Below are positions 1-64,000 of a stretch of DNA of 64,000 nucleotides, piece after piece (the stretch's first letter is position 1; each line of letters begins with the position of its first letter). Source of the DNA: an uncultured Chloroflexota bacterium (GTDB lineage: Bacteria; Chloroflexota; Limnocylindria; Limnocylindrales; CSP1-4); assembly GCA_903822495.1 (NCBI GenBank), contig CAIJPD010000018.1, positions 62,001 to 126,000 on the forward strand, written 5' to 3'. Position numbers and translations under genes: made by a program. Below the pieces are notes generated by a model. The model did not search any database and had not been told where the DNA came from. It saw only the letters and a program-made list of their open reading frames with translations.

Positions 1-201
1 CGACCGGCGATAGAACACCGACGCGAACGCCTTCCCGCGCGCGAAGTCCTCGCGGCCCAGCTTGACGCCGTCCATCCGGTCGAGGGTGACGAGGTCGCCG
101 GCCGGGTCGCAGATCGCGATCGCCTGGGCGATCCCCATCTCGGCGGCCTTGGCGACACACGCCTCGGTGATCTGGCGGGCCTGGCGAAGCGTCAGCGGCA
201 T
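1..201 (-). CDS. GlcG/HbpS-type heme-binding family protein (DUF336), truncated by window edge
   Basis: Reverse-strand translation from ATG at 201: MPLTLRQARQITEACVAKAAEMGIAQAIAICDPAGDLVTLDRMDGVKLGREDFARGKAFASVF, typical of HbpS/GlcG N-termini. Confidence 0.8.
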   Translation of the reverse strand, partial: MPLTLRQARQITEACVAKAAEMGIAQAIAICDPAGDLVTLDRMDGVKLGREDFARGKAFASVFYRRS

Positions 202-378
202 GGCGTTGCCTCCTGCGGGGGACACGGGGACAGATTGCGGCCAGGGCCGCGAGCCGGCCCCGGAGGCTCCGATGGTACGTCCGCGCGATGGCGTGTGGGC
301 GCCGGTCGCGACCGGTGCGCCGGCCTCGCCAGCGTCCTTGCAGCGAGGAGCCGGGGCCTGGTCGTGCGACCGACGGGC

Positions 379-897
379 TCAGCGCGCCGCCGGGTCCGCC
401 GCCGACCGGGCCGGCAGCACGGCAACCAGCGCGCCGATCACGGCCGCCGCGACGATCGCCAGCCGGAAGGGCAACGGGATCGTGAGGTCAAGGGCGGCGT
501 CGACGGAGATCGCCCCGGGCCCGGTGAAGGCCAACGCGACGCCGATCAGCAGGATGCTGAGCATGAACTCGTAGCCGCCCCGGACGTTGAAGAAGCCCTT
601 GGACCAGCGCTGGACCACCACCACGGCCATGGGCCCCACGAGCGAGGCCGCCGCGGCGATCGGCGTCAGGAAGCCGACGGCGAGGGCCAGCCCCGCGACG
701 AACTGCCCGCCCACCGAGATCCACGCCCACAGCCAGCCGGGACGGATCCCCTGCTTCTGCAGATCCGCCGACCACTTGGTCATGCTGCTGCCGCCCCACC
801 AGCCAAAGAGCTTCTGGGCTCCATGGCCGGCCATCAGCAGGCCGGCCATGGCCCGGATGAGGAGCAGGCCCAGGTCCATGTCGTCCACGGTCGCCAT
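379..897 (-). CDS. DoxX family membrane protein
   Basis: 172 aa; RAMAGLLMAGHGAQKLFGWWGG and four hydrophobic helices. Confidence 0.85.
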   Translation of the reverse strand: MATVDDMDLGLLLIRAMAGLLMAGHGAQKLFGWWGGSSMTKWSADLQKQGIRPGWLWAWISVGGQFVAGLALAVGFLTPIAAAASLVGPMAVVVVQRWSKGFFNVRGGYEFMLSILLIGVALAFTGPGAISVDAALDLTIPLPFRLAIVAAAVIGALVAVLPARSAADPAAR

Positions 898-945
898 CCC
901 TCCACGTGCGTGCCGGCAAGCCCGCCGGCGGGCGGGCGCGGGACG

Positions 946-1755
946 TCAGGCCGTCAGGCCGGCGTCGCCGCCACGGATCGATGCGGCGAAGGCCTCCAGC
1001 GCTCGCCGGAACGCCGTCGGGTGCTCCAGCGGCACGAGGTGCGCGCCGGGAAGCTGCACGAAGGTTGCGCGGGGGAGCAGCTCAGCCAGCTTGCGGACAC
1101 CCGCCTCCGGCGCGAACGGATCGTCCTTGCCGCGGGCGACGAGGACGGGAATCCGGATCCTGGAGGCCACGTCGGCGGGCGCCGGTCGGCGGGCCATCCC
1201 ACGAACCCCGGCGGCATAGCCGGCCGCGTCGCTCTCGGCCACCATCTTCCGGAGCGCGTTCTTCGCGCGCGGGCCGGCCTTGGAGTGGAGCGTCTTCCAG
1301 GCGGTCTCGGACAGGGCGGCGGTCCCCAGCTTCAGGGCATTCTGGGCCGTGTCCTCGCGGAAGCCGGCCTTCTCCGCCGGATCCGCGGCGGGACCGCAGC
1401 CGATGACCATCAGGCCCGCGAAACTGCGCGGCCGCCGCGCCGCCAGCTCCAGCGCGACGTAGCCGCCGAGGCCGGTGCCGACGAGGATCGGCCGATCAAG
1501 CTCCAGCCTGTCGATCAGCTTCCCGACCGCGACGGCAAACTCCTCGACGCCATACGGCTCGGGCGCCGTCACCGACGGGGCGGACTTCCCAAAGCCGGGC
1601 GGGTCGATGACGACCACGCGACCGATGGGGTGGCGGAGGAGGTCGGCGTGCATCCGGGCATCGGCCGGGAAGGACGGCAGGAGCACGATGGCCGGGCCGG
1701 TCCCACGATCAACAAAGGCCAGCCTGCCGGGGCGCCGCGCTGCCTGCCTGGACAT
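946..1755 (-). CDS. alpha/beta hydrolase
   Basis: LAFVDRGTGPAIVLLPSFPADARMHADLL ... VVVIDPPGFGKS ... LVGTGLGGYVALELA; ATG at 1755 (MSRQAARR) preferred over the longer ORF. Confidence 0.8.
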   Translation of the reverse strand: MSRQAARRPGRLAFVDRGTGPAIVLLPSFPADARMHADLLRHPIGRVVVIDPPGFGKSAPSVTAPEPYGVEEFAVAVGKLIDRLELDRPILVGTGLGGYVALELAARRPRSFAGLMVIGCGPAADPAEKAGFREDTAQNALKLGTAALSETAWKTLHSKAGPRAKNALRKMVAESDAAGYAAGVRGMARRPAPADVASRIRIPVLVARGKDDPFAPEAGVRKLAELLPRATFVQLPGAHLVPLEHPTAFRRALEAFAASIRGGDAGLTA

Positions 1756-1939
1756 CGAGTCCCTCCAACTTGGGCGTCGCCGGACGCGGGACGCCACTCC
1801 ACCTGGTGAACGAGACCGCAGGCCCGGCGCGGCGGGCGCGGCGGCCCCAAGGATAGCGTCCGGGAGGGCCCCCACGCGGCACCGCCGCGGCCGGGATCGC
1901 CCCGGCGAACCACGCGGCCGGGGCACCAGGCACGGCCAC

Positions 1940-2503
1940 TCAGGGGCGGGGCGGCAGCTCCGGCGACTGCTCCTCGCGGACCTCCATGTCGAAGGCGTTG
2001 AGGACGTGACCAGCAAACGCGAAGTAGCCGGTGGCCCCGACGACGTCCGTCACCCCGCGCCGCCCGACGTGGCCCTCCAGCGCGGCGAAGGTCGCGTCGT
2101 CCACCCGGTGCTCGACCACCAGTTGCCGAACGAAGGCCACGAGCGCGGCCTCGTCCGCCGCCAGGTCCGCGGGGACGTCGCCGCGCCCCAGCGCGGCCGT
2201 CGCCTCGGCCGAGATCCCATTCTTGCGGGCGAGGACGGCATGCGCCGTGAACTCGTACTGGCAGTCCAGCTCCCGCGCGACGATCATCGCGAGGAGGTGG
2301 CGGTGGCGGGCGGGCATGGGGCCCTCGTACCGGACGTACGAGCCCAGGTGGGCGGCCCGCTGCGCAAAGACGGGGCTGTGGAGCAGCACGCCAAACGGCC
2401 CCTGCTTCGAGAACTCCGCGCCGCGCGAGGCGGCGATCTCGTCGTAGACCACCTGGTCCGCGGCGTCCAGCTCCTCGCGACGAACGGCCGGAATGCGCGG
2501 CAT
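1940..2503 (-). CDS. carboxymuconolactone decarboxylase (AhpD-like) family protein
   Basis: MPRIPAVRREELDAADQVVYDEIAASRG ... RHRHLLAMIVARELDCQYEFTAHAVLARKNGIS; ATG overlaps upstream amidase stop (ATGA). Confidence 0.82.
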   Translation of the reverse strand: MPRIPAVRREELDAADQVVYDEIAASRGAEFSKQGPFGVLLHSPVFAQRAAHLGSYVRYEGPMPARHRHLLAMIVARELDCQYEFTAHAVLARKNGISAEATAALGRGDVPADLAADEAALVAFVRQLVVEHRVDDATFAALEGHVGRRGVTDVVGATGYFAFAGHVLNAFDMEVREEQSPELPPRP

Positions 2504-3936
2504 CAGATCCCTCCGTCTCGCTCTGGGCTGGGGTGGCGGTCGTGCCACGGCGTGGCGCGCTCGTAGGCGCGGGCGACCCGCAGCACCAGCGACTCCTCGA
2601 ACGGCCCCGCGGCAATCTGCAGGCCGATGGGCAGCCCGGTCGAGGTGAACCCGCACGGCACGGAGATCGCCGGGGTCCCCAGCACGTTGTAGGGGTTCAC
2701 GAAGCTGGGCTCCCGGAACCGCGCGTCGGGATCCAGGCCGGCGAGTGGCTCGGGCGGCCGGGCGCACGTGGGCGACGCGATGACGTCGACCCCCTCCAGG
2801 ATCTCGCGGACCTGCGCGCGCAGCACCGTCCGGGCCCGATTCGCGGCCAGGTAGTCGGCGGCACCGATGAAGGCACCGCCCCGGAACCGGCCACGGACGC
2901 TCCGACCGTAGCGCTCCGGGTGCTCGCGCAACCCGGCCTCGTGGTAGGCATACGCCTCGGCCGTGATGATCAGCGTGTTGGTCGATCGACCGGCGATTAG
3001 CGCCGCGGACGGGATCGGCACGACCTCTGCCCCCTCCGCCTCCAGCACGCCCAGCGCCGCCTCGAATGCGGCGAGCACGTCAGGGTCGATGGTCCCCATC
3101 TCGTGCACCCAGTCCCAGGCGACGCCCAGCCGCAGCCCGCGCACGCCGTGCTCAAGCCCGGCACGATAGTTGGGCACGGGCTCGCCCGAGGCGCTGGGGT
3201 CCCGCGGATCCGGGCCCGCGATGGCGCCCAGCAGGATCGCCGCGTCGTCGACCGTCCGGGCCAGCGGTCCCGCGTGGTCCAGCGACCAGGCCAGGGGCAC
3301 CACGCCATAGCGGCTGACCCGGCCCCAGGTGGGCTTGAGCCCCACGATCCCGCAGTGCGACGCGGGCTTCCTGATGGAACCACCCGTGTCCGAGCCCAGT
3401 GCCCCGAAGCACAGGCCGGCGGCCACGGACGCGCCAGACCCGCTGCTGGAGCCGCCCGGCTCATGCTCCAGGTTCCAGGGGTTTCGGGGCGCGGGGAAGA
3501 CGCCGTCCGAGGCCGGCCCACCGAATGCAAACTCAGCCATGCCGTGCTTGCCGAGGAGGACGGCGCCCGCCTCCCGGAGGCGCACCACCGCGCTGGCGTC
3601 CTCGCCGGGGATCCAGTCGATCAGCACCCGAGAGTGGGCCGTGGTCCGGATCCCCTTGGTCGCGTACAGGTCCTTGAGGCCGACTGGGATGCCGTGGAGT
3701 GGCCCGCGATCCACGCCCACCGCCAGCTCCTCCTCGGCGCGGGCGGCCTGCGCCCGGGCCAGGTCGGCCGTGACCAGCACGAAGCTGTGCAGGACCGGGT
3801 CCACCGCGGTGATCCGCGCCAGCGCGGCCTCGGTCAGCTCGGTTGGGGAGACGGCGCCGGATCGGATGGCGGCGGCGGCCGTCGCGATCGGGGCGAAGCG
3901 GAGGGACTCGGCACTCACGGTCGGGGGGTCCGCCAC
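2503..3936 (-). CDS. amidase (amidase signature family)
   Basis: GIPVGLKDLYATKGIRTTAHS, NPWNLEHEPGGSSSGSGASVAAGLCFGALGSDTGGSIRKPASHCGIVGLKPTWGRVSRYGVVPLAWSLDHAGP: canonical Lys/Ser/Ser amidase signature. GTG start. Confidence 0.9.
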   Translation of the reverse strand: MADPPTVSAESLRFAPIATAAAAIRSGAVSPTELTEAALARITAVDPVLHSFVLVTADLARAQAARAEEELAVGVDRGPLHGIPVGLKDLYATKGIRTTAHSRVLIDWIPGEDASAVVRLREAGAVLLGKHGMAEFAFGGPASDGVFPAPRNPWNLEHEPGGSSSGSGASVAAGLCFGALGSDTGGSIRKPASHCGIVGLKPTWGRVSRYGVVPLAWSLDHAGPLARTVDDAAILLGAIAGPDPRDPSASGEPVPNYRAGLEHGVRGLRLGVAWDWVHEMGTIDPDVLAAFEAALGVLEAEGAEVVPIPSAALIAGRSTNTLIITAEAYAYHEAGLREHPERYGRSVRGRFRGGAFIGAADYLAANRARTVLRAQVREILEGVDVIASPTCARPPEPLAGLDPDARFREPSFVNPYNVLGTPAISVPCGFTSTGLPIGLQIAAGPFEESLVLRVARAYERATPWHDRHPSPERDGGI

Positions 3937-4154
3937 GGAGCGACCACCGGGCCCGATGGCTCCACGGAGGGGCCGATCAGCGCCCGCACCTCGTCGGCCA
4001 TCGCGTCGAGGCGGCGCACGGAGGTCACGAGCCCTCGTGCCTCGTCCTCGGACAGGGGCAGCCCGGCGGCCGCGGCCCGGGCGAGGAGGTCCGCCACCCC
4101 GGTGGCGTCGGCCGCGCCAACGCCGGCGGGCATCTGAGCAGGGGTGCCTGCCAC
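3915..4154 (-). CDS. small AtzG/GatC-like protein associated with amidase
   Basis: GTG start at 4154 with GGAGG SD about 8 nt upstream; ~79 aa helical protein; 3' end overlaps the amidase start; position resembles AtzG/DUF4089 partners of amidases. Confidence 0.5.
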   Translation of the reverse strand: MAGTPAQMPAGVGAADATGVADLLARAAAAGLPLSEDEARGLVTSVRRLDAMADEVRALIGPSVEPSGPVVAPWRTPRP

Positions 4155-4439
4155 GTGGAGAGCCTCCCTCGAGTTTGTCAACGGCACGACGATTCGCGGC
4201 CGGTGGCCATCGTAGCAACGGGGCCGGGCCATGCGTCAGATCCCCCGCCCGTCAACGGGCTGGTCACCGCCGTAGTACGTCCGGAAGACCCGCCAGCGGA
4301 GTGCCACATGGCATCCGGATGGGGCCGCACGGCACGTCTGCCCAGACGGCGCAGGTGCGGAAATGGACGGCAATAGGGGCCCGCGGTTGACGCCCGGTGC
4401 GTCCCGTCCTGACCGCATGATTGCGCCCTTGACGGTGGT

Positions 4440-5579
4440 GTGTGCATGGCTACGGTGGATGGCTCGGTCTACCACGCCCTGATCGCCCGAGGCGTGAGCC
4501 GGCGATCGTTCCTGAAGTTCTCCGCCGCCATGGCGGGGGCACTGATGCTCCCGGCGGCCTACGGGCCCCGGATCGCGAACGCGTTATCCACGGCAAAGCG
4601 CCTGCCGGTGATCTGGCTGGAGGGTCAGGACTGCGCCGGCAACACGGAGGCCTTCCTGCGGGCCTCGCACCCGACCGTCGCGGAGATCATCCTCGACACC
4701 CTCTCGGTGGACTACCACGAGACGATCATGGCGGCCGCGGGACGCCAGGCCGAGGACGCTCGCAAGGCCACCATGAAGGCCTTCCCCAACGGCTACCTGG
4801 TGGTCGTGGAGGGCTCCATCCCGATCGCTGAGGGTGGCATCTACTGCACCATCGGCGGGCGAACCTTCGAGGACACCGTCAAGGAGGTCTGCGCGGGCGC
4901 CAAGGCGGTCATCGCGGTCGGCTCGTGCGCCTTCGACGGCGGCCTCCCCGCCGCCAAGGGCGGGCCCACCGGCGCAGTGGGCGTCAGCCAGGTCGTCCCC
5001 AAGGCGACCGTGGTCAACATGCCCGGCTGTCCGATGAACGTCCAGAACCTGACGGCTGCCATCGTCCATTTCCTGACGTTCGGGTCCCTGCCCGCCACCG
5101 ACAGCCTGGGCCGGCCGCTGTTCGCCTACGGCCAGCTCATCCACGACCAGTGCGAGCGGCGCGCCCACTTCGAGCGGGGCGAGTTTGTCACTGCATGGGG
5201 CGACGATGCGTCGCGCAAGGGCTGGTGCCTGTACAAGATGGGCTGCAAGGGTCCGGAGACGTACGCCAACTGCCCGACCGCACGGTTCAACGACGGGACC
5301 AGCTGGCCGGTCAAGGCCGGCCACGGCTGCGTCGGCTGCACCATGCCGTCCTTCTGGGACCAGATGAGCCCGTTCTACGGGCGGCTGTCCACCACCCCGG
5401 GCTTCGGGTCGGACGTCACGGCCGACCAGGTCGGCCTGGGCATCGTCGCGACCGTGGCTGGGCTGACCGCGCTGCACGCGGGCGGCAGCTACGTCCGCCA
5501 CAAGCGGGACGCTGCCGCCCCGCCACCGCCCGCCGAGGCCGTTGAGGCCGGCACCGCCACCGGAGGAACACAGGCATGA
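4440..5579 (+). CDS. [NiFe]-hydrogenase small subunit (group 1, membrane-bound uptake type, Tat-exported)
   Basis: Tat motif RRSFLKF; WLEGQDCAGNTEAFLRASHPTVAEIILDTLSVDYHET; AVGSCAFDGG; NMPGCPMNVQNL; HGCVGCTMPSFWDQMSPFY; C-terminal hydrophobic helix. Confidence 0.95.
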   Translation: MCMATVDGSVYHALIARGVSRRSFLKFSAAMAGALMLPAAYGPRIANALSTAKRLPVIWLEGQDCAGNTEAFLRASHPTVAEIILDTLSVDYHETIMAAAGRQAEDARKATMKAFPNGYLVVVEGSIPIAEGGIYCTIGGRTFEDTVKEVCAGAKAVIAVGSCAFDGGLPAAKGGPTGAVGVSQVVPKATVVNMPGCPMNVQNLTAAIVHFLTFGSLPATDSLGRPLFAYGQLIHDQCERRAHFERGEFVTAWGDDASRKGWCLYKMGCKGPETYANCPTARFNDGTSWPVKAGHGCVGCTMPSFWDQMSPFYGRLSTTPGFGSDVTADQVGLGIVATVAGLTALHAGGSYVRHKRDAAAPPPPAEAVEAGTATGGTQA

Positions 5580-7285
5580 CCCGCATCGCAATCGACCCGG
5601 TCACTCGGATCGAGGGCCACCTGCGGATCGAGGTCGAGGTCCAGAACGGCGTCGTCACCGACGCATGGAGCTCCGGCACCATGTTCCGGGGCATGGAGTT
5701 GATCCTCCAGGGCCGGGACCCGCGCGACGCCTGGGTCTTCGCCCAGCGCGCCTGCGGGGTGTGCACCACCGTCCATGCCCTGGCCTCGGTCCGCGCCGTC
5801 GAGAACGCCCTCGGGATGAAGATCCCCAACAACGCCCGCCTCATCCGCAACCTGATCGCGGGCATGCAGTACGTTCAGGACCACGTCATCCACTTCTATC
5901 ATCTGCACGCCCTCGACTGGGTGGACGTGGTATCGGCCCTCTCGGCTGACCCGAAGAAGGCGGCAGACCTGGCGGCCAGCATCTCGGACTGGCCCACCTC
6001 GTCGGTTGCGGCCATGACCGCGGTCCAGCAGAAGCTCAAGACCTTCGTGGACTCCGGGCAGCTTGGCCCCTTCGCCAACGGCTACTGGGGCCACAAGGCC
6101 TACAAGCTCCCGCCGGAGGCCAACCTCATGGCGGTGGCGCACTACCTCGAGGCCCTCGAGTGGCAGCGCGACGTCATCCGCGTCCACGCCCTGCTCGGCG
6201 CCAAGAACCCGCACCCGCAGACCTACGTGGTCGGCGGCATGGCCCTCGCGATCGACCCCAACTCACCCACGGCGCTCAACGCCCGCGGCCTGTCCGAGAT
6301 CGCCAGCCTGTTCGCCAAGGCCAAGGCCTTCGTGGATCGCGTGTACATCCCGGACGTCCTGGCCGTCGCGTCCTTCTACAAGGACTGGGCCGGCCTGGGC
6401 AAGGGAATCGGCAACTACATGGCCTACGGCGACTTCCCCGACACGGTCGGGGGCGAGGTCGATGGCTTCTACTTCCCGCGTGGCCGGATCATGAACCGCG
6501 ACCTCTCCAGGGTGGAGCCGGTCGATCAGCAGCTGATCGCCGAGACCGTCGCCCACAGTTGGTACAACTACAGCGACGGCGACGACAAGCTCCGCCACCC
6601 GTGGCAGGGCGAGACCAAGCCAAACTACAAGGGCCCCAAGCCGCCGTTCGAGACCCTCGAGGGCTTCGACAAGTACAGCTGGCTCAAGGCCCCCCGCTAC
6701 GACGACCAGCCGATGGAGGTCGGGCCGCTCGCCCGGATGCTCGTCGCCTACGGCAAGGGCCACGCCGACGTCAAGGCGCAGGTGGACGCCGTGCTCAAGA
6801 CGCTGGGCGTCGGCCCCGAGGCCCTCTTCTCAACCCTGGGCCGGATCGCGGCCCGTGCCGTCGAGACCAAGCTCCTCGCCGGCAAGCTCGCCGGCTGGCT
6901 GGCCGAACTGGAGGCCAACCTCGGTCGCGGGGACCTCGCCGTCGCGGATGTCAGCAAGTGGGACCCATCCTCCTGGCCGCAGAACGCCCAGGGCTTCGGG
7001 ATGGAGGAGGCGCCGCGCGGCGCGCTCGCCCACTGGGTGGTCATCAAGGACAAGAAGATCGAGAACTACCAACTGGTGGTCCCGTCCACCTGGAACGGCT
7101 CGCCGCGCGACAGCAAGAACCGGCGTGGCGCCTGGGAGGAAGCCCTGATCGGAACGCCGATTGCCGACCCCAACGCGCCCGTCGAGGTCCTGCGAACCAT
7201 CCACTCGTTCGACCCGTGCATGGCCTGCGCCGTCCACGTGTATGACCCCGAGGTTGGCTCGTCGGTCGAGATCCGCGTGGTGTGA
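5576..7285 (+). CDS. [NiFe]-hydrogenase large (catalytic) subunit
   Basis: N-terminal RACGVCTTVHALASVRAVE and C-terminal DPCMACAVHVYD motifs (four Ni-binding Cys) with a maturation cleavage site after His. Confidence 0.97.
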   Translation: MTRIAIDPVTRIEGHLRIEVEVQNGVVTDAWSSGTMFRGMELILQGRDPRDAWVFAQRACGVCTTVHALASVRAVENALGMKIPNNARLIRNLIAGMQYVQDHVIHFYHLHALDWVDVVSALSADPKKAADLAASISDWPTSSVAAMTAVQQKLKTFVDSGQLGPFANGYWGHKAYKLPPEANLMAVAHYLEALEWQRDVIRVHALLGAKNPHPQTYVVGGMALAIDPNSPTALNARGLSEIASLFAKAKAFVDRVYIPDVLAVASFYKDWAGLGKGIGNYMAYGDFPDTVGGEVDGFYFPRGRIMNRDLSRVEPVDQQLIAETVAHSWYNYSDGDDKLRHPWQGETKPNYKGPKPPFETLEGFDKYSWLKAPRYDDQPMEVGPLARMLVAYGKGHADVKAQVDAVLKTLGVGPEALFSTLGRIAARAVETKLLAGKLAGWLAELEANLGRGDLAVADVSKWDPSSWPQNAQGFGMEEAPRGALAHWVVIKDKKIENYQLVVPSTWNGSPRDSKNRRGAWEEALIGTPIADPNAPVEVLRTIHSFDPCMACAVHVYDPEVGSSVEIRVV

Positions 7286-7295
7286 GGACCCTCCA

Positions 7296-8078
7296 ATGAC
7301 GACGCTTCAGACTCCCGCTGAGGGGTCGGGGCCACGCATGGTCGGCGCCCCGCCCTTCCCGCATCCGCTCGTCATCCGGCCCCACGACGAGCGGGTCCGG
7401 ATCTATGTCTGGCAGGTACCCGTTCGCGTCACCCACTGGGTCACGTTCTTCTCGATCCTGCTCCTGGTAGTCACCGGGGCATACATCGGGGACCCGTACC
7501 TGCTGCCGCCGGACGGGTCGATCATGCGGGCGATCCGCTTCATCCACATGGTCTCGGCCTTCACCTTCCTGGCCTCGGGCCTCCTCCGCCTGTACTGGCT
7601 GTTCGTGGGCAACCGCTTCTCGCGCTGGACCGCGTTCGTCCCCGTGACGGCGTCCCAGCGCAGGGAGCTGATCAAGCAGATCGGCTGGTACCTGTTCGTG
7701 CGCAAGGAGGCGCCACGCGTCCTCGGCCACAACGCCCTCGCCGCCGGCACCTACACCGCCATCTTCGTCCTGTTCCTCGTGCAGACGGTCACGGGCTTCG
7801 CGCTCGCGGGCATGCACGGGACGGAGCCGTGGGCCACGCTCTTCGGCTGGGTCCCATCCCTCATGGGTGGCGTCTCGGGCATGCGCCTGATCCACCACCT
7901 GGTCATGTGGGTGATCCTCGCCTTCATGATCCACCACGTCTACAGCGCCCTGCTGGTCGACCACTGGGAGCGCAACGGGCTGATGTCGAGCATCTTCAGC
8001 GGGTACAAGTTCGTGACCCGCGGCGAGATCGAGGAGGCCCGGGACGGCGGCATGGAGATCGAGGAGCTCGCGGAATGA
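7296..8078 (+). CDS. Ni/Fe-hydrogenase b-type cytochrome subunit
   Basis: RIYVWQVPVRVTHWVTFFSILLLVVTGAYIG ... RLIHHLVMWVILAFMIHHVYSALLVD; directly downstream of the large subunit. Confidence 0.92.
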   Translation: MTTLQTPAEGSGPRMVGAPPFPHPLVIRPHDERVRIYVWQVPVRVTHWVTFFSILLLVVTGAYIGDPYLLPPDGSIMRAIRFIHMVSAFTFLASGLLRLYWLFVGNRFSRWTAFVPVTASQRRELIKQIGWYLFVRKEAPRVLGHNALAAGTYTAIFVLFLVQTVTGFALAGMHGTEPWATLFGWVPSLMGGVSGMRLIHHLVMWVILAFMIHHVYSALLVDHWERNGLMSSIFSGYKFVTRGEIEEARDGGMEIEELAE

Positions 8079-8566
8079 CCGCCGGAGCGTCCCTCATCCT
8101 GGGCGTCGGCAACATCCTCCTGCGCGATGAAGGCGTGGGGGTGATCGTCGCCCAGGCTCTCGTGAACCACCCCAACCTCCCGCCCGACACGATCGTCGTG
8201 GACGGCGGCACCCTGGGCCTCGACCTGCTGCCGATGATCGGCGACGCGGGGGCCCTGATCATGGTCGACGCGGTGAACCTGCGGGCCGCGCCCGGCACCA
8301 TCCGGATCATGCACGGCTGGGAGCTCCACACGGCGCTGGCCCAGCACGTCTCCCCCCACCAGGTGGGCGTCAACGACCTGGTCGCCCTCGCCCGCCTCAC
8401 GGGAACCCTGCCGGAGCGATTTGCCCTGGTGGGGATTCAACCGGAGGCGGTGGAGGTCGGCCTGGAGTTGACGCCAGCCGTCCAGGCCGCGCTGCCGGCC
8501 GCCATCCAGGCGGTCCTCGACGAGCTGCACGCGATGGCCGCCGTCCCGGCGGCCGGGGTCGCCTGA
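8075..8566 (+). CDS. hydrogenase maturation protease (HyaD/HupD family)
   Basis: LILGVGNILLRDEGVGVIVAQAL ... DGGTLGLDLL ... MVDAV; overlaps the cytochrome b stop. Confidence 0.92.
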   Translation: MTAGASLILGVGNILLRDEGVGVIVAQALVNHPNLPPDTIVVDGGTLGLDLLPMIGDAGALIMVDAVNLRAAPGTIRIMHGWELHTALAQHVSPHQVGVNDLVALARLTGTLPERFALVGIQPEAVEVGLELTPAVQAALPAAIQAVLDELHAMAAVPAAGVA

Positions 8567-8567
8567 C

Positions 8568-8906
8568 ATGCACGAGGCAGGCATCGCCCGCGCGGTCGCG
8601 GACGAAATCCGCCAGCAAGGCGCCCAGGGCGATCAGGTCCGCCTGTTCGTCACGGGCGGTCACGGCCAGCCCGAGGACTTTGATGCCGCCCTCCGGCTGC
8701 ATCTCTCGCTGGCCCTCCCAGGGCTTGACACCGCGGCGATCGAGGTCGTCCACCGGCCCACCAGCCGGCTGTGTCCCTCGTGTGCCGTGACCTTCGACGG
8801 GATCCGGCCCCTCGACCCCTGTCCGACGTGCGGGTCCGTGGGGCTGGAGACCCCCATCTCCGAGGAGATCGATCTCGAGATCCTTCCAGCCCCGGCGAGA
8901 GCCTGA
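8568..8906 (+). CDS. hypA: hydrogenase nickel incorporation protein HypA/HybF
   Basis: N-terminal MHE, C-terminal CPSC...CPTC zinc site. Confidence 0.9.
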   Translation: MHEAGIARAVADEIRQQGAQGDQVRLFVTGGHGQPEDFDAALRLHLSLALPGLDTAAIEVVHRPTSRLCPSCAVTFDGIRPLDPCPTCGSVGLETPISEEIDLEILPAPARA

Positions 8907-8908
8907 CG

Positions 8909-9166
8909 ATGTGCATCGGGTTCCCGGGCCGGGTGATTGCCGTCGACGCGTTTGGTGCGATGGTCGAGACCGAAGGCCGGTCTCGCCGGGCATCGACGCT
9001 GATGTACCCCGACGTCGCCGTCGGGGAGTGGGTATTCGTTGCTGCCGGGTCCATCGTCGAGCGTCTCGACCCGGAGGATGCTGAGCTTGTCCGCGCCACG
9101 CTGCTCGAAGCGCTGGCGCTTGAAGATGCCGAGGCCGACGCCGCGGCAGCAAGAGGAGTGGCGTGA
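8909..9166 (+). CDS. hypC: HypC/HybG/HupF family hydrogenase chaperone
   Basis: MCIGFPGRVIAVD...: conserved N-terminal Met-Cys of HypC; 85 aa. Confidence 0.9.
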   Translation: MCIGFPGRVIAVDAFGAMVETEGRSRRASTLMYPDVAVGEWVFVAAGSIVERLDPEDAELVRATLLEALALEDAEADAAAARGVA

Positions 9167-10104
9167 TGGCCCGTTGGTCCGCTCGGATCCCCGTCTCGGT
9201 GCGCTGGGGCGCGCTGCTGGCGTTTGCCACGGCGTTGATCAGCGGCTTCTCCATCTACGTGAACGGCTTCGCCGTGAAGCAGCTGCCGGACGCGGCGGTC
9301 TACACCACGCTCAAGAACGGCGTAGCGGCGATCATCCTCATCGCGATCGCCGCCATGGCGGTCCGCCCAGCCCAGCTGCGGGCCATCCCGCGTCGCTCAT
9401 GGGGCGGCCTGGCGATCGTCGGCATCGTCGGCGGCAGCATCCCGTTCATCCTGTTCTTCACCGGCCTGGCCCAGGCCAGCGCGCCGTCGGCGGCGTTCAT
9501 CCAGAAGACCCTGTTCGTCTGGGTGGCGATGGCTGCGATCCCGTTCCTGGGCGAGCGGCTCGGCTTCGCACAGCTGGGTGCCATCGCAGTCCTGCTCGTC
9601 GGCCAGTTCCTGGTCATGCCGCCCAACGGCGTCCAGTGGGGCCAGGGTGAGACGATGATCGCGCTGGCCACCCTGTTCTGGGCGGTCGAGGTGGTCCTCG
9701 CCAAGCGACTCCTGAACGGCACGGTCCCCTCCCCCGTCCTGGCGGCAGCCCGACTGGGCTTCGGCATGGTGGTCCTGGTGGGCTACCTTGCGGTGACCGG
9801 GAAGCTGACCGGCATCACCGCGCTCAATGCCACGCAGTGGGCGTGGGCGCTGGGCACTGGCGCCATCCTGTCCGCCTACGTCGCCACCTGGTTCGCGGCG
9901 CTCCGCCGCGCGCCGGCAAGCCTCGTGACGGCGATCCTGGTGGTGGGCGCCCCCGTGACCGCGACCATCCAGGCCTTCGCCGGCGGGATGATCCCGGCGC
10001 CGCAGGTCCTTGCCGGCCAGGTCCTCATCGCGATCGCGGCGGCCGCACTGGCGACCTACGCGGTGCGGTCGATGGGGCATCGCGCGGCGGCCCCGGTCGC
10101 CTAG
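9163..10104 (+). CDS. EamA/DMT-family transporter, coupled to hypC
   Basis: 313 aa with ~10 hydrophobic segments and two EamA-like halves; start (GTG 9163 or ATG 9166) overlaps the hypC stop. Confidence 0.85.
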   Translation: MMARWSARIPVSVRWGALLAFATALISGFSIYVNGFAVKQLPDAAVYTTLKNGVAAIILIAIAAMAVRPAQLRAIPRRSWGGLAIVGIVGGSIPFILFFTGLAQASAPSAAFIQKTLFVWVAMAAIPFLGERLGFAQLGAIAVLLVGQFLVMPPNGVQWGQGETMIALATLFWAVEVVLAKRLLNGTVPSPVLAAARLGFGMVVLVGYLAVTGKLTGITALNATQWAWALGTGAILSAYVATWFAALRRAPASLVTAILVVGAPVTATIQAFAGGMIPAPQVLAGQVLIAIAAAALATYAVRSMGHRAAAPVA

Positions 10105-10116
10105 GGCAGCGCTCCC

Positions 10117-10923
10117 ATGGCGTCCCCAATCTCCTTTGGCGAACCCGCAGCCCGGGGCGTCCCGCCGCCCCGGGCGCTTCCTGTCCCCGGCCCCATCCTC
10201 TTCGCCCGCTACGCGTACGGCCCAAACAACCTGGGCTACTGCGGCCCCGAGGAGGCGCAGGCCCTCTTCGAGCACGCGACCGATGGCGCGGGCGACGATC
10301 GCGCCCTGCGTGATCTTGCCAGCCAGTTCGAGGGGGCCTACCCCTACCTGCAGCTGATCGCGGTCGCCAACGACCTCCCCGATCCCCTCGACCCGCGCGT
10401 CGTCGAGGCGTACTGGCTGGGCAACGACCTCCTCGACCGGGTGACGCCGGCCCTCCTGGGTGCTTCCATGGAGCGACGCTTCCGGCCGCGCCTCCGGGCG
10501 GACGGTTGGCGCTGGCTCGCCACCAAGCCCGAGGCCGGGGCGGTACCGGTCCACGCGTTCCACGTGCTGGACGTCTTCCCGCGCGTCGGCCTGATGCGGG
10601 GCGGGCAGGCGATCGAGCGGGCGGTCCAGATCATGGACTCATGCCGGATCCGGTGGGGCCGCGTCCTGGAGCGGGACGGCGACTGGCTGGTGGTCTCGGC
10701 GGTGCCCCTCGAGCTGGCCGACGGCAAGCTGGCCATCGCGGCCCCGCGCGTCGAGCGGATCCGGGGCTGGCGGGACGGCGCCGGGTTCCTCGACGGCGTG
10801 GACGCCGGCGACGTGGTCTCCATCCACTGGGACTGGGCATGCGATCGTCTGGACCGGCGGCGGCTGGCGCTCCTGCAGGAGTGGACGACCCGACAGCTGA
10901 CGATCGCGAACCAGACGATCTGA
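10117..10923 (+). CDS. conserved protein of unknown function in hydrogenase operon (resembles DUF6390, from memory)
   Basis: 268 aa, ILFARYAYGPNNLGYCGPEEAQALFEHA...; 12 nt after the EamA stop, same strand. Confidence 0.65.
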   Translation: MASPISFGEPAARGVPPPRALPVPGPILFARYAYGPNNLGYCGPEEAQALFEHATDGAGDDRALRDLASQFEGAYPYLQLIAVANDLPDPLDPRVVEAYWLGNDLLDRVTPALLGASMERRFRPRLRADGWRWLATKPEAGAVPVHAFHVLDVFPRVGLMRGGQAIERAVQIMDSCRIRWGRVLERDGDWLVVSAVPLELADGKLAIAAPRVERIRGWRDGAGFLDGVDAGDVVSIHWDWACDRLDRRRLALLQEWTTRQLTIANQTI

Positions 10924-11013
10924 CACCGACCCGGGTGGCCCGGCCGGGCAGTTGACGATCGCAACCCCGTCACGCCCGGCGGTGCCCGCCGCCGTTGTCG
11001 ATCCGGCCAGGAC

Positions 11014-11889
11014 CTAGGTTCGCACGACCAGCACGCTGGTCCGGGCGGTCGCCACCAGCTCGTCGCTGGTGCTCCCCAGCAGGAACCGGTCGACGCCCGA
11101 CATGCCGCGCGAACCCACCACGATCAGGTCCGCGTCCGCCTGGGCGGCCAGGATCTCCAGCTCTGCGCTGGCCCGGCCGTGGCGCGCGTGTGGCGTGGCG
11201 GCCAGCCCATCGCGGTGGAGGCGATCGGCCGCGTCGCGCGCGATGTCCACGCCGGCCAGCCGCGATTCGGCCAGGTCCTCGGGTCGACCTTTGTGGTGCG
11301 TCGCCGCGTCATCGCCGAGCGCGGACGGCAGGAGTGTGTCCCCGACCTCCCAGGCGCTGAGCACCTCCACGGCCGGGGCACCCCGGTAGGGAAGCGCGGC
11401 GAGCAGCGCGAGCGCGGCATCCGCGTCGGGTGATTCGTCGTAGCCCAGCACGATCCGCGTGATTGGCTGGCCATCCCGGGCGATCAGCACCGGCACATGG
11501 CAGTGGCGCGCGACCCTGACCGCGACCCGTCCGCTGTAGCCGCGCCCGTCGCCGTCCGCGGAGCGGGATCCCAGCATCACGAGGTCAGGCTGGGTCGCCT
11601 CGGCGAACGCGACAATCTCGTCGGCCGCATGACCGGTACGAACCGAGGCCTCCACGCTGAAGCCCGCGGCCTCGAGCCGCTGCCGCTCACCCGCGAGGAG
11701 CCGGGCCATCTGCTGGGCCTGGTCGGTGTCGGCCTGGCCGGTGTCGGCCTGGCGCCCCGATCCACCCCACCGACCCCCGGCGACAGCCAGGAGGTCCACG
11801 ACGACCTCATCGGCGGCAAAGCTGCCGATCAGCTTGTCGATCGCGGCGGCGGCTCGCGGGGAGCCGTCCGATGGGCACAGGATCCTCAC
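11014..11889 (-). CDS. universal stress protein with tandem UspA domains
   Basis: MRILCPSDGSPRAAAAIDKL ... VMLGSRS ... RIVLGYDESPDADAALALL ... LIVVGSRGMSGVDRFLLGSTSDELVATARTSVLVV. Confidence 0.92.
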   Translation of the reverse strand: MRILCPSDGSPRAAAAIDKLIGSFAADEVVVDLLAVAGGRWGGSGRQADTGQADTDQAQQMARLLAGERQRLEAAGFSVEASVRTGHAADEIVAFAEATQPDLVMLGSRSADGDGRGYSGRVAVRVARHCHVPVLIARDGQPITRIVLGYDESPDADAALALLAALPYRGAPAVEVLSAWEVGDTLLPSALGDDAATHHKGRPEDLAESRLAGVDIARDAADRLHRDGLAATPHARHGRASAELEILAAQADADLIVVGSRGMSGVDRFLLGSTSDELVATARTSVLVVRT

Positions 11890-12213
11890 CTGGTGGACCC
11901 GTCCTTCCTGTTGACTACCGGTTCGCTGTCAGGCTGCCGGTTTCCCGTCAGGCCGGCGGCCCTCCACCGGCTGCCACCACTCTCCGGCGACCCGTGTCGC
12001 GGGGGTAGAGCCGTCGGACCCGTCGAAGAGGACCCATGGCCCGAGGGTCCCCCACTAGGCCGGCCGTGCCCCTCGATGCATGGACCAGCAGGGGGCCTGG
12101 CCTCCCCCGGGGGACGACGGGACCCATGACGAGTGGGCTATTTCGACCCGTGACTTCCGGCAGTACGATGACCCGACCAAGATCCCCCGGCGAGTCCCAG
12201 CCGAACACCCGGA

Positions 12214-15200
12214 GTGGAGACTATGCATCGTCACCGCCAACACGCAATCCTCGGACGCCTCGCGGTCAGCCTCGCGCTGATGGCGACCCTCGTCAGTTCC
12301 GGCGTCGCGTTTGCCACGGCGCCCGATGGCGGGCGTGATGCCGACGCGGTGGCGGCCGAACTGGCGCGACCGCACGTCGCCGACGCCGTCCTCGTCCGCT
12401 ACCGGGACCAGGCCAGCGACGCGGAGAAGTCCGCGGTGCGGACCCGCGCTGGGGCGCTGGGGACACGGGAGCTCTCCCGGCTCGCCAGGGGCGTGGAGCG
12501 GTTCGAACTGCCCGCGGGCGCGTCGCTCGCGGTCGTCCTCGCGGCGCTCAAGGCCGACCCACGCGTGGCCATCGCGCAGCCCGACTACATCGTGACCAAG
12601 CAGGTCACCTCCAACGACCCGTACTACACGGCCGGCTCGCTGTGGGGCATGGAGGGCGACGCGTCTCCCCTCGTCACCAACCAGTACGGCTCCGGCGCGG
12701 CCGAGGCGTGGGCCGCCGGCTACACCGGCTCGTCCAGCGTCGTGATCGGCGTGATCGACGAGGGCGTCCAGTTCGACCACCCGGACCTGGCGGCCAACAT
12801 CTGGACGAACCCGGGTGAGATCGCCGGCAACGGAATCGACGACGACGCCAACGGCTTCATCGACGACGTCCATGGCTGGGACTTCTTCAACAACGACAGC
12901 ACCGTCTACGATGCCGGCGGCGACAGCCACGGCACGCACGTGTCCGGGACCATCGGCGGCGTCGGCAACAACGGCGTCGGCGTGGCCGGCGTGAACTGGC
13001 AGGTCAAGATCATCTCCACCAAGTTCCTGGGCCCCAGCGGCGGCTCTACCTCGGATGCCGTGCGCGCCCTCGACTACCTGACGGACCTGAAGGTCAACCA
13101 CGGGGTCAACCTCGTCGCCAGCAGCAACTCGTGGGGCGGGGGCGGCTTCGACCAGGTGCTCCTGGACGCCATCAACCGGAGCGGCGACGCAGGCATGCTC
13201 TTCATCGCAGCGGCCGGCAACGGCGCCAGCAACACGGATTCGGTCGCCAACTACCCCTCCAACTACCAGTGCACCAACGGCGGGACCCGCGGCTACGACT
13301 GCCTGATCTCCGTCGCCGCGATCGATTCCACGGGCGCCAAGGCCAGCTTCTCCAACTGGGGCGCCACCACGGTCGACCTGGGCGCACCGGGCGTGAACAT
13401 CACCTCGACGCTCCCCACCAACACCTACGGCGCCTACAGCGGCACCTCCATGGCCACGCCGCATGTCTCCGGCGCCGTCGCGCTGTGCAAGTCCGTCAAC
13501 CCGGCCATCACGGCGCAGGGGGTCCGGGCAGCCATCCTGGGCTCCGCGGCGCCAACCGCATCCATGTCCGGCACCACCGTCACCGGCGGTCGCCTCGACG
13601 TCGGCGCCATGATTGCCCTCTGTGCGCCGGCCAGCGCGCCTGTCACCGGCGGGCCCGGCAACACCCTGAATGCCAGCGCCAGCGCACCCACCCGCGTCTC
13701 CCTGACGTGGACCGATGGCGCCACGGACGAGGCCGCCTGGGAGATCCAGCAGAGCCCCGCCGGCTGCGGCGCGTGGGTCACGGTCGGCAGCGCCGGCGCC
13801 AACCAGGCCAGCTTCGCCGTCAACGGGCTGCAGCCCTCCACCGCGTACTGCTTCCGCGTCCGCGCGACGAACGGCTTCAACGGCGGCAGCCAATCGGCGT
13901 GGTCAAACAGCGCCACCGCCACCACGACGGCGCCCCCGCAGCCATACGCCTGCGTCACCACGCCGTATGCCTGGATCGACGCCTCGGCGGGTGGCACGTC
14001 GTACGCCCTGACTGACGACTCCGCCGCGACGGTCACCATCCCGTTCGCGTTCAACTTCTACGGCGAGCCGGTCGCGGCCGCCCAGGTGGCATCAAACGGC
14101 TTCCTGCGCCTGGATAGCGGGTCAGCGACGGCGTACAGCAACGTCGCCATCCCCACCGCAGGCGATCCAAACGCCTTCATCGCCGCCTTCTGGGATGACC
14201 TCAACCCGGGGCTCGGCGGCAGCGTGTGGACCCGGACAGTGGGTAGCGCGCCCAACCGCCAGTTCGTGGCGGAGTGGCTGAACGTGCCGCACTTCAGCGT
14301 GGCGTCCAGCAACCTGACCTTCGAGATCGTGCTCGACGAGGCCACCGGCGCCATCACCATGCAGTGGCAGGACGCCCTGGTGGGCAGCGTCTCGTACGAC
14401 TACGGCGCATCGGCCACGGTCGGAATCGAGAACCAGGCCGGAGCGGCCGGAACCCAGCTCTCCCTGAATGCGGCAGCGCTGGCCAACCTGACGGCCCAGC
14501 GATGCACCAACGGCGTCGCGGCCACCCCGCCGACCGTCAGCACCACCTCGCTCCCCGACGGGACCACCGGCTCGCCCTACGCGGCCACGCTCGCCGCCGC
14601 GGGCGGTACGGCCCCCTACGCCTGGGCCATCACCGGCAGCCTGCCGGCCGGCCTCTCCCTGAACGCCGGCACCGGGGCCATCTCGGGCACGCCCAGCGCG
14701 ACCGGGACGACCACGTTCAGCGCGGTGGTCACCGGCAACGACGGGGCCAGCTCCGGCCGGTCCCTGTCGATCCGCGTGGCCGCGCCGCTCTCCATCACCA
14801 CGGCGTCGCTCACCGGTGGGACCGTGGGCACCGCGTCCTCGCGCACGGTGGCGGCGACCGGCGGCCAGACCCCGTACGCGTGGTCGGTCATCGGCAGCCT
14901 GCCCAACGGGCTGACTATCAACGCCTCCACGGGCGTCATCTCGGGCACCCCCACGGTGGCCGGCACATTCGCCTTCACGGTCCAGGTCACCGACGCCGGC
15001 CAGCCGACGCCCCGCGTCGCGACCAGGGCGCTGTCGATCACCATCGCCAGCGTTGCCGTTCCCGCGGCGTTCAACAAGTCCTCGCCCAGCAACGGCTCGC
15101 GCGTCAGCTCGTCCACGCAGGCCACGCTGAGCTGGGCCGCCAGCACCCGCGCGACCTCGTACCAGTACTGCGTGTCACTGACCACTGGCGTCTGCACGAC

Positions 15201-15345
15201 GTGGACCAGCACCGGGACCTCACGCTCCGTGATCGTCACCGGGCTCACGACCGCGCGGACCTACTACTGGCAGGTCCGCGCGGTCAACGCGGGCGGCACC
15301 ACGAACGCCAACGGCGGCACGTGGTGGTCGTTCCGAACCCGCTAG
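12214..15345 (+). CDS. secreted S8 (subtilisin-like) peptidase with FN3 and putative Ig (He-PIG) repeats
   Basis: Catalytic triad motifs VIGVIDEGVQFDHPD, DSHGTHVSGTIGG, YSGTSMATPHVSGA; signal peptide; C-terminal LPAGLSLNAGTGAISGTP and LPNGLTINASTGVISGTP repeats. Start may be ATG 12223. Confidence 0.93.
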   Translation: METMHRHRQHAILGRLAVSLALMATLVSSGVAFATAPDGGRDADAVAAELARPHVADAVLVRYRDQASDAEKSAVRTRAGALGTRELSRLARGVERFELPAGASLAVVLAALKADPRVAIAQPDYIVTKQVTSNDPYYTAGSLWGMEGDASPLVTNQYGSGAAEAWAAGYTGSSSVVIGVIDEGVQFDHPDLAANIWTNPGEIAGNGIDDDANGFIDDVHGWDFFNNDSTVYDAGGDSHGTHVSGTIGGVGNNGVGVAGVNWQVKIISTKFLGPSGGSTSDAVRALDYLTDLKVNHGVNLVASSNSWGGGGFDQVLLDAINRSGDAGMLFIAAAGNGASNTDSVANYPSNYQCTNGGTRGYDCLISVAAIDSTGAKASFSNWGATTVDLGAPGVNITSTLPTNTYGAYSGTSMATPHVSGAVALCKSVNPAITAQGVRAAILGSAAPTASMSGTTVTGGRLDVGAMIALCAPASAPVTGGPGNTLNASASAPTRVSLTWTDGATDEAAWEIQQSPAGCGAWVTVGSAGANQASFAVNGLQPSTAYCFRVRATNGFNGGSQSAWSNSATATTTAPPQPYACVTTPYAWIDASAGGTSYALTDDSAATVTIPFAFNFYGEPVAAAQVASNGFLRLDSGSATAYSNVAIPTAGDPNAFIAAFWDDLNPGLGGSVWTRTVGSAPNRQFVAEWLNVPHFSVASSNLTFEIVLDEATGAITMQWQDALVGSVSYDYGASATVGIENQAGAAGTQLSLNAAALANLTAQRCTNGVAATPPTVSTTSLPDGTTGSPYAATLAAAGGTAPYAWAITGSLPAGLSLNAGTGAISGTPSATGTTTFSAVVTGNDGASSGRSLSIRVAAPLSITTASLTGGTVGTASSRTVAATGGQTPYAWSVIGSLPNGLTINASTGVISGTPTVAGTFAFTVQVTDAGQPTPRVATRALSITIASVAVPAAFNKSSPSNGSRVSSSTQATLSWAASTRATSYQYCVSLTTGVCTTWTSTGTSRSVIVTGLTTARTYYWQVRAVNAGGTTNANGGTWWSFRTR

Positions 15346-15393
15346 ACAGGATCGACTTCCCGGACCGGGGCCGCCCGGCCCGGGAAGCACACA

Positions 15394-15427
15394 ACGAGGC
15401 CGCGACGGATCACCGTCGCGGCCTCGT
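15394..15427. terminator. bidirectional hairpin between convergent genes
   Basis: Perfect 15-bp stem acgaggccgcgacgg / ccgtcgcggcctcgt with 4-nt loop; no T-tract. Confidence 0.7.
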
Positions 15428-15501
15428 GATTCGCTGGGGTCCGTGGTGCCCGACCGGACCCGGTCGGTGGCGACGGCCGGTCGGTACCCGGCTTGCCTGG
15501 A

Positions 15502-18500
15502 TCAGACCGGCGAAGGCCCCGGCTCCGTGGGCGGGATGAGGGGCCGCGGGGTGGCTGGTGTTCGACGAAGCCAGCCCTTGAGCCCATCGACCAGGGAGTA
15601 GACGGCGGGCACCACGACCAGCGTCAGGAACGTGGAGCTGAGTAGCCCGCCGATCACGACCGTGCCCAGCTCCGCCGCGATGATCGAGCCCTGGCTGAGC
15701 CCGGCCGCCAGCGGGACCAGGGCGAGGATGGTGGCGATCGCCGTCATCAGGATCGGCCGGATCCGTGTGCGTCCGCCCTCGAGCAGCGCATCGCGCGTGG
15801 AGTGTCCCTCGGCCTTGAGCCGCTCGACGAGGTCGAGCAGCACGATGGCGTTGGTCACCACGATCCCGATGAGCATCAGGAACCCGATGAGTGCGCTGAT
15901 GCCGATCGGCCGGCCGGTCAGGTAGAGCGCGGGGAAGGCGCCGATGGTCGCCAGCGGCAGGGCGAACAGGATGATGAACGGCGTGATGAGCGAGTTGAAG
16001 GCCAGGACCATCATCAGGTAGACCAGCAGGACCGCGATGCCCATGGCGACGAAGAGCCCCAGGAACGCCTCGTTCTGCTGCTGCGTGACGCCGGCCAGCC
16101 GGACGCTGGCCCCCGCCGGGATGCTGCCGTCGGCGCGCAGCCGATCGATGGTGGTCTGGACGTTCCGCGATGTGGTCCCGGTGTCACCCCCCAGGATCTC
16201 CGCGGTGATCGTGGCCGACGGGGCCTCGTCGAGGCGCGTGATCCGCCCCTGGACGTTGGCCTGCTCGACCGTGGCGATGCTGCCCAGCGGGACCTTGGTG
16301 ACGGACCCCACGGGCAGCGCCCGGAGGGCCTCCACGGAGCTCAGCCGGGACGCGTCGAGGCGCAGGATCAGCGCGACCGAATCGGCCGACCCCAGCGCGA
16401 TCCGGCCGAGGGGCTGCGAGGTCAGGAGCCCGCGAATGGTGGCACCCACCTGGGCCGGCGTGAGCCCCACGGCGACCGCCTTGCTGGGATCGACGTGGAC
16501 CTGGATCTCGGGGGCGGCCTTGACCAGGTCACTGGCCAGGTTGTTGAGGTCGGCATGGTCGCGCAGCGCCGCCTGGACGGCCTCGGCGGCCTTGGCCACG
16601 TCTTCCTGGGTGTCGGCGCTGACAACGACCGAGACGCTGTTGGTGCTGGAGCCCGTCTGCTGGCCCACGGTCACGTCGTAGCCGTCGGTCTTGATCGGGG
16701 CGAGCGCTTCGGCGATGCGGAGGATGGCGGCATCGAGATTGGCGGAGGCATGGAGCCGAACGATCTGGAGCGCCGAGTTGGGGGCGCGGCCCTGCTGGGC
16801 GGCCAGGATCGACTGGAAGCCGGAATCGCTCTCCGTCGGGACGGATGTCGAGACCAGCTCGACGTCGCCGTCCTGGCGCAGGATCGCCTCCGCCTCGGTG
16901 GCTCGGGCCAGGACCTGGTCCGAGCCGGCGCCCGATGGGGGCGCAATCCGGACCAGCATCACCTTCTCGGAGCCCGAGTTGATGAACTGGGTCGGGAGGA
17001 GCGGCGCGATGGTCGCCGAGGCCACGAAGAGGACCGCCGCGACGGCGATCACGGCGAGCCGCGTCAGGCGATTGTGAAGGGCGAAGCGGATGATCGGGTC
17101 GTAGGCGCGGACCCAGAACGAGTTCTTCGGCTCGCCGGTCTCGTCGACCGTGACCCCGACGCGCCCGATAAGGAGGAGCGCCAGGACCGGCACGACCGTG
17201 AGCGCCACGATGAGCGACGCCAGCAGGGCGAAGGTGACGGTCAGCGAGAAGGCCTGGAAGAGCTGGCTGACGAACCCGCCCGCGAAGCCCAGGGGCAGGA
17301 AGACCGCCACCGTGGTGAGCGTGCTGGCCGTGATGGCGCCGGCCACCTCGCGCGGGCCGGAGAGCGACGCCTGCAGCCTCCCCTCCCCCAGCGCCCGGTG
17401 CCGGTAGATGTTCTCCAGGACCACGATGGAGTCGTCAACCACCCGGCCGACGGCCACGGCCAGGCCGCCCAGCGTCAGGATGTTCAGGGTGATGCCGAAG
17501 ACCTGCATCGCGAGGAGCGCGGTCAGGATCGACAACGGGATGCTGACGGCGGCAACGAACGTGGAGCGCAGGCTGAACAGGAACAGGAAGATGGTCAGGA
17601 CCGCGAAACCGGCGCCCAGGCCACCCTCCTTGAGCAGGCCGTCGGTGGAGTCGACGATGAACGTCGAGGTGTCGCTGACCGTCGCGGTCTGGATCTCCCC
17701 GACGTGGCGGGCGGCAATCTCCGCGATCTTGTCCTGGACGGTCTTTGCCACCCGGACCGTGTTGCCCGCGCTCGTCTTGCCCACGGCGATCGTCACGGCG
17801 GACTCGCCGTTCGCACGGGCGTAGCCCGTCGTTGCGTCCTTGGTCAACTCGACCTTGGCCACGTCGCCAAGCGTCACCGGCACGGGGATCAGGATCGGCG
17901 TCGGGCTGGCGGCGGGGACGGCGGGCGCGGCCACGGGCAGCCCTGTCGCGGGATCGACGAGCGCCGGCGTGGCCGACGGGACCGGCGCCGGCGCGGGCAC
18001 CATCCGCACGCCGACGACGAGTCTCGCGACCTGTTCGATGGTATCGAACCGGCCGATCGTGGAGACCGGGACCCGGGTGCCCTTCACCGAGATCTCGCCG
18101 CCGGGGATGGTGAGGTTGCTCGCCTGGAGGACGCCGGCGACCTGCGCCGAGGAGATGTTCGCGGCCGACAACTTGTCGGGATCGAGCGTGATGACCAGGC
18201 GGGTCTCGAGGCCGCCGGTCAGCTCGGCCGTGGCCACACCATCGAGAGAGAGGAGCTCGGGGAGGATCTCGGCTCGGGCGATCCGGGCCGCGCCCTCCAG
18301 GTCGGTGCTGCCGACGCCCGAGACGGCGACGGTCACGACCGGGGCGGCAGCAAAGTTGAAGGAGCTCACGGTGGGCGAGACGCCGGCCGGCAGGCTCGCC
18401 TTGCGCACGTTCTCCTGGATCGTTGCCACCGTCTTCTCCAGGTCGGTGCCATAGGCGAACTGGGCGACCAGGAACGCGACGGAGTTGGCGGAGGTGGACT

Positions 18501-18744
18501 GGATCGTATCGAGGCCGGGGATCCCCCCGACGGCGCGTTCCAGCGGCTTGGTCACCTGCTCCGTCACATCGGCCGCGCCGGCGCCCGGATAGGGCGCGAT
18601 CACGGTGATGATCGGGAAGGAGACGTCGGGCAGGAGCTCCTGCTTGAGGTTGCCCCAGGCCAGGATGCCGCCCACGAAGAGCGCCGCGGCGAGGAGGAGC
18701 GTGACGCTCCGCTTGGCGACGGCGAGTTGGCTGAGACGGCTCAC
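15502..18744 (-). CDS. RND-family efflux transporter (AcrB/HAE-1 type)
   Basis: 1080 aa; two large loops; VGRVVDDSIVVLENIYRH, IGIVVTNAIVLLDLVERLKAEGHSTRDALLEGGRTRIRPILMTA. Confidence 0.95.
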   Translation of the reverse strand: MSRLSQLAVAKRSVTLLLAAALFVGGILAWGNLKQELLPDVSFPIITVIAPYPGAGAADVTEQVTKPLERAVGGIPGLDTIQSTSANSVAFLVAQFAYGTDLEKTVATIQENVRKASLPAGVSPTVSSFNFAAAPVVTVAVSGVGSTDLEGAARIARAEILPELLSLDGVATAELTGGLETRLVITLDPDKLSAANISSAQVAGVLQASNLTIPGGEISVKGTRVPVSTIGRFDTIEQVARLVVGVRMVPAPAPVPSATPALVDPATGLPVAAPAVPAASPTPILIPVPVTLGDVAKVELTKDATTGYARANGESAVTIAVGKTSAGNTVRVAKTVQDKIAEIAARHVGEIQTATVSDTSTFIVDSTDGLLKEGGLGAGFAVLTIFLFLFSLRSTFVAAVSIPLSILTALLAMQVFGITLNILTLGGLAVAVGRVVDDSIVVLENIYRHRALGEGRLQASLSGPREVAGAITASTLTTVAVFLPLGFAGGFVSQLFQAFSLTVTFALLASLIVALTVVPVLALLLIGRVGVTVDETGEPKNSFWVRAYDPIIRFALHNRLTRLAVIAVAAVLFVASATIAPLLPTQFINSGSEKVMLVRIAPPSGAGSDQVLARATEAEAILRQDGDVELVSTSVPTESDSGFQSILAAQQGRAPNSALQIVRLHASANLDAAILRIAEALAPIKTDGYDVTVGQQTGSSTNSVSVVVSADTQEDVAKAAEAVQAALRDHADLNNLASDLVKAAPEIQVHVDPSKAVAVGLTPAQVGATIRGLLTSQPLGRIALGSADSVALILRLDASRLSSVEALRALPVGSVTKVPLGSIATVEQANVQGRITRLDEAPSATITAEILGGDTGTTSRNVQTTIDRLRADGSIPAGASVRLAGVTQQQNEAFLGLFVAMGIAVLLVYLMMVLAFNSLITPFIILFALPLATIGAFPALYLTGRPIGISALIGFLMLIGIVVTNAIVLLDLVERLKAEGHSTRDALLEGGRTRIRPILMTAIATILALVPLAAGLSQGSIIAAELGTVVIGGLLSSTFLTLVVVPAVYSLVDGLKGWLRRTPATPRPLIPPTEPGPSPV

Positions 18745-19265
18745 GACTCTCTCCTGGTGGTGGGCTGGCCCTCGATGGGGTCTGGGACGGCGTTGGCAAG
18801 GATCTGGATGGCGCGCTCGACCAGGTCGAGATCGGCCTCGGGGACGGCGGCCAGGAAGGCGCGCATCTGGCGCGCGCCCAGCTCATGGAACTGCTCGATG
18901 GTCTCGATGCCCAGCGGCGTGACCGCGACGGTCACCTGGCGCCGGTTGGTGGGGACGGCCTCGCGGCTCAGGAGTCCCAGCTCCACCAGGCGGTCCACCG
19001 CCCCGCTCGCGGTCGAGAGGCTGATCCCCAGCCGTCCCGCGATCTCGGTGAGGCTGAGCGAGCCGCTCGCCACGACGACGTACAGGAGCTTGGCCTGCGC
19101 CATGGTCAGCTCGACGGCGGCCAGCTCCACGGCGTGGACCGACATGAGCCGGTGCTGGAACCGCTCGAAGGCGAGAAGGACGCGTTCGATGTCCGGGCGG
19201 GCGTCCGGTTCCGATGTCGGCAGCCCGGCGGCCGAACTGTTTGGTCGGTCCGTAGTGTTTGGCAC
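18741..19265 (-). CDS. MarR-family transcriptional regulator
   Basis: LTEIAGRLGISLSTASGAVDRLVELGLLSREAVPTNRRQVTVAVTPLG wHTH; overlaps RND start; leaderless-type TAGCAT-N6-GTG. Confidence 0.9.
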   Translation of the reverse strand: MPNTTDRPNSSAAGLPTSEPDARPDIERVLLAFERFQHRLMSVHAVELAAVELTMAQAKLLYVVVASGSLSLTEIAGRLGISLSTASGAVDRLVELGLLSREAVPTNRRQVTVAVTPLGIETIEQFHELGARQMRAFLAAVPEADLDLVERAIQILANAVPDPIEGQPTTRRES

Positions 19266-19306
19266 GCGCGAATGCTACGGCGACTCCGGACTCCTCGCAG
19301 GCGCAG

Positions 19307-20638
19307 CTACATCCCGTGGCGGAGGAGGCGCCAGATCGTCCGGGCGCCGGGTCGCTGCCCGTACAAGAGGACCCCGACCGCGTACAGGCGGGCCGCCAGC
19401 CAGAGACACGCGACGAGGGTGACGGCCATCAGCACGATGGACAACGGCACCTCCCAGGGGGCCGCCTGCCCCGAGGTCACGCGGCTGAGCATCAGGAACG
19501 GGCTGAGGAAGGGCACCTGGCCCAGGAAGGTCAGCCAGCCGGCCCGGATGTCCAGGAGGCCGGTCGCGGAGTAGACGCCCACCATGTAGCCGGCCGTGGC
19601 GACCAGCGTCATGGGGGTGACGACCTGGTTCACGTCCTCCTGGCGGCTGACCAGCGAGCCGGCGCCCGCGAACAGCACCGCGTAGAGCAGGAAGCCCAGC
19701 ACGCCATACACCACCAGGAGCCCCAGGAGCCCCGGCGTGAGGCCCTGCGGCAGCGAGGATGCGGCCGTGCCCGCGCCCAGCAGGAGCCCGGCGACCGGTC
19801 CCTGGGCGGCCAACGCGACGAGCCCCGCCGCCAGGATCGCCAGGTACTGCGTCAGCGCCACCCCGCCGACGCCGGCGACCTTGCCGGTGAGCAGCTGGAA
19901 CGGCGTGGCGGCGTTGAGGATGACCTCCATGACGCGCGAGGACTTCTCCTCGACGACGCTTGCCGCGACCCACTGGCCATACAGGATGATCATCATGAAG
20001 ATCAGGATCGTCATGCCGAAGCCCAGGAAGTAACTGGCGCCCTGGTCCGCGCTCGACTGCGTCGCCTCCGTCCGGGCGGGATCCGCCCAGGCGACCGAGA
20101 AGTCTGCCGGGGCGAAGATCCGGGCCTGGTCGGCGGGCGCGACGTTCAGCCGGGCGAGACGGTCGGCGATCACCACGGCACTCACGGCCTGGCGGATGAG
20201 CTGGGCGACCCGTCCGGTCGAGCTCTCATTGGTGTACAGGGTGAACGCCAGGTCGCCCGACGGGCCACGCGCCAGGGCCAGCACCGCCGTGTCCTCGCCC
20301 TTGTCGACGGCACGACGCTCGGCGTCGAGGTCCGTCACGGCTCGGACACTGAAGTCTCCGGTCGTTGCCTGCCCGCCCGCGCTTGTCCCGCCCCCGGTCG
20401 GTGCGTTGAGCAGCGAGTCGAGGGTGGCCGCCGGGCTCCCTCCGATGTCGCCGGCGCCGTCCCAGACGGCCACCCGCTGGGCACCGGATCCGGAGATGGC
20501 CTGGACGATGATCGGCACCATGGCGATCGCCACCACGCTCAGGACCAGCAGGGCCGTCCCAACCAGGAAGCTCCGGGCCCGGACTCGTGACTGGTATTCG
20601 CGCCGCGCCACGGTCACGATGTTCGCCACGTTGCTCAT
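19307..20638 (-). CDS. ABC-2 type transporter permease (NatB-like)
   Basis: MSNVANIVTVARREYQSRVRARSFLVGTALLVLSVV ... VAASVVEEKSSRVMEVILNAATPFQLLTGKVAGVGGVALTQY. Confidence 0.92.
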   Translation of the reverse strand: MSNVANIVTVARREYQSRVRARSFLVGTALLVLSVVAIAMVPIIVQAISGSGAQRVAVWDGAGDIGGSPAATLDSLLNAPTGGGTSAGGQATTGDFSVRAVTDLDAERRAVDKGEDTAVLALARGPSGDLAFTLYTNESSTGRVAQLIRQAVSAVVIADRLARLNVAPADQARIFAPADFSVAWADPARTEATQSSADQGASYFLGFGMTILIFMMIILYGQWVAASVVEEKSSRVMEVILNAATPFQLLTGKVAGVGGVALTQYLAILAAGLVALAAQGPVAGLLLGAGTAASSLPQGLTPGLLGLLVVYGVLGFLLYAVLFAGAGSLVSRQEDVNQVVTPMTLVATAGYMVGVYSATGLLDIRAGWLTFLGQVPFLSPFLMLSRVTSGQAAPWEVPLSIVLMAVTLVACLWLAARLYAVGVLLYGQRPGARTIWRLLRHGM

Positions 20639-21606
20639 CGGGCGCCCACCGGGGCCGCCAGGGTGTGGTCCTCCGAGACGAGCGCACCCACCCGCTCCAC
20701 GAAGACCTCCTCGAGGGACGGGTCGGCCACCTCGAAGCGAAGCACGTCCCGGCCGCGCTCCACGGCCGCGCGCAGCACGGCCTGCGGGTTCCCGCCCGCT
20801 GCCACGCGCAGCTCCGTGTAGTCCGCGCCACGCCGGGTCACGGTGACCCCGGGCAGCGCCCCCAGCCATTCCGCGTCCGCCCCGCCATCCGTCGCGACCC
20901 GGACCACCTGGTTGCCGGTCGACCGCCGGACCTCGCGGGTGGACCCGGCGATCACGAGGCGGCCATGGTCGATGATGGCGACCGAATCGCAGAGCTCCTC
21001 GGCGGTCGAGAGCTGATGCGTGCTGAAGACGATGGTCCGCCCCTGGTCGCGCAGCTCCAGGAGCGCCTCGCGGAGCTGGGCGGCATTGACCGGGTCCAGG
21101 CCCGTGAACGGCTCGTCCATGATCAGGACCTGGGGGCCATGGAGGATCGTGGCGATGTACTGGACCTTCTGCTGGTTGCCCTTCGACAGCGTCTCCGCCT
21201 TCCGGTTCGCGTACTCGGCGATCCGGAAGCGGGCCAGCCACTCCAGGGCCTGGGCCCGGGCCTGGCGGCGCGGCACCCCGTACAGGGCCGCGAAGAAGAC
21301 GAGCTGCTCAAGGACCTCCATCCGCAGGTAGAGGCCCCGCTCCTCGGGCATGTAGCCCCAGGTCCGGCGCGGCCAGGCATGGGCCGGGCGGCCATCCCAC
21401 GTGATCGTCCCTCCGTCGGCCTGCAGGAAGCCGAGGACGATCCGCATGGTCGTGGTCTTGCCGGCGCCATTGGAGCCGAGGAAGCCGAAGATCTCTCCGG
21501 CCCGAACCTCGAACGAAACGCCGTCGAGGGCCTGGACGGCGCCGAAGCGCTTGCGCAGGCCCTCGATGACGAGTCGGCCGCCAGTGGCGGACGCAACGCT
21601 GCTCAT
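20635..21606 (-). CDS. ABC transporter ATP-binding protein
   Basis: GSNGAGKTTTMRIVLGF (Walker A), LSKGNQQKVQYIATILHGPQVLIMDEPFTGLDPVN; ATGA overlap with permease. Confidence 0.95.
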   Translation of the reverse strand: MSSVASATGGRLVIEGLRKRFGAVQALDGVSFEVRAGEIFGFLGSNGAGKTTTMRIVLGFLQADGGTITWDGRPAHAWPRRTWGYMPEERGLYLRMEVLEQLVFFAALYGVPRRQARAQALEWLARFRIAEYANRKAETLSKGNQQKVQYIATILHGPQVLIMDEPFTGLDPVNAAQLREALLELRDQGRTIVFSTHQLSTAEELCDSVAIIDHGRLVIAGSTREVRRSTGNQVVRVATDGGADAEWLGALPGVTVTRRGADYTELRVAAGGNPQAVLRAAVERGRDVLRFEVADPSLEEVFVERVGALVSEDHTLAAPVGAR

Positions 21607-21697
21607 GTGTCGATCATAGCCAAGTCTGGAGCGCGACCGCCGGCAGCCGATGGCGGATCGCCGGCAGCCGGCCGCCGCCCCGGGCCCGGGCCGGGGA

Positions 21698-23152
21698 TCA
21701 GGCGGCGACCGGCTCCCGCCCCATCAGCAGGGCGTACGCCACGGCCGTGCCCACACCCACCGGGAGCGAGACCGGGATCGTCTCGCGGATGTCCGGGAAG
21801 ACGTAGGCCAGGATCGCGTAGGCCGCGCCGCCACCGACGAGGCAGGCGATCGCCCGCCAGTTCCAGCCGTCGCCGTGCCAGTAGCGGCCACCCTCCTTGA
21901 GGAACAGGTCCGCGTCGTAGTGCTGCCGACGAACCCAGAAGTAGTCCACCAGGACGATGACCCAGAGGGGAACCACCACCGCGCCCAGCAGGTCGAGCCA
22001 CGCAATGTAGGTGGCCTCGAAGCCGCGCGCCACCAGCGGCAGCAGCGCCAGCGGGATCACCACCGCCGAGACGATCGCGATGATCGGCCGGACGCCGATG
22101 CGGAGGCTCGGCGCCAGGTTGGTGATCGCCAGCGCGGAGGCCGTCAGGTTGCCCGCGTTGGTCGCGACGGTGGCCAGCACGATGACCGTGGCCGCGATCC
22201 AGCCAAGGCCGATCTGGGTGGTCAACGTGGACGGGTTGGCAGCCTCCGGGTGGAACTCGCCGGTGGTCGTCGCGAGGTAGACCACGCCCAGGGCGCCGAT
22301 CAGGAACCACCACGTCTGGGCCAGGTTGGCCCCGATGAACGGCCCGCCCGCACCCGCCACGCCGTTGCGGGCGAAGCGCGAGAAGTCGCCGATGAACTCC
22401 CAGGTCCAGTTGTAGGCGATGAGCAGGTCGACGAGGATCGCGAAGGTGATCGTGTACGTGACCGGGCCGACCGACGTGGTCAGCCCTCCGACCGGCGGCC
22501 GCCAGCTCATGAGCGCGCCCGGATCCCAGTGGGTGGCGATCAGCCAGACCTGGATGACGCCCAGCGTGAACAGCGCGATCGTCGCGGCCCACTGGACAAT
22601 CCGGAGCACCTGGTGACCCGCCACCGCGGCGATGCCCTGGAGGATGGCGACCACCACGACCGCGCCGATCATCGGCCCCTCGTAGCCGGGGCTCAGGAAG
22701 GCAGGCGTGCCCAGCCAGCCGGCAAACACATATGACAGGCCGATCGCGCCCAGGAAGACGTTGACGGCCGCCCAGCCCAGGCCGAACACGAGATAGAGGA
22801 TCGAGGGGACGACCGAGCCACGCAGGCCGAACGCCGGGCGGACCATGGCGGTCGAGCAGGCGCCCGTCCGGGCGGCGATCAGCCCGAGGAGCGCCCACGG
22901 GAGGAGGCTCAGCGGGCTGACGACGGCGACCAGGAGGATGGCGCCGGGCATGCCCGTGGCGCCGGCCATCAGGGCGCCGTACAGCCACGCCGCCGGAATG
23001 TGAGTGGCCGCGAACCAGAAGGCGGTCTGGTCGGCGAGGCCGAAGGTCCTGGCGCGCTGGGGCACCTGGTCCAGGGCCGCGTACTCGTGGCCGATCAGGC
23101 CCAGCGAGTGCGGCGGCGCCTCGCCGCTGGGCATGGCCGTGCTGCTGGTCAT
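21698..23152 (-). CDS. NCS1-family (cytosine/purine/vitamin-type) permease
   Basis: ~484 aa, ~12 hydrophobic segments; WVIVLVDYFWVRRQHYDADLFLKEGGRYW, FARNGVAGAGG. Start 23152 preferred: AGGAGGGG SD 7 nt upstream. Confidence 0.85.
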   Translation of the reverse strand: MTSSTAMPSGEAPPHSLGLIGHEYAALDQVPQRARTFGLADQTAFWFAATHIPAAWLYGALMAGATGMPGAILLVAVVSPLSLLPWALLGLIAARTGACSTAMVRPAFGLRGSVVPSILYLVFGLGWAAVNVFLGAIGLSYVFAGWLGTPAFLSPGYEGPMIGAVVVVAILQGIAAVAGHQVLRIVQWAATIALFTLGVIQVWLIATHWDPGALMSWRPPVGGLTTSVGPVTYTITFAILVDLLIAYNWTWEFIGDFSRFARNGVAGAGGPFIGANLAQTWWFLIGALGVVYLATTTGEFHPEAANPSTLTTQIGLGWIAATVIVLATVATNAGNLTASALAITNLAPSLRIGVRPIIAIVSAVVIPLALLPLVARGFEATYIAWLDLLGAVVVPLWVIVLVDYFWVRRQHYDADLFLKEGGRYWHGDGWNWRAIACLVGGGAAYAILAYVFPDIRETIPVSLPVGVGTAVAYALLMGREPVAA

Positions 23153-23260
23153 CCGGGATCCCCTCCTGATCGTGGAACGTGGCATGGACGCGGCACCGCT
23201 GCGAGGCAGTCCCGGACGTGGCGGCAGTGCGGCATGGCCGCGGCTGCGTTCATGAGTGGC

Positions 23261-23824
23261 TCATGGGGCGGCATCCTCGCCTTCGAGGAGGTAGCCCAGG
23301 TCGGCGAGCGCCCGGCGGGCCGCCGCGAGGTCCGCCTCGGTCGCGGCCTCCAGCGTATGGAGATGGACCCCCCCGGTCAGCTCCGAGAGGAACTTGGCGC
23401 CCACCCGGCGCGTGGAGTCGGCCCACTGCCGGACGTCGGCCGGCGAGCCCAGCTCCAGCTCACCGCGGATCTCCCCGTAGACCGGATGCTGGACCACCAC
23501 GTCCCGCACGCGGACCCCAAGGTCGACCATGGCCATCAGCTCGTCGACCGTCTGGTTTGGCGTGTGGCGCACGGCGACCACGGCGCGGTACGGCAGACGA
23601 TCCGCCTCCCGGGCCAGCAGGTAGCCGCGCACCGTGGCCACGACGGGCGCTCCCTCGGCCCGGAGGACCGCGATGTCGTGGACGATCGCCTGGCGGCTGA
23701 TCCCGAAGTGCTCGGCCAGCACATCACCCGCCAGCGGGGCCGGGGCCGACCGCAGGAGCGCCACGAGCGCCGCACGGCGCGCACCGCCCACGGGGCGGGG
23801 GAGGGAGCTGTCGTTGCCGGGCAT
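23261..23824 (-). CDS. niaR: NiaR-like transcriptional regulator (HTH + 3H domain)
   Basis: HTH followed by 3H-domain text: ISRQAIVHDIAVLRAEGAPVVATVRGYLL ... VRHTPNQTVDELMAMVDLGVRVRDVVVQHPVYGEIRGELELGSPADVRQW ... LTGGVHLHTLEA. Start 23824 preferred to 23857 on promoter layout. Confidence 0.82.
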   Translation of the reverse strand: MPGNDSSLPRPVGGARRAALVALLRSAPAPLAGDVLAEHFGISRQAIVHDIAVLRAEGAPVVATVRGYLLAREADRLPYRAVVAVRHTPNQTVDELMAMVDLGVRVRDVVVQHPVYGEIRGELELGSPADVRQWADSTRRVGAKFLSELTGGVHLHTLEAATEADLAAARRALADLGYLLEGEDAAP

Positions 23825-23850
23825 CGCCGCGGAGCGTACCGGCGTGGCAT

Positions 23851-23874
23851 CTGTCATGTCAACTGACGTGACAG
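23851..23874. promoter_or_regulatory. 24-bp imperfect palindrome overlapping -35 of the niaR-like gene (candidate NiaR operator)
   Basis: ctgtcatgtcaactgacgtgacag; contains reverse-strand TTGACA (23862-23857), 18-nt spacer, TACGCT (23838-23833), 8 nt to ATG 23824. Confidence 0.6.
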
Positions 23875-23954
23875 CGAGCCCCGTGCCCGATCAGGCCGTC
23901 AGCGGTCTCCCGCGGGGCCGGGGGCGCGGCGATGGCCCCGCCCCATCCCGGCGA

Positions 23955-24632
23955 TCACTGCGCCTGCTCCACGCTCCCCACCACGACCCCGGCGAGACCG
24001 CTCAGCGTCCCCAGCGCCGCGTAGAGCTGCGGGGCGGCCGCGCGCCGGATGGTCACCTCGACGTCGTACTGCCCGGATCCCTGGCGCCGGCTGTGGATCC
24101 CGCCGACCTCCAGGCCGCCGGCCTCCAGCGCCTCGCGGACCCTGCCGATCGACGGCAGGTCGTTCACCACGACCCGGATGGTGGAGGTCGACGAGCGCCG
24201 GCCCTCCAGCCGATCGGCGATCGGGTGGAGCGGCCAGAGCGAGATCAGGACGATCGTCGTGCCGGCCAGCGCGAGCCAGATCGCGCCCACCGCCGCCGCC
24301 ATCCCCAGGGCCGCGACGCTCCACAGGCTGGCGGCGGTGGTGAGGCCGCGGATCGTGAAGCCGTCCTTGAGGATGGCTCCGGCGCCGAGGAAGCCGATCC
24401 CCGAGACCACCTGGGCCGCGATCCGCGTGGGGTCGACCGGGGCAGATCCCAGGCCCTCGAAGCCGCGGAACGAGAGGACCGTGAAGATGGCCGAGCCGAC
24501 CGAGACCAGCAGGTGGGTACGGAGGCCCGCCGGGTGGCCGTGGATCTCGCGCTCCAGGCCCACGCCCGCGCCGAGCAGCGCGGCCAGCACGAGGCGGAGG
24601 ATGAGCTCGATGTCGCCGGGAGGGTTGGTCAC
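23955..24632 (-). CDS. MgtC/SapB family protein
   Basis: LRLVLAALLGAGVGLEREIHGHPAGLRTHLLVSVGSAIFTVLS ... AAQVVSGIGFLGAGAILKDGFTIRGLTTAASLWSVAALGMA. Confidence 0.93.
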   Translation of the reverse strand: MTNPPGDIELILRLVLAALLGAGVGLEREIHGHPAGLRTHLLVSVGSAIFTVLSFRGFEGLGSAPVDPTRIAAQVVSGIGFLGAGAILKDGFTIRGLTTAASLWSVAALGMAAAVGAIWLALAGTTIVLISLWPLHPIADRLEGRRSSTSTIRVVVNDLPSIGRVREALEAGGLEVGGIHSRRQGSGQYDVEVTIRRAAAPQLYAALGTLSGLAGVVVGSVEQAQ

Positions 24633-24664
24633 GCGCCAATCATCGCACCCGATACCATCGCCCG

Positions 24665-25507
24665 ATGCAGGAGTTCCCCTTCCCCGGCGAGCCGGTCGTC
24701 AGGCTCACCCGGGTTTCCGTCCATCGCTCCGACCGGACCATCCTCGGCCCGCTCGACCTGGAGATCCACGCGGGCCAGCGATGGCTCGTCCTGGGTCCCA
24801 ACGGGTCCGGCAAGACCACGCTGATGCAGGTCATCAGCACGTACCTCTGGCCCACCGAGGGCGAGGTCGAGATCCTGGGCGGGCGGATCGGCGAGATCGA
24901 CGCGCGGGAGCTCCGCCGTCGCGTGGGGTATGCCGGTGGCGGGCTGGAGCCGGCCATCGACCCGGACCTCCCCGCGGTGGACGTGGTCATGACCGCCCGA
25001 AAAGCCGCGCTGGCGCCGTGGTGGCACACGTGGGAGGAGGCGGATCGCGAGCGAGCGCGCGAGCTCCTCGACCGGTTCGGCGTGGGCGGCCTGGGTCGCC
25101 AGGCGTTCGGCCTGCTCTCCAGCGGCGAGCGTCGCCGGGTGCAGTTGGCGCGGGCGATGATGCCCGACCCGGAGCTGCTGATCCTCGACGAGCCCACGGC
25201 CGGGCTTGATCTGGGCGCGCGCGAGGAGCTGTTGCGCGACCTGGCGCTCCTGGCCGCGGACCCCGCCCTCGCGGCGATCCTCCTTGTCCTGCACCACGTC
25301 GAGGAGATCCCCGCCGGGTTCGACCGCGCGCTCCTCCTCCGGGCGGGACGGGCCGTCGCGACGGGTCCCACGCCGGAGGTCGTCGCCTCGGGCCCGCTGT
25401 CGACGGCCTTCGGGTTGCCGATCCGGGTGGAGGGCGCGAACGGCCGCTACTGGGCCCGCCTCGACGACCGGCAGCCGGACGCTGGTGAGGCCGAGCGCCG
25501 CGGCTGA
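24665..25507 (+). CDS. ABC transporter ATP-binding protein
   Basis: LGPNGSGKTTLMQVI, LLSSGERRRVQLARAMMPDPELLILDEPTAGLDLGARE. Confidence 0.92.
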   Translation: MQEFPFPGEPVVRLTRVSVHRSDRTILGPLDLEIHAGQRWLVLGPNGSGKTTLMQVISTYLWPTEGEVEILGGRIGEIDARELRRRVGYAGGGLEPAIDPDLPAVDVVMTARKAALAPWWHTWEEADRERARELLDRFGVGGLGRQAFGLLSSGERRRVQLARAMMPDPELLILDEPTAGLDLGAREELLRDLALLAADPALAAILLVLHHVEEIPAGFDRALLLRAGRAVATGPTPEVVASGPLSTAFGLPIRVEGANGRYWARLDDRQPDAGEAERRG

Positions 25508-25570
25508 TCCGCGGCTGATCGTCGGGCGCGACGGGGTGCCCCGCAGCGCCACATCTGGCACGATGGCGCC

Positions 25571-28393
25571 ATGCGATCCGAGTCCGACGTCTGGCGCAAC
25601 GGCGCCCGCTTCCAGCGCGACGCCCCACGCCGCCAGTCGCCACTGGGGCGCGTGGCCCTCGTGGTCTTCTTCACGCTCGCCGGGATCGGCGTCCTGGGCG
25701 CCGTCGGGGTCGTCGGAGCCTACCTGTCGCTGTCGCGCAACCTTGTCTCGACGGATGCGCTGGAGCAGATCGAGTACGCCGAGGAGTCGGTGATCTACGA
25801 CCGCTCCGGCCAGACCGAGCTGGCCCGCTTCGGCCAGGTCAAGCGCGAGGTCGTCACCTTCGACCAGATCCCACCGATCCTTATCGACGCGACCACCGCC
25901 GTCGAGGACAAGAGCTTCTGGACCAACTCGGGGTTCGACCCTGCGGCCGTCGCATCATCCTTCCTGGACACCCTGCGGGGCCGGTCGCGCGGCGCCAGCA
26001 CCATCACCCAGCAGCTGGTCCGCCAGCGACTCCTCGACCCGGCGCTGGTCCAGTCCACCGCGCGGACGGCCGAGCGCAAGCTCAAGGAGATCATCCAGTC
26101 GATCCGGCTCACCAAGGCCTATCCCGGCGAGGATGGCAAGAAGCGGATCATCACCGCCTACCTGAACCAGAACTTCTACGGGAACAACAGCTACGGCGTG
26201 GCAGCCGCCGCCAAGAGCTACTTCGGCAAGGCGCTCAAGGACCTGACGGTCTCCGAGGCGGCCATCATCGCCGCCCTCCCCCAGTCCCCGTCCACGTACG
26301 ACCTGGTCCGCAACGCCGTCCTGGATGCGGGCGGCAAGCTGGTGGTCCCGGCCACGGCAGACATCGTGGTCCGCCGCAACCGGGTCATCGACTTCATGGC
26401 GGACGACCGGACGCCGCTCTCCGGCAAGACGTGGACCGCCGCCCAGATCGCCGCCCTCAAGGCGGAGCCCGTGGTCCTGGCCGCCCAGTCCGGCGCGCCG
26501 TACCAGGCGCCCCACTTCGTCTGGGCCGTCCGCGAGGAGCTCACGCGCACGCTGTGCGGGGAGGCCGCCACCTGTCCCACGCTCGAGCGCGGCGGGTTCC
26601 GCGTGACGTCCACCCTGGACCTGGCACTCCAGAAGGTCGCGGAGAAGTGGGTGAAGGCCGCGACCATCGTCCCCAAGGCCGCCGATCCCGTGGCTGCGGC
26701 CAAGGAGCTGGGTCTCACCTACGCGGACTGGATGAAGAACCTGCGGACCAGGGAGGTCAACAACGGCGCGCTGGTAGCCCTCGACTACCAGACCGGCGAG
26801 CTGGTCGCGTATGTCGGCTCCGCGGACTACTACTCGACGTCGGGCTCGGCCCAGTTCCAGCCCAAGTTCGACGTCGTCGGCGACGGGTTCCGCCAGCCCG
26901 GCTCGGCGTTCAAGCCGTTCAACTACCTGATCGGGATCGACGAAGGGGCCATGACGGCCGCCAGCCTGTTCATGGACGTCGGGGTCGATGTCGGCGGCGG
27001 CTACACGCCCCACGACTCCGACAACCTGGAACGGGGGCCCGTCCGGCTGCGCAGCGCGCTGCAGTTCTCGCTCAACATCCCGTCCATCAAGGCGATGGCC
27101 ATCAACAAGCCAGAGCACGTCTTCAGCCGCGCGAAGGACTTCGGCCTCACCTTCCGGGCCGACACCACCCAGGCGGGCCTGGCGCTGGCCGTCGGCGTCG
27201 AGGAGATCCGTCCGGTCGACCTGGTCACCGGCTACGGCACCATCGCCAACGGCGGGCGGTACATCCCGCACACCGCCATCCTGCGGATCCAGGGAGCCGA
27301 CGGGCACGACGTGGTGCCGCCCTATCAGCCGCCCGCCGGGCGCCAGGTGGTGAAGGCCGAGGCGGCCGCCATCATCACGGACATCCTCGCCGATAACACC
27401 GACAAGAACGTCAACCCGTTCTGGGGCAAGTTCGCCATCGTCGACGGCAAGAACCTCCGGCCGGCCACGCTCAAGACGGGCACCAACGACGACGCCAAGG
27501 ACCTCAACGCCTACGGCTACATCGCGGCGCCCACCGACAAGGGCCGCGCCGCCGGGGAGTACGCCCTGGCCGTTGGCGCGTGGAACGGGAACAGCGACAA
27601 CACCCCCGTCTCAACCCCCGCCAAGCCCATCTTCTCGATCGACGTGTCCACCTACGTCTGGCAGGGCTTCCTGGCCGATGCCACCAAGGGCTGGACCATC
27701 AACCCGTTCCCCGACGTCCCGGGGCTGGAGCGCGTGGACATCGACCCGTGGACCGGGCTCCGCGTTCCCGCCGGCGCAAAGTCCATCAGCGAGGTCTTCC
27801 TGCCCGGCACGGCGCCCAAGCTGCAGGCCGGTGGCTCCGGCGGCGTGTGCGGCGACGCGGTGCTCGACAAGGTCGGCTTCGAATCGCGCTTCCCGGCCTG
27901 GCTGGCCGCCGACCGCGACTGGGTGGCCCGGGCGCTCCAGGGACCGGGCATCGCCGGGGGCATCGCCAACAACCAGACCAGCTACTTCTACAACGGCTCC
28001 TTCAACCCATGGGGCAAGACCTGGGGCGCCCTCCTGAACGCGGAGCCGTGCGTGCCGGCCACGCCCGAGCCGTCCCCAAGCTGCATCCCGTGGCCCACCC
28101 CGGGCCCCAGCGGCGTCATCTCGTCGCTCCCCGTGCCATCGCCCTCGGGCGCGGCGGCCCCTGCGGGCTCCGCACTCGGCGCAGTGCCGTGCCCCACGCC
28201 GCTGCCCAGCGGGTCACCGTCCGCGTCGCCGGGTGCCTCCGGGTCCGGCCTGCCCAGGAGTCCCTCGCCCGGGCCCAGCGGCACGGTCCGGCCCGGGCCC
28301 ACACCGACGCCCGTCCCGACGCCGATTCCGACGCCCGTACCCACGCCCGTACCCACGCCGACGCCCACGCCCACGCCGCAGCCCAGCGCCTGA
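25571..28393 (+). CDS. class A penicillin-binding protein (transglycosylase/transpeptidase) with Pro-Thr-rich C-terminal tail
   Basis: AVEDKSFWTNSGFDPAAVASSFLDTLRGRSRGASTITQQLVRQRLL, GSAFKPFNYLIG, LKTGTNDDAKD; tail ...PGPTPTPVPTPIPTPVPTPVPTPTPTPTPQPSA. Confidence 0.93.
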   Translation: MRSESDVWRNGARFQRDAPRRQSPLGRVALVVFFTLAGIGVLGAVGVVGAYLSLSRNLVSTDALEQIEYAEESVIYDRSGQTELARFGQVKREVVTFDQIPPILIDATTAVEDKSFWTNSGFDPAAVASSFLDTLRGRSRGASTITQQLVRQRLLDPALVQSTARTAERKLKEIIQSIRLTKAYPGEDGKKRIITAYLNQNFYGNNSYGVAAAAKSYFGKALKDLTVSEAAIIAALPQSPSTYDLVRNAVLDAGGKLVVPATADIVVRRNRVIDFMADDRTPLSGKTWTAAQIAALKAEPVVLAAQSGAPYQAPHFVWAVREELTRTLCGEAATCPTLERGGFRVTSTLDLALQKVAEKWVKAATIVPKAADPVAAAKELGLTYADWMKNLRTREVNNGALVALDYQTGELVAYVGSADYYSTSGSAQFQPKFDVVGDGFRQPGSAFKPFNYLIGIDEGAMTAASLFMDVGVDVGGGYTPHDSDNLERGPVRLRSALQFSLNIPSIKAMAINKPEHVFSRAKDFGLTFRADTTQAGLALAVGVEEIRPVDLVTGYGTIANGGRYIPHTAILRIQGADGHDVVPPYQPPAGRQVVKAEAAAIITDILADNTDKNVNPFWGKFAIVDGKNLRPATLKTGTNDDAKDLNAYGYIAAPTDKGRAAGEYALAVGAWNGNSDNTPVSTPAKPIFSIDVSTYVWQGFLADATKGWTINPFPDVPGLERVDIDPWTGLRVPAGAKSISEVFLPGTAPKLQAGGSGGVCGDAVLDKVGFESRFPAWLAADRDWVARALQGPGIAGGIANNQTSYFYNGSFNPWGKTWGALLNAEPCVPATPEPSPSCIPWPTPGPSGVISSLPVPSPSGAAAPAGSALGAVPCPTPLPSGSPSASPGASGSGLPRSPSPGPSGTVRPGPTPTPVPTPIPTPVPTPVPTPTPTPTPQPSA
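28281..28385 (+). repeat. degenerate short repeats encoding (PT/PV)P tail
   Basis: gcccacaccgacgcccgtcccgacgccgattccgacgcccgtacccacgcccgtaccc..., in the PBP C-terminus. Confidence 0.8.
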
Positions 28394-28497
28394 TCCGGGT
28401 CGGGCGCGAGGGTCCCCACCGACCGGCCCTGCCTCGCCCTCGGTTCATCCTTCGCTCCCGACCCCCGCGAGGATGACCGCGTCGTATGATGCTGGGC

Positions 28498-29790
28498 GTG
28501 AGTGCACTCAGGATCCGCCGTCGCGTGGTCGTGGACAACTCGGCGTTGGCCCGGACGATCGGGGGACGCATCCGCCGGGCGCGGAAGGCCGCTGGGCTGA
28601 CCCAGAGCCAGCTGGCTGGCGACCGCTACACCAAGGCCTACATCAGCGCCCTCGAATCCGGGATCTCCAAGCCGTCCATGGCGGCGCTTGACTATCTCGC
28701 CCCACGCCTCGGCACGACCGCAGCCGACATCCTCACGGACCCCGACAAGGCCTGGTCACGGCTGGAGGCGGACCTCGCGCTGGCCGGCGGCGACTGGGAG
28801 CGAGCGCTGGACGCCTATCGCGGCCTCGCCGAGGGCGAGCAGGAGCGCGGCACCCGCGCTGATCTCCTCACGGCGATCAGCGAATGCCTGTGTCGGCTGG
28901 ACCGGACCGCCGAGGCCATCCGCCCGGCATCGGACGCGGCCGGCCTGCTGGCCGCGTTGAACCGGACGGACGCCCAACTCAACGCAGAGTACTGGCTGGC
29001 CATTGCCCAGCACCGGCAGGACCACCCGAACGAGGCGCGTTCCATTCTCCGCTCCGTCCTGGATCGCCTGCGTGCCGCGCCACGCGCTGACCCGGATCTC
29101 ACGACGCGCGTCCTGATCGGATTGGCGACGGCGGAGGCCTCCCAGGGCGGGACCGCTGCGGCGCTCGCCTACCTGGAGGAGGCGCGTGCCGCCGCCCCGG
29201 ACGACCGCCGGCGCGGTGCGTTCTTCTCCACGCTGGCGATCGCCCAGCGCGAGGCCGGGGACCACGAAGGCGCCTTGCGGGCCGGCCTCCAGGCATTCGC
29301 CCTCCTGCGCAGCGCGGAATCGGCGATGGAAGCAGAGTTGATCGTCAGGGACCTTGCCCTGATCCACTTGGCCGCGGGCGACCACGAGCGGGCCCAGGCA
29401 CTGGCCGAGGAGTCTCGCGCGGCCGCAGCCGCGCGCGCCGACGAGCGGCAGGTGGCTATCCTGACAGACACGGCGTCGGTGATCGCCCTGGCTGCCGGCG
29501 ACACGACGCAGGCGCTCCTGCTGGCCAGGACGGCGATTGCGCTGGCCGAGCGCGCGGCACACCGCAAGACACAGCTCGATGGCCTGGTCAGCGAGGCGCG
29601 AGCCCTCGCGCGGCTCGGTCGTCACGAGGAGGCAATCGCCAGCTTCGAGCGGGCGAGCCACATCGCGGAAGAGGCCGGGCCGGCGTCGCGCCGGCGCGAG
29701 ATCATGTCTGAATGGGCGGAGAGCCTGGCACACCTCGGGCGCCATGACGAGGCCTACGGGCTCGTCCTGCGCGCGCTCGCGGCCCGCTAA
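28498..29790 (+). CDS. XRE-family HTH regulator with TPR-like C-terminal repeats
   Basis: GGRIRRARKAAGLTQSQLAGDRYTKAYISALESGISKPSMAALDYLAPRLG then helical repeats. GTG 28498 preferred: TATGAT at 28485-28490 overlaps the ATG at 28486. Confidence 0.85.
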   Translation: MSALRIRRRVVVDNSALARTIGGRIRRARKAAGLTQSQLAGDRYTKAYISALESGISKPSMAALDYLAPRLGTTAADILTDPDKAWSRLEADLALAGGDWERALDAYRGLAEGEQERGTRADLLTAISECLCRLDRTAEAIRPASDAAGLLAALNRTDAQLNAEYWLAIAQHRQDHPNEARSILRSVLDRLRAAPRADPDLTTRVLIGLATAEASQGGTAAALAYLEEARAAAPDDRRRGAFFSTLAIAQREAGDHEGALRAGLQAFALLRSAESAMEAELIVRDLALIHLAAGDHERAQALAEESRAAAAARADERQVAILTDTASVIALAAGDTTQALLLARTAIALAERAAHRKTQLDGLVSEARALARLGRHEEAIASFERASHIAEEAGPASRRREIMSEWAESLAHLGRHDEAYGLVLRALAAR

Positions 29791-29902
29791 CCCTCCCCTG
29801 ACCCAGCACGCGGTCCACCGCGCCGACTGACGCACCCCGAGTGGCCCGGCGCTGGCAATTCATCCCGTAGCCTCCAACGCGAAGATCCGCGATGATGGCG
29901 TC

Positions 29903-31450
29903 ATGCAACCTGAGCGTCCCATGCTCCAGGCTCGTCCCGCCGTGGCCGGCGCCCTCGCCGGGGCGGTCGGTGCGGGCGTCGCGCTCGGCACGGCGGAGCT
30001 GCTCGCCGGCGTCCTGCCCGGGATCCCGTCGCTGGTCGCATCCGTCGGCCGCTGGATCATCGACAACCAGCCGCTCGGCGCCAAGGACGTCATGGTGTCG
30101 CTCTTTGGCACCAACGACAAGGCGGTCCTCGAGCTGGTCATCGTGGCGGTGGCCTTCGCCATCGGCGCCGTGCTGGGCATCGTCGCCGTGCGCAGCTTCC
30201 GGCTGACCTCGTACGCGTTCCTCGCCTTCGGGGCCGTGGGCTTCTTCGCCGCGCTGCGCGATCCCTCGGCCGTGCCCACCTTCGCCGTCGTGGCGGCGGC
30301 CACCGCGGTCGCGGCCGGGATCGGTACCGTCTCGTGGCTCACCGGCCAGGGCGGGGGCGCTCCGGGTCCCACGGGGGCGGTCGCGCCCAGCTGGTCGCGT
30401 CGAGGGTTCCTGGCCCGAACGGGGGCGCTGGGCTTCACGGCGCTGGTGGCCGGCGGGCTGGGCCGGCGTTTGATCGTGGCCCGGGAGGAGACGCCGGGTG
30501 CCCATCCCACGATCCCGCAGCCGGGCGCCGTGGTGACGCTCCCCGCCAGCGCGGACCTCGCGATCCCCGGCCTGACCCCGATCGTCGTCCCCAACGGCGA
30601 GTTCTACCGGATCGACACGGCCCTCATCGCTCCCAGCGTGGATGTCGCATCGTGGCAGTTGCGGGTCACGGGGATGGTGGACCGGCCCGTGACCCTCAGG
30701 TTTGATGAGCTGGTCGCCCTGCCGTTGATCGAGCAGTACGTGACCATCTCGTGCGTCTCCAACGAGGTGGGCGGGGACCTCGTCGGCAACGCCAAGTGGA
30801 CCGGCGTTCGCCTGCGCGACGTGCTCAGGATGGCTGGCGTCCAGGCTGGCGCCACGCAGCTCGTGGGCGAGTCGGTGGATGGCTTCACCGCTGGGATGCC
30901 CATGGCCTGGGTCATGGATCCGGCACGCGAGCCCATGATCGCCGTGAAGATGAACGACGAGGCGCTGCCCAGGCCGCACGGCTACCCGGCCCGGCTGATC
31001 ATCCCGGGCCTGTATGGCTATGTGTCAGCCACCAAGTGGCTCTCCGAGCTCCGGGTGACCACGATGGAGGCCGAGGACGGCTACTGGGTCCCCCTCGGCT
31101 GGTCCAAGGAGGCACCCATCCTCACGCAGTCGCGCATCGACCTGCCCCGGCGCGGGACCAACCCGCGCGGCAAGCAGGCCATTGCCGGAATCGCCTGGGC
31201 CCCGGACCGGGGGATCTCCCGGGTGGAGGTCCAGGTGGACGGCGGCGCATGGCAGGTCGCCACGCTGTCGCGGCCAATCTCCAGCACGACCTGGGTCCAG
31301 TGGAAGCTGGACTGGGATCCGGCCCAGGGCGAGCACACGATCGTCGTCCGCGCGACGGACGGCGACGGCATCACCCAGCCCGTGGACCGGACCCCGGCCG
31401 CCCCCGACGGTGCCCGCGGCTGGCACATCCGGGTCACGTCCATCGCCTGA
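29903..31450 (+). CDS. membrane-anchored molybdopterin-dependent oxidoreductase (sulfite oxidase/YedY-like)
   Basis: N-terminal hydrophobic helices then WQLRVTGMVDRPVTLRFDELVALPLIEQYVTISCVSNEVGGDLVGNAKWTGVRLRDVL and C-terminal Ig-like dimerisation region. Confidence 0.9.
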   Translation: MQPERPMLQARPAVAGALAGAVGAGVALGTAELLAGVLPGIPSLVASVGRWIIDNQPLGAKDVMVSLFGTNDKAVLELVIVAVAFAIGAVLGIVAVRSFRLTSYAFLAFGAVGFFAALRDPSAVPTFAVVAAATAVAAGIGTVSWLTGQGGGAPGPTGAVAPSWSRRGFLARTGALGFTALVAGGLGRRLIVAREETPGAHPTIPQPGAVVTLPASADLAIPGLTPIVVPNGEFYRIDTALIAPSVDVASWQLRVTGMVDRPVTLRFDELVALPLIEQYVTISCVSNEVGGDLVGNAKWTGVRLRDVLRMAGVQAGATQLVGESVDGFTAGMPMAWVMDPAREPMIAVKMNDEALPRPHGYPARLIIPGLYGYVSATKWLSELRVTTMEAEDGYWVPLGWSKEAPILTQSRIDLPRRGTNPRGKQAIAGIAWAPDRGISRVEVQVDGGAWQVATLSRPISSTTWVQWKLDWDPAQGEHTIVVRATDGDGITQPVDRTPAAPDGARGWHIRVTSIA

Positions 31451-31529
31451 CGGCCCTCCGGCCGCGCTCGTCGGCGGCCCTCCGGTGACCTCGAGGGGTG
31501 GCTCGCCGGGAATCCGCTAGAGTCGGCCC

Positions 31530-32111
31530 ATGACACGTCGGCGCTTCCTCTTCGATCCTCCCGACCGCTTCGTGGCGGGCACCGTCGGCATGCCCGGCCA
31601 GCGCACGTTCCTGCTCCAGGCCAGGGAGGGCCGGCGCATCGTCTCGGTCGTACTGGAGAAGGCCCAGGTCGCCATCCTGGCCGACCGGCTGGAGCGACTG
31701 CTCGACGAGCTGTGGGAGGGCGGCCTGGCGGTCGCCGATCCAGCGGTGCTGCACGCGGATGATGGAGAGGATGCGTCGGGCGGCCCAGACCACCTCGACG
31801 AGCCGCTCAACGAGGCCTTTCGCGCGGCGGCGCTGACCCTGGGCTGGGATGCCGGAGCGCAGCGCGTGCTGATCGAGGCACGCTCCGAGGGCGCGACCAC
31901 GGACGAGGAGCTGGCCGAGCTGCTCGACGACGAGGACGAAGACGGCCCGGACCTGCTCCGCGTCAGGATGACGGCCGCGGACGCGCGCGGGTTCGTCCGG
32001 GGCGCCATGGCCCTGGTCAACGCGGGCCGACCGCCGTGCCCGCTGTGCGGAAGGCCGCTGGATCCGCAGGGCCACATCTGCCCGCGCAAGAACGGCCACT
32101 ACGTCAATTAG
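31530..32111 (+). CDS. DUF3090 family protein
   Basis: RFLFDPPDRFVAGTVGMPGQRTFLLQAREGRRIVSVVLEKAQVAILADRL ... CPLCGRPLDPQGHICPRKNG. Confidence 0.9.
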   Translation: MTRRRFLFDPPDRFVAGTVGMPGQRTFLLQAREGRRIVSVVLEKAQVAILADRLERLLDELWEGGLAVADPAVLHADDGEDASGGPDHLDEPLNEAFRAAALTLGWDAGAQRVLIEARSEGATTDEELAELLDDEDEDGPDLLRVRMTAADARGFVRGAMALVNAGRPPCPLCGRPLDPQGHICPRKNGHYVN

Positions 32112-32120
32112 GGTCGGCCC

Positions 32121-32909
32121 GTGCCTCAACCAGACGACGTACCAGGCCGCGACTCGCCGCCGGATCCGGTCGGGCCCACGGTCGGGGACCTTCAAGTCCT
32201 GGCCCAGGGAGCGCTGACCCTCATCGGACGGCTGGAGGGCTCCACCAACCACGCCATGCTGGTCCAGGCTGCGTGGCCTGGACGCAGCCCGTTGAACGCT
32301 GTCTACAAGCCCACCGCGGGCGAGCGGCCGCTCCGCGACTTCCCGAGCGGGACGCTCACCCGGCGCGAAGTCGCGGCGTGGCTGGTCTCCGAGGCCATCG
32401 GCTGGCGCATCGTGCCGCCGACGGTGTTGCGCGACGGCCCGTTCGGTGAGGGCATGGTCCAGCGCTGGATCGACCCCGATCCCACGGTGGACGTGGTCGC
32501 GCTGGTGATCGATGACGATCCGCGCCTGCGCCGCATGGCCGTCTTCGACGCGATCATCAACAACACCGACCGCAAGGGGAGCCACCTGCTGCCCGTCGCG
32601 GCCGAGCACGCCGACGGGCACGCATCCGGCCACGTCTATGGGGTGGACCACGGCGTCTGCTTCTCGCCCGTGCCCAAGCTCCGCACTGTGCTCTGGGGCT
32701 GGCGTGGCACACCGCTGGCCGATGACGAGCTGGCGGGCGTCGAACTCGTCCGCGACGCGCTGACCGCGGGCCTCGGGGACGGGCTACGCGCCCTCCTCCA
32801 CCCGACCGAGGTCGCGGCCACGCTGCGTCGGGCGGAGCGCCTCCTCCGCGAGCGCACCTTCCCCAACCCGCGACCGGACTGGCCGGCGGTTCCATTCCCG
32901 CCGTTCTGA
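32121..32909 (+). CDS. SCO1664 family protein (PI3/4-kinase-like fold)
   Basis: GSTNHAMLVQA...NAVYKPTAGERPLRDFPSGTLTRREVAAWLVSEAIGWRIVPPTVLRDGPFGEGMVQRWID ... DHGVCFSPVPKLRTVLWGW; next to DUF3090. Confidence 0.88.
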   Translation: MPQPDDVPGRDSPPDPVGPTVGDLQVLAQGALTLIGRLEGSTNHAMLVQAAWPGRSPLNAVYKPTAGERPLRDFPSGTLTRREVAAWLVSEAIGWRIVPPTVLRDGPFGEGMVQRWIDPDPTVDVVALVIDDDPRLRRMAVFDAIINNTDRKGSHLLPVAAEHADGHASGHVYGVDHGVCFSPVPKLRTVLWGWRGTPLADDELAGVELVRDALTAGLGDGLRALLHPTEVAATLRRAERLLRERTFPNPRPDWPAVPFPPF

Positions 32910-32919
32910 CCGGGAATCA

Positions 32920-32948
32920 AACCGCCGCGCCCGGAGGGCGCGGCGGTT
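32920..32948. terminator. bidirectional hairpin between convergent genes
   Basis: aaccgccgcgcc-cggag-ggcgcggcggtt, 12-13 bp perfect stem; no T-tract. Confidence 0.7.
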
Positions 32949-32996
32949 CAGATGGGTCGAGGTGCAAGGCCGGCGGCGCCGGTCCCGGATCCCGCG

Positions 32997-34037
32997 CTAG
33001 GCGCGGACCTCCTGGCGCATGAACCGGATGTAGGCCGCCGCGAAGAGCACGGCCATGATCGCGACCAGCGCCACGATGTGCGGCCAGACCAGGAGCAGGC
33101 TCTGGTCCAGCGAGAGGAGCGACGGGATCTGCTGCTGCGCCTGGTCGTACTGGCCAAGCGTCCCCAGGGTGCCACCGGTGGAGGTGGCCCGCGGGTTGAG
33201 CAGGACGATCGACGCCTCCGTGTAGAGCGTCGTCGGCAACAGCCGGGTGACGAAGTCCTGGAGCTGTGCGACCTGCAGCTGCTCCTGGGCCGTGCCGTTG
33301 GCCGGCACCCGGATGAAGAAGGCGATGAACAGGTTGACGATGAACTTGCCGAAGACGACGAGCAGCAGCCAGCTGCCCAGGCCCATCAGCGCCGATGTGG
33401 CGGCCCGGCGGACGGCCACCGAGAGGAGCAGGCCCAGCGCCAGCCAGACGCCGACGTAGACGATCGTGACCACGACCCAGAGGCCCAGCCGGATCACCTC
33501 GCCCAGCGACGGCACGATGCCCAGCCGGATCATGCCAAACCCGGCGATGAAGATCATCACCGAGACCAGCACCAGGCTGATCACCGCGAGGGCGCCGGCA
33601 AACTTCCCGTTGATGATGTCGTCGCGGTAGATCGGCTGCGAGATCAGGCGGGGCAGGGTGCCCTGAGAGCGCTCGCCGTTGACGGCATCGAAGGCGAAGG
33701 CGATCCCCAGCAACGGGGCCGCGAGGCCCACGAAGGACTGGATGGTCACGTTCAGCTGGAAGATCGAGGAATCCTGGGCGCCGATCACCCACATGGCGAG
33801 GAAGACCGCCTGGGCGCCGCTGACCTGCGATGCCAGGTTGCGGATCTGCTCGGCGGCGAGGTAGAGCGGGATCCCGGCCGCGAGACCCAGCACGATCAGC
33901 AGGACGACGAACCGGGCGCTGGAGACGTGGTCGCCGATCTCCTTGCGACCGATCACCACCCAGCCGCGCGGAGGAATGGGCCGATCCAGCACCGGCACGC
34001 TGGCCGGTTCGGCGACAGGTGCGCTGGCTTCGGTCAT
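32997..34037 (-). CDS. ABC transporter permease
   Basis: RGWVVIGRKEIGDHVSSARFVVLLIVLGLAAGIPLYLA ... NGERSQGTLPRLISQPIYRDDIINGKFAGALAVISLVLV. Confidence 0.92.
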   Translation of the reverse strand: MTEASAPVAEPASVPVLDRPIPPRGWVVIGRKEIGDHVSSARFVVLLIVLGLAAGIPLYLAAEQIRNLASQVSGAQAVFLAMWVIGAQDSSIFQLNVTIQSFVGLAAPLLGIAFAFDAVNGERSQGTLPRLISQPIYRDDIINGKFAGALAVISLVLVSVMIFIAGFGMIRLGIVPSLGEVIRLGLWVVVTIVYVGVWLALGLLLSVAVRRAATSALMGLGSWLLLVVFGKFIVNLFIAFFIRVPANGTAQEQLQVAQLQDFVTRLLPTTLYTEASIVLLNPRATSTGGTLGTLGQYDQAQQQIPSLLSLDQSLLLVWPHIVALVAIMAVLFAAAYIRFMRQEVRA

Positions 34038-35113
34038 GCGACGGCCCTCCCGCCTGCGGCCGGGCGATCCCCGGACGGTCGGTGCGAGCCGCTGGCCAGG
34101 CCGGCGGCGCGGACCGCCTTGGTGTAGATCTCGTCGAGCGACGCCACGACGGACCGGATGGACGTGAGATGCAGGCCCTCACGGGCGGAGACAGCCAGGA
34201 CGGCCTCGCGGACCCGGATCGCCGAATCTGGCGGCCGGACCACGAGGGTCCACGGAGCAAGCAGGCTGGTGGCGCGGCGAACCTCGGCGACATCCGGGAT
34301 GGCGGCCAGGAAGCCCGCCACGCGGTCGCTGGTCGCCGGGTCCGAGACACCCTCGAACGCCACCTCGACGTGGGCGTCGCCCTCGCCGAAGCGCGTCGCC
34401 AGCTCGGGAACGGTGCCGATCCCGACGAGCTTGCCTGCCGCAAAGATGCCCACCCGGTCGCAGACCGACTGGACCTGGGTGAGCAGGTGGCTGGACAGGA
34501 GGATGGTCACGCCCCGGTCCCGGACGAGGCCCCGGAGCATCTCCAGGATCTCGACCACACCGATCGGGTCGATGGCGGTGGTTGGCTCGTCGAGGATCAG
34601 GACGGTGGGGTCCTTGACCAGCGCATCGGCGATGCCGAGACGCTGGAGCATGCCCCGGGAGTACGTCCCGGCCCGGTCATCGGCCCGGTCCGACAGGCGG
34701 ACCTGATCGAGGACCGTCTCGATCTTCTCCTCGGCGGCCTGACCCTTGAGCCCGTTGAGCCGCGCCGTGTAGCGCAGGTTCTCGCGCCCGGTCATGTCGT
34801 CGTAGAAGCCGACCGCGTCGGGCAGGTAGCCCACGCGGCGTTTGACTTCCAGCGGGTTGCGTGCCGGGTCAAACCCGACGACGCGGACCGCGCCGCTGGT
34901 GCGCTCGGTGAGTCCGAGCAGCATCAGGATGGTCGTGGTCTTGCCGGCGCCGTTGGCGCCCAGGAGCCCGAAGATCTCGCCGGGGCGGACCTCCAGGTCG
35001 AGGCCGTCGACGGCGTTGAGGTCACCGTACTGCTTGGTAAGGGCCCGGGTCCGGATGGGCGGCTCGGTGCGGATCCGCCCGCTCCGTGACTCCGTTCGGC
35101 CGGCTCCGCTCAC
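34034..35113 (-). CDS. ABC transporter ATP-binding protein
   Basis: LLGANGAGKTTTILMLLGL, YSRGMLQRLGIADALVKDPTVLILDEPTTAIDPIG; GTG 35113 overlaps upstream stop (GTGA). Confidence 0.93.
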   Translation of the reverse strand: MSGAGRTESRSGRIRTEPPIRTRALTKQYGDLNAVDGLDLEVRPGEIFGLLGANGAGKTTTILMLLGLTERTSGAVRVVGFDPARNPLEVKRRVGYLPDAVGFYDDMTGRENLRYTARLNGLKGQAAEEKIETVLDQVRLSDRADDRAGTYSRGMLQRLGIADALVKDPTVLILDEPTTAIDPIGVVEILEMLRGLVRDRGVTILLSSHLLTQVQSVCDRVGIFAAGKLVGIGTVPELATRFGEGDAHVEVAFEGVSDPATSDRVAGFLAAIPDVAEVRRATSLLAPWTLVVRPPDSAIRVREAVLAVSAREGLHLTSIRSVVASLDEIYTKAVRAAGLASGSHRPSGDRPAAGGRAVA

Positions 35114-36369
35114 CGCCGCCCGTACCGCTGGAAGACCCACCACAGGCCCGCGGCGACGGCGACGATCAGCGCGACACCGACGATGCCCCACAGCGGGGAC
35201 GTCTCGACGGTGATCCGGATGTCCTGGCTGGCCGTGATCTGGTCGTTGACCGACCGGAACGTCACGAGGTAGTCACCGGCGATCGCGTCCGGATCCGGGA
35301 CGATCTTGGCGACGATGGTCTGCGTGGTGTTGGGGGCGATGGTGGGAACGATGGCCGGGTCGAACGTGACCTTCCAGCCGCTGGGGGCGGTGAAGTTGAC
35401 CGTGACGTTCTTCAGCTCGGCGGTGCCGGTGTTGCCGATGACCAGGGACTGGTTGATGTTGCCGCCGGCGTTGCCGTGGTTGGTGAGCACCGAGTCAGGC
35501 GTGGTCAGCGTGGCGGAGTAGCTGCCGGTGATCTCGATGTTGAGCTTCTGGGTGAGCGTCTGAGTGCCCGCCTGGACGCTCACGTCCACCGCGTACTGGC
35601 CGGCCGTGGCCGTGGAGGATGGCCTGATCGTGATGGTGATCCCGTTGCTCGCGCTCGCCTTGACGATCGCGCTGGCGATCTGGGCCTGGCCGCCGATGGT
35701 GGCGTCGATGGTCCACCCGGTGGGGCCCGTGGCGCTGGCCGTGAAGGTGATGTCCGACGCGGAGTCGTTGCTGAGCGTCAGGTTGTAGACGTAGCTGGAG
35801 CTGGACGGGCCCTTGCGGTCCGTGATGTCCGTGGTCAGCGTGACGTTGCCCGCCGCCGTGGAGGAGACCGTGATCTCGATGGCCACGCTGGCCGTCTGGC
35901 CGGCTGCCGACGCCGTGACCGACATCTTGGTCGTGCCGTTGGCGGCCTTGGCGGGGATGGTGACGTCAAGCCGGGCGCTGGCCTGGGGGGCCTGGAGCGC
36001 CCCGTTGGAGAGCGGGGCCGGGACCTCGGTCTGGACGGAGTTGACGATGTAGCCGCCGCCATGCAGCGAGGCCTGCCAGTCCGCTGGCGTGCCGGCGACG
36101 GACAGGGCGACCTGCTGGAGGTCCGACGTCTTGATGGTGAGATCCATGCTCACCTTGGCGCCCGGGGCGACCGTGATCGCCGGGTACGGCGTCGTGATGG
36201 TGAGCGTGCCCGCGGCGAGCGCGGACGGCGTCAGCGGCAGGAGTGCGACGAGGGCCATGCCGATGAGTGCCACGGCCCGACGCCATGCGGAACGCCGACC
36301 CGGAGCGCGTCGCCCGGTCGGGCTCGCGAAATGCTGCTGCGTGGTCCACGCGCTGGACTGATTCGCCAC
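35110..36369 (-). CDS. secreted/membrane-anchored NEW3-domain (COG1470-like) protein of the ABC export operon
   Basis: Signal peptide, repeated beta-rich segments (SNDSASDITFTASATGPTGWT; NTGTAELKNVTVNFTAPSGWKVTFDPAIVPTIAPNTTQTI), C-terminal helix. GTG 36369 preceded by AGGAGG. Confidence 0.82.
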   Translation of the reverse strand: MANQSSAWTTQQHFASPTGRRAPGRRSAWRRAVALIGMALVALLPLTPSALAAGTLTITTPYPAITVAPGAKVSMDLTIKTSDLQQVALSVAGTPADWQASLHGGGYIVNSVQTEVPAPLSNGALQAPQASARLDVTIPAKAANGTTKMSVTASAAGQTASVAIEITVSSTAAGNVTLTTDITDRKGPSSSSYVYNLTLSNDSASDITFTASATGPTGWTIDATIGGQAQIASAIVKASASNGITITIRPSSTATAGQYAVDVSVQAGTQTLTQKLNIEITGSYSATLTTPDSVLTNHGNAGGNINQSLVIGNTGTAELKNVTVNFTAPSGWKVTFDPAIVPTIAPNTTQTIVAKIVPDPDAIAGDYLVTFRSVNDQITASQDIRITVETSPLWGIVGVALIVAVAAGLWWVFQRYGRR

Positions 36370-36817
36370 CGTCTCCTCCTGGATGCCAATTCGATTGGAG
36401 CGCCACACAGGGGGGTCCTGGGGACTGCCCTTCTGCCGCGAGCCCATGCTCCCCGTTGCGGCACAGGACAAGCCTGGCCGACGCCTTGAGTCGCGGCGCA
36501 AACGTACCGGAGTTTGGATGGAAATGCCGGGATCTGCAACCGGCCCCCCGGTACCTGCCTGATTGCGAGATCGAAACGCCCCACGATCAAGACTGTCTGA
36601 AAGTACCGGTGGTTGACAGACCGGGCAAGAGCGCACATGCTGCGCACGAACTCCGTAGAGGATCGCTGGTCTGAGCACCAACGACTCGCTCTCGCGATCC
36701 CCGGAGGCCATACCGCTCCCGCATCGGCCACCATTGACGGCCAAGGGGCGGATCAAGCACCGCGACGCCGGGCAGCATCAAGCCGGCTGACGCGCGGTCG
36801 GAAGGATTCTCACTCTC

Positions 36818-37009
36818 ATGCTCACGCGTTCAATGACCACCACCCTGTCGGGCCGGGCGGCAGCCGCCCGCCGGCTGCGTCGCCGGGCCACCTCGCTCGA
36901 CGGCCGTCTCTACTGCAACACCAACGGGTGCACCACGTACCTCGCGATCGATGTGGAGAGCGGCGTCGCCCGCTGTCCCGTCTGTGGCGCCACCCGCCGC
37001 CTCGACTGA
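36818..37009 (+). CDS. small zinc-ribbon-like protein
   Basis: 63 aa; YCNTNGCTTYLAIDVESGVARCPVCGATRRLD, four Cys in zinc-ribbon spacing; start may be 36833. Confidence 0.55.
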   Translation: MLTRSMTTTLSGRAAAARRLRRRATSLDGRLYCNTNGCTTYLAIDVESGVARCPVCGATRRLD

Positions 37010-37116
37010 TCCGTCGGCGGGCCGGGCCGACGCACGGCCAGGCCTGACCGCCAACCCCGGTGCGCCCCGCGCCCTGGGTGCCAATCGACCGCGAGGCCCC
37101 TGCCTATGATGGGCGG

Positions 37117-38352
37117 GTGTCCGCCCTTCCCTTCGACCTGCTCGTCGCCCGGCGACGGCGCGCCCTCCGCACGCTGGTCGCCGGCGTGGCGCTGGGAAGC
37201 ACCGGGCACATCGCGGCCGTCACGGTCGCCACCATCGTCGCCGAGGACCTGACCGGCACCACGGCCTGGAGTGGCGCACCCGGGGCCACGGTCGTCCTTG
37301 GCGCAGCCCTGGGCTCGACCGCCCTGTCCGCCGTGATGGCGCGCTACGGCCGGCGCCGCGGCCTGGTCCTCGGCTACGCCATCGGCGTCTTCGGCGCCCT
37401 TGTCGCGACGCTGGCGGTCGTCACGCGCTCCTTCCCCCTGCTCCTCCTCGGCACCACGCTGATCGGATTCGGCAACACGGCCAACCACCTCTCACGCTAC
37501 GCGGCCGCGGACATGGCGCCAGCCGCCGGGCGCGCCGGCGCCATCAGCACCGTGGTCTGGGGCGCGACGGTCGGGGCGATCGTCGGCCCCAACCTGGTCG
37601 GCGGCGCCGGGGGCGTGGCCACATCCATGGGGTTGCCGGCGCTCGCCGGCGCGTATCTCGTCCCCATGCTGTTCGTGACCACCGCGGGGCTGCTCTCGTT
37701 CCTGTTCCTGCGCCCCGACCCGTTCGAGCTGGCCGACATCACGCCGGAACCGGCCGGCGGGGAAGCATCCGCACCGCTGAGTCAGATCCTCCGACGCCCG
37801 GCCGTGGTGGTCGCCCTGTGCACGCTGGTGCTGGCCCAGTCCGTGATGCTCCTGATCATGACGATCAGCCCCCTCCACATGGCAACCCACGGGCACGGGC
37901 TGGGGGTCGTCGGGTTCGTGATGAGCGCCCATACCTTCGGCATGTACGCGCTCTCCCCCATCGCCGGCCGGCTGACCAACCGGTTCGGGAGCGTCCCGGT
38001 CATCCTGCTGGGGTCGGGCATCCTGGCCATCGCGGCGGCGCTCTCCGCGGCCGCGCCGCCGGATGCGGCCGCACCGCTCTTCGTCGCGCTGTTCCTCCTG
38101 GGGTTCGGCTGGAACCTGGGCTTCGTCGCGGGCAGCACCTTGCTCAGCGGCGGCGTCTCGCGGGCCGACCGGACCCGGGTCCAGGGCCTGGCAGACACCT
38201 TCGTGTGGAGCACCGGGATCGTGGCCAGCCTGGGATCGGGGCTCGTCGCCGCCGGCGCCGGCTACTCGGCGCTGGGCCTCGGCGGGCTCGCGCTGGTGGC
38301 GCTGCTCGCGCTCGTGGTCTTCGGCGGGCGCGGGCGGGTGACGGCGGCCTGA
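37117..38352 (+). CDS. MFS transporter
   Basis: ~12 hydrophobic segments, MARYGRRRGLVLGYAIG; GTG 37117 preferred (TATGAT-N6-GTG). Confidence 0.88.
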   Translation: MSALPFDLLVARRRRALRTLVAGVALGSTGHIAAVTVATIVAEDLTGTTAWSGAPGATVVLGAALGSTALSAVMARYGRRRGLVLGYAIGVFGALVATLAVVTRSFPLLLLGTTLIGFGNTANHLSRYAAADMAPAAGRAGAISTVVWGATVGAIVGPNLVGGAGGVATSMGLPALAGAYLVPMLFVTTAGLLSFLFLRPDPFELADITPEPAGGEASAPLSQILRRPAVVVALCTLVLAQSVMLLIMTISPLHMATHGHGLGVVGFVMSAHTFGMYALSPIAGRLTNRFGSVPVILLGSGILAIAAALSAAAPPDAAAPLFVALFLLGFGWNLGFVAGSTLLSGGVSRADRTRVQGLADTFVWSTGIVASLGSGLVAAGAGYSALGLGGLALVALLALVVFGGRGRVTAA

Positions 38353-38406
38353 GGCGACCGTCGTGGGTCGTTCTCCCGTCAACGACCGGTCCCGTATCAT
38401 CTGCCG

Positions 38407-38991
38407 ATGACCATCACGACTGCCCCAAGCCGGGCCCTCGGAGCGCGCGACCCACGTCTCGCGTCCTGGCGCGCGTTCGTCATCGCCCATGCCCGGGTCT
38501 GGCGCCGGCTGGACGAAGACCTTCGCCTCGAGCACGGCCTGTCGCTGTCCGAGTACGAGGCGCTCCTCCTCCTCGCCGAGTCGCCCGAGCGCCGGTTGCG
38601 GATGCGCGGCCTGGCCGAGGACCTCCAGCTCAGCAAGAGCGGCGTCACCAGGCTGGTGGATCGGCTGGTGGGCGACGGGCTCGTCGAGCGCGGGCTGTGC
38701 ACCACCGATGCCCGCGGCGCGGAGGCGGTGCTGACAGCGGCCGGCCTGGAGCGCCTCCGGACCGCGGCGCCCACGCACCTGCGTGGGATCCAGGAGTACT
38801 TCCTGGAATCGGTCACGGACGATGATCTCCCGGTCGTCGAGCGCGCCATGCGCAGCGTCGCCGCGCGGCTGCCGGGCGGCCCCTTCGCGCGAGCCCCGCG
38901 TGCCCGCGCCGAGGAGCCGTGCGCCGGTGACCCCAGCCCCTCCGGCTCCACCCAGGGAACTCCTCCGGGGAGCCGGGCCGGCGCGGGCTGA
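38407..38991 (+). CDS. MarR-family transcriptional regulator
   Basis: LSEYEALLLLAESPERRLRMRGLAEDLQLSKSGVTRLVDRLVGDGLVERGLCTTDARGAEAVLTAAG. Confidence 0.9.
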   Translation: MTITTAPSRALGARDPRLASWRAFVIAHARVWRRLDEDLRLEHGLSLSEYEALLLLAESPERRLRMRGLAEDLQLSKSGVTRLVDRLVGDGLVERGLCTTDARGAEAVLTAAGLERLRTAAPTHLRGIQEYFLESVTDDDLPVVERAMRSVAARLPGGPFARAPRARAEEPCAGDPSPSGSTQGTPPGSRAGAG

Positions 38992-39043
38992 CAGGGGCCG
39001 CCATGCCCAGTCCCGGCGGCCGGATCACCGGTCGCCCCGCGGG

Positions 39044-39796
39044 ATGACCGGCGACGTGCCCGGTCGGCTCTTTCACGGAACCAGCGGGTTTGCCTATCCC
39101 GGCTGGGCGCCCCGCTTCTACCCCGACGGCCTCCGACCGGACCAGCTCCTGCCCGCCTATGCCGCGCTCCTGCCCGCCTGCGAGCTCAGCACCACGTACT
39201 ACCGCTGGCCAACGGCGGCGCAGGTCGCCGACTGGGCCCGAGCCACCCCGTCGGGGTTCCGGTTCACCGTCAAGGCGCAGCGGGCGGCCTCCGTGCGCGC
39301 GCTGGGTCCCACGGCCCCCGCCGAAGTCGCCCGCCTGACCGCCCCCCTCGACGCGTTCGGCGAGCGGTTGGGGTCCGTGCTCCTGCGCGTCCCGGACGAG
39401 GTACAGCGCGCGGACGAACGGCTGGCCGCCTTCCTCGGCGCGTGGCCGCGCGCAGTGCCGCTGACGGTCGAGCTGCAGCACCCGTCGTGGCAGGCCGACG
39501 AGACGTTCGCGGCGCTGCGCGAGCACGGCGTGGTGCTGTGCGCGACGGAGCTCCCCGAAGACGAGGAGCCGCCGACCATCCGCCTGACGGGCCCGTTCCT
39601 GTACCTCCGGCTGCGCCGCCATGACTACAGCGGCATGGAGCTGGCGGCGTGGGCGGCGAGAATCGAGCCGTTCCTGGCCGCCGGGAGGGACGCGTACGTC
39701 TTCTTCCGGCACGATGCGGTGGGACGCGGCGCCGAGCTGGCAATGGCGCTGCACGGGGAGATCGAGCGGCTGATCGCCGCCCATGGGAGGGGCTGA
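39044..39796 (+). CDS. DUF72 domain protein
   Basis: GTSGFAYPGWAPRFYPDGLRPDQLLPAYAALLPACELSTTYYRWPTAAQVADWARATPSGFRFTVKAQR. Confidence 0.88.
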   Translation: MTGDVPGRLFHGTSGFAYPGWAPRFYPDGLRPDQLLPAYAALLPACELSTTYYRWPTAAQVADWARATPSGFRFTVKAQRAASVRALGPTAPAEVARLTAPLDAFGERLGSVLLRVPDEVQRADERLAAFLGAWPRAVPLTVELQHPSWQADETFAALREHGVVLCATELPEDEEPPTIRLTGPFLYLRLRRHDYSGMELAAWAARIEPFLAAGRDAYVFFRHDAVGRGAELAMALHGEIERLIAAHGRG

Positions 39797-41163
39797 TGGG
39801 AGGTGGCACGGTTGCGCGGACGATGAGGCCTGCCGTACGACGGCCGCGCCGGAGCGTCGCCATCGTCGCGGGCCTCGTCGCTCTGGCCCTGGCCGGCTGC
39901 GCGTCGGCCATCCGATCGGCGGCGCCCTCCCCGGCCGTGACCGGCGACGCGAGCGCCGGCGCGAGTGCGCCCCTGGCGGCATCGGCCTCGCCCGGTTCCA
40001 CGCCATTCGCGACGGGCCCGGTTGGCACGACATCCTTGCCGCCAACGAGCCCGGCCGCCTCGGTCGTCGCCGCCGCCGTCGGCCCCGCCCCTGCCGTCCA
40101 GGTCCAGCGAGTCGCGTCGGTGCCATCCGCGCTGGCCATCGCCAACGCCCACGACGGCACCAACCGGATCTTCGTGGCCAGCCAGTCTGGCCAGGTCTGG
40201 GTGGTGATCAACGGCCAGCGCTCCGCGAGCCCCGTCCTTGACATCGCGGACCGGATCACGAGCGGCGGCGAGCGGGGCCTCCTTGGCCTCGCCTTCCATC
40301 CCCGCTTTCCCGGCGACCCACGGCTCTTCGTCGACTACACGGACCGGTCCGGCAACACCGTGGTGTCGTCCTTCGCGGTGGTCGGCGGTGGCAGCGGCCC
40401 CGTTGACCCGGCCAGCGAGCGGGTCGTGGTTCGGCAGGTCCAGCCGTATCCCAACCACAACGGCGGCGCCCTCGCCTTCGGCCCCGACGGGTTCCTGTAC
40501 ATCGCGCTGGGCGACGGTGGCAGCGGCGGCGACCCGCAGGGCAACGGCCAGCGTCTCGACACGCTCCTTGGCAAGATCCTGCGGCTCGACGTCGACTCCG
40601 CGTCCGGCGGCCGGGCCTACGGCATCCCCACCGACAACCCCTTCGTGGCGCAGCCAGGCGCGCGGCCCGAGATCTGGCTGACCGGCCTGCGCAACCCGTG
40701 GCGCTTCGGCTTTGACCGCGCCAGCGGTGACCTCTGGATCGGCGACGTTGGCCAGGACCGCTGGGAGGAAGTGGACGTCTCGCGGGCGGGGGCGGGCGGG
40801 CTCAACTTCGGGTGGAACCGGACGGAAGGCTTCCACTGCTTTGCGCCCGCCAGCGGCTGCGCAACGGATGGCCTGGCGCCGCCGGTGGCCGAGTACGCCC
40901 ACGGGCCACGCTGTTCGATCACCGGCGGCGTGGTCTACCGGGGGGCGGCCTACCCATCGCTGGCTGGCCGCTACCTGTTCGCCGACTACTGCACGGGCGA
41001 GCTGTTCGCGATCACGGCGGCGGGCGACGGTCGGCGCGAACCGCAAGTCGTGGGTCGCGTGACGCAGGGGATCAGCGCCTTCGGCGAGGACGAATCGGGC
41101 GAGCTCTACGTGGCGAACGTGGCCGAGGGCTGGCTGGGACGGATCTCCGCGACGATCCCCTAG
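39796..41163 (+). CDS. PQQ-dependent sugar (glucose/sorbosone) dehydrogenase, lipoprotein
   Basis: Lipobox LALAGC; GERGLLGLAFHPRFP, YPNHNGGALAFGPDGFLYIALGDGGSGGDP, GLRNPWRFGFDRASGDLWIGDVGQDRWEEVD. Confidence 0.93.
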   Translation: MGGGTVARTMRPAVRRPRRSVAIVAGLVALALAGCASAIRSAAPSPAVTGDASAGASAPLAASASPGSTPFATGPVGTTSLPPTSPAASVVAAAVGPAPAVQVQRVASVPSALAIANAHDGTNRIFVASQSGQVWVVINGQRSASPVLDIADRITSGGERGLLGLAFHPRFPGDPRLFVDYTDRSGNTVVSSFAVVGGGSGPVDPASERVVVRQVQPYPNHNGGALAFGPDGFLYIALGDGGSGGDPQGNGQRLDTLLGKILRLDVDSASGGRAYGIPTDNPFVAQPGARPEIWLTGLRNPWRFGFDRASGDLWIGDVGQDRWEEVDVSRAGAGGLNFGWNRTEGFHCFAPASGCATDGLAPPVAEYAHGPRCSITGGVVYRGAAYPSLAGRYLFADYCTGELFAITAAGDGRREPQVVGRVTQGISAFGEDESGELYVANVAEGWLGRISATIP

Positions 41164-41195
41164 CGGGCGGGCGGCCTCGCCGCTAGATTCCGGTC

Positions 41196-41879
41196 ATGCC
41201 ATTCCGCGCCGATCCCTGGCTCCATGTCATCGCCGGCTGCATGTCGTCGGGCAAGACCGACGAGCTGCTGCGCCTCCTGCGCCGGGCCGAGATCGCCCGC
41301 CGGCGTGTCCTCCTGGTCCGCCCGGCGATCGACAACCGGACGCCCGGCGAGTTCGCCGAGAGCCGCAGCAAGGCCCGCTATCCCTCCGTGCTGGTCAACC
41401 GCGAGGAGCCGTCCGGCATCCTGGCCCTGGCCCGCGAGCGGGACGCCGACCTCGTGGGCGTCGAGGAGGCGCAGTTCTTCGACGACCAGCTGGTGGACGT
41501 GGTCCTGGCCCTGCGGGACAGCGGCCGCCACGTGATCGCGAGCGGCCTCAACCTTGACTTTGCCGGCCGTCCATTCGGCCCGATGCCGCTCCTGATGGCC
41601 CACGCCGACCAAGTGACCACGCTGAGCGCGATCTGCGTGGTGTGCGGCGATGTCGCGACTCGGACGCAGCGCCTGGTGGGCGGGCGGCCCGCCGCCGTCG
41701 ACGACCCGCTGGTGGTGATCGGCGGGTACGACCATGGCGCGATGGAGACCTACGAGGCCCGCTGCCTGCGCCACCACGAGGTAGCCGCGCCGCACGGGGT
41801 GACGATGGTGCCGGGCCTCGGGACGGGTGAGGTTCCGTCGTCGCCCGGTGTCGGCGTGGAGCGCAGCCAGGCCGGCTGA
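41196..41879 (+). CDS. tdk: thymidine kinase
   Basis: VIAGCMSSGKTDELLRLLRRAEIARRRVLLVRPAID ... VGVEEAQFFDDQLV ... SGLNLDFAGRPFGPMPLLMAHAD; zinc site CVVC...C..H. Confidence 0.95.
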   Translation: MPFRADPWLHVIAGCMSSGKTDELLRLLRRAEIARRRVLLVRPAIDNRTPGEFAESRSKARYPSVLVNREEPSGILALARERDADLVGVEEAQFFDDQLVDVVLALRDSGRHVIASGLNLDFAGRPFGPMPLLMAHADQVTTLSAICVVCGDVATRTQRLVGGRPAAVDDPLVVIGGYDHGAMETYEARCLRHHEVAAPHGVTMVPGLGTGEVPSSPGVGVERSQAG

Positions 41880-41960
41880 GGGCCGCGGACCCAGCGGGGC
41901 GAGCGGACCCCGCGGCCCCGGCGGGACGACCGGGACCGCGGGTCGCTGGCCGGACATGAT

Positions 41961-42818
41961 CTACGCGGCGGCCGCCGGCGTCTGGCTCCGCGGGACGACG
42001 GCCAGTGACGGCCGGAGGAAGAGGAACAGGATCCCGGCCAGGTAGGCCACGTGGACGACGAGCGTGGTCACCTCCGGGGTGGACGTGTAGCCGAAGATGG
42101 CGCCCAGGAACTGGCCGACACCCGTCTCGTGCGACAGGACCCCGCTGATGTCAAAGGCGGTGGCCGTCCCGATCCCGATGGCGCCGATCTCGATGAACTC
42201 GTGGACGCCGTGGGAGACGAGGCCGGCGGCCACGAAGATCAGCGCGATGCCCGTCCAGCGGAAGAAGAGGGCCAGGTTGATGCGGCGGCTGCCCGAGTAG
42301 AAGAGGTACCCGAGCACCCCGGCCCCCGCGATTCCGGCGAGCGCCCCCAGCAGCACGCTGCCCGCTCCCGCGTCGGCCGACTGCGCCTGACCCACGAGGA
42401 AGATGGAGCTCTCCAGCCCCTCGCGGATGACGGCGGTGAACGCGAGGAGGGACAGGCCCCAGGCCGACCCGGTGCCGAGCGCACGATCGACCGCGACGCG
42501 CAGCTCCCCGCTGGCCCGCGCCGCCTGGCGACGCATCCAGAAGAGCATCCAGGTGACGACGGCGGCGGCGACGAGCAGCGTCGTGCCCTCGAAGATCTGC
42601 TCGTACGGCTCCTGCAGCTCGCCCACGGTCTGGTAGATCACCACGCCGACGATGAGGCTGACGAGGGCGGCGCCAAGCGCGCCCAGCCAGACCTTGGGCG
42701 CATGTGCGCCGTTGCCGGTCCGGGCCAGGTAGGCCAGCACGATCGCGAGGATGAGCGCGGCTTCCACGCCTTCCCGGAGTCCCGTCAGCGCCCCACCCGC
42801 AAATGAGCCAACGTCCAT
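41961..42818 (-). CDS. FTR1-family iron permease
   Basis: ALTGLREGVEAALILAIVLAYL and VIREGLESSIFLVGQ (two REGxE motifs); GAGGAG SD. Confidence 0.93.
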   Translation of the reverse strand: MDVGSFAGGALTGLREGVEAALILAIVLAYLARTGNGAHAPKVWLGALGAALVSLIVGVVIYQTVGELQEPYEQIFEGTTLLVAAAVVTWMLFWMRRQAARASGELRVAVDRALGTGSAWGLSLLAFTAVIREGLESSIFLVGQAQSADAGAGSVLLGALAGIAGAGVLGYLFYSGSRRINLALFFRWTGIALIFVAAGLVSHGVHEFIEIGAIGIGTATAFDISGVLSHETGVGQFLGAIFGYTSTPEVTTLVVHVAYLAGILFLFLRPSLAVVPRSQTPAAAA

Positions 42819-42864
42819 GACCTGCTCCTCGTTCCCGGCGATGGTCGTCGCCGCAGTGATGCAG

Positions 42865-42895
42865 ATCGTAGTTGCCCTTGGCCTTGTTGGTCAAG
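42865..42895 (-). promoter_or_regulatory. promoter of the FTR1 gene with inverted repeat over the -35
   Basis: Reverse strand TTGACC-N18-TACGAT; CTTGGCC-TTGTT-GGTCAAG inverted repeat (42877-42895) overlaps the -35. Confidence 0.55.
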
Positions 42896-43048
42896 CGTCC
42901 CTGAGTCCAGTACGCATGGCGCCCTTCCATCGAGCGGCAGGTGCATCGGGCGGCACGAGGCAGATGGGTCTCCGGGCCCGTGCGGCGATGTCGTTGGCCA
43001 GGCGTGCCGGACGCCGTGCGCCGGCTAAGGCGCCGGCGGGGGCGCGGG

Positions 43049-45730
43049 CTAGAGCGCCAGCGGGTCCAGCTTCTCGGGGTCGATCCCCAGGTCGAGGACC
43101 GCCTGGGCAGCCCGGTCGGCCGTCACGCGGCCGCAGCGGGCCAGCTCCACGATGGCCGCGGCCGCGATGTGGGCCGGATCGACCTCAAACAGGGCGCGCA
43201 GGGCGGGGCGGTCGTCGCTCCGGCCAAAGCCGTCCGTGCCGAGCGACACGTACGAGCGCGGCAGCCAGCGGGCGATCATGTCCGGCACGCTCTTGAGCCA
43301 GTCCGTGGCCGCGACCACCGGGCGACCGTCATCGGGGAGCTGCTCCGTGACATACGGGATGCGGGCCGGCTGGTCCGGGTGCAGCCGGTTCCAACGCTCG
43401 GCCGCCAGCGCATCACGTCGCAGGAGGGCGAAGGACGGCGCGGACCAGACCTCGGCGGCGATCCCCAGCTTCTCCGCCAGCAGATCGGCGGCGGCCAGGA
43501 CCTGCTGGAAGATGGAGCCGGAGCCCAGGAGGCGAACGGCCGGGGCGCCCGGGCCAAGGTCCGGGGCCGCGCGGAACCGGTAGAGGCCGCGCAGGATCCC
43601 CTCGTCGACGTTCTCCGGCTTGGGCGCCTGCAGGTAGTTCTCGTTGTACAGCGTGACGTAGTAGAAGACGTCCTCGCCCCGGTTGTACATGCGCTCGATG
43701 CCGTCGCGGACCACGGCCGCCAACTCGTACGCGAAGGCCGGGTCGTACGGGCGACAGGCCGGCACGGTGGCGGCGAGCACGTGGCTGTGGCCGTCATCAT
43801 GCTGGAGGCCCTCGCCCGAGAGCGTGGTCCGCCCCGCTGTGCCGCCCATCAGGAAGCCCCGTCCGCGGGCGTCGGCAAAGGCCCAGATCTGGTCGCCGGT
43901 CCGCTGGAAGCCAAACATCGAGTAGAAGCTGTAGAACGGGATCATCGGGAAGGCGTGCGTGGCGTAGGACGTCCCGGCCGCCTGGAGGCTGGCCATGCTG
44001 CCCGCCTCGGTGATCCCCTCCTCCAGCACCTGTCCGTCGCGCGCCTCGCGATACTTGAGCACCAGCTCGCTGTCGACGGGCTCGTAGACCTGGCCCAGCG
44101 ACGAGTAGATGCCCACCTCGTTGAAGAGCGGGTCCATGCCGAAGGTGCGTGCCTCGTCCGGGATGATCGGGACGATGCGCGGCCCAAGCTCCGGGTCCCG
44201 GATCAGGTTGCGGAGGAGTCGCGTGAAGACCATGGTGGTGGAGACGGCCGTGGTGCTGCCCGTCGCGAATTCGTCGTCGATGGTGCGTGCGGGCACGGGC
44301 AGCGGCTTGGAGCGGACGACGCGCCTGGGCAGCGGGCCGCCGAGGGCGCGCCGGCGCTCGGCCAGGTACTCCACCTCCTCCGAGCCGGGGCCCGGGTGGT
44401 AGTACGGCGCTTCCTTGAGCTTGCTGTCCGGGATGGGCAGCTCCAGGCGGTCGCGGAAGACCCGCAACTCGGTCTCCGTCAGCTTCTTGGCCTGGTGGGC
44501 GATGTTGCGCCCCTCCGCACCCGTGCCCAGCGTCCAGCCCTTGACCGTCTTGGCGAGGATGACCGTGGGGGCGCCCTTCATCTCCGTGGCCGCCTTGTAG
44601 GCCGCGTAGACCTTCCGGTAGTCGTGGCCGCCCCGGCGAAGCTTGGCCAGCTCGTCGTCCGAGAGGTGCTCCACGAGCCGACCGAGGCGTCGGTCCGGGC
44701 CAAAGAAGTGGGAGCGGATGTAGGCCCCACCGGCGACGGTGAACTTCTGGAACTCGCCGTCGACCGTCTCGTTCATCTTCTCCAGCAGCACGCCGTCGAC
44801 GTCGCGGGCGAGGAGCGGGTCCCAGTCGCGCGACCAGATGACCTTGATGACGTTCCAGCCGGAGCCGCGGAAGACCGCCTCCAGCTCCTGGATGATCTTG
44901 CCGTTGCCGCGGACGGGCCCGTCCAGGCGCTGCAGGTTGCAGTTCACGACGAAGGTGAGGTTGTCGAGCCCCTCCCGGGCCGCCACGTGGAGCGCGCCCA
45001 GCGCCTCGGGCTCGTCGCTCTCGCCGTCGCCCAGGAACGCCCACACCCGGGAGGCGGACGTGTCGAGCAGCCCACGGTTCTGGAGGTAGCGGTTGTAGCG
45101 CGCCTGGTAGATGGCGCTGATGGGCCCGATGCCCATGGAGACCGTGGGGAACTCCCAGAAGTCCGGCATGGTGCGCGGATGCGGGTACGAGGGAAGTCCC
45201 TGGCCGGGCACGGACTCGCGCCGGAAGTTGTCGAGCTGCGCCTCGCTGAGCCGGCCCTCCAGGAACGCCCGGGCGTAGATGCCCGGCGCGGCGTGGCCCT
45301 GGTAGAAGACCTGGTCCCCGGAGCCGGTGCCGTCCTTGCCGCGGAAGAAGTGGTTGAAGCCCACCTCGTACAGCGATGCCGCGGAGGCGTACGTCGCCAG
45401 GTGGCCGCCGATCCCGGGTGCGTTGGTGTTGGCGCGCAGGACCATGGCCACGGCGTTCCAGCGGATGATCCGACGGATGCGGTGCTCGAGCCCTTCGTCG
45501 CCCGGGAAGACGGGCTCCTGCTCGGGGCTGATCGTGTTGATGTAGCGCGTGTGCGTCAGCGGCGGGACGCCGACCCGCAGCTGGCGGGAGCGCTTGAGCA
45601 GCTTGTAGAGGAGGAATCGCGCGCGTGCCTCGCCCTCGCGGGCGACCACGTCATCCAGCGAGTCCATCCACTCGGCGGTCTCCACGGAATCCGTGTCCGG
45701 AAGCTGGCGCTTGAACTCCTCGAAGTACAT
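43049..45730 (-). CDS. aceE: pyruvate dehydrogenase E1, homodimeric type
   Basis: MYFEEFKRQLPDTDSVETAEWMDSLDDVVAREG ... FLGDGESDEPEALGALHVAAREGLDNLTFVVNCNLQRLDGPVRGNGKIIQELE: AceE family. Start possibly GTG 45736. Confidence 0.95.
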   Translation of the reverse strand: MYFEEFKRQLPDTDSVETAEWMDSLDDVVAREGEARARFLLYKLLKRSRQLRVGVPPLTHTRYINTISPEQEPVFPGDEGLEHRIRRIIRWNAVAMVLRANTNAPGIGGHLATYASAASLYEVGFNHFFRGKDGTGSGDQVFYQGHAAPGIYARAFLEGRLSEAQLDNFRRESVPGQGLPSYPHPRTMPDFWEFPTVSMGIGPISAIYQARYNRYLQNRGLLDTSASRVWAFLGDGESDEPEALGALHVAAREGLDNLTFVVNCNLQRLDGPVRGNGKIIQELEAVFRGSGWNVIKVIWSRDWDPLLARDVDGVLLEKMNETVDGEFQKFTVAGGAYIRSHFFGPDRRLGRLVEHLSDDELAKLRRGGHDYRKVYAAYKAATEMKGAPTVILAKTVKGWTLGTGAEGRNIAHQAKKLTETELRVFRDRLELPIPDSKLKEAPYYHPGPGSEEVEYLAERRRALGGPLPRRVVRSKPLPVPARTIDDEFATGSTTAVSTTMVFTRLLRNLIRDPELGPRIVPIIPDEARTFGMDPLFNEVGIYSSLGQVYEPVDSELVLKYREARDGQVLEEGITEAGSMASLQAAGTSYATHAFPMIPFYSFYSMFGFQRTGDQIWAFADARGRGFLMGGTAGRTTLSGEGLQHDDGHSHVLAATVPACRPYDPAFAYELAAVVRDGIERMYNRGEDVFYYVTLYNENYLQAPKPENVDEGILRGLYRFRAAPDLGPGAPAVRLLGSGSIFQQVLAAADLLAEKLGIAAEVWSAPSFALLRRDALAAERWNRLHPDQPARIPYVTEQLPDDGRPVVAATDWLKSVPDMIARWLPRSYVSLGTDGFGRSDDRPALRALFEVDPAHIAAAAIVELARCGRVTADRAAQAVLDLGIDPEKLDPLAL

Positions 45731-45971
45731 CGGCACGGGATCTGCTCCACTGGCCGTCGGGACGCGGCGCGCTTGACGGTGGCTCATCGCCAATGGCGGC
45801 GGGCCGACCGTGGCCCCCGATGGGACGCGGCTGTGACGCTGGGCGGACGGCCCTGTTGCTCCCCATCTGGGCGACGGGTCAGGTTGCTGGGAGGAAGCGT
45901 AGCCCATCACGCCAACCGTCGCCGATGCGGGACCGGTTGGGATGACGGGCCCAATGCGCTAGAGTCGGCGC

Positions 45972-46571
45972 ATGCAGCGGTACGACCCCCAGACGGCCCT
46001 GATCGTCGTCGACATGCAGAACGACTTCGCGGACCCGGCCGGCGGCCTCCCCGTGACGGGCGGCGACGAGATCGTGGACCTGATCAACCGCAAGGCGTGG
46101 CGTGCGATCCGGGCCGGGTCGTTCGTCGTCTACACGCAGGACTGGCATCCCGAGACCACGGCCCACTTCGCGAAGGATGGCGGCCTCTGGCCGGTCCACT
46201 GCGTGGCGGGGACCTGGGGCGCCGCCTTCCACCCTGGCCTCGAGGTCCTGGGCCCCTCGGTGAAGAAGGGCGTCAACGGCGAGGACGGCTACTCAGGCTT
46301 CACCATGCGCGACCCGGTCACCGGGGAGACCATCCCGACGGAGCTGGAGGCGCTCCTGCGCGTCCGCGGGATCGAGCGCGTGAGGATCTGCGGCCTGGCC
46401 ACGGACTACTGCGTCAAGGCCACGGCGCTCGACGCGGCCCGGCTGGGCTTCGCCACCACCGTCCTGGCGGACGCCATCGCGGCGGTTGACCTGCAGCCGC
46501 GCGACGGCGAGGCCGCGATCGATGAGATGCGGGCCGCTGACATCGTCGTCCAGCGCACGAAGCCCGACTGA
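45972..46571 (+). CDS. pncA: nicotinamidase / isochorismatase-family hydrolase
   Basis: TALIVVDMQNDFADPAGGLPVTGGDEIVDLIN ... DWHPETTAHF ... WPVHCVAGTWGA ... RICGLATDYCVKATALDAARLG. Confidence 0.92.
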   Translation: MQRYDPQTALIVVDMQNDFADPAGGLPVTGGDEIVDLINRKAWRAIRAGSFVVYTQDWHPETTAHFAKDGGLWPVHCVAGTWGAAFHPGLEVLGPSVKKGVNGEDGYSGFTMRDPVTGETIPTELEALLRVRGIERVRICGLATDYCVKATALDAARLGFATTVLADAIAAVDLQPRDGEAAIDEMRAADIVVQRTKPD

Positions 46572-46654
46572 GCCTCTCGGCCGGCGGCCCTGCACGACCT
46601 GGGCCGGTCCCGGCCACACCCGTCCAGCCCCGGTCCCCGGCAGCGAGGCAAGCG

Positions 46655-47554
46655 ATGGACCTCCACCTGGTCGATGCCACCTATGAGCTCTTCCGGGCGC
46701 ACTTCTCGCCGCGCCCCCCGGTCTACGGGCGAGACCGCGTGCTGCTGTCCGGCGTCTCGGGCCTGGTCGAGCAACTCCTGGTCCTCCTGCGCGACGAGGG
46801 CGCGACCCACGTCGGGTGCGCCACCGACCAGGTGATCCGGTCGTTCCGGAACGACCTGTACCCGGGCTACAAGACCGATGCGGGGGTGCCCCCCGAGCTC
46901 CTGGCGCAGTTCCCCGTCGCCGAGGAGGCGATCGAGGCCCTTGGGCTCGTGCTGTGGGCCATGGTCGAGTTCGAGGCCGACGACGCGATCGCCGCGGCGG
47001 CCGTCCGCTTCGCCGACCAGCCAGGGGTGGACCGGGTCGTGGTCTGCACGCCGGACAAGGACATGGCGCAGCTGGTTCGGGGCGGCAAGGTGGTCCTCTG
47101 GGATCGGCGGCGGCAGGTCGTCTACGACGACGAAGGCGTCCGGGCCAAGTGGGGCGTGCCCCCGGCCTCCATCCCCGACTGGCTCGCGCTGGTCGGCGAC
47201 GCCGCCGATGGCTTTCCCGGCCTCCCCGGCTGGGGCGCCAAGTCGGCGGCCGCCGTGCTGGCGATGTACGGCTCGCTGGAGGGGATCCCGGAGCGCCCCA
47301 CCGCGTGGGAGGTGCCCGGCCTGCGCGGCGCGGTCACCCTCTCGGCCACGCTGCGTCAACAGTGGGGCGACGCGCTGCTCTACCGCGACCTGGCGCGCCT
47401 CCGCACGGCGGCGGACGGCGTGCCCATCCCGCAGCCGACACCCGACGACCTGCGCTGGCGGGGGGCGCCGCGCGACCGTTGGGTGGCGTTCTGCGACCGC
47501 TGGGGGCTGGGTCGGCTCCGGGACCGGCCGCACCGCTGGCAGGACGAGGGCTAG
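46655..47554 (+). CDS. 5'-3' exonuclease (FEN/PolA N-terminal-like)
   Basis: MDLHLVDATYELFRAHF ... FRNDLYPGYKTD ... EFEADDAIAAAA ... VVCTPDKDMAQLV ... VGDAADGFPGLPGWGAKSAAAVLAMYGSLEGI. Confidence 0.9.
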   Translation: MDLHLVDATYELFRAHFSPRPPVYGRDRVLLSGVSGLVEQLLVLLRDEGATHVGCATDQVIRSFRNDLYPGYKTDAGVPPELLAQFPVAEEAIEALGLVLWAMVEFEADDAIAAAAVRFADQPGVDRVVVCTPDKDMAQLVRGGKVVLWDRRRQVVYDDEGVRAKWGVPPASIPDWLALVGDAADGFPGLPGWGAKSAAAVLAMYGSLEGIPERPTAWEVPGLRGAVTLSATLRQQWGDALLYRDLARLRTAADGVPIPQPTPDDLRWRGAPRDRWVAFCDRWGLGRLRDRPHRWQDEG

Positions 47555-48408
47555 CCGCGGTCTCCGCGGACCAGCGCCAGGAACTGCCCGTGGCCCGTGG
47601 GCGGCGCGGCGAGCACGCTGATGCTCCGGGTCGGGTGGCCAAGGTTGAACCACGGCCCGCCGGCCAGGTCCGTCACCGTGGCGCCGCCGGCCTCGGCGAT
47701 CAGCCCGGCCGCGGCGATGTCCCAGAGCGAGAGGCCGCCCTCCTGGACGAAGCCATCGAACCGGCCGTGGGCCACGTACGCGAGCGCCAGCGCCGCCGAG
47801 CCCATGTTCCGGACGGCGCGCACGGCCTTCATGACCGAGGCGCTCCTCCGGCCGGACGCCCGGCCGTTGAGCCAGAGAGACACCACGAAGTCATTCAGCG
47901 CGGGCTTGGCGGGCGTCCGGATCTCGCGGCCATTCAGGTGGGCAGGCCCGCCGGCGACCGCGGCGAACGTCTCTGCCCGGATTGGGTCATGGACCACGCC
48001 CAGGCTGGGGACGCCGTCGAGCACCATGGCGATGGACACGCAGAAGTACGGCACGCCGTTGGCGTAGTTGATGGTGCCGTCCAGGGGGTCGACGATCCAG
48101 AGACGGCCAACGCCCGAGGTGGCCTGGCCGCCGTGCCCGTCGTGCCCGCCGGTCTCCTCGGCCAGGATGGCGTCGCCCGGCCCGTGGGCGCGGATGGCGT
48201 CCAGGATCAGCGCTTCCGAGAGGTGGTCCACCTCCGTGACGACGTCCTTGGTGCCCTTGTAGTCCACGCGCTCCACGCGCTCGTAGCGCTCCGCAAGGAT
48301 GCGGCCCGCGCGCTCGGCCAGGTCGCTGGCGAAGGCGAGGTCGGCGGACAGGGTCGGCGAGGGACCGGCGTGGCTGGCTTGTTCGCTCTCGCTCACGGGG
48401 CCGAGCAT
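47551..48408 (-). CDS. inositol monophosphatase-family protein
   Basis: DVVTEVDHLSEALI ... ILAEETGG ... LWIVDPLDGTINYANGVPYFCVSIAM ... LSLWDIAAAGLIAEAGGATVTDLAG. Confidence 0.93.
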   Translation of the reverse strand: MLGPVSESEQASHAGPSPTLSADLAFASDLAERAGRILAERYERVERVDYKGTKDVVTEVDHLSEALILDAIRAHGPGDAILAEETGGHDGHGGQATSGVGRLWIVDPLDGTINYANGVPYFCVSIAMVLDGVPSLGVVHDPIRAETFAAVAGGPAHLNGREIRTPAKPALNDFVVSLWLNGRASGRRSASVMKAVRAVRNMGSAALALAYVAHGRFDGFVQEGGLSLWDIAAAGLIAEAGGATVTDLAGGPWFNLGHPTRSISVLAAPPTGHGQFLALVRGDRG

Positions 48409-48917
48409 TGGACGACGAGGAGCCGGGGCGTGCCGCCGAGCTGGGTGATCTGGCTGGTGAACGTCACGGTCTGGCCGGCGTCGATCCGGGGGGTCTCGGC
48501 ATAGCCGTTGGCGCCGCCGTAGCGCGCCACCGGATCGTTGAGCACGCATGTGGTCGCGCCCGCGCTGGTGCCCTGGTTGGTGACCATGAGGGTCACGGCC
48601 AGGCCGTCACCGGAGGCGGCGACCGTCACGAGATCACCCTTGAACGGCCCGACGCCGGCGAAGGCCATCCGGGCCACCACGGCCATGATCACAACGGCGA
48701 TCACGATCCCCAGGAGCGCGGTGCCGTGCACCTGCGACGACGCGGGATCGGCGAGGCCCAGGGGGTTGCACTCGTCGCACAGCCCGACGTCGATGGCGAC
48801 GGGGGCGCCGCACCGGACACAGCCGTGGAGCACGGGCGCGTCCTGGGCGTCAGGCGGGAGGGCGGCCTGGGCCGGGTCACCGGCGGGACTTGTCAGGGGC
48901 GCGGGGCTGCTTGTCAT
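48393..48917 (-). CDS. zinc-ribbon membrane protein of unknown function
   Basis: LHGCVRCGAPVAIDVGLCDECNP, one TM helix, beta-rich C-terminal domain. Start uncertain (48917 or 48995); 3' end overlaps the IMPase start. Confidence 0.65.
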   Translation of the reverse strand: MTSSPAPLTSPAGDPAQAALPPDAQDAPVLHGCVRCGAPVAIDVGLCDECNPLGLADPASSQVHGTALLGIVIAVVIMAVVARMAFAGVGPFKGDLVTVAASGDGLAVTLMVTNQGTSAGATTCVLNDPVARYGGANGYAETPRIDAGQTVTFTSQITQLGGTPRLLVVQCSAP

Positions 48918-49220
48918 CGGATCTCCAATGGTCGCACGAACGGCCGGAGGTGGTCCGGCGTTGCGTCCGTCTCCGACCGACGCCATTCTTGCCATACGAC
49001 CACCCGGCGAGCATTAGGTGAACCTCGGACCGGATCCGGCCCCTCCCGAGTGATCCGGGGGATCGAATTCATCCCGGGCCACGCTCACGCCGGCATGATT
49101 CCTCTCCCGTCCCGTCGTCCAGCGGTCGAGCATGTCGCCTTACGACCGTGGGGCGGTCATTTGGGAGAAACGGATCCCTGGGGCGCTCAGGCCGTGAACG
49201 CCACTCGACGACGACTCTGA

Positions 49221-50453
49221 TCAGCTCGGCCCGTAGGTCCCCGCCTTCGCCGTCTCGAACGCATCGGCCAGGAGTCGAAGGCCCACTTCGAAGGACGTCT
49301 GGCCGTCGATTCTCAGGCCAATGCCGTAGATCGAGTCGCGGCCGAAGCCCGAGCCATACGCCCAATGGTCGTGCGGAAGCCGGTACTCGACCCGGACCTC
49401 GCCGGGCCGAGGGCGGACATAGGCCAGGGTCTGCCCACCCAAGGTGATCCGGAAGTAGGTCGGCGTTGCACCTGCGTGCGGTACGAGCTCGACTGGCAGT
49501 CGTGTCGCCTGTTCCGCCAGGGCGCGCGCGATCGACTCGACCAGGGCTGTGCCGCTCCGTGATCGAATGACGTCAAGCACCGGGGCGGGCACGGGCCTCG
49601 GATCCCCCAGGGCGACACCCCGGCGGAGATCAACGAGCGCGTCCACGTCGGCAGCGGTGCGGGGCATCAGGATCACGCCATCGGCGCCGGCGACCAGCCA
49701 GCGGGCCAGCTCCTGCGTGGGATTGGCCGCCCAGGGCGTGCCGACGACGTTGTCGCGGCCGGCGCGGCCTTCGGGCATGCCGACGAGGACCTCCTGCGTG
49801 GCGCGGTCGCGGCCGGCGGCGGCCAGGGCGTCCAGGTAGGCCGGGAGCAGGCGTTCGAAGGAGGTCGAAGCCGCCGCCCAGCCATCGGCCGCGCGGGCGG
49901 CGAGTCGGACGCCGGCGGGTGACTGCGCGCCGACGAGGATGGGCGGCACTGGGCGGGGCGCGGGCAGCTGCCGCGCGTCGCGGAGCGAGGCGACCGCCCC
50001 GGCCTCGCCGGTCACCACCTCCCCGGACCACAGGGCGCGGATCGCGGCGATGGACTCCTCGAGCAGGACGGCGCGCTCCCCCGCCGGCGGGAACGGAATC
50101 CCCAGCGCCGCGTGTTCGCCCGGAAACCCGCCGATCCCCATCCCCAGCACCAGCCGCCCGCCGGCGATCCCCTGGACCGTGGCCGCCGCCTTGGCGACGA
50201 GCGCCGGGTGGCGCTTGGTGACGTCGAGGACCAGGCTGCCCACCCGGACTCGCGACGTGCGCGCCGCGACCGCCGCGAGCATGGTCCAGGCCTCCAGCAC
50301 CGGGAGCGTTCCGTCGCCGCGCGGCATCAGGTGGTCCCAGCACCAGATCCCGTCGTAGCCGGCCGCCTCCAGGCGGACCGCTGCGTCCAGGAACCAGCCC
50401 GCGTCGGCGCCGATCGTGGGCAGGCAGACGCCGATCGGCAGCCGGCCGGCCAT
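49221..50453 (-). CDS. LLM-class flavin-dependent oxidoreductase with ~100-aa C-terminal extension
   Basis: GYDGIWCWDHLMPRGDGTLPVLEAWTMLAAVAARTSRVRVGSLVLDVTKRHPALVAKAAATVQGIAGGRLVLGMGIG; extra C-terminal segment after VLDVIRSR. Confidence 0.85.
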   Translation of the reverse strand: MAGRLPIGVCLPTIGADAGWFLDAAVRLEAAGYDGIWCWDHLMPRGDGTLPVLEAWTMLAAVAARTSRVRVGSLVLDVTKRHPALVAKAAATVQGIAGGRLVLGMGIGGFPGEHAALGIPFPPAGERAVLLEESIAAIRALWSGEVVTGEAGAVASLRDARQLPAPRPVPPILVGAQSPAGVRLAARAADGWAAASTSFERLLPAYLDALAAAGRDRATQEVLVGMPEGRAGRDNVVGTPWAANPTQELARWLVAGADGVILMPRTAADVDALVDLRRGVALGDPRPVPAPVLDVIRSRSGTALVESIARALAEQATRLPVELVPHAGATPTYFRITLGGQTLAYVRPRPGEVRVEYRLPHDHWAYGSGFGRDSIYGIGLRIDGQTSFEVGLRLLADAFETAKAGTYGPS

Positions 50454-50462
50454 GGGCGGCCC

Positions 50463-51317
50463 CTAGAGCCCCGTCTCGAAGATGCGGATGTCCTCCGGCG
50501 TGGCCGTCCCGCCGTCGCCCCGGGTGAAGGCCAGGGCGTCCCGGGTCCCCAGCGCGTCCAGGTCCGCCGGGAAGCGGGCGATCATCCCCAGGACCACCGT
50601 CCGGATCCGCGCCGAGTTCTTCTCGAAGACCTCGATGACGCTGTGGGCGTTGACCGCCTCGGTCCCCTCGATGACCCCGGCGTCGTAGTCCGTGATCAGC
50701 GAGATGTTGACCACCGCCATGCCCAGCTCCCGGCACAGGTAGGCCTCGGGGTACTGGGTCATGTTGATGACCTCCCAGCCCGCCGACGAGAACCAGCGCG
50801 ATTCCGCCTTGGTGGAGAAGCGCGGGCCCTGGATGACCACCACGGTCCCAGCCCGGTGAAGGGTGATCCCCTGCTCCTCGATCACCTGGGCGGCGATCTC
50901 GCGGAGCGTGGGGTCGTAGATCTCCGCCGAGGAGACGTGCGAGACGATCGGCCCGTCGAAGAAGGTGTCCGCCCGGCCGTTGGTGCGATCCACGAACTGG
51001 TCGCAGGTGACGAAGTCGCCGGGCTTGACGTGGGCCTGGAGGGAGCCAGCGGCGCACGGCGAGATGATCGCCTTGACGCCCAGGGCCTTCATGCCCCACA
51101 CGTTGGCGCGGTAGTTGACCTTGTGGGGCGGCAGCGTGTGGCGGCGCCCGTGGCGGGGCAGGAAGGCAACGCGCCGGCCCGCGACCGTGGCCAGGAAGTA
51201 GCTGTCCGAGGGCGCCCCGTATGGGGTGTCCACCTTGACTTCACGCACCTCGTCGAGGAGGGAATAGAAGCCCGACCCCCCGAACACCCCAATCTCCGCG
51301 TGATCCGCCACCGACAT
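50463..51317 (-). CDS. mtnP: S-methyl-5'-thioadenosine phosphorylase
   Basis: IGVFGGSGFYSLL ... FLPRHGRRHTLPPHKVNYRANVWGMKALGVKAIISPCAAGSL ... VINMTQYPEAYLCRELGMAVVNISLITDYDAG. Confidence 0.95.
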   Translation of the reverse strand: MSVADHAEIGVFGGSGFYSLLDEVREVKVDTPYGAPSDSYFLATVAGRRVAFLPRHGRRHTLPPHKVNYRANVWGMKALGVKAIISPCAAGSLQAHVKPGDFVTCDQFVDRTNGRADTFFDGPIVSHVSSAEIYDPTLREIAAQVIEEQGITLHRAGTVVVIQGPRFSTKAESRWFSSAGWEVINMTQYPEAYLCRELGMAVVNISLITDYDAGVIEGTEAVNAHSVIEVFEKNSARIRTVVLGMIARFPADLDALGTRDALAFTRGDGGTATPEDIRIFETGL

Positions 51318-51395
51318 CTCCCCTGTGCTTCCGAGCGCGGTCGTCGCGGCGCTCGGCCCGATTCTAGCCCGCGCGCCGGGGCGTACCATCCGGAC

Positions 51396-51851
51396 ATGAG
51401 CGACACCACCCGGGAGGCCGCCGCGCCGGCCGTCCTGTCCGAGCCGGTCCGCCGATTCCTGGCGGCCCCGCACACCGCCGCCGTCGCCACCATCGGTGCC
51501 GACGGCGCCCCGCACCAGACCTTTGTCTGGTACGCGCTGGAGCCCGACGGCGCCATCCTGCTCAACTCCCTGGTGGGCCGCCGCTGGCCCGCGGAGCTCC
51601 AGCGGGACGGCCGCGCCGCCCTGGCCATCGCCAACGTGGCCAACCAGCTCAGCTGGGTCGGCATCAGCGCCGAGGTCGTCTCGGTGGACCATGACCGGGA
51701 GCGGGCCCTGGCGGACATCCTCGCGCTCGCCCACCGCTACCAGGAGCATCCGACGGAGGAGTACCTCGACGGCTTCCGGAGCCAGCTCCGGATCACGTTT
51801 CGCCTCCGGATCACCCGCCTCCACGATCACCTGCGGGCGCCCGACCTGTGA
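51396..51851 (+). CDS. PPOX-class (likely F420-dependent) flavin/deazaflavin oxidoreductase
   Basis: 151 aa; RRFLAAPHTAAVATIGADGAPHQTFVWYALEPDGAILLNSLVGRRWPAELQRDGRAALAI; next to cofD. Confidence 0.87.
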   Translation: MSDTTREAAAPAVLSEPVRRFLAAPHTAAVATIGADGAPHQTFVWYALEPDGAILLNSLVGRRWPAELQRDGRAALAIANVANQLSWVGISAEVVSVDHDRERALADILALAHRYQEHPTEEYLDGFRSQLRITFRLRITRLHDHLRAPDL

Positions 51852-52792
51852 CCGCCGCGGGGCGCGTCGTCGCCCTGGCCGGCGGAGTCGGCGGCTCGAA
51901 GCTCGCAGACGGCCTGCAGGTGCTCCTTGGGGACCGGCTGACCGTCATCGTCAACACCGCGGACGACACGGAGCGCCACGGCCTCCTGGTCTCGCCCGAC
52001 CACGACACGGTCATGTACACCCTGGCAGGGCTCGCCAACGAGGAGCAGGGCTGGGGCCTGCGTGGCGAGACGTGGGCCACGTCCGCCATGCTCGAGCGGC
52101 TGGGCGAGGAGACGTGGTTCCGCCTGGGGGACCAGGACCTTGGGGTCCATATCGCCCGCACGCGCCTGCTGCGCGCCGGCGGGCGACCCACGACGGTCGC
52201 GCTCCATCTCCAGCGCTCGCTGGGCGTGACGGCCACCATCCTGCCCATGACCGATGCGTCGGTGCGGACCAGGGTGCGCACCGACCACGGCTGGCTGGAC
52301 TTCCAGGAGTACTTCGTCCATCGCCACCAGGAGCCAGTCGTCCTCGAGCTGGAGCTGGCAGGCATTGGGACGGCCCACGCGACGCCGGAGGTGCTCGCCG
52401 CGCTGGACGGGGCGGACCTGATCGTCATCGGGCCATCCAACCCGCTCGTCTCGATCGGGCCGATCCTGGCCGTCGGCGGGATGCGTGAGGCCATCGCCCG
52501 GGCCCGGGCACGCGGCGTCACGGTGGTGGCCGTCTCCGGGATCATCGGCGGCAAGGCGGTCCGCGGACCGGCGGACCGGATGCTCACCTCGCTGGGGCAC
52601 GACCCGTCGGCGCTGGGCGTCGCGCGCCTGTACGGCGACGTCGCCTCGGTGTTCGTGCTCGATCGCGTCGACGAGGCGCTGGCGAGCGCCGTCGCGTCGC
52701 TCGGCCTCCGGCCCGTGATCCTCGACACGCTGATGGCCGATCGAGCGGGTCGCTCCCGGTTGGCCGGCGAAGTCCTGGCCGCGGTCGGCTAG
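51848..52792 (+). CDS. cofD: 2-phospho-L-lactate transferase
   Basis: VVALAGGVGGSKLADGLQVLLGDRLTVIVNTADDTERHGLLVSPDHDTVMYTLAGLAN. Confidence 0.95.
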   Translation: MTAAGRVVALAGGVGGSKLADGLQVLLGDRLTVIVNTADDTERHGLLVSPDHDTVMYTLAGLANEEQGWGLRGETWATSAMLERLGEETWFRLGDQDLGVHIARTRLLRAGGRPTTVALHLQRSLGVTATILPMTDASVRTRVRTDHGWLDFQEYFVHRHQEPVVLELELAGIGTAHATPEVLAALDGADLIVIGPSNPLVSIGPILAVGGMREAIARARARGVTVVAVSGIIGGKAVRGPADRMLTSLGHDPSALGVARLYGDVASVFVLDRVDEALASAVASLGLRPVILDTLMADRAGRSRLAGEVLAAVG

Positions 52793-52802
52793 GATCCCAC
52801 CC

Positions 52803-54269
52803 ATGGCAGAGCACGCAGCCGGCAGCAGGGGCCGGGCAGACACGTGGGTGGTCGTGCCCCTGCGCGGCCTGGAGGCCGCCAAGTCACGGCTGGGCGGTCA
52901 GCTCGATGCGGAGGAACGGCTCGACCTGGTCACGGGGCTGCTGGAACGCACCCTGGCTGCGGCGACCGGCTGCGGCGGGGTGGACCGCGTGCTCCTGGTC
53001 AGCCCGGATCTGGCCGCGCTGGAGCTGGGTGCCAGCATCGGCGTCGAGACGCTCCGGGAGCCCGGCCGCGGCCTCAATGCGGCCCTGCGCGCCGCCCGTG
53101 ATCATGCCGTCGCGCATGGCGCGACCACCCTCCTGGTGCTCCCTGCCGACCTGCCGCGCGTCAGCCCGGAGGCCATCGGCCACGTCATCGCCGCAGCAGA
53201 CACGCTCCGCGACGGAACCCGTCACGTGGTGGCGATGGTCCCGGACCGCCACGGCGGCGGCACCAACGCCCTGCTGCTGAGCCCGCCGGACACCATCCCG
53301 TTCACCTTCGGGCCCGGCAGCTCCATCGCCCATCGCGCGGCGGCGATCGCGGCGGGCGCCGCGCTCGTGGAGCTCGACGGGGAGCTCACCCTGGATGTGG
53401 ACACTCCGGATGACCTGCTCCTCGCCGAGGTCGCGCTCTCGCCGGCGGAGCACGTGGACTCCCGGCACCACGGGACGGTCATCCCCCTGGCCCGGTCGCC
53501 CTCGCCGTCCCGCGTGGAGATCGTGGCGCTCGACGGCATCCCGGAGATCCGGCCGGGCGACGACCTCGCCGCGCTGATCATCGCGGCGTTGCAGGGCACC
53601 CCGGGGCTCCTCCCGCTGCGCGACGACGACGTCCTGGTGGTGACCCAGAAGGTGGTCTCCAAGGCCGAGGGCGCGATGGTGGACCTGACCATGGTGCAGC
53701 CCCGTGCGGAGGCCACCGAGTACGCGGCCCGCTGGGACCGCGACGCCCGGCAGGTCGAGGTCGTGCTGCGCGAGGCGGTTCGCGTCGTCCGCATGGCCAA
53801 CGGCGTGATCATCACCGAGACGCCCCACGGCTTCGTGTGCGCCAACGGCGGCATCGACGCGTCGAACCTGGGCCCCGGCTCGGGCAGCGTCGTCACGCTG
53901 CTCCCCGTGGACGCGGATGCATCCGCGCGCGGGATCCGGACCGCCGTCCGCGAGCGCCTGGGCCGGGACGTGCCGGTGATCGTGTCCGACTCGTTCGGCC
54001 GACCCTGGCGGTGGGGCATCGTGGACGTGGCCATCGGCGTCTCCGGCCTGGAGCCGCTGGAGGACCTGCGCGGGTTCCCGGACCACGACGGCCGCGTCAT
54101 GCGCTCCACGGTCCGCGCCGTCGCCGACGAGCTGGCCTCCGCGGCGGAGCTGGCGCTGGGCAAGTCGGCCGGCCGCCCGGTCGCGGTCATCCGGGGGGCG
54201 ACGTTCGCCCGCGGCGAGACCGCCATCCGGGACGCGCTGATCCCGGGGGAGATGGACCTCTTCCGCTGA
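52803..54269 (+). CDS. fusion: CofC/FbiD-type guanylyltransferase + CofE-type F420-0:gamma-glutamyl ligase
   Basis: N-half WVVVPLRGLEAAKSRLGGQLDAEERLDLVTGLLERTL ... LVLPADLPRVSPEAI ... ELDGELTLDVDTPDDLLLAE; C-half EIRPGDDLAALII ... DDDVLVVTQKVVSKAEGAMVDL ... IITETPHGFVCANGGIDASNLGPGSGSVVTLLP ... IVSDSFGRPWRWGIVDVAIGVSGLEPLEDLRG; one ORF. Confidence 0.95.
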   Translation: MAEHAAGSRGRADTWVVVPLRGLEAAKSRLGGQLDAEERLDLVTGLLERTLAAATGCGGVDRVLLVSPDLAALELGASIGVETLREPGRGLNAALRAARDHAVAHGATTLLVLPADLPRVSPEAIGHVIAAADTLRDGTRHVVAMVPDRHGGGTNALLLSPPDTIPFTFGPGSSIAHRAAAIAAGAALVELDGELTLDVDTPDDLLLAEVALSPAEHVDSRHHGTVIPLARSPSPSRVEIVALDGIPEIRPGDDLAALIIAALQGTPGLLPLRDDDVLVVTQKVVSKAEGAMVDLTMVQPRAEATEYAARWDRDARQVEVVLREAVRVVRMANGVIITETPHGFVCANGGIDASNLGPGSGSVVTLLPVDADASARGIRTAVRERLGRDVPVIVSDSFGRPWRWGIVDVAIGVSGLEPLEDLRGFPDHDGRVMRSTVRAVADELASAAELALGKSAGRPVAVIRGATFARGETAIRDALIPGEMDLFR

Positions 54270-54359
54270 GGCGCGGGCGGCGCCAACCGCCGCCCAACCG
54301 ACGCACGTCGGACCGAGAATGGGTAGCCTGATGGCCTCGCCCTGCAGCACGGATCGGTG

Positions 54360-55256
54360 ATGAAGCTCGGACTCCAGATCCCTCGGTTCACCTGGCCCGG
54401 CGGCGACGCCGCGATCGCCCCCGAGCTGGCCCGGATCGTCCGGACCGCGGAGGACGTCGGCTTCGATTCCGTCTGGGTGATGGACCACTTCTTCCAGCTG
54501 CGTGGCGTCGGCGCGGTGGAGGAGCCCATGCTCGAGGGCTGGACCACCCTGGGATGGATGGCCGCGCTGACCACCCGCCTGGAGCTGGGGCTGATGGTGG
54601 GCGGCATCCACTATCGCCAGGCCCCGCTCTGGGTGAAGGCGGCGACCACCCTCGACGTGCTGTCCGGCGGACGCGCCTGGCTGGGCATCGGCGCGGCCTG
54701 GAACCAGGAGGAGTCGGAGGGTCTGGGCTTCCCGTTCCCCAGCCTGGGCGAGCGCTTCGAGCAGCTGGAGGAGACCCTGGCCTACGCCCACCAGATGTGG
54801 TCGGGCGAGCACGGGACCAACGGACCCTTCGAAGGCCGCCACATCCACGCGACGCGCCTGCTCAACGCACCCCAGTCGATCCGCCGGCCCAGGCCGCCGA
54901 TCATGATCGGCGGGGGTGGCGAGCGAAAGACCCTCCGCCTGGTCGCCCAGTACGGGGATGCCTGCAACATCTTCGGGACGCCCGAGAAGCTGCAGCAGAA
55001 GTACGCGGTGCTGCGCGAGCACTGCGAGCGACTGGGCCGCCCGTACGACGAGATCGAGCGGAGCACGCTCCAGACCGTCCGCCTTCACCCCAACGAACAG
55101 GGTCCGGTAGAGACGCCGGCGCAGACGGTGGACCGCTTCGGCGTGCTGGCGGACGCCGGCGCCCAGACGATCATCTTCAACGTCCGCGACGTCTGGCGAC
55201 CGGGCGCCCTGGAGATCATCGGGAGCGAGATCCTCCCCCACCTCCGGGCGCTGTAG
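54360..55256 (+). CDS. LLM-class F420-dependent oxidoreductase
   Basis: KLGLQIPRFTWPGGDAAIAPELARIVRTAEDVGFDSVWVMDHFFQL ... RPPIMIGGGGERKTLRLVAQYGDACNIFG. Confidence 0.9.
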   Translation: MKLGLQIPRFTWPGGDAAIAPELARIVRTAEDVGFDSVWVMDHFFQLRGVGAVEEPMLEGWTTLGWMAALTTRLELGLMVGGIHYRQAPLWVKAATTLDVLSGGRAWLGIGAAWNQEESEGLGFPFPSLGERFEQLEETLAYAHQMWSGEHGTNGPFEGRHIHATRLLNAPQSIRRPRPPIMIGGGGERKTLRLVAQYGDACNIFGTPEKLQQKYAVLREHCERLGRPYDEIERSTLQTVRLHPNEQGPVETPAQTVDRFGVLADAGAQTIIFNVRDVWRPGALEIIGSEILPHLRAL

Positions 55257-55278
55257 GCGGCGCGCTGGGTCCGTCGGC

Positions 55279-55295
55279 ATACCCCCGGGGGGTAT
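55279..55295. promoter_or_regulatory. CsoR/CstR-family-like operator upstream of trxB
   Basis: ATACCCCC-G-GGGGGTAT: perfect 8-bp inverted repeat with 1-nt centre, over the expected -35 of TACGAT (55310-55315). Confidence 0.6.
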
Positions 55296-55367
55296 ACAAC
55301 CAGCCGTGATACGATGGCTTTTGACCGGACCGCCCATCCCTCCCGACCCACTGGGGCCCACGACCGA

Positions 55368-56543
55368 ATGACCGACAAGCCCACCACCTCCACCCCCTCC
55401 AGCCCGGCCGCGCCCGGGGCACCCGCGACCCCCGAGGCGCCAGCGGCGCCCGGCTTCGGCTCGGGCGGCTTCAGCTTCGCGATCGACTTCTCCGGCGATG
55501 CCGGCGCGGGAGCCGGCGCGGGCGTGGCCCTGGGCCAGGCGGCCCCGATCTCCGCACCCGGCGGGCCCTCCGACGGCGCCGACGGCCATGACGGGTCCGT
55601 GTCAAAGGTCGTGATCGTGGGCTCCGGCCCGGCGGGGCTGACCGCGGCGATCTACGCGGCTCGGGCCAACCTTGAGCCGCTGGTCCTCGCCGGCGTGGAG
55701 CCGGGCGGCCAGCTGATGATCACCAGCGAGGTGGAGAACTTCCCCGGCTTCCCGGACGGCATCCAGGGCCCCGAGCTGATGGCCCGCTTCCGGGCGCAGG
55801 CCGAGCGCTTCGGCACCCGAATCGTGGACGTGGACGTGGAGCGGGTGGACTTCTCGGAGCGGCCGTTCCGCCTCTGGGCACGCGGCGTGGAATACCGCGC
55901 CGAGTCCGTGATCATCGCGACGGGTGCGTCCGCGATGTGGCTGGGCCTGGAGAGCGAGACGCGCCTCCGCGGCCGGGGCGTCTCGGCGTGCGCCACCTGC
56001 GATGGCTTCTTCTTCCGGGACCGCGAGGTCGCCGTTGTGGGCGGCGGGGACACCGCGCTGGAGGAGGCCAACTTCCTGACCCGTTTCGCCAGCAAGGTCC
56101 ACCTGCTCCACCGGCGCGACACGTTCCGGGCCAGCAAGATCATGCTGGACCGCGCCAGCGCCAACGAGAAGATCCAGATCCACACCAACGTGGCGGTGGA
56201 GGAGGTCCTGGGCGGCGCCAAGGTGGAGGCGCTCCGCCTGCGCGACACCATCACGAACGACGAGCGGGTGCTCCCGATGGAGGGCCTCTTCGTGGCGATC
56301 GGCCACCGCCCCAACACCGCCGCCTTCGCCGGCTGGCTGGCGGTAGACGACAAGGGCTACCTGGTGGTGGAGGGCCACACGGGCTCGCAGATCGACGGCG
56401 TGTTCATCGCGGGCGACGTCCACGACCACCACTACCGCCAGGCCGTGACGGCAGCGGCGGACGGCTGCAAGGCGGCGATCGACGTAGAGCACTGGCTGGA
56501 GGCCAGGGGGATCGCCAGGGCCAGCACCGTGACGGCGTGGTAG
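55368..56543 (+). CDS. trxB: thioredoxin-disulfide reductase with low-complexity N-terminal extension
   Basis: VVIVGSGPAGLTAAIYAARANLEPLVLAG ... SACATCDGFFFRDREVAVVGGGDTALEEANFLTRFASKVHLLHRRD ... VFIAGDVHDHHYRQAVTAAADGCKAAIDVEHWL; start uncertain (55368 ATG or GTG 55599). Confidence 0.93.
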   Translation: MTDKPTTSTPSSPAAPGAPATPEAPAAPGFGSGGFSFAIDFSGDAGAGAGAGVALGQAAPISAPGGPSDGADGHDGSVSKVVIVGSGPAGLTAAIYAARANLEPLVLAGVEPGGQLMITSEVENFPGFPDGIQGPELMARFRAQAERFGTRIVDVDVERVDFSERPFRLWARGVEYRAESVIIATGASAMWLGLESETRLRGRGVSACATCDGFFFRDREVAVVGGGDTALEEANFLTRFASKVHLLHRRDTFRASKIMLDRASANEKIQIHTNVAVEEVLGGAKVEALRLRDTITNDERVLPMEGLFVAIGHRPNTAAFAGWLAVDDKGYLVVEGHTGSQIDGVFIAGDVHDHHYRQAVTAAADGCKAAIDVEHWLEARGIARASTVTAW

Positions 56544-56568
56544 GGCGCGTCCCACTCGCGATCGGCTC

Positions 56569-58734
56569 GTGACGGGCAGCACTCGCGGCTCCGGTTCGGG
56601 CGGCGGCGGACGCCGCTTCCGCCAGTCGTTCGAGTCGGAGCGCCCGGTCCCCCTCTCGCCGGAGCGCCGGAACCGGACCGTCCGGCTGATGGTCGCCTTC
56701 TTCGCGCCGTACCGGCGCAAGGTCGCCGTGGTGCTGGTCGCCATCGTCGCGACCAGCCTCCTTGGCCTGGCCAACCCGCTGATCCTCAAGCTCCTGATCG
56801 ACGAGGCCATCCCCAACCGGGACCTGGGCCTGCTCAACCTGTTCGTCGGCCTGATGATCGCCCTGCCGATCGTCTCGGGGCTGATCGGGGTAGGCCAGAG
56901 CTACGTCAACAACGTCGTGGGCCAGGGGGTGATGCAGGACCTCCGCGTGGCGCTCTACGGCCACCTGCAGGCGATGCCGCTCCGGTTCTTCACGGAGACA
57001 CGGACCGGCGAGATCCAGAGCCGGCTGGCCAACGACGTGGGCGGGATCCAGCGGGTGGTCACGGACGCGGCCAGCTCCATCACGAGCAACGCGGTCATCG
57101 CCCTGAGCACGGTCGTCACCATGGCGATCCTGGACTGGCGCCTGACGCTCCTCTCGCTCGCCCTGCTCCCCTTCTTCATGTTCCTCACCTACCGGGTGGG
57201 CAACATCCGGCGCGAGATCAGCGCGGCCACACAGCGCTCCCTGGCGGACCTCTCCGCCGTGACGGAGGAGACACTCAGCGTGTCCGGGATCCTCCTCTCC
57301 AAGACCTTCGGACAGCAGGGCCCGGCGGTCGACCGCTACGGGGCGCTGGCGCAGCGGCTGGCGCGGCTGCAGATCCGGCAAGCCATGGTGGGCCGCTGGT
57401 TCTTCATGATCGTCGGCACCATCTTCACGATCACGCCGGCGTTCGTGTACTGGCTGGCCGGCTACCTGGCGGTCAGCGGGGATCCGTCCGCGCCCTCCAT
57501 CGGCGACATCGTGGCGTTCACCACGCTCCAGAGCCGGCTCTTCTTCCCGCTGGGCCAGCTGCTCAACTTCCAGGCGGACTTCCAGGGCGCGCTGGCGCTC
57601 TTCGACCGGATCTTCGAGTACCTGGAGCTGCGGCCGGAGATCACGGACGCGCCGGGGGCGGTCGCCATCGAGCCACGCACGACACGGGGACGGGTCCGCT
57701 TCCGCGATGTCTCGTTCCGCTACCCGTCGGTGCCCATCCTGGCCAGCACCATGGTGGTGGTGGCGGCGCGGCCACCGGGGGCGACTGGTGCCGGGGAGAC
57801 GGCATCGGCCGACGGTTCGGCCGCTTCGGTTCCGCCGGGCCCGCCGGGCCAGCCCAGCCAGCCCTTCGCCCTCGAGGGCATCGACTTCGAGGCCGAGCCG
57901 GGCGAGCTGGTGGCGCTGGTGGGTCCATCGGGCTCCGGCAAGACCTCGACCACCTACCTGATCCCCCGCCTGTATGACGCGGACCAGGGCGCGGTCGAGA
58001 TCGACGGACGAGATATCCGCGAGATCACCCTCCAGAGCCTGGGCGAGGTGATCGGCTTCGTGACCCAGGAGACGTACCTCTTCCACGCGAGCATCCGCGA
58101 GAACCTGGCCTACGCCAAGCCGGGGGCTTCCGACTCGGAGCTGGAGGTGGCCGCCAGGGCGGCCGCCATCCACGACCGGGTCATGGAGCTGCCAGAGGGC
58201 TACGACACCGTGGTCGGCGAGCGCGGCTACAAGCTGTCGGGCGGCGAGAAGCAGCGGATCGCCATCGCGCGGGTGCTGCTCAAGGACCCCCGCATCCTGA
58301 TCCTGGACGAGGCGACGTCCGCGCTGGACACGGTCAGCGAGCGGCTCATCCAGGACGCGGTGGAGGGCCTGATGGTGGGCCGGACCACCATCGCCATCGC
58401 CCATCGACTCTCCACCATCCTGCGGGCCGACCGGATCCTGGTCTACCAGCGCGGCCACATCGTGGAACGCGGAACGCACGCGGAGCTGCTGGCCCAGGGC
58501 GGCGTGTATGCGCGGCTCTACCGCGAGCAGTTCCAGTCGGAGCTGACGGGCGGGACGGGGGCCCGCCGGGTGGCGCCCGACGACGGGATGGGCGGCGAGG
58601 CGGGCGCGGCCGGGACGGACCTGTCGGCCGAAGAGTCCGACGGCGGCGCCGATGCGCGTGGTGAGGCGCTCCTTGCGCAGGTGGCCAACGTGGAGCCGGC
58701 GGCGGCATCCGGGCTGGAGCCCGGCGCGGGCTGA
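56569..58734 (+). CDS. ABC transporter, fused TM and ATPase domains (MsbA-like exporter)
   Basis: Six-helix TMD; GPSGSGKTSTTYLIPRLYDADQGAVEIDGRDIREIT; LSGGEKQRIAIARVLLKDPRILILDEATSALDTVSE. Confidence 0.95.
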   Translation: MTGSTRGSGSGGGGRRFRQSFESERPVPLSPERRNRTVRLMVAFFAPYRRKVAVVLVAIVATSLLGLANPLILKLLIDEAIPNRDLGLLNLFVGLMIALPIVSGLIGVGQSYVNNVVGQGVMQDLRVALYGHLQAMPLRFFTETRTGEIQSRLANDVGGIQRVVTDAASSITSNAVIALSTVVTMAILDWRLTLLSLALLPFFMFLTYRVGNIRREISAATQRSLADLSAVTEETLSVSGILLSKTFGQQGPAVDRYGALAQRLARLQIRQAMVGRWFFMIVGTIFTITPAFVYWLAGYLAVSGDPSAPSIGDIVAFTTLQSRLFFPLGQLLNFQADFQGALALFDRIFEYLELRPEITDAPGAVAIEPRTTRGRVRFRDVSFRYPSVPILASTMVVVAARPPGATGAGETASADGSAASVPPGPPGQPSQPFALEGIDFEAEPGELVALVGPSGSGKTSTTYLIPRLYDADQGAVEIDGRDIREITLQSLGEVIGFVTQETYLFHASIRENLAYAKPGASDSELEVAARAAAIHDRVMELPEGYDTVVGERGYKLSGGEKQRIAIARVLLKDPRILILDEATSALDTVSERLIQDAVEGLMVGRTTIAIAHRLSTILRADRILVYQRGHIVERGTHAELLAQGGVYARLYREQFQSELTGGTGARRVAPDDGMGGEAGAAGTDLSAEESDGGADARGEALLAQVANVEPAAASGLEPGAG

Positions 58735-58823
58735 CGAGCGGCGACTGATAGGAAGCAGGACCGCCCGGGTCATTCGGGTGGGCCCAACCTGGGTGCGGAG
58801 GCGATCCACCGCTCGATCGAGCC

Positions 58824-58888
58824 CGCCGCCGGTCACGGCGCCGCCGGTCACGGCGCCGCCGGTCACGGCGCCGCCGGTCACGGCGCGG
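58824..58888. repeat. 15-bp tandem repeat, ~4 copies
   Basis: Unit ggtcacggcgccgcc starting at 58831, 58846, 58861, 58876 (last partial). Confidence 0.9.
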
Positions 58889-58955
58889 TATCGTGGGCGG
58901 CCGAAGCAGCAGCGGTGTCCCGGCCCGGGTCGGGCGCGGGGCGCCGTGCATGGAG

Positions 58956-58994
58956 GATGCATAGTCATGCGACGTTCATGTATAGTCATGCGAC
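58956..58994. promoter_or_regulatory. tandem ARG boxes (candidate ArgR operator) with TATAGT -10 in the second box
   Basis: gatgcatagtcatgcgac (58956-58973) + gtt + catgtatagtcatgcgac (58977-58994): two 18-bp boxes with 3-bp spacer; TATAGT at 58981-58986. Confidence 0.7.
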
Positions 58995-59063
58995 CATGAC
59001 GGCGGTCCTCCCGATCCCGACGATCCGATCGGCCATGCCTCCCGCGAGAGGCCCGGTGCGCCT

Positions 59064-60224
59064 GTGAGCGCTGGCATCGATCTCGCCGCGGGGATCGCGG
59101 CGGACCGCCCGTCTGGGACCTCCCTGCCCCGCTCCGGCTGGACCACCAACCCGGACGGCTCGCCCCGCCGCATCCGCGTCTCCATCATCGGCGCGACCGG
59201 ATACGTTGGCTCGGAGCTGACCCGCCTGCTCAGCCGCCACCCCAACGTGGAGATCGTGGGCCTGGTGGCGCGCGGCCGGGACCACGAGCCGGTGGGCCAT
59301 CACCACCCGCACCTGTCCACCACCAACCTGGTGATCGACAGCCACCTGCCCGCGTCGGACGCGATCTTCCTGGCCCTGCCCCACGGCACCGCGGCCGCGA
59401 TGGTCGGCGAGCTGGCCGAACAGGGCACCACGATCATCGACCTGGGCCCGGACTTCCGCCTCAGCAACCCGGCGGACTACCCCACGTGGTACCAGTTCGA
59501 CCACCCGGCCCAGGACCTCCTGGCCAGGGCCGTCTACGGCCTGCCGGAGCTCCACCGTACCGAGCTCCAGGCCCTCGTCAACGCGCCGATCGCCATCGTC
59601 GGCGCCCCCGGCTGCTATCCAACGGCCACCAACCTGGCACTCGCCCCGCTGGCGCGCGCCGGCCTCATCGGCGACCTGGTGGTGGATGCCAAGAGCGGCG
59701 TCTCCGGCGCCGGCCGCGATCCCAAGCCGCACCTCCACTTCGGCGAGATCAACGAGAGCGTCTCGGCCTACGGCCTGGGCGGTCATCGCCACGTCGCGGA
59801 GATCGAGCAGGAGCTGGCGGGCGTCGCGGCACGCGCCGGACTGGCACCCGCCGCCAACCCCGGGATCACGGGCGTGGACTTTCTCCCGCACCTGATCCCC
59901 ATGACGCGCGGCATCCTGTCCAGCTGCCACGTCCGGCCCACCCGCCCCGTGACGCAGGCGGAGCTCAACGACCTGTACGCCCAGGCCTACGATGGCGAGC
60001 CGTTCGTCTCGGTCGTGAGCGAGCCGCCGTCCACCAAGCAGACGCTGGGCAGCAACCAGGCCCGCGTCTACGTCCTGTACGACCAGCGGATCAACCGGAT
60101 CATCGCCATCGGGGCCATCGACAACATGGTCAAGGGCGCGGCGGGCCAGGGGATCCAGGCATTCAACCTCGTCCACGGGCTGCCGGAGACCGCCGGTCTC
60201 GAGCAGCTCCCCCTCGCCCCCTAG
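59064..60224 (+). CDS. argC: N-acetyl-gamma-glutamyl-phosphate reductase
   Basis: RVSIIGATGYVGSELTRLLSRHPNVEIVGL ... GAPGCYPTATNLALAPL ... DAKSGVSGAGR; GTG start. Confidence 0.96.
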   Translation: MSAGIDLAAGIAADRPSGTSLPRSGWTTNPDGSPRRIRVSIIGATGYVGSELTRLLSRHPNVEIVGLVARGRDHEPVGHHHPHLSTTNLVIDSHLPASDAIFLALPHGTAAAMVGELAEQGTTIIDLGPDFRLSNPADYPTWYQFDHPAQDLLARAVYGLPELHRTELQALVNAPIAIVGAPGCYPTATNLALAPLARAGLIGDLVVDAKSGVSGAGRDPKPHLHFGEINESVSAYGLGGHRHVAEIEQELAGVAARAGLAPAANPGITGVDFLPHLIPMTRGILSSCHVRPTRPVTQAELNDLYAQAYDGEPFVSVVSEPPSTKQTLGSNQARVYVLYDQRINRIIAIGAIDNMVKGAAGQGIQAFNLVHGLPETAGLEQLPLAP

Positions 60225-60230
60225 GGACCC

Positions 60231-61616
60231 ATGACCAGAACGCCCTCCCCCGCCCTCTCCGCGCTGACCAGCGGCCTGCCGGTCGTCACCCGCGAGCCCG
60301 TCGTCCCCGGCGGCTTCCTGGTCGGCGGCATGACCGCCGGGATCAAGGCCTCGGGCCGCCCCGACCTGGCGATGATCAAGGTGGTGGACGGCCCGGCCCC
60401 CGTGGCCGGCGTCTTCACCCGGAACTCGTTCGCGGCGGCGCCGGTCCGGCTCTGCCGGGCCCACCTCAAGGCGACGAACCCGGCGGGCGACGGGCGGTCC
60501 GGCTGGACCCACGGCGTGGTCTCCACCAGCGGGTCGGCCAACGCGGCGACGGGCGAGGCCGGCGAGCGAGATCAGGCCGCGATCGCGGGCTGGCTGGCGG
60601 CCGCCCTTGGACCCAGCGTGACCCCGGAGCAGACCCTGGGCTACTCCACCGGCCTCATCGGCACCCGGCTGCCCCTCGACAGGGTGTCGGCCGGGATCGC
60701 GGCGCTGGCGACTCGCCTGGGCAGCGACGGCCCCGCGCTCGCCGGCACGGCCGAGGCGTTCCGGACCACGGACTCGCGGGCCAAGATGGCGACCACCACG
60801 GTCCAGATCGCCGGACCGGACGGCGTCGCCCGGACGGTCCGCGTCAGCGGGATCGCCAAGGGCGTCGGGATGATCCATCCCCGGATGGCCACGATGCTCT
60901 CCGTCGTCATGACCGACGCCGCGGTGGCCGCCCCGGAGGTCCTCGCCGACATCCTCTCCCCCGTCGCCGCCCGGACGTGGAACCAGCTCAGCGTGGACGG
61001 CGACACCAGCACCAACGACTCCGTCCTGCTGATCGCCTCGGGTGCCGCGGGCACGGTGCCCGTCGCCCAGGGCGACGCCGCGTTCGACGCGCTGCGCAAG
61101 GGCGTAGAGGCGGTCGCCCGCGACCTCGCCCGCCAGCAGGCTGCCGACGGGGAGGGCGCCACCACGCTGCTGACCTGCCAGGTCTCCGGCGCGCTGGACG
61201 ACGCGGAGGCCCGCGCCATCGCGCGGGCCGTGATCTCCAGCAGCCTGGTCAAGGCCGCGTTCCACGGCCGCGACCCCAACTGGGGCCGCATCGCCGGCGC
61301 CGCGGGCAACGCCCGGATGACCGATGCCGCGATCCTGGTGGCGGCCGGCCTCCCTGCAGGTGAGGCGGAGCGCCGCGGCGGCGGCGGCGTCACCGTCGAC
61401 CCTGCCCATCTCGTGATCGCGATCGCCGGGCACACGGTCTACGACGGCCCGGCCGGGGGCCCTGCCGCCTTCGACAAGGCCGAGGTCCGCGCTGACCTCG
61501 ATGCGCCCGAGGTGCTGGTCCGCCTTGACCTCGGCCTGGGCGACGGCCGTGGCGAAGCGTTCGGGTGCGACCTCACCGAGCAGTACGTCATCGAGAACTC
61601 GGAGTACAGCACGTGA
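60231..61616 (+). CDS. argJ: bifunctional glutamate N-acetyltransferase / amino-acid acetyltransferase
   Basis: GFLVGGMTAGIKASGRPDLAMIKVVDGPAPVAGVFTRNSFAAAPV ... VARTVRVSGIAKGVGMIHPRMATMLSVVMTDA ... DGDTSTNDSVLL ... GRDPNWGRIAGAAGNA. Confidence 0.96.
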   Translation: MTRTPSPALSALTSGLPVVTREPVVPGGFLVGGMTAGIKASGRPDLAMIKVVDGPAPVAGVFTRNSFAAAPVRLCRAHLKATNPAGDGRSGWTHGVVSTSGSANAATGEAGERDQAAIAGWLAAALGPSVTPEQTLGYSTGLIGTRLPLDRVSAGIAALATRLGSDGPALAGTAEAFRTTDSRAKMATTTVQIAGPDGVARTVRVSGIAKGVGMIHPRMATMLSVVMTDAAVAAPEVLADILSPVAARTWNQLSVDGDTSTNDSVLLIASGAAGTVPVAQGDAAFDALRKGVEAVARDLARQQAADGEGATTLLTCQVSGALDDAEARAIARAVISSSLVKAAFHGRDPNWGRIAGAAGNARMTDAAILVAAGLPAGEAERRGGGGVTVDPAHLVIAIAGHTVYDGPAGGPAAFDKAEVRADLDAPEVLVRLDLGLGDGRGEAFGCDLTEQYVIENSEYST

Positions 61617-62401
61617 GCGAGATCCTGGTCGTGAAGCTGGGCGGCACGACGATCGCGGACCAGCGCCAGGTGCTGGACGAGGTGGCCCAGGTCGGCCGCC
61701 GTCGGCCCGTGGTCCTGGTCCACGGCGGCGGCAAGCGGATCACCGAGTGGCTGGAGCGCCTGGGCGTGAAGAGCACGTTCGAAGGCGGCCTGCGCGTGAC
61801 CAACAAGGAATCGCTGGAGGTGGCCGCGGCCGTCCTGCGCGGCGTGATCAACTCCGAGCTGGTGGCCGGCCTGCGCGACGTGGGCGTGGACGCGGTTGGC
61901 CTGTCGGGCGTGGACGGCGGCCTCCTGGTCGCGGAGCGTGTCCCCGGGCTGGGACTGGTCGCCCACGTCGTGGGCCTCCGTCGTGACCTGCTGGACGCCA
62001 TCCTGGTCGGCGGCCAGGTTCCGGTCGTGGCGCCGCTCGCCCGTGACGAGGAAGGGATCGTCTGCAACGTCAACGCGGACGACGTGGCGGCGGGCATCGC
62101 CAACGGCCTGGGGGCGCGGCAGCTGGTCCTGCTGACCGACGTGGACGGGGTCCGCGGGGCGGACGGGAAGCGCATCGACACCATGTCGGCCCAGGAGGCC
62201 GAGGCGCTCATCGAGCAGGGCGTGATCTCGGGCGGGATGGTTCCCAAGATCCGGGCCGCCCTGGCCGCCCTCACCTACCCCGGTTCTGAGGCGATCATCG
62301 CCGACTCGGCGGCCGACCATGCCCTGGAGCGGGCCCTCGTCGACGAGGGCTTTGGCACCCGGATCCGGGCCACCGCTCCGGCTGGCGCCGGGGCGGCCTG
62401 A
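61613..62401 (+). CDS. argB: acetylglutamate kinase
   Basis: EILVVKLGGTTIADQRQ ... VLVHGGGKRITEWLERLG ... NVNADDVAAGIANGLGARQLVLLTDVDGV; GTG 61613 overlaps the argJ stop. Confidence 0.95.
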   Translation: MSEILVVKLGGTTIADQRQVLDEVAQVGRRRPVVLVHGGGKRITEWLERLGVKSTFEGGLRVTNKESLEVAAAVLRGVINSELVAGLRDVGVDAVGLSGVDGGLLVAERVPGLGLVAHVVGLRRDLLDAILVGGQVPVVAPLARDEEGIVCNVNADDVAAGIANGLGARQLVLLTDVDGVRGADGKRIDTMSAQEAEALIEQGVISGGMVPKIRAALAALTYPGSEAIIADSAADHALERALVDEGFGTRIRATAPAGAGAA

Positions 62402-62417
62402 CACGCCCGGAGCGGTC

Positions 62418-62933
62418 GTGACCGGCGCCGGGTCTGCTCGGCGGGATCGCCAGCGGATCATCCGCGACCTGATCTCGCGTGAGCCCATCGAGAGCCAGGC
62501 GGAGATCGCCGCGCGCCTGACCGACCTGGGCTTCGCCGTGACGCAGACCACCGTGTCGCGCGACATCGCCGAGCTGGGCCTGGTCAAGGCCGTCCGCGCC
62601 AGCCGCCACGTCTACGTGGCGCCCGAGGACCTGGCCCCTGCCGGTGACCCAACCGATGCCCGTCTCCGCCGGACCCTGGCCGACTACCCGGTCCGGATCG
62701 GCCGGAGCGGCCTCATTCTCGTCCTCTCGGGAGCGCCGGGCACGGCGAGCGTCATCGCCCAGGCCATCGACGATTCCAGCCTCCGCGAGCAGGAAGGCAC
62801 CCTCGCGGGTGACAATACGTTGATCGTCCTCTTTGCCGACGAGGCGCGCCTCGAGCGCTTCCGCGACCGGCTCCAGGCACTTCAACCAGCCCCGGCCCAG
62901 CAGCCGTTCGAAACCCCGGAGGTTCAGCCGTGA
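62418..62933 (+). CDS. argR: arginine repressor
   Basis: RDRQRIIRDLISREPIESQAEIAARLTDLGFAVTQTTVSRDIAELGLVKAVRASRHVYVAPED ... VLSGAPGTASVIAQAIDD ... LAGDNTLIVLFADE. Confidence 0.95.
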   Translation: MTGAGSARRDRQRIIRDLISREPIESQAEIAARLTDLGFAVTQTTVSRDIAELGLVKAVRASRHVYVAPEDLAPAGDPTDARLRRTLADYPVRIGRSGLILVLSGAPGTASVIAQAIDDSSLREQEGTLAGDNTLIVLFADEARLERFRDRLQALQPAPAQQPFETPEVQP

Positions 62934-64000
62934 AGAAGGTGGTCCTCGCCTATTCGGGCGGCCTGGACACGTCCGTGGCCGTCGCCTGGCTGCGCGAGCA
63001 ATACGGGTGCGAGGTGATCACCCTCACCGTCGACCTGGGTGGCGGCTCCCTGCGCGAGGGCGTGGAGCGGCGCGCCATCAGCGCGGGTGCCAGCAGGGCC
63101 TACGTCGTGGATGCGCGGGAGCGCTTCGTCACGGACTTCGTCTGGCCGCACCTCCAGGCCAACGCCCTCTACCAGGGCGTCTACCCGCTGGCCACGGCCC
63201 TGGCGCGGCCGCTGATCGCCCAGCTCCTCGTCGAAGTGGCCCAGAAGGAGGGCGCCGACGCGGTGGCCCACGGCTGCACCGGCAAGGGCAACGACCAGGT
63301 CCGCTTCGACGTCGCGGTGCACGCCCTCGATCCCGGCCTGGAGGTCGTCGCGCCCATGCGAGTCGGCATGGGCCTGTCGCGTGAGCAGGAGATCGACTAC
63401 GCGCACGAGCGCGGCATCGAGATCCCGATCACCAAGGCCTCCCCCTACTCCATCGACGCCAACCTGTGGGGCCGCAGCATCGAGGCCGGGGTGATGGAGG
63501 ATCCGTGGGCCAGCCCGCCCGCGGACGTCTTCGAGCTCACGGTGGATCCGGCCCTGGCGCCCGCGGCGAGGGAGATCACGATCGCGTTCGAAGGCGGGAT
63601 CCCGGTCTCCATCGACGGCGAGCGGCTGCATCCCCTCGAGCTGGTCGACCGACTCTCCGTCCTTGCCGGCGAGCACGGCGTGGGCCGCCTCGATCACGTG
63701 GAAGACCGCCTGGTCGGCATCAAGAGCCGCGAGATCTACGAAGCCCCGGCGGCCACCGTCCTCCACGCGGCACACCGTGCCCTGGAGGGCCTGACGCTCA
63801 GCAAGGACACCCTCCGCTTCAACCGACTGGTCGCCGACGAGCTGGCGCGCCTCAGCTACGACGGGCTCTGGTTCAGCGCCCTGCACCGTGACCTGCGCGG
63901 CTATGTCAACAGCTCGCAGCGAGTGGTCTCGGGCGAGGTCCGGATCCGCCTGGATCACGGCAGCGCGACCATCGCGGGCCGCCGCTCGCCGCTCAGCCTG
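62930..64000 (+). CDS. argG: argininosuccinate synthase (3' end beyond window)
   Basis: GTG 62930: [37 protein letters not shown] ... [20 protein letters not shown] ... [17 protein letters not shown]; open to window end; absent from the ORF track. Confidence 0.95.
   Translation, partial: [357 protein letters not shown]

Follow-up and report, generated by a model that had tools for sequence, protein, structure and literature searches.

Introduction

Genes led by a TANNNT-type box close to the start codon (TA-led genes) have been surveyed across bacteria, and made up 19.2% of the genes in Actinobacteria, 39.4% in Deinococcus-Thermus and a mean of 4.7% in Chloroflexi (4/12 genomes) (PMC3160421). 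In Mycobacterium tuberculosis, leaderless transcription from TANNNT was demonstrated by the mapping of transcription start sites (TSSs) and concerned 26% of the genes with a primary TSS (PMC3898074). In Deinococcus, reporters showed that a TANNNT near the start codon gives rise to leaderless expression, which applies to about one third of the D. radiodurans genes (PMC12340547). For Actinobacteria and Deinococcus-Thermus, the mechanism is hence already well established (PMC3160421, PMC3898074, PMC12340547). The open-licence papers that we searched contained nothing on leaderless genes in Limnocylindria, and the text of a 2026 study of genome evolution in this class mentions neither promoters nor Shine-Dalgarno (SD) sequences (PMC13212565).

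The genes described here, from an uncultivated member of this class of Chloroflexota, resemble the TA-led genes of the survey in that the first T of TANNNT lies about 12 bp before the start codon in a high-GC genome, in that the majority of genes is SD-led, and in that operon-distal genes are depleted (PMC3160421). They differ from the Chloroflexi of that survey (4.7%, TAtaaT form) by their proportion (13-20%), by the TAnnnT form of the box and by their origin in an uncultivated class. With M. tuberculosis they share a TANNNT -10 element, the lack of a conserved -35 element, a minority of TGn extensions and a C before the purine start base (PMC3898074); unlike the TSS sequencing available for that species, our evidence is inference from sequence. 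As in Deinococcus-Thermus, TANNNT lies close to the start codon, a GGAG-led class exists alongside and a -35 element is usually absent, but the fraction is lower than in D. radiodurans and is predicted from sequence (PMC12340547). What is new is the predicted occurrence of such genes across Limnocylindria, together with a putative promoter box of the DUF3090 gene that is kept in Chloroflexota and in mainly actinobacterial loci.

Sequences and model

The source metagenome-assembled genome (MAG) comprises 3.61 Mb in 68 contigs and includes the 64-kb window, that is, the whole stretch of DNA analysed initially. The DUF3090 protein encoded in it shares 94% identity with that of the Chloroflexi MAG RH-23may17-645, and the next matches are from other Chloroflexi MAGs, one of them labelled Candidatus Limnocylindrales. 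Judging by these relatives, the genome presumably belongs to Candidatus Limnocylindria (Chloroflexota). A 16S gene, as source of the anti-SD sequence, was not found in the MAG. Whole-genome figures are pattern counts only, and gene-level figures stem from a sample of 767 kb (the window plus 40 stretches, about 21% of the genome), in which a purpose-written codon-usage caller placed 677 genes, so that start codons depend on this caller. The sequences upstream of 653 genes were submitted to an EM mixture model in which motifs, spacings and start choice were all free; genes with a TA posterior >0.9 are counted as confidently TA-led. As a control, upstream sequences were shuffled with dinucleotides kept.

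Results

Boxes in the window

The first-pass annotation of this DNA had listed twelve TANNNT boxes shortly before start codons. Direct reading found all of them, with sequence, coordinate and spacing as listed, and with an interval of only 6-7 nt, free of an SD sequence, between box and start codon. The weaker variants that it had placed at starts 25571, 29903 and 24632 are also present (CACGAT, GATGAT and GATGAT, all at 6 nt), as are the SD sequences of the genes at 23152, 36369, 42818 and 4154, all on the minus strand. An additional box at 23833 was absent from its list. The features are as follows.

19272-19277, minus strand: TAGCAT, 6 nt before GTG 19265, MarR regulator gene; TAGTAT in G044, a change in NNN only
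21613-21618, minus strand: TATGAT, 6 nt before ATG 21606, ABC transporter ATPase gene; CATCAT in G044
23833-23838, minus strand: TACGCT, the additional box, 8 nt before ATG 23824; TA posterior 0.94; identical in G044
24639-24644, minus strand: GATGAT, -10-like, 6 nt before GTG 24632, MgtC family gene; identical in G044
24653-24658, plus strand: TACCAT, 6 nt before ATG 24665, ABC transporter ATPase gene; TA posterior 1.0; identical in G044
25559-25564, plus strand: CACGAT, variant, 6 nt before ATG 25571, penicillin-binding protein gene; TA posterior 0.95; identical in a relative
28485-28490, plus strand: TATGAT, 7 nt before GTG 28498, TPR/HTH regulator gene; in a relative TATACT, 7 nt, ATG
29891-29896, plus strand: GATGAT, variant, 6 nt before ATG 29903, molybdopterin oxidoreductase gene; TA posterior 0.76
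31518-31523, plus strand: TAGAGT, 6 nt before ATG 31530, DUF3090 / TIGR03847 gene
32109-32114, plus strand: TAGGGT, doubtful, 6 nt before GTG 32121, SCO1664 family gene
37105-37110, plus strand: TATGAT, 6 nt before GTG 37117, MFS transporter gene; identical in G044
38395-38400, plus strand: TATCAT, 6 nt before ATG 38407, MarR regulator gene; TATGAT in a relative, a change in NNN only
41184-41189, plus strand: TAGATT, 6 nt before ATG 41196, thymidine kinase gene; kept in G044
45960-45965, plus strand: TAGAGT, 6 nt before ATG 45972, isochorismatase / nicotinamidase-like gene
51384-51389, plus strand: TACCAT, 6 nt before ATG 51396, PNPOx-fold gene upstream of cofD
52790-52795, plus strand: TAGGAT, 7 nt before ATG 52803, fused CofC-CofE gene

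The gene at 51396 was missed by our caller, yet its PNPOx domain identifies it as real. At 32109, the TAG with which the box begins also terminates the preceding DUF3090 gene, and in the comparison with relatives this box was kept only within the genus pair; 32109/32121 is therefore a doubtful, weak instance of a leaderless-type promoter. A common dual role of the DUF3090 stop codon, in which it would also form the -10 box for the gene that follows, was rejected, since the gene of the relatives mostly ends in TGA or lacks such a box.

Enrichment and spacing of the box

A count of TANNNT followed by (A/G)TG in the window, covering either strand and irrespective of gene calls, gave 10 matches at a gap of 6 nt and 2 at 7 nt, as compared to a mean of about 1.2 over the remaining gaps between 0 and 30 (Poisson p about 1e-6 for at least 10 at gap 6). 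The ten matches at gap 6 are exactly the ten genes listed at that spacing in the first-pass annotation. In the 767-kb sample, the gap histogram peaked at 6-7 nt for ATG (37 and 35 matches) and at 6 nt for GTG (27), and TTG, CTG, ACG and CAC showed no peak at 6-7 nt. TANNNT-N6-ATG occurs 167 times in the whole genome and TANNNT-N14-ATG 24 times. Among the ATG/GTG candidates of the sample, TANNNT was present at 6 or 7 nt in 39+32 of 1,321 that were in frame, versus 6+1 of 859 that were out of frame.

The mixture model converged on two motifs, TAnnnT and GGAGG, with class weights of 20% (TA), 65% (SD) and 15% (neither). Confidently TA-led were 87 of 653 genes (13%), whereas shuffled sequences yielded 6-8, and a refit on the shuffled set found no TANNNT motif. 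Pattern counts, gap histogram and model thus all reveal a strong genome-wide positional enrichment, which had been proposed as a check. With starts from our own caller, the genome fraction of TA-led genes is uncertain and amounts to 12% when strict boxes at 6-8 nt are counted and to 20% by model weight; the window is somewhat richer in TA-led genes than the genome overall. Leaderless genes had initially been called widespread, which is appropriate for a class of this size but not in the sense of dominance, with about 65% of genes being SD-led. The spacing, said to be exactly 6-7 nt, has its mode there (6 nt, 46%; 7 nt, 34%) and a tail out to 8-10 nt (about 18%).

This distribution bears on the possibility that many of the mRNAs are near-leaderless, with transcription beginning 1-5 nt ahead of the start codon. 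The 7-nt and 8-10-nt shares would accommodate such very short leaders, as would the variation of bacterial start sites by one or two bases, and at a spacing of 8-10 nt the mRNAs may carry leaders of 1-4 nt. However, 6 nt is the commonest spacing, and the boxes at 6 nt show the C(-1) and purine(+1) of mapped start sites (PMC3898074); C precedes the start codon at 32 of 46 such boxes as compared to 135 of 264 SD genes. As a general description, very short leaders are consequently unlikely, though a serious contender.

Anatomy of the predicted promoters and operon position

Alignment of the 87 boxes showed strong information solely at T1, A2 and T6. A weak TGn at -3/-2 was observed in 18 of these 87 promoters, and no positional signal for a -35 element was detected upstream of the box in the same alignment. 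The MAG encodes a SigA-like protein, whose orthologues in relatives align through to the C-terminal end. In families f2 and f4 the primary sigma factor at first seemed truncated, but this was an artefact of the way in which the match had been cut, since the tblastn alignment reaches the C-terminal end.

The distance between box and start codon was bimodal, with boxes at either 6-10 nt or >20 nt. Upstream of divergent SD-led genes, binning distances between 10 and 79 nt in steps of 10 nt gave TANNNT counts of 0, 3, 9, 15, 6, 10 and 7, so that none was found at 10-19 nt; the emptiness just above 10 nt could partly reflect classification, as the model pulls genes with a near box into the TA class, but boxes at 13-19 nt fall outside the range of the model and are likewise absent. 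The empty zone corresponds to leaders too short to hold an SD site. The bimodality is our strongest single argument for regarding the box as the general promoter element and the near class as leaderless, and the occurrence of the box before SD-led divergent genes, mostly at 30-70 nt, indicates one promoter box serving two leader classes.

TA-led genes are biased to single or first genes of transcription units. Of the genes whose upstream neighbour is co-directional, this neighbour ended less than 25 nt away for 4 of the 56 that are TA-led, as compared to 125 of the 256 that are SD-led (p 1e-9), which gives statistical backing to the initial contrast between operon-internal SD genes and TANNNT genes. 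Divergent orientation was more frequent among TA-led genes (45 of 101) than among SD-led genes (75 of 331; p 4e-5).

These features weigh against the box being a translational signal, in which an AT-rich patch in longer, leadered mRNAs would keep the start region unfolded or bind ribosomal protein S1. Upstream AT-rich biases have been interpreted in this way (PMC5397173), and the MAG encodes an S1 protein with four S1 domains. An unfolding patch, however, is expected to be AT-rich throughout and loosely placed, whereas the box consists of T, A and, four bases on, T, with a nearly free middle and a fixed spacing of 6-7 nt. Furthermore, it recurs, mostly at 30-70 nt, before divergent SD-led genes and is seldom found at starts inside operons, where signals for translation are needed equally; we consider this explanation very improbable. 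Chance occurrence of TA hexamers in short intergenic gaps, picked by eye, is refuted genome-wide and has next to no probability, given the sharp peak at 6-7 nt over flat neighbouring gaps and non-start triplets, the silence of out-of-frame starts and the shuffling result, although individual boxes can still be chance, as TANNNT is here about 8 times as frequent outside coding DNA as within it, so that some near-start boxes are expected, and as the box at 32109 reuses a stop codon.

Divergent pairs

The genes starting at 24632 and 24665 lie back to back, and 32 bp separate their start codons; both genes are TA-led and both boxes are identical in G044. The two boxes lie 8 nt apart and have no bases in common, so that they do not represent the overlapping bidirectional type. 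Outside the window, at L105 18577-18606, two divergent -10 boxes share their TA, with 24 bp between the start codons of two long genes (VIT-family and ornithine cyclodeaminase-family). Bidirectional bacterial promoters, in which a pseudo-symmetrical sequence serves two divergent genes, are described in two reports (PMC12825309, PMC10268837). The L105 pair resembles the promoters described there in both respects, and differs from them in that it would be leaderless on both sides, with only these 24 bp between starts. Nine pairs of boxes within 60 nt were found at leaderless spacing versus one at control spacing, and several have a non-coding side. The candidate shared -10 at G000 C31:59778-59805 was dropped because its plus side codes for only 9 codons.

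Conservation of the box

In comparison with G044, a genome of the same genus, the T, A and T of the box were kept at 53 of 54 sites, the NNN at 50 of 54, the spacer at 102 of 117 and the upstream flank at about 87-90%; this comparison rests on 18 genes only. Across other Limnocylindria families and other Chloroflexi loci, TA-led genes had 23 orthologues that were TA-led and 32 that were not, versus 6 and 86 for other genes (p 5e-7). DUF3090 supplies many of these loci, and in their absence the figures were 5 and 6 against 6 and 57.

All of the 18 Chloroflexota loci compared have TANNNT 6-8 nt before the conserved DUF3090 start. Of 60 other loci, which are nearly all actinobacterial, 47 have the box at 6-10 nt; the pooled actinobacterial loci are mutual orthologues and were left out of genome-fraction estimates. 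Upstream of DUF3090, there was no conservation beyond the box, save for a partial GAATCCG just upstream within Limnocylindria. The Streptomyces loci have a GGAG-type leader before GTG instead of the box. The opposite was observed for thymidine kinase, in that TANNNT is located at 18 nt in G050, G047 and G020 and the start codon is directly preceded by a segment of 12 nt with GGAGG in it, which suggests that a short leader was gained or lost.

Distribution across Limnocylindria and Chloroflexota

With the same caller, strict boxes at 6-8 nt preceded 11-19% of genes in the Limnocylindria families f1, f3 and f4, an enrichment over background of 8 to 11-fold in f1 and f4 and of 5-fold in f3; the reduced-genome family f2 was represented by a few short loci only. 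Other Chloroflexota, each represented by 80-150 kb like all samples outside Limnocylindria, gave a mixed picture, with a clear excess of boxes in G072 and G063 and none in G077, G061, G065 and G086. The same caller detected no excess of near-start boxes in the Thermomicrobium megaplasmid, and little in E. coli and the Cupriavidus megaplasmid.

Discussion

We consider it highly probable (roughly 0.9) that the boxes are -10 elements of the housekeeping sigma factor, giving leaderless mRNAs where they lie 6-7 nt before the start codon and otherwise lying beyond an SD leader; the leaderless interpretation of the first-pass annotation is almost certainly right. The sequences themselves show the box, its spacing and genome-wide enrichment, the lack of a -35 element, the operon bias and the conservation, whereas start sites, the use of SigA and leaderless translation are what we infer. 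The -10 boxes would belong to ordinary SigA-type promoters that function without a recognisable -35 element. Since TANNNT sits 6-7 nt before it, the first base of the start codon is near the usual bacterial start site, and RNA polymerase would initiate on this base of ATG/GTG or within about a base of it. The resulting mRNA would have no 5' leader, and the ribosome would bind the 5'-terminal start codon directly. Some 13-20% of genes, mostly single or operon-first, would be expressed in this way, with GGAGG leaders used by downstream operon genes and most others.

A more tentative proposal, which we put forward with less than even confidence, is that leaderlessness was inherited class-wide in Limnocylindria and was selected per gene, above all for DUF3090, across Chloroflexota and Actinomycetota, Streptomyces having switched to an SD leader. 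If true, leaderlessness would be a property of the gene, and not of the genome alone.

Conservation at the level of single genes, together with leaderless/SD switches among orthologues, as in DUF3090 and thymidine kinase, provides material on why genes are leaderless. Gene-start prediction and expression models for Limnocylindria MAGs should include a class with TANNNT at 6/7 nt. An uncultivated class of Chloroflexota, a phylum with a published figure of 4.7%, would join those bacteria for which leaderless mRNAs are of substantial importance.

Sequence context and arrangement of the TANNNT boxes

In the window and the 40 stretches sampled from the same genome (L080-L119), TANNNT hexamers occurred at a frequency of 0.00024 per position in coding sequence versus 0.0020 in non-coding sequence, an approximately 8-fold difference, and the TA dinucleotide was itself scarce.

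At 18577-18606 of L105, one of the sampled stretches (G000 C18:208577-208606), two long divergent genes have start codons 24 bp apart, and the same TA is common to both -10 boxes; this arrangement makes the site a candidate bidirectional leaderless promoter. In the window, the divergent genes for an MgtC family protein and an ABC ATPase (24632-24665) are separated by 32 bp that hold both leaderless-type boxes, and two polymerases could hardly bind there simultaneously. At 32109-32121, the TA of the box preceding the SCO1664 family gene is part of the DUF3090 stop codon TAG; among the relatives compared, conservation of this overlap did not extend past the genus pair.

Elsewhere in the window, the F420 biosynthesis domains CofC and CofE are fused in a single protein (52803-54269), whose gene directly follows the PNPOx-fold gene at 51396 and cofD at 51848.

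Conservation of the boxes among relatives

The leaderless-type box before DUF3090 (31518-31530 in the window) was present in all 18 Chloroflexota loci of the L001-L079 comparison and was retained in 47 of 60 loci outside this phylum, mainly actinobacterial; Streptomyces had a Shine-Dalgarno leader in its place. For the thymidine kinase gene (window start 41196), the orthologues at loci L122, L123, and L125 carry the -10 box 18 nt before the start, with GGAGG within the intervening 12-nt segment, an apparent switch between leaderless and minimal Shine-Dalgarno leaders.

Among the Chloroflexota samples from outside Limnocylindria, we found no TANNNT enrichment near starts except in the genomes G072 (L267-L270) and G063 (L239-L242), where it was evident. 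The distribution of this enrichment across the phylum is thus a mosaic.
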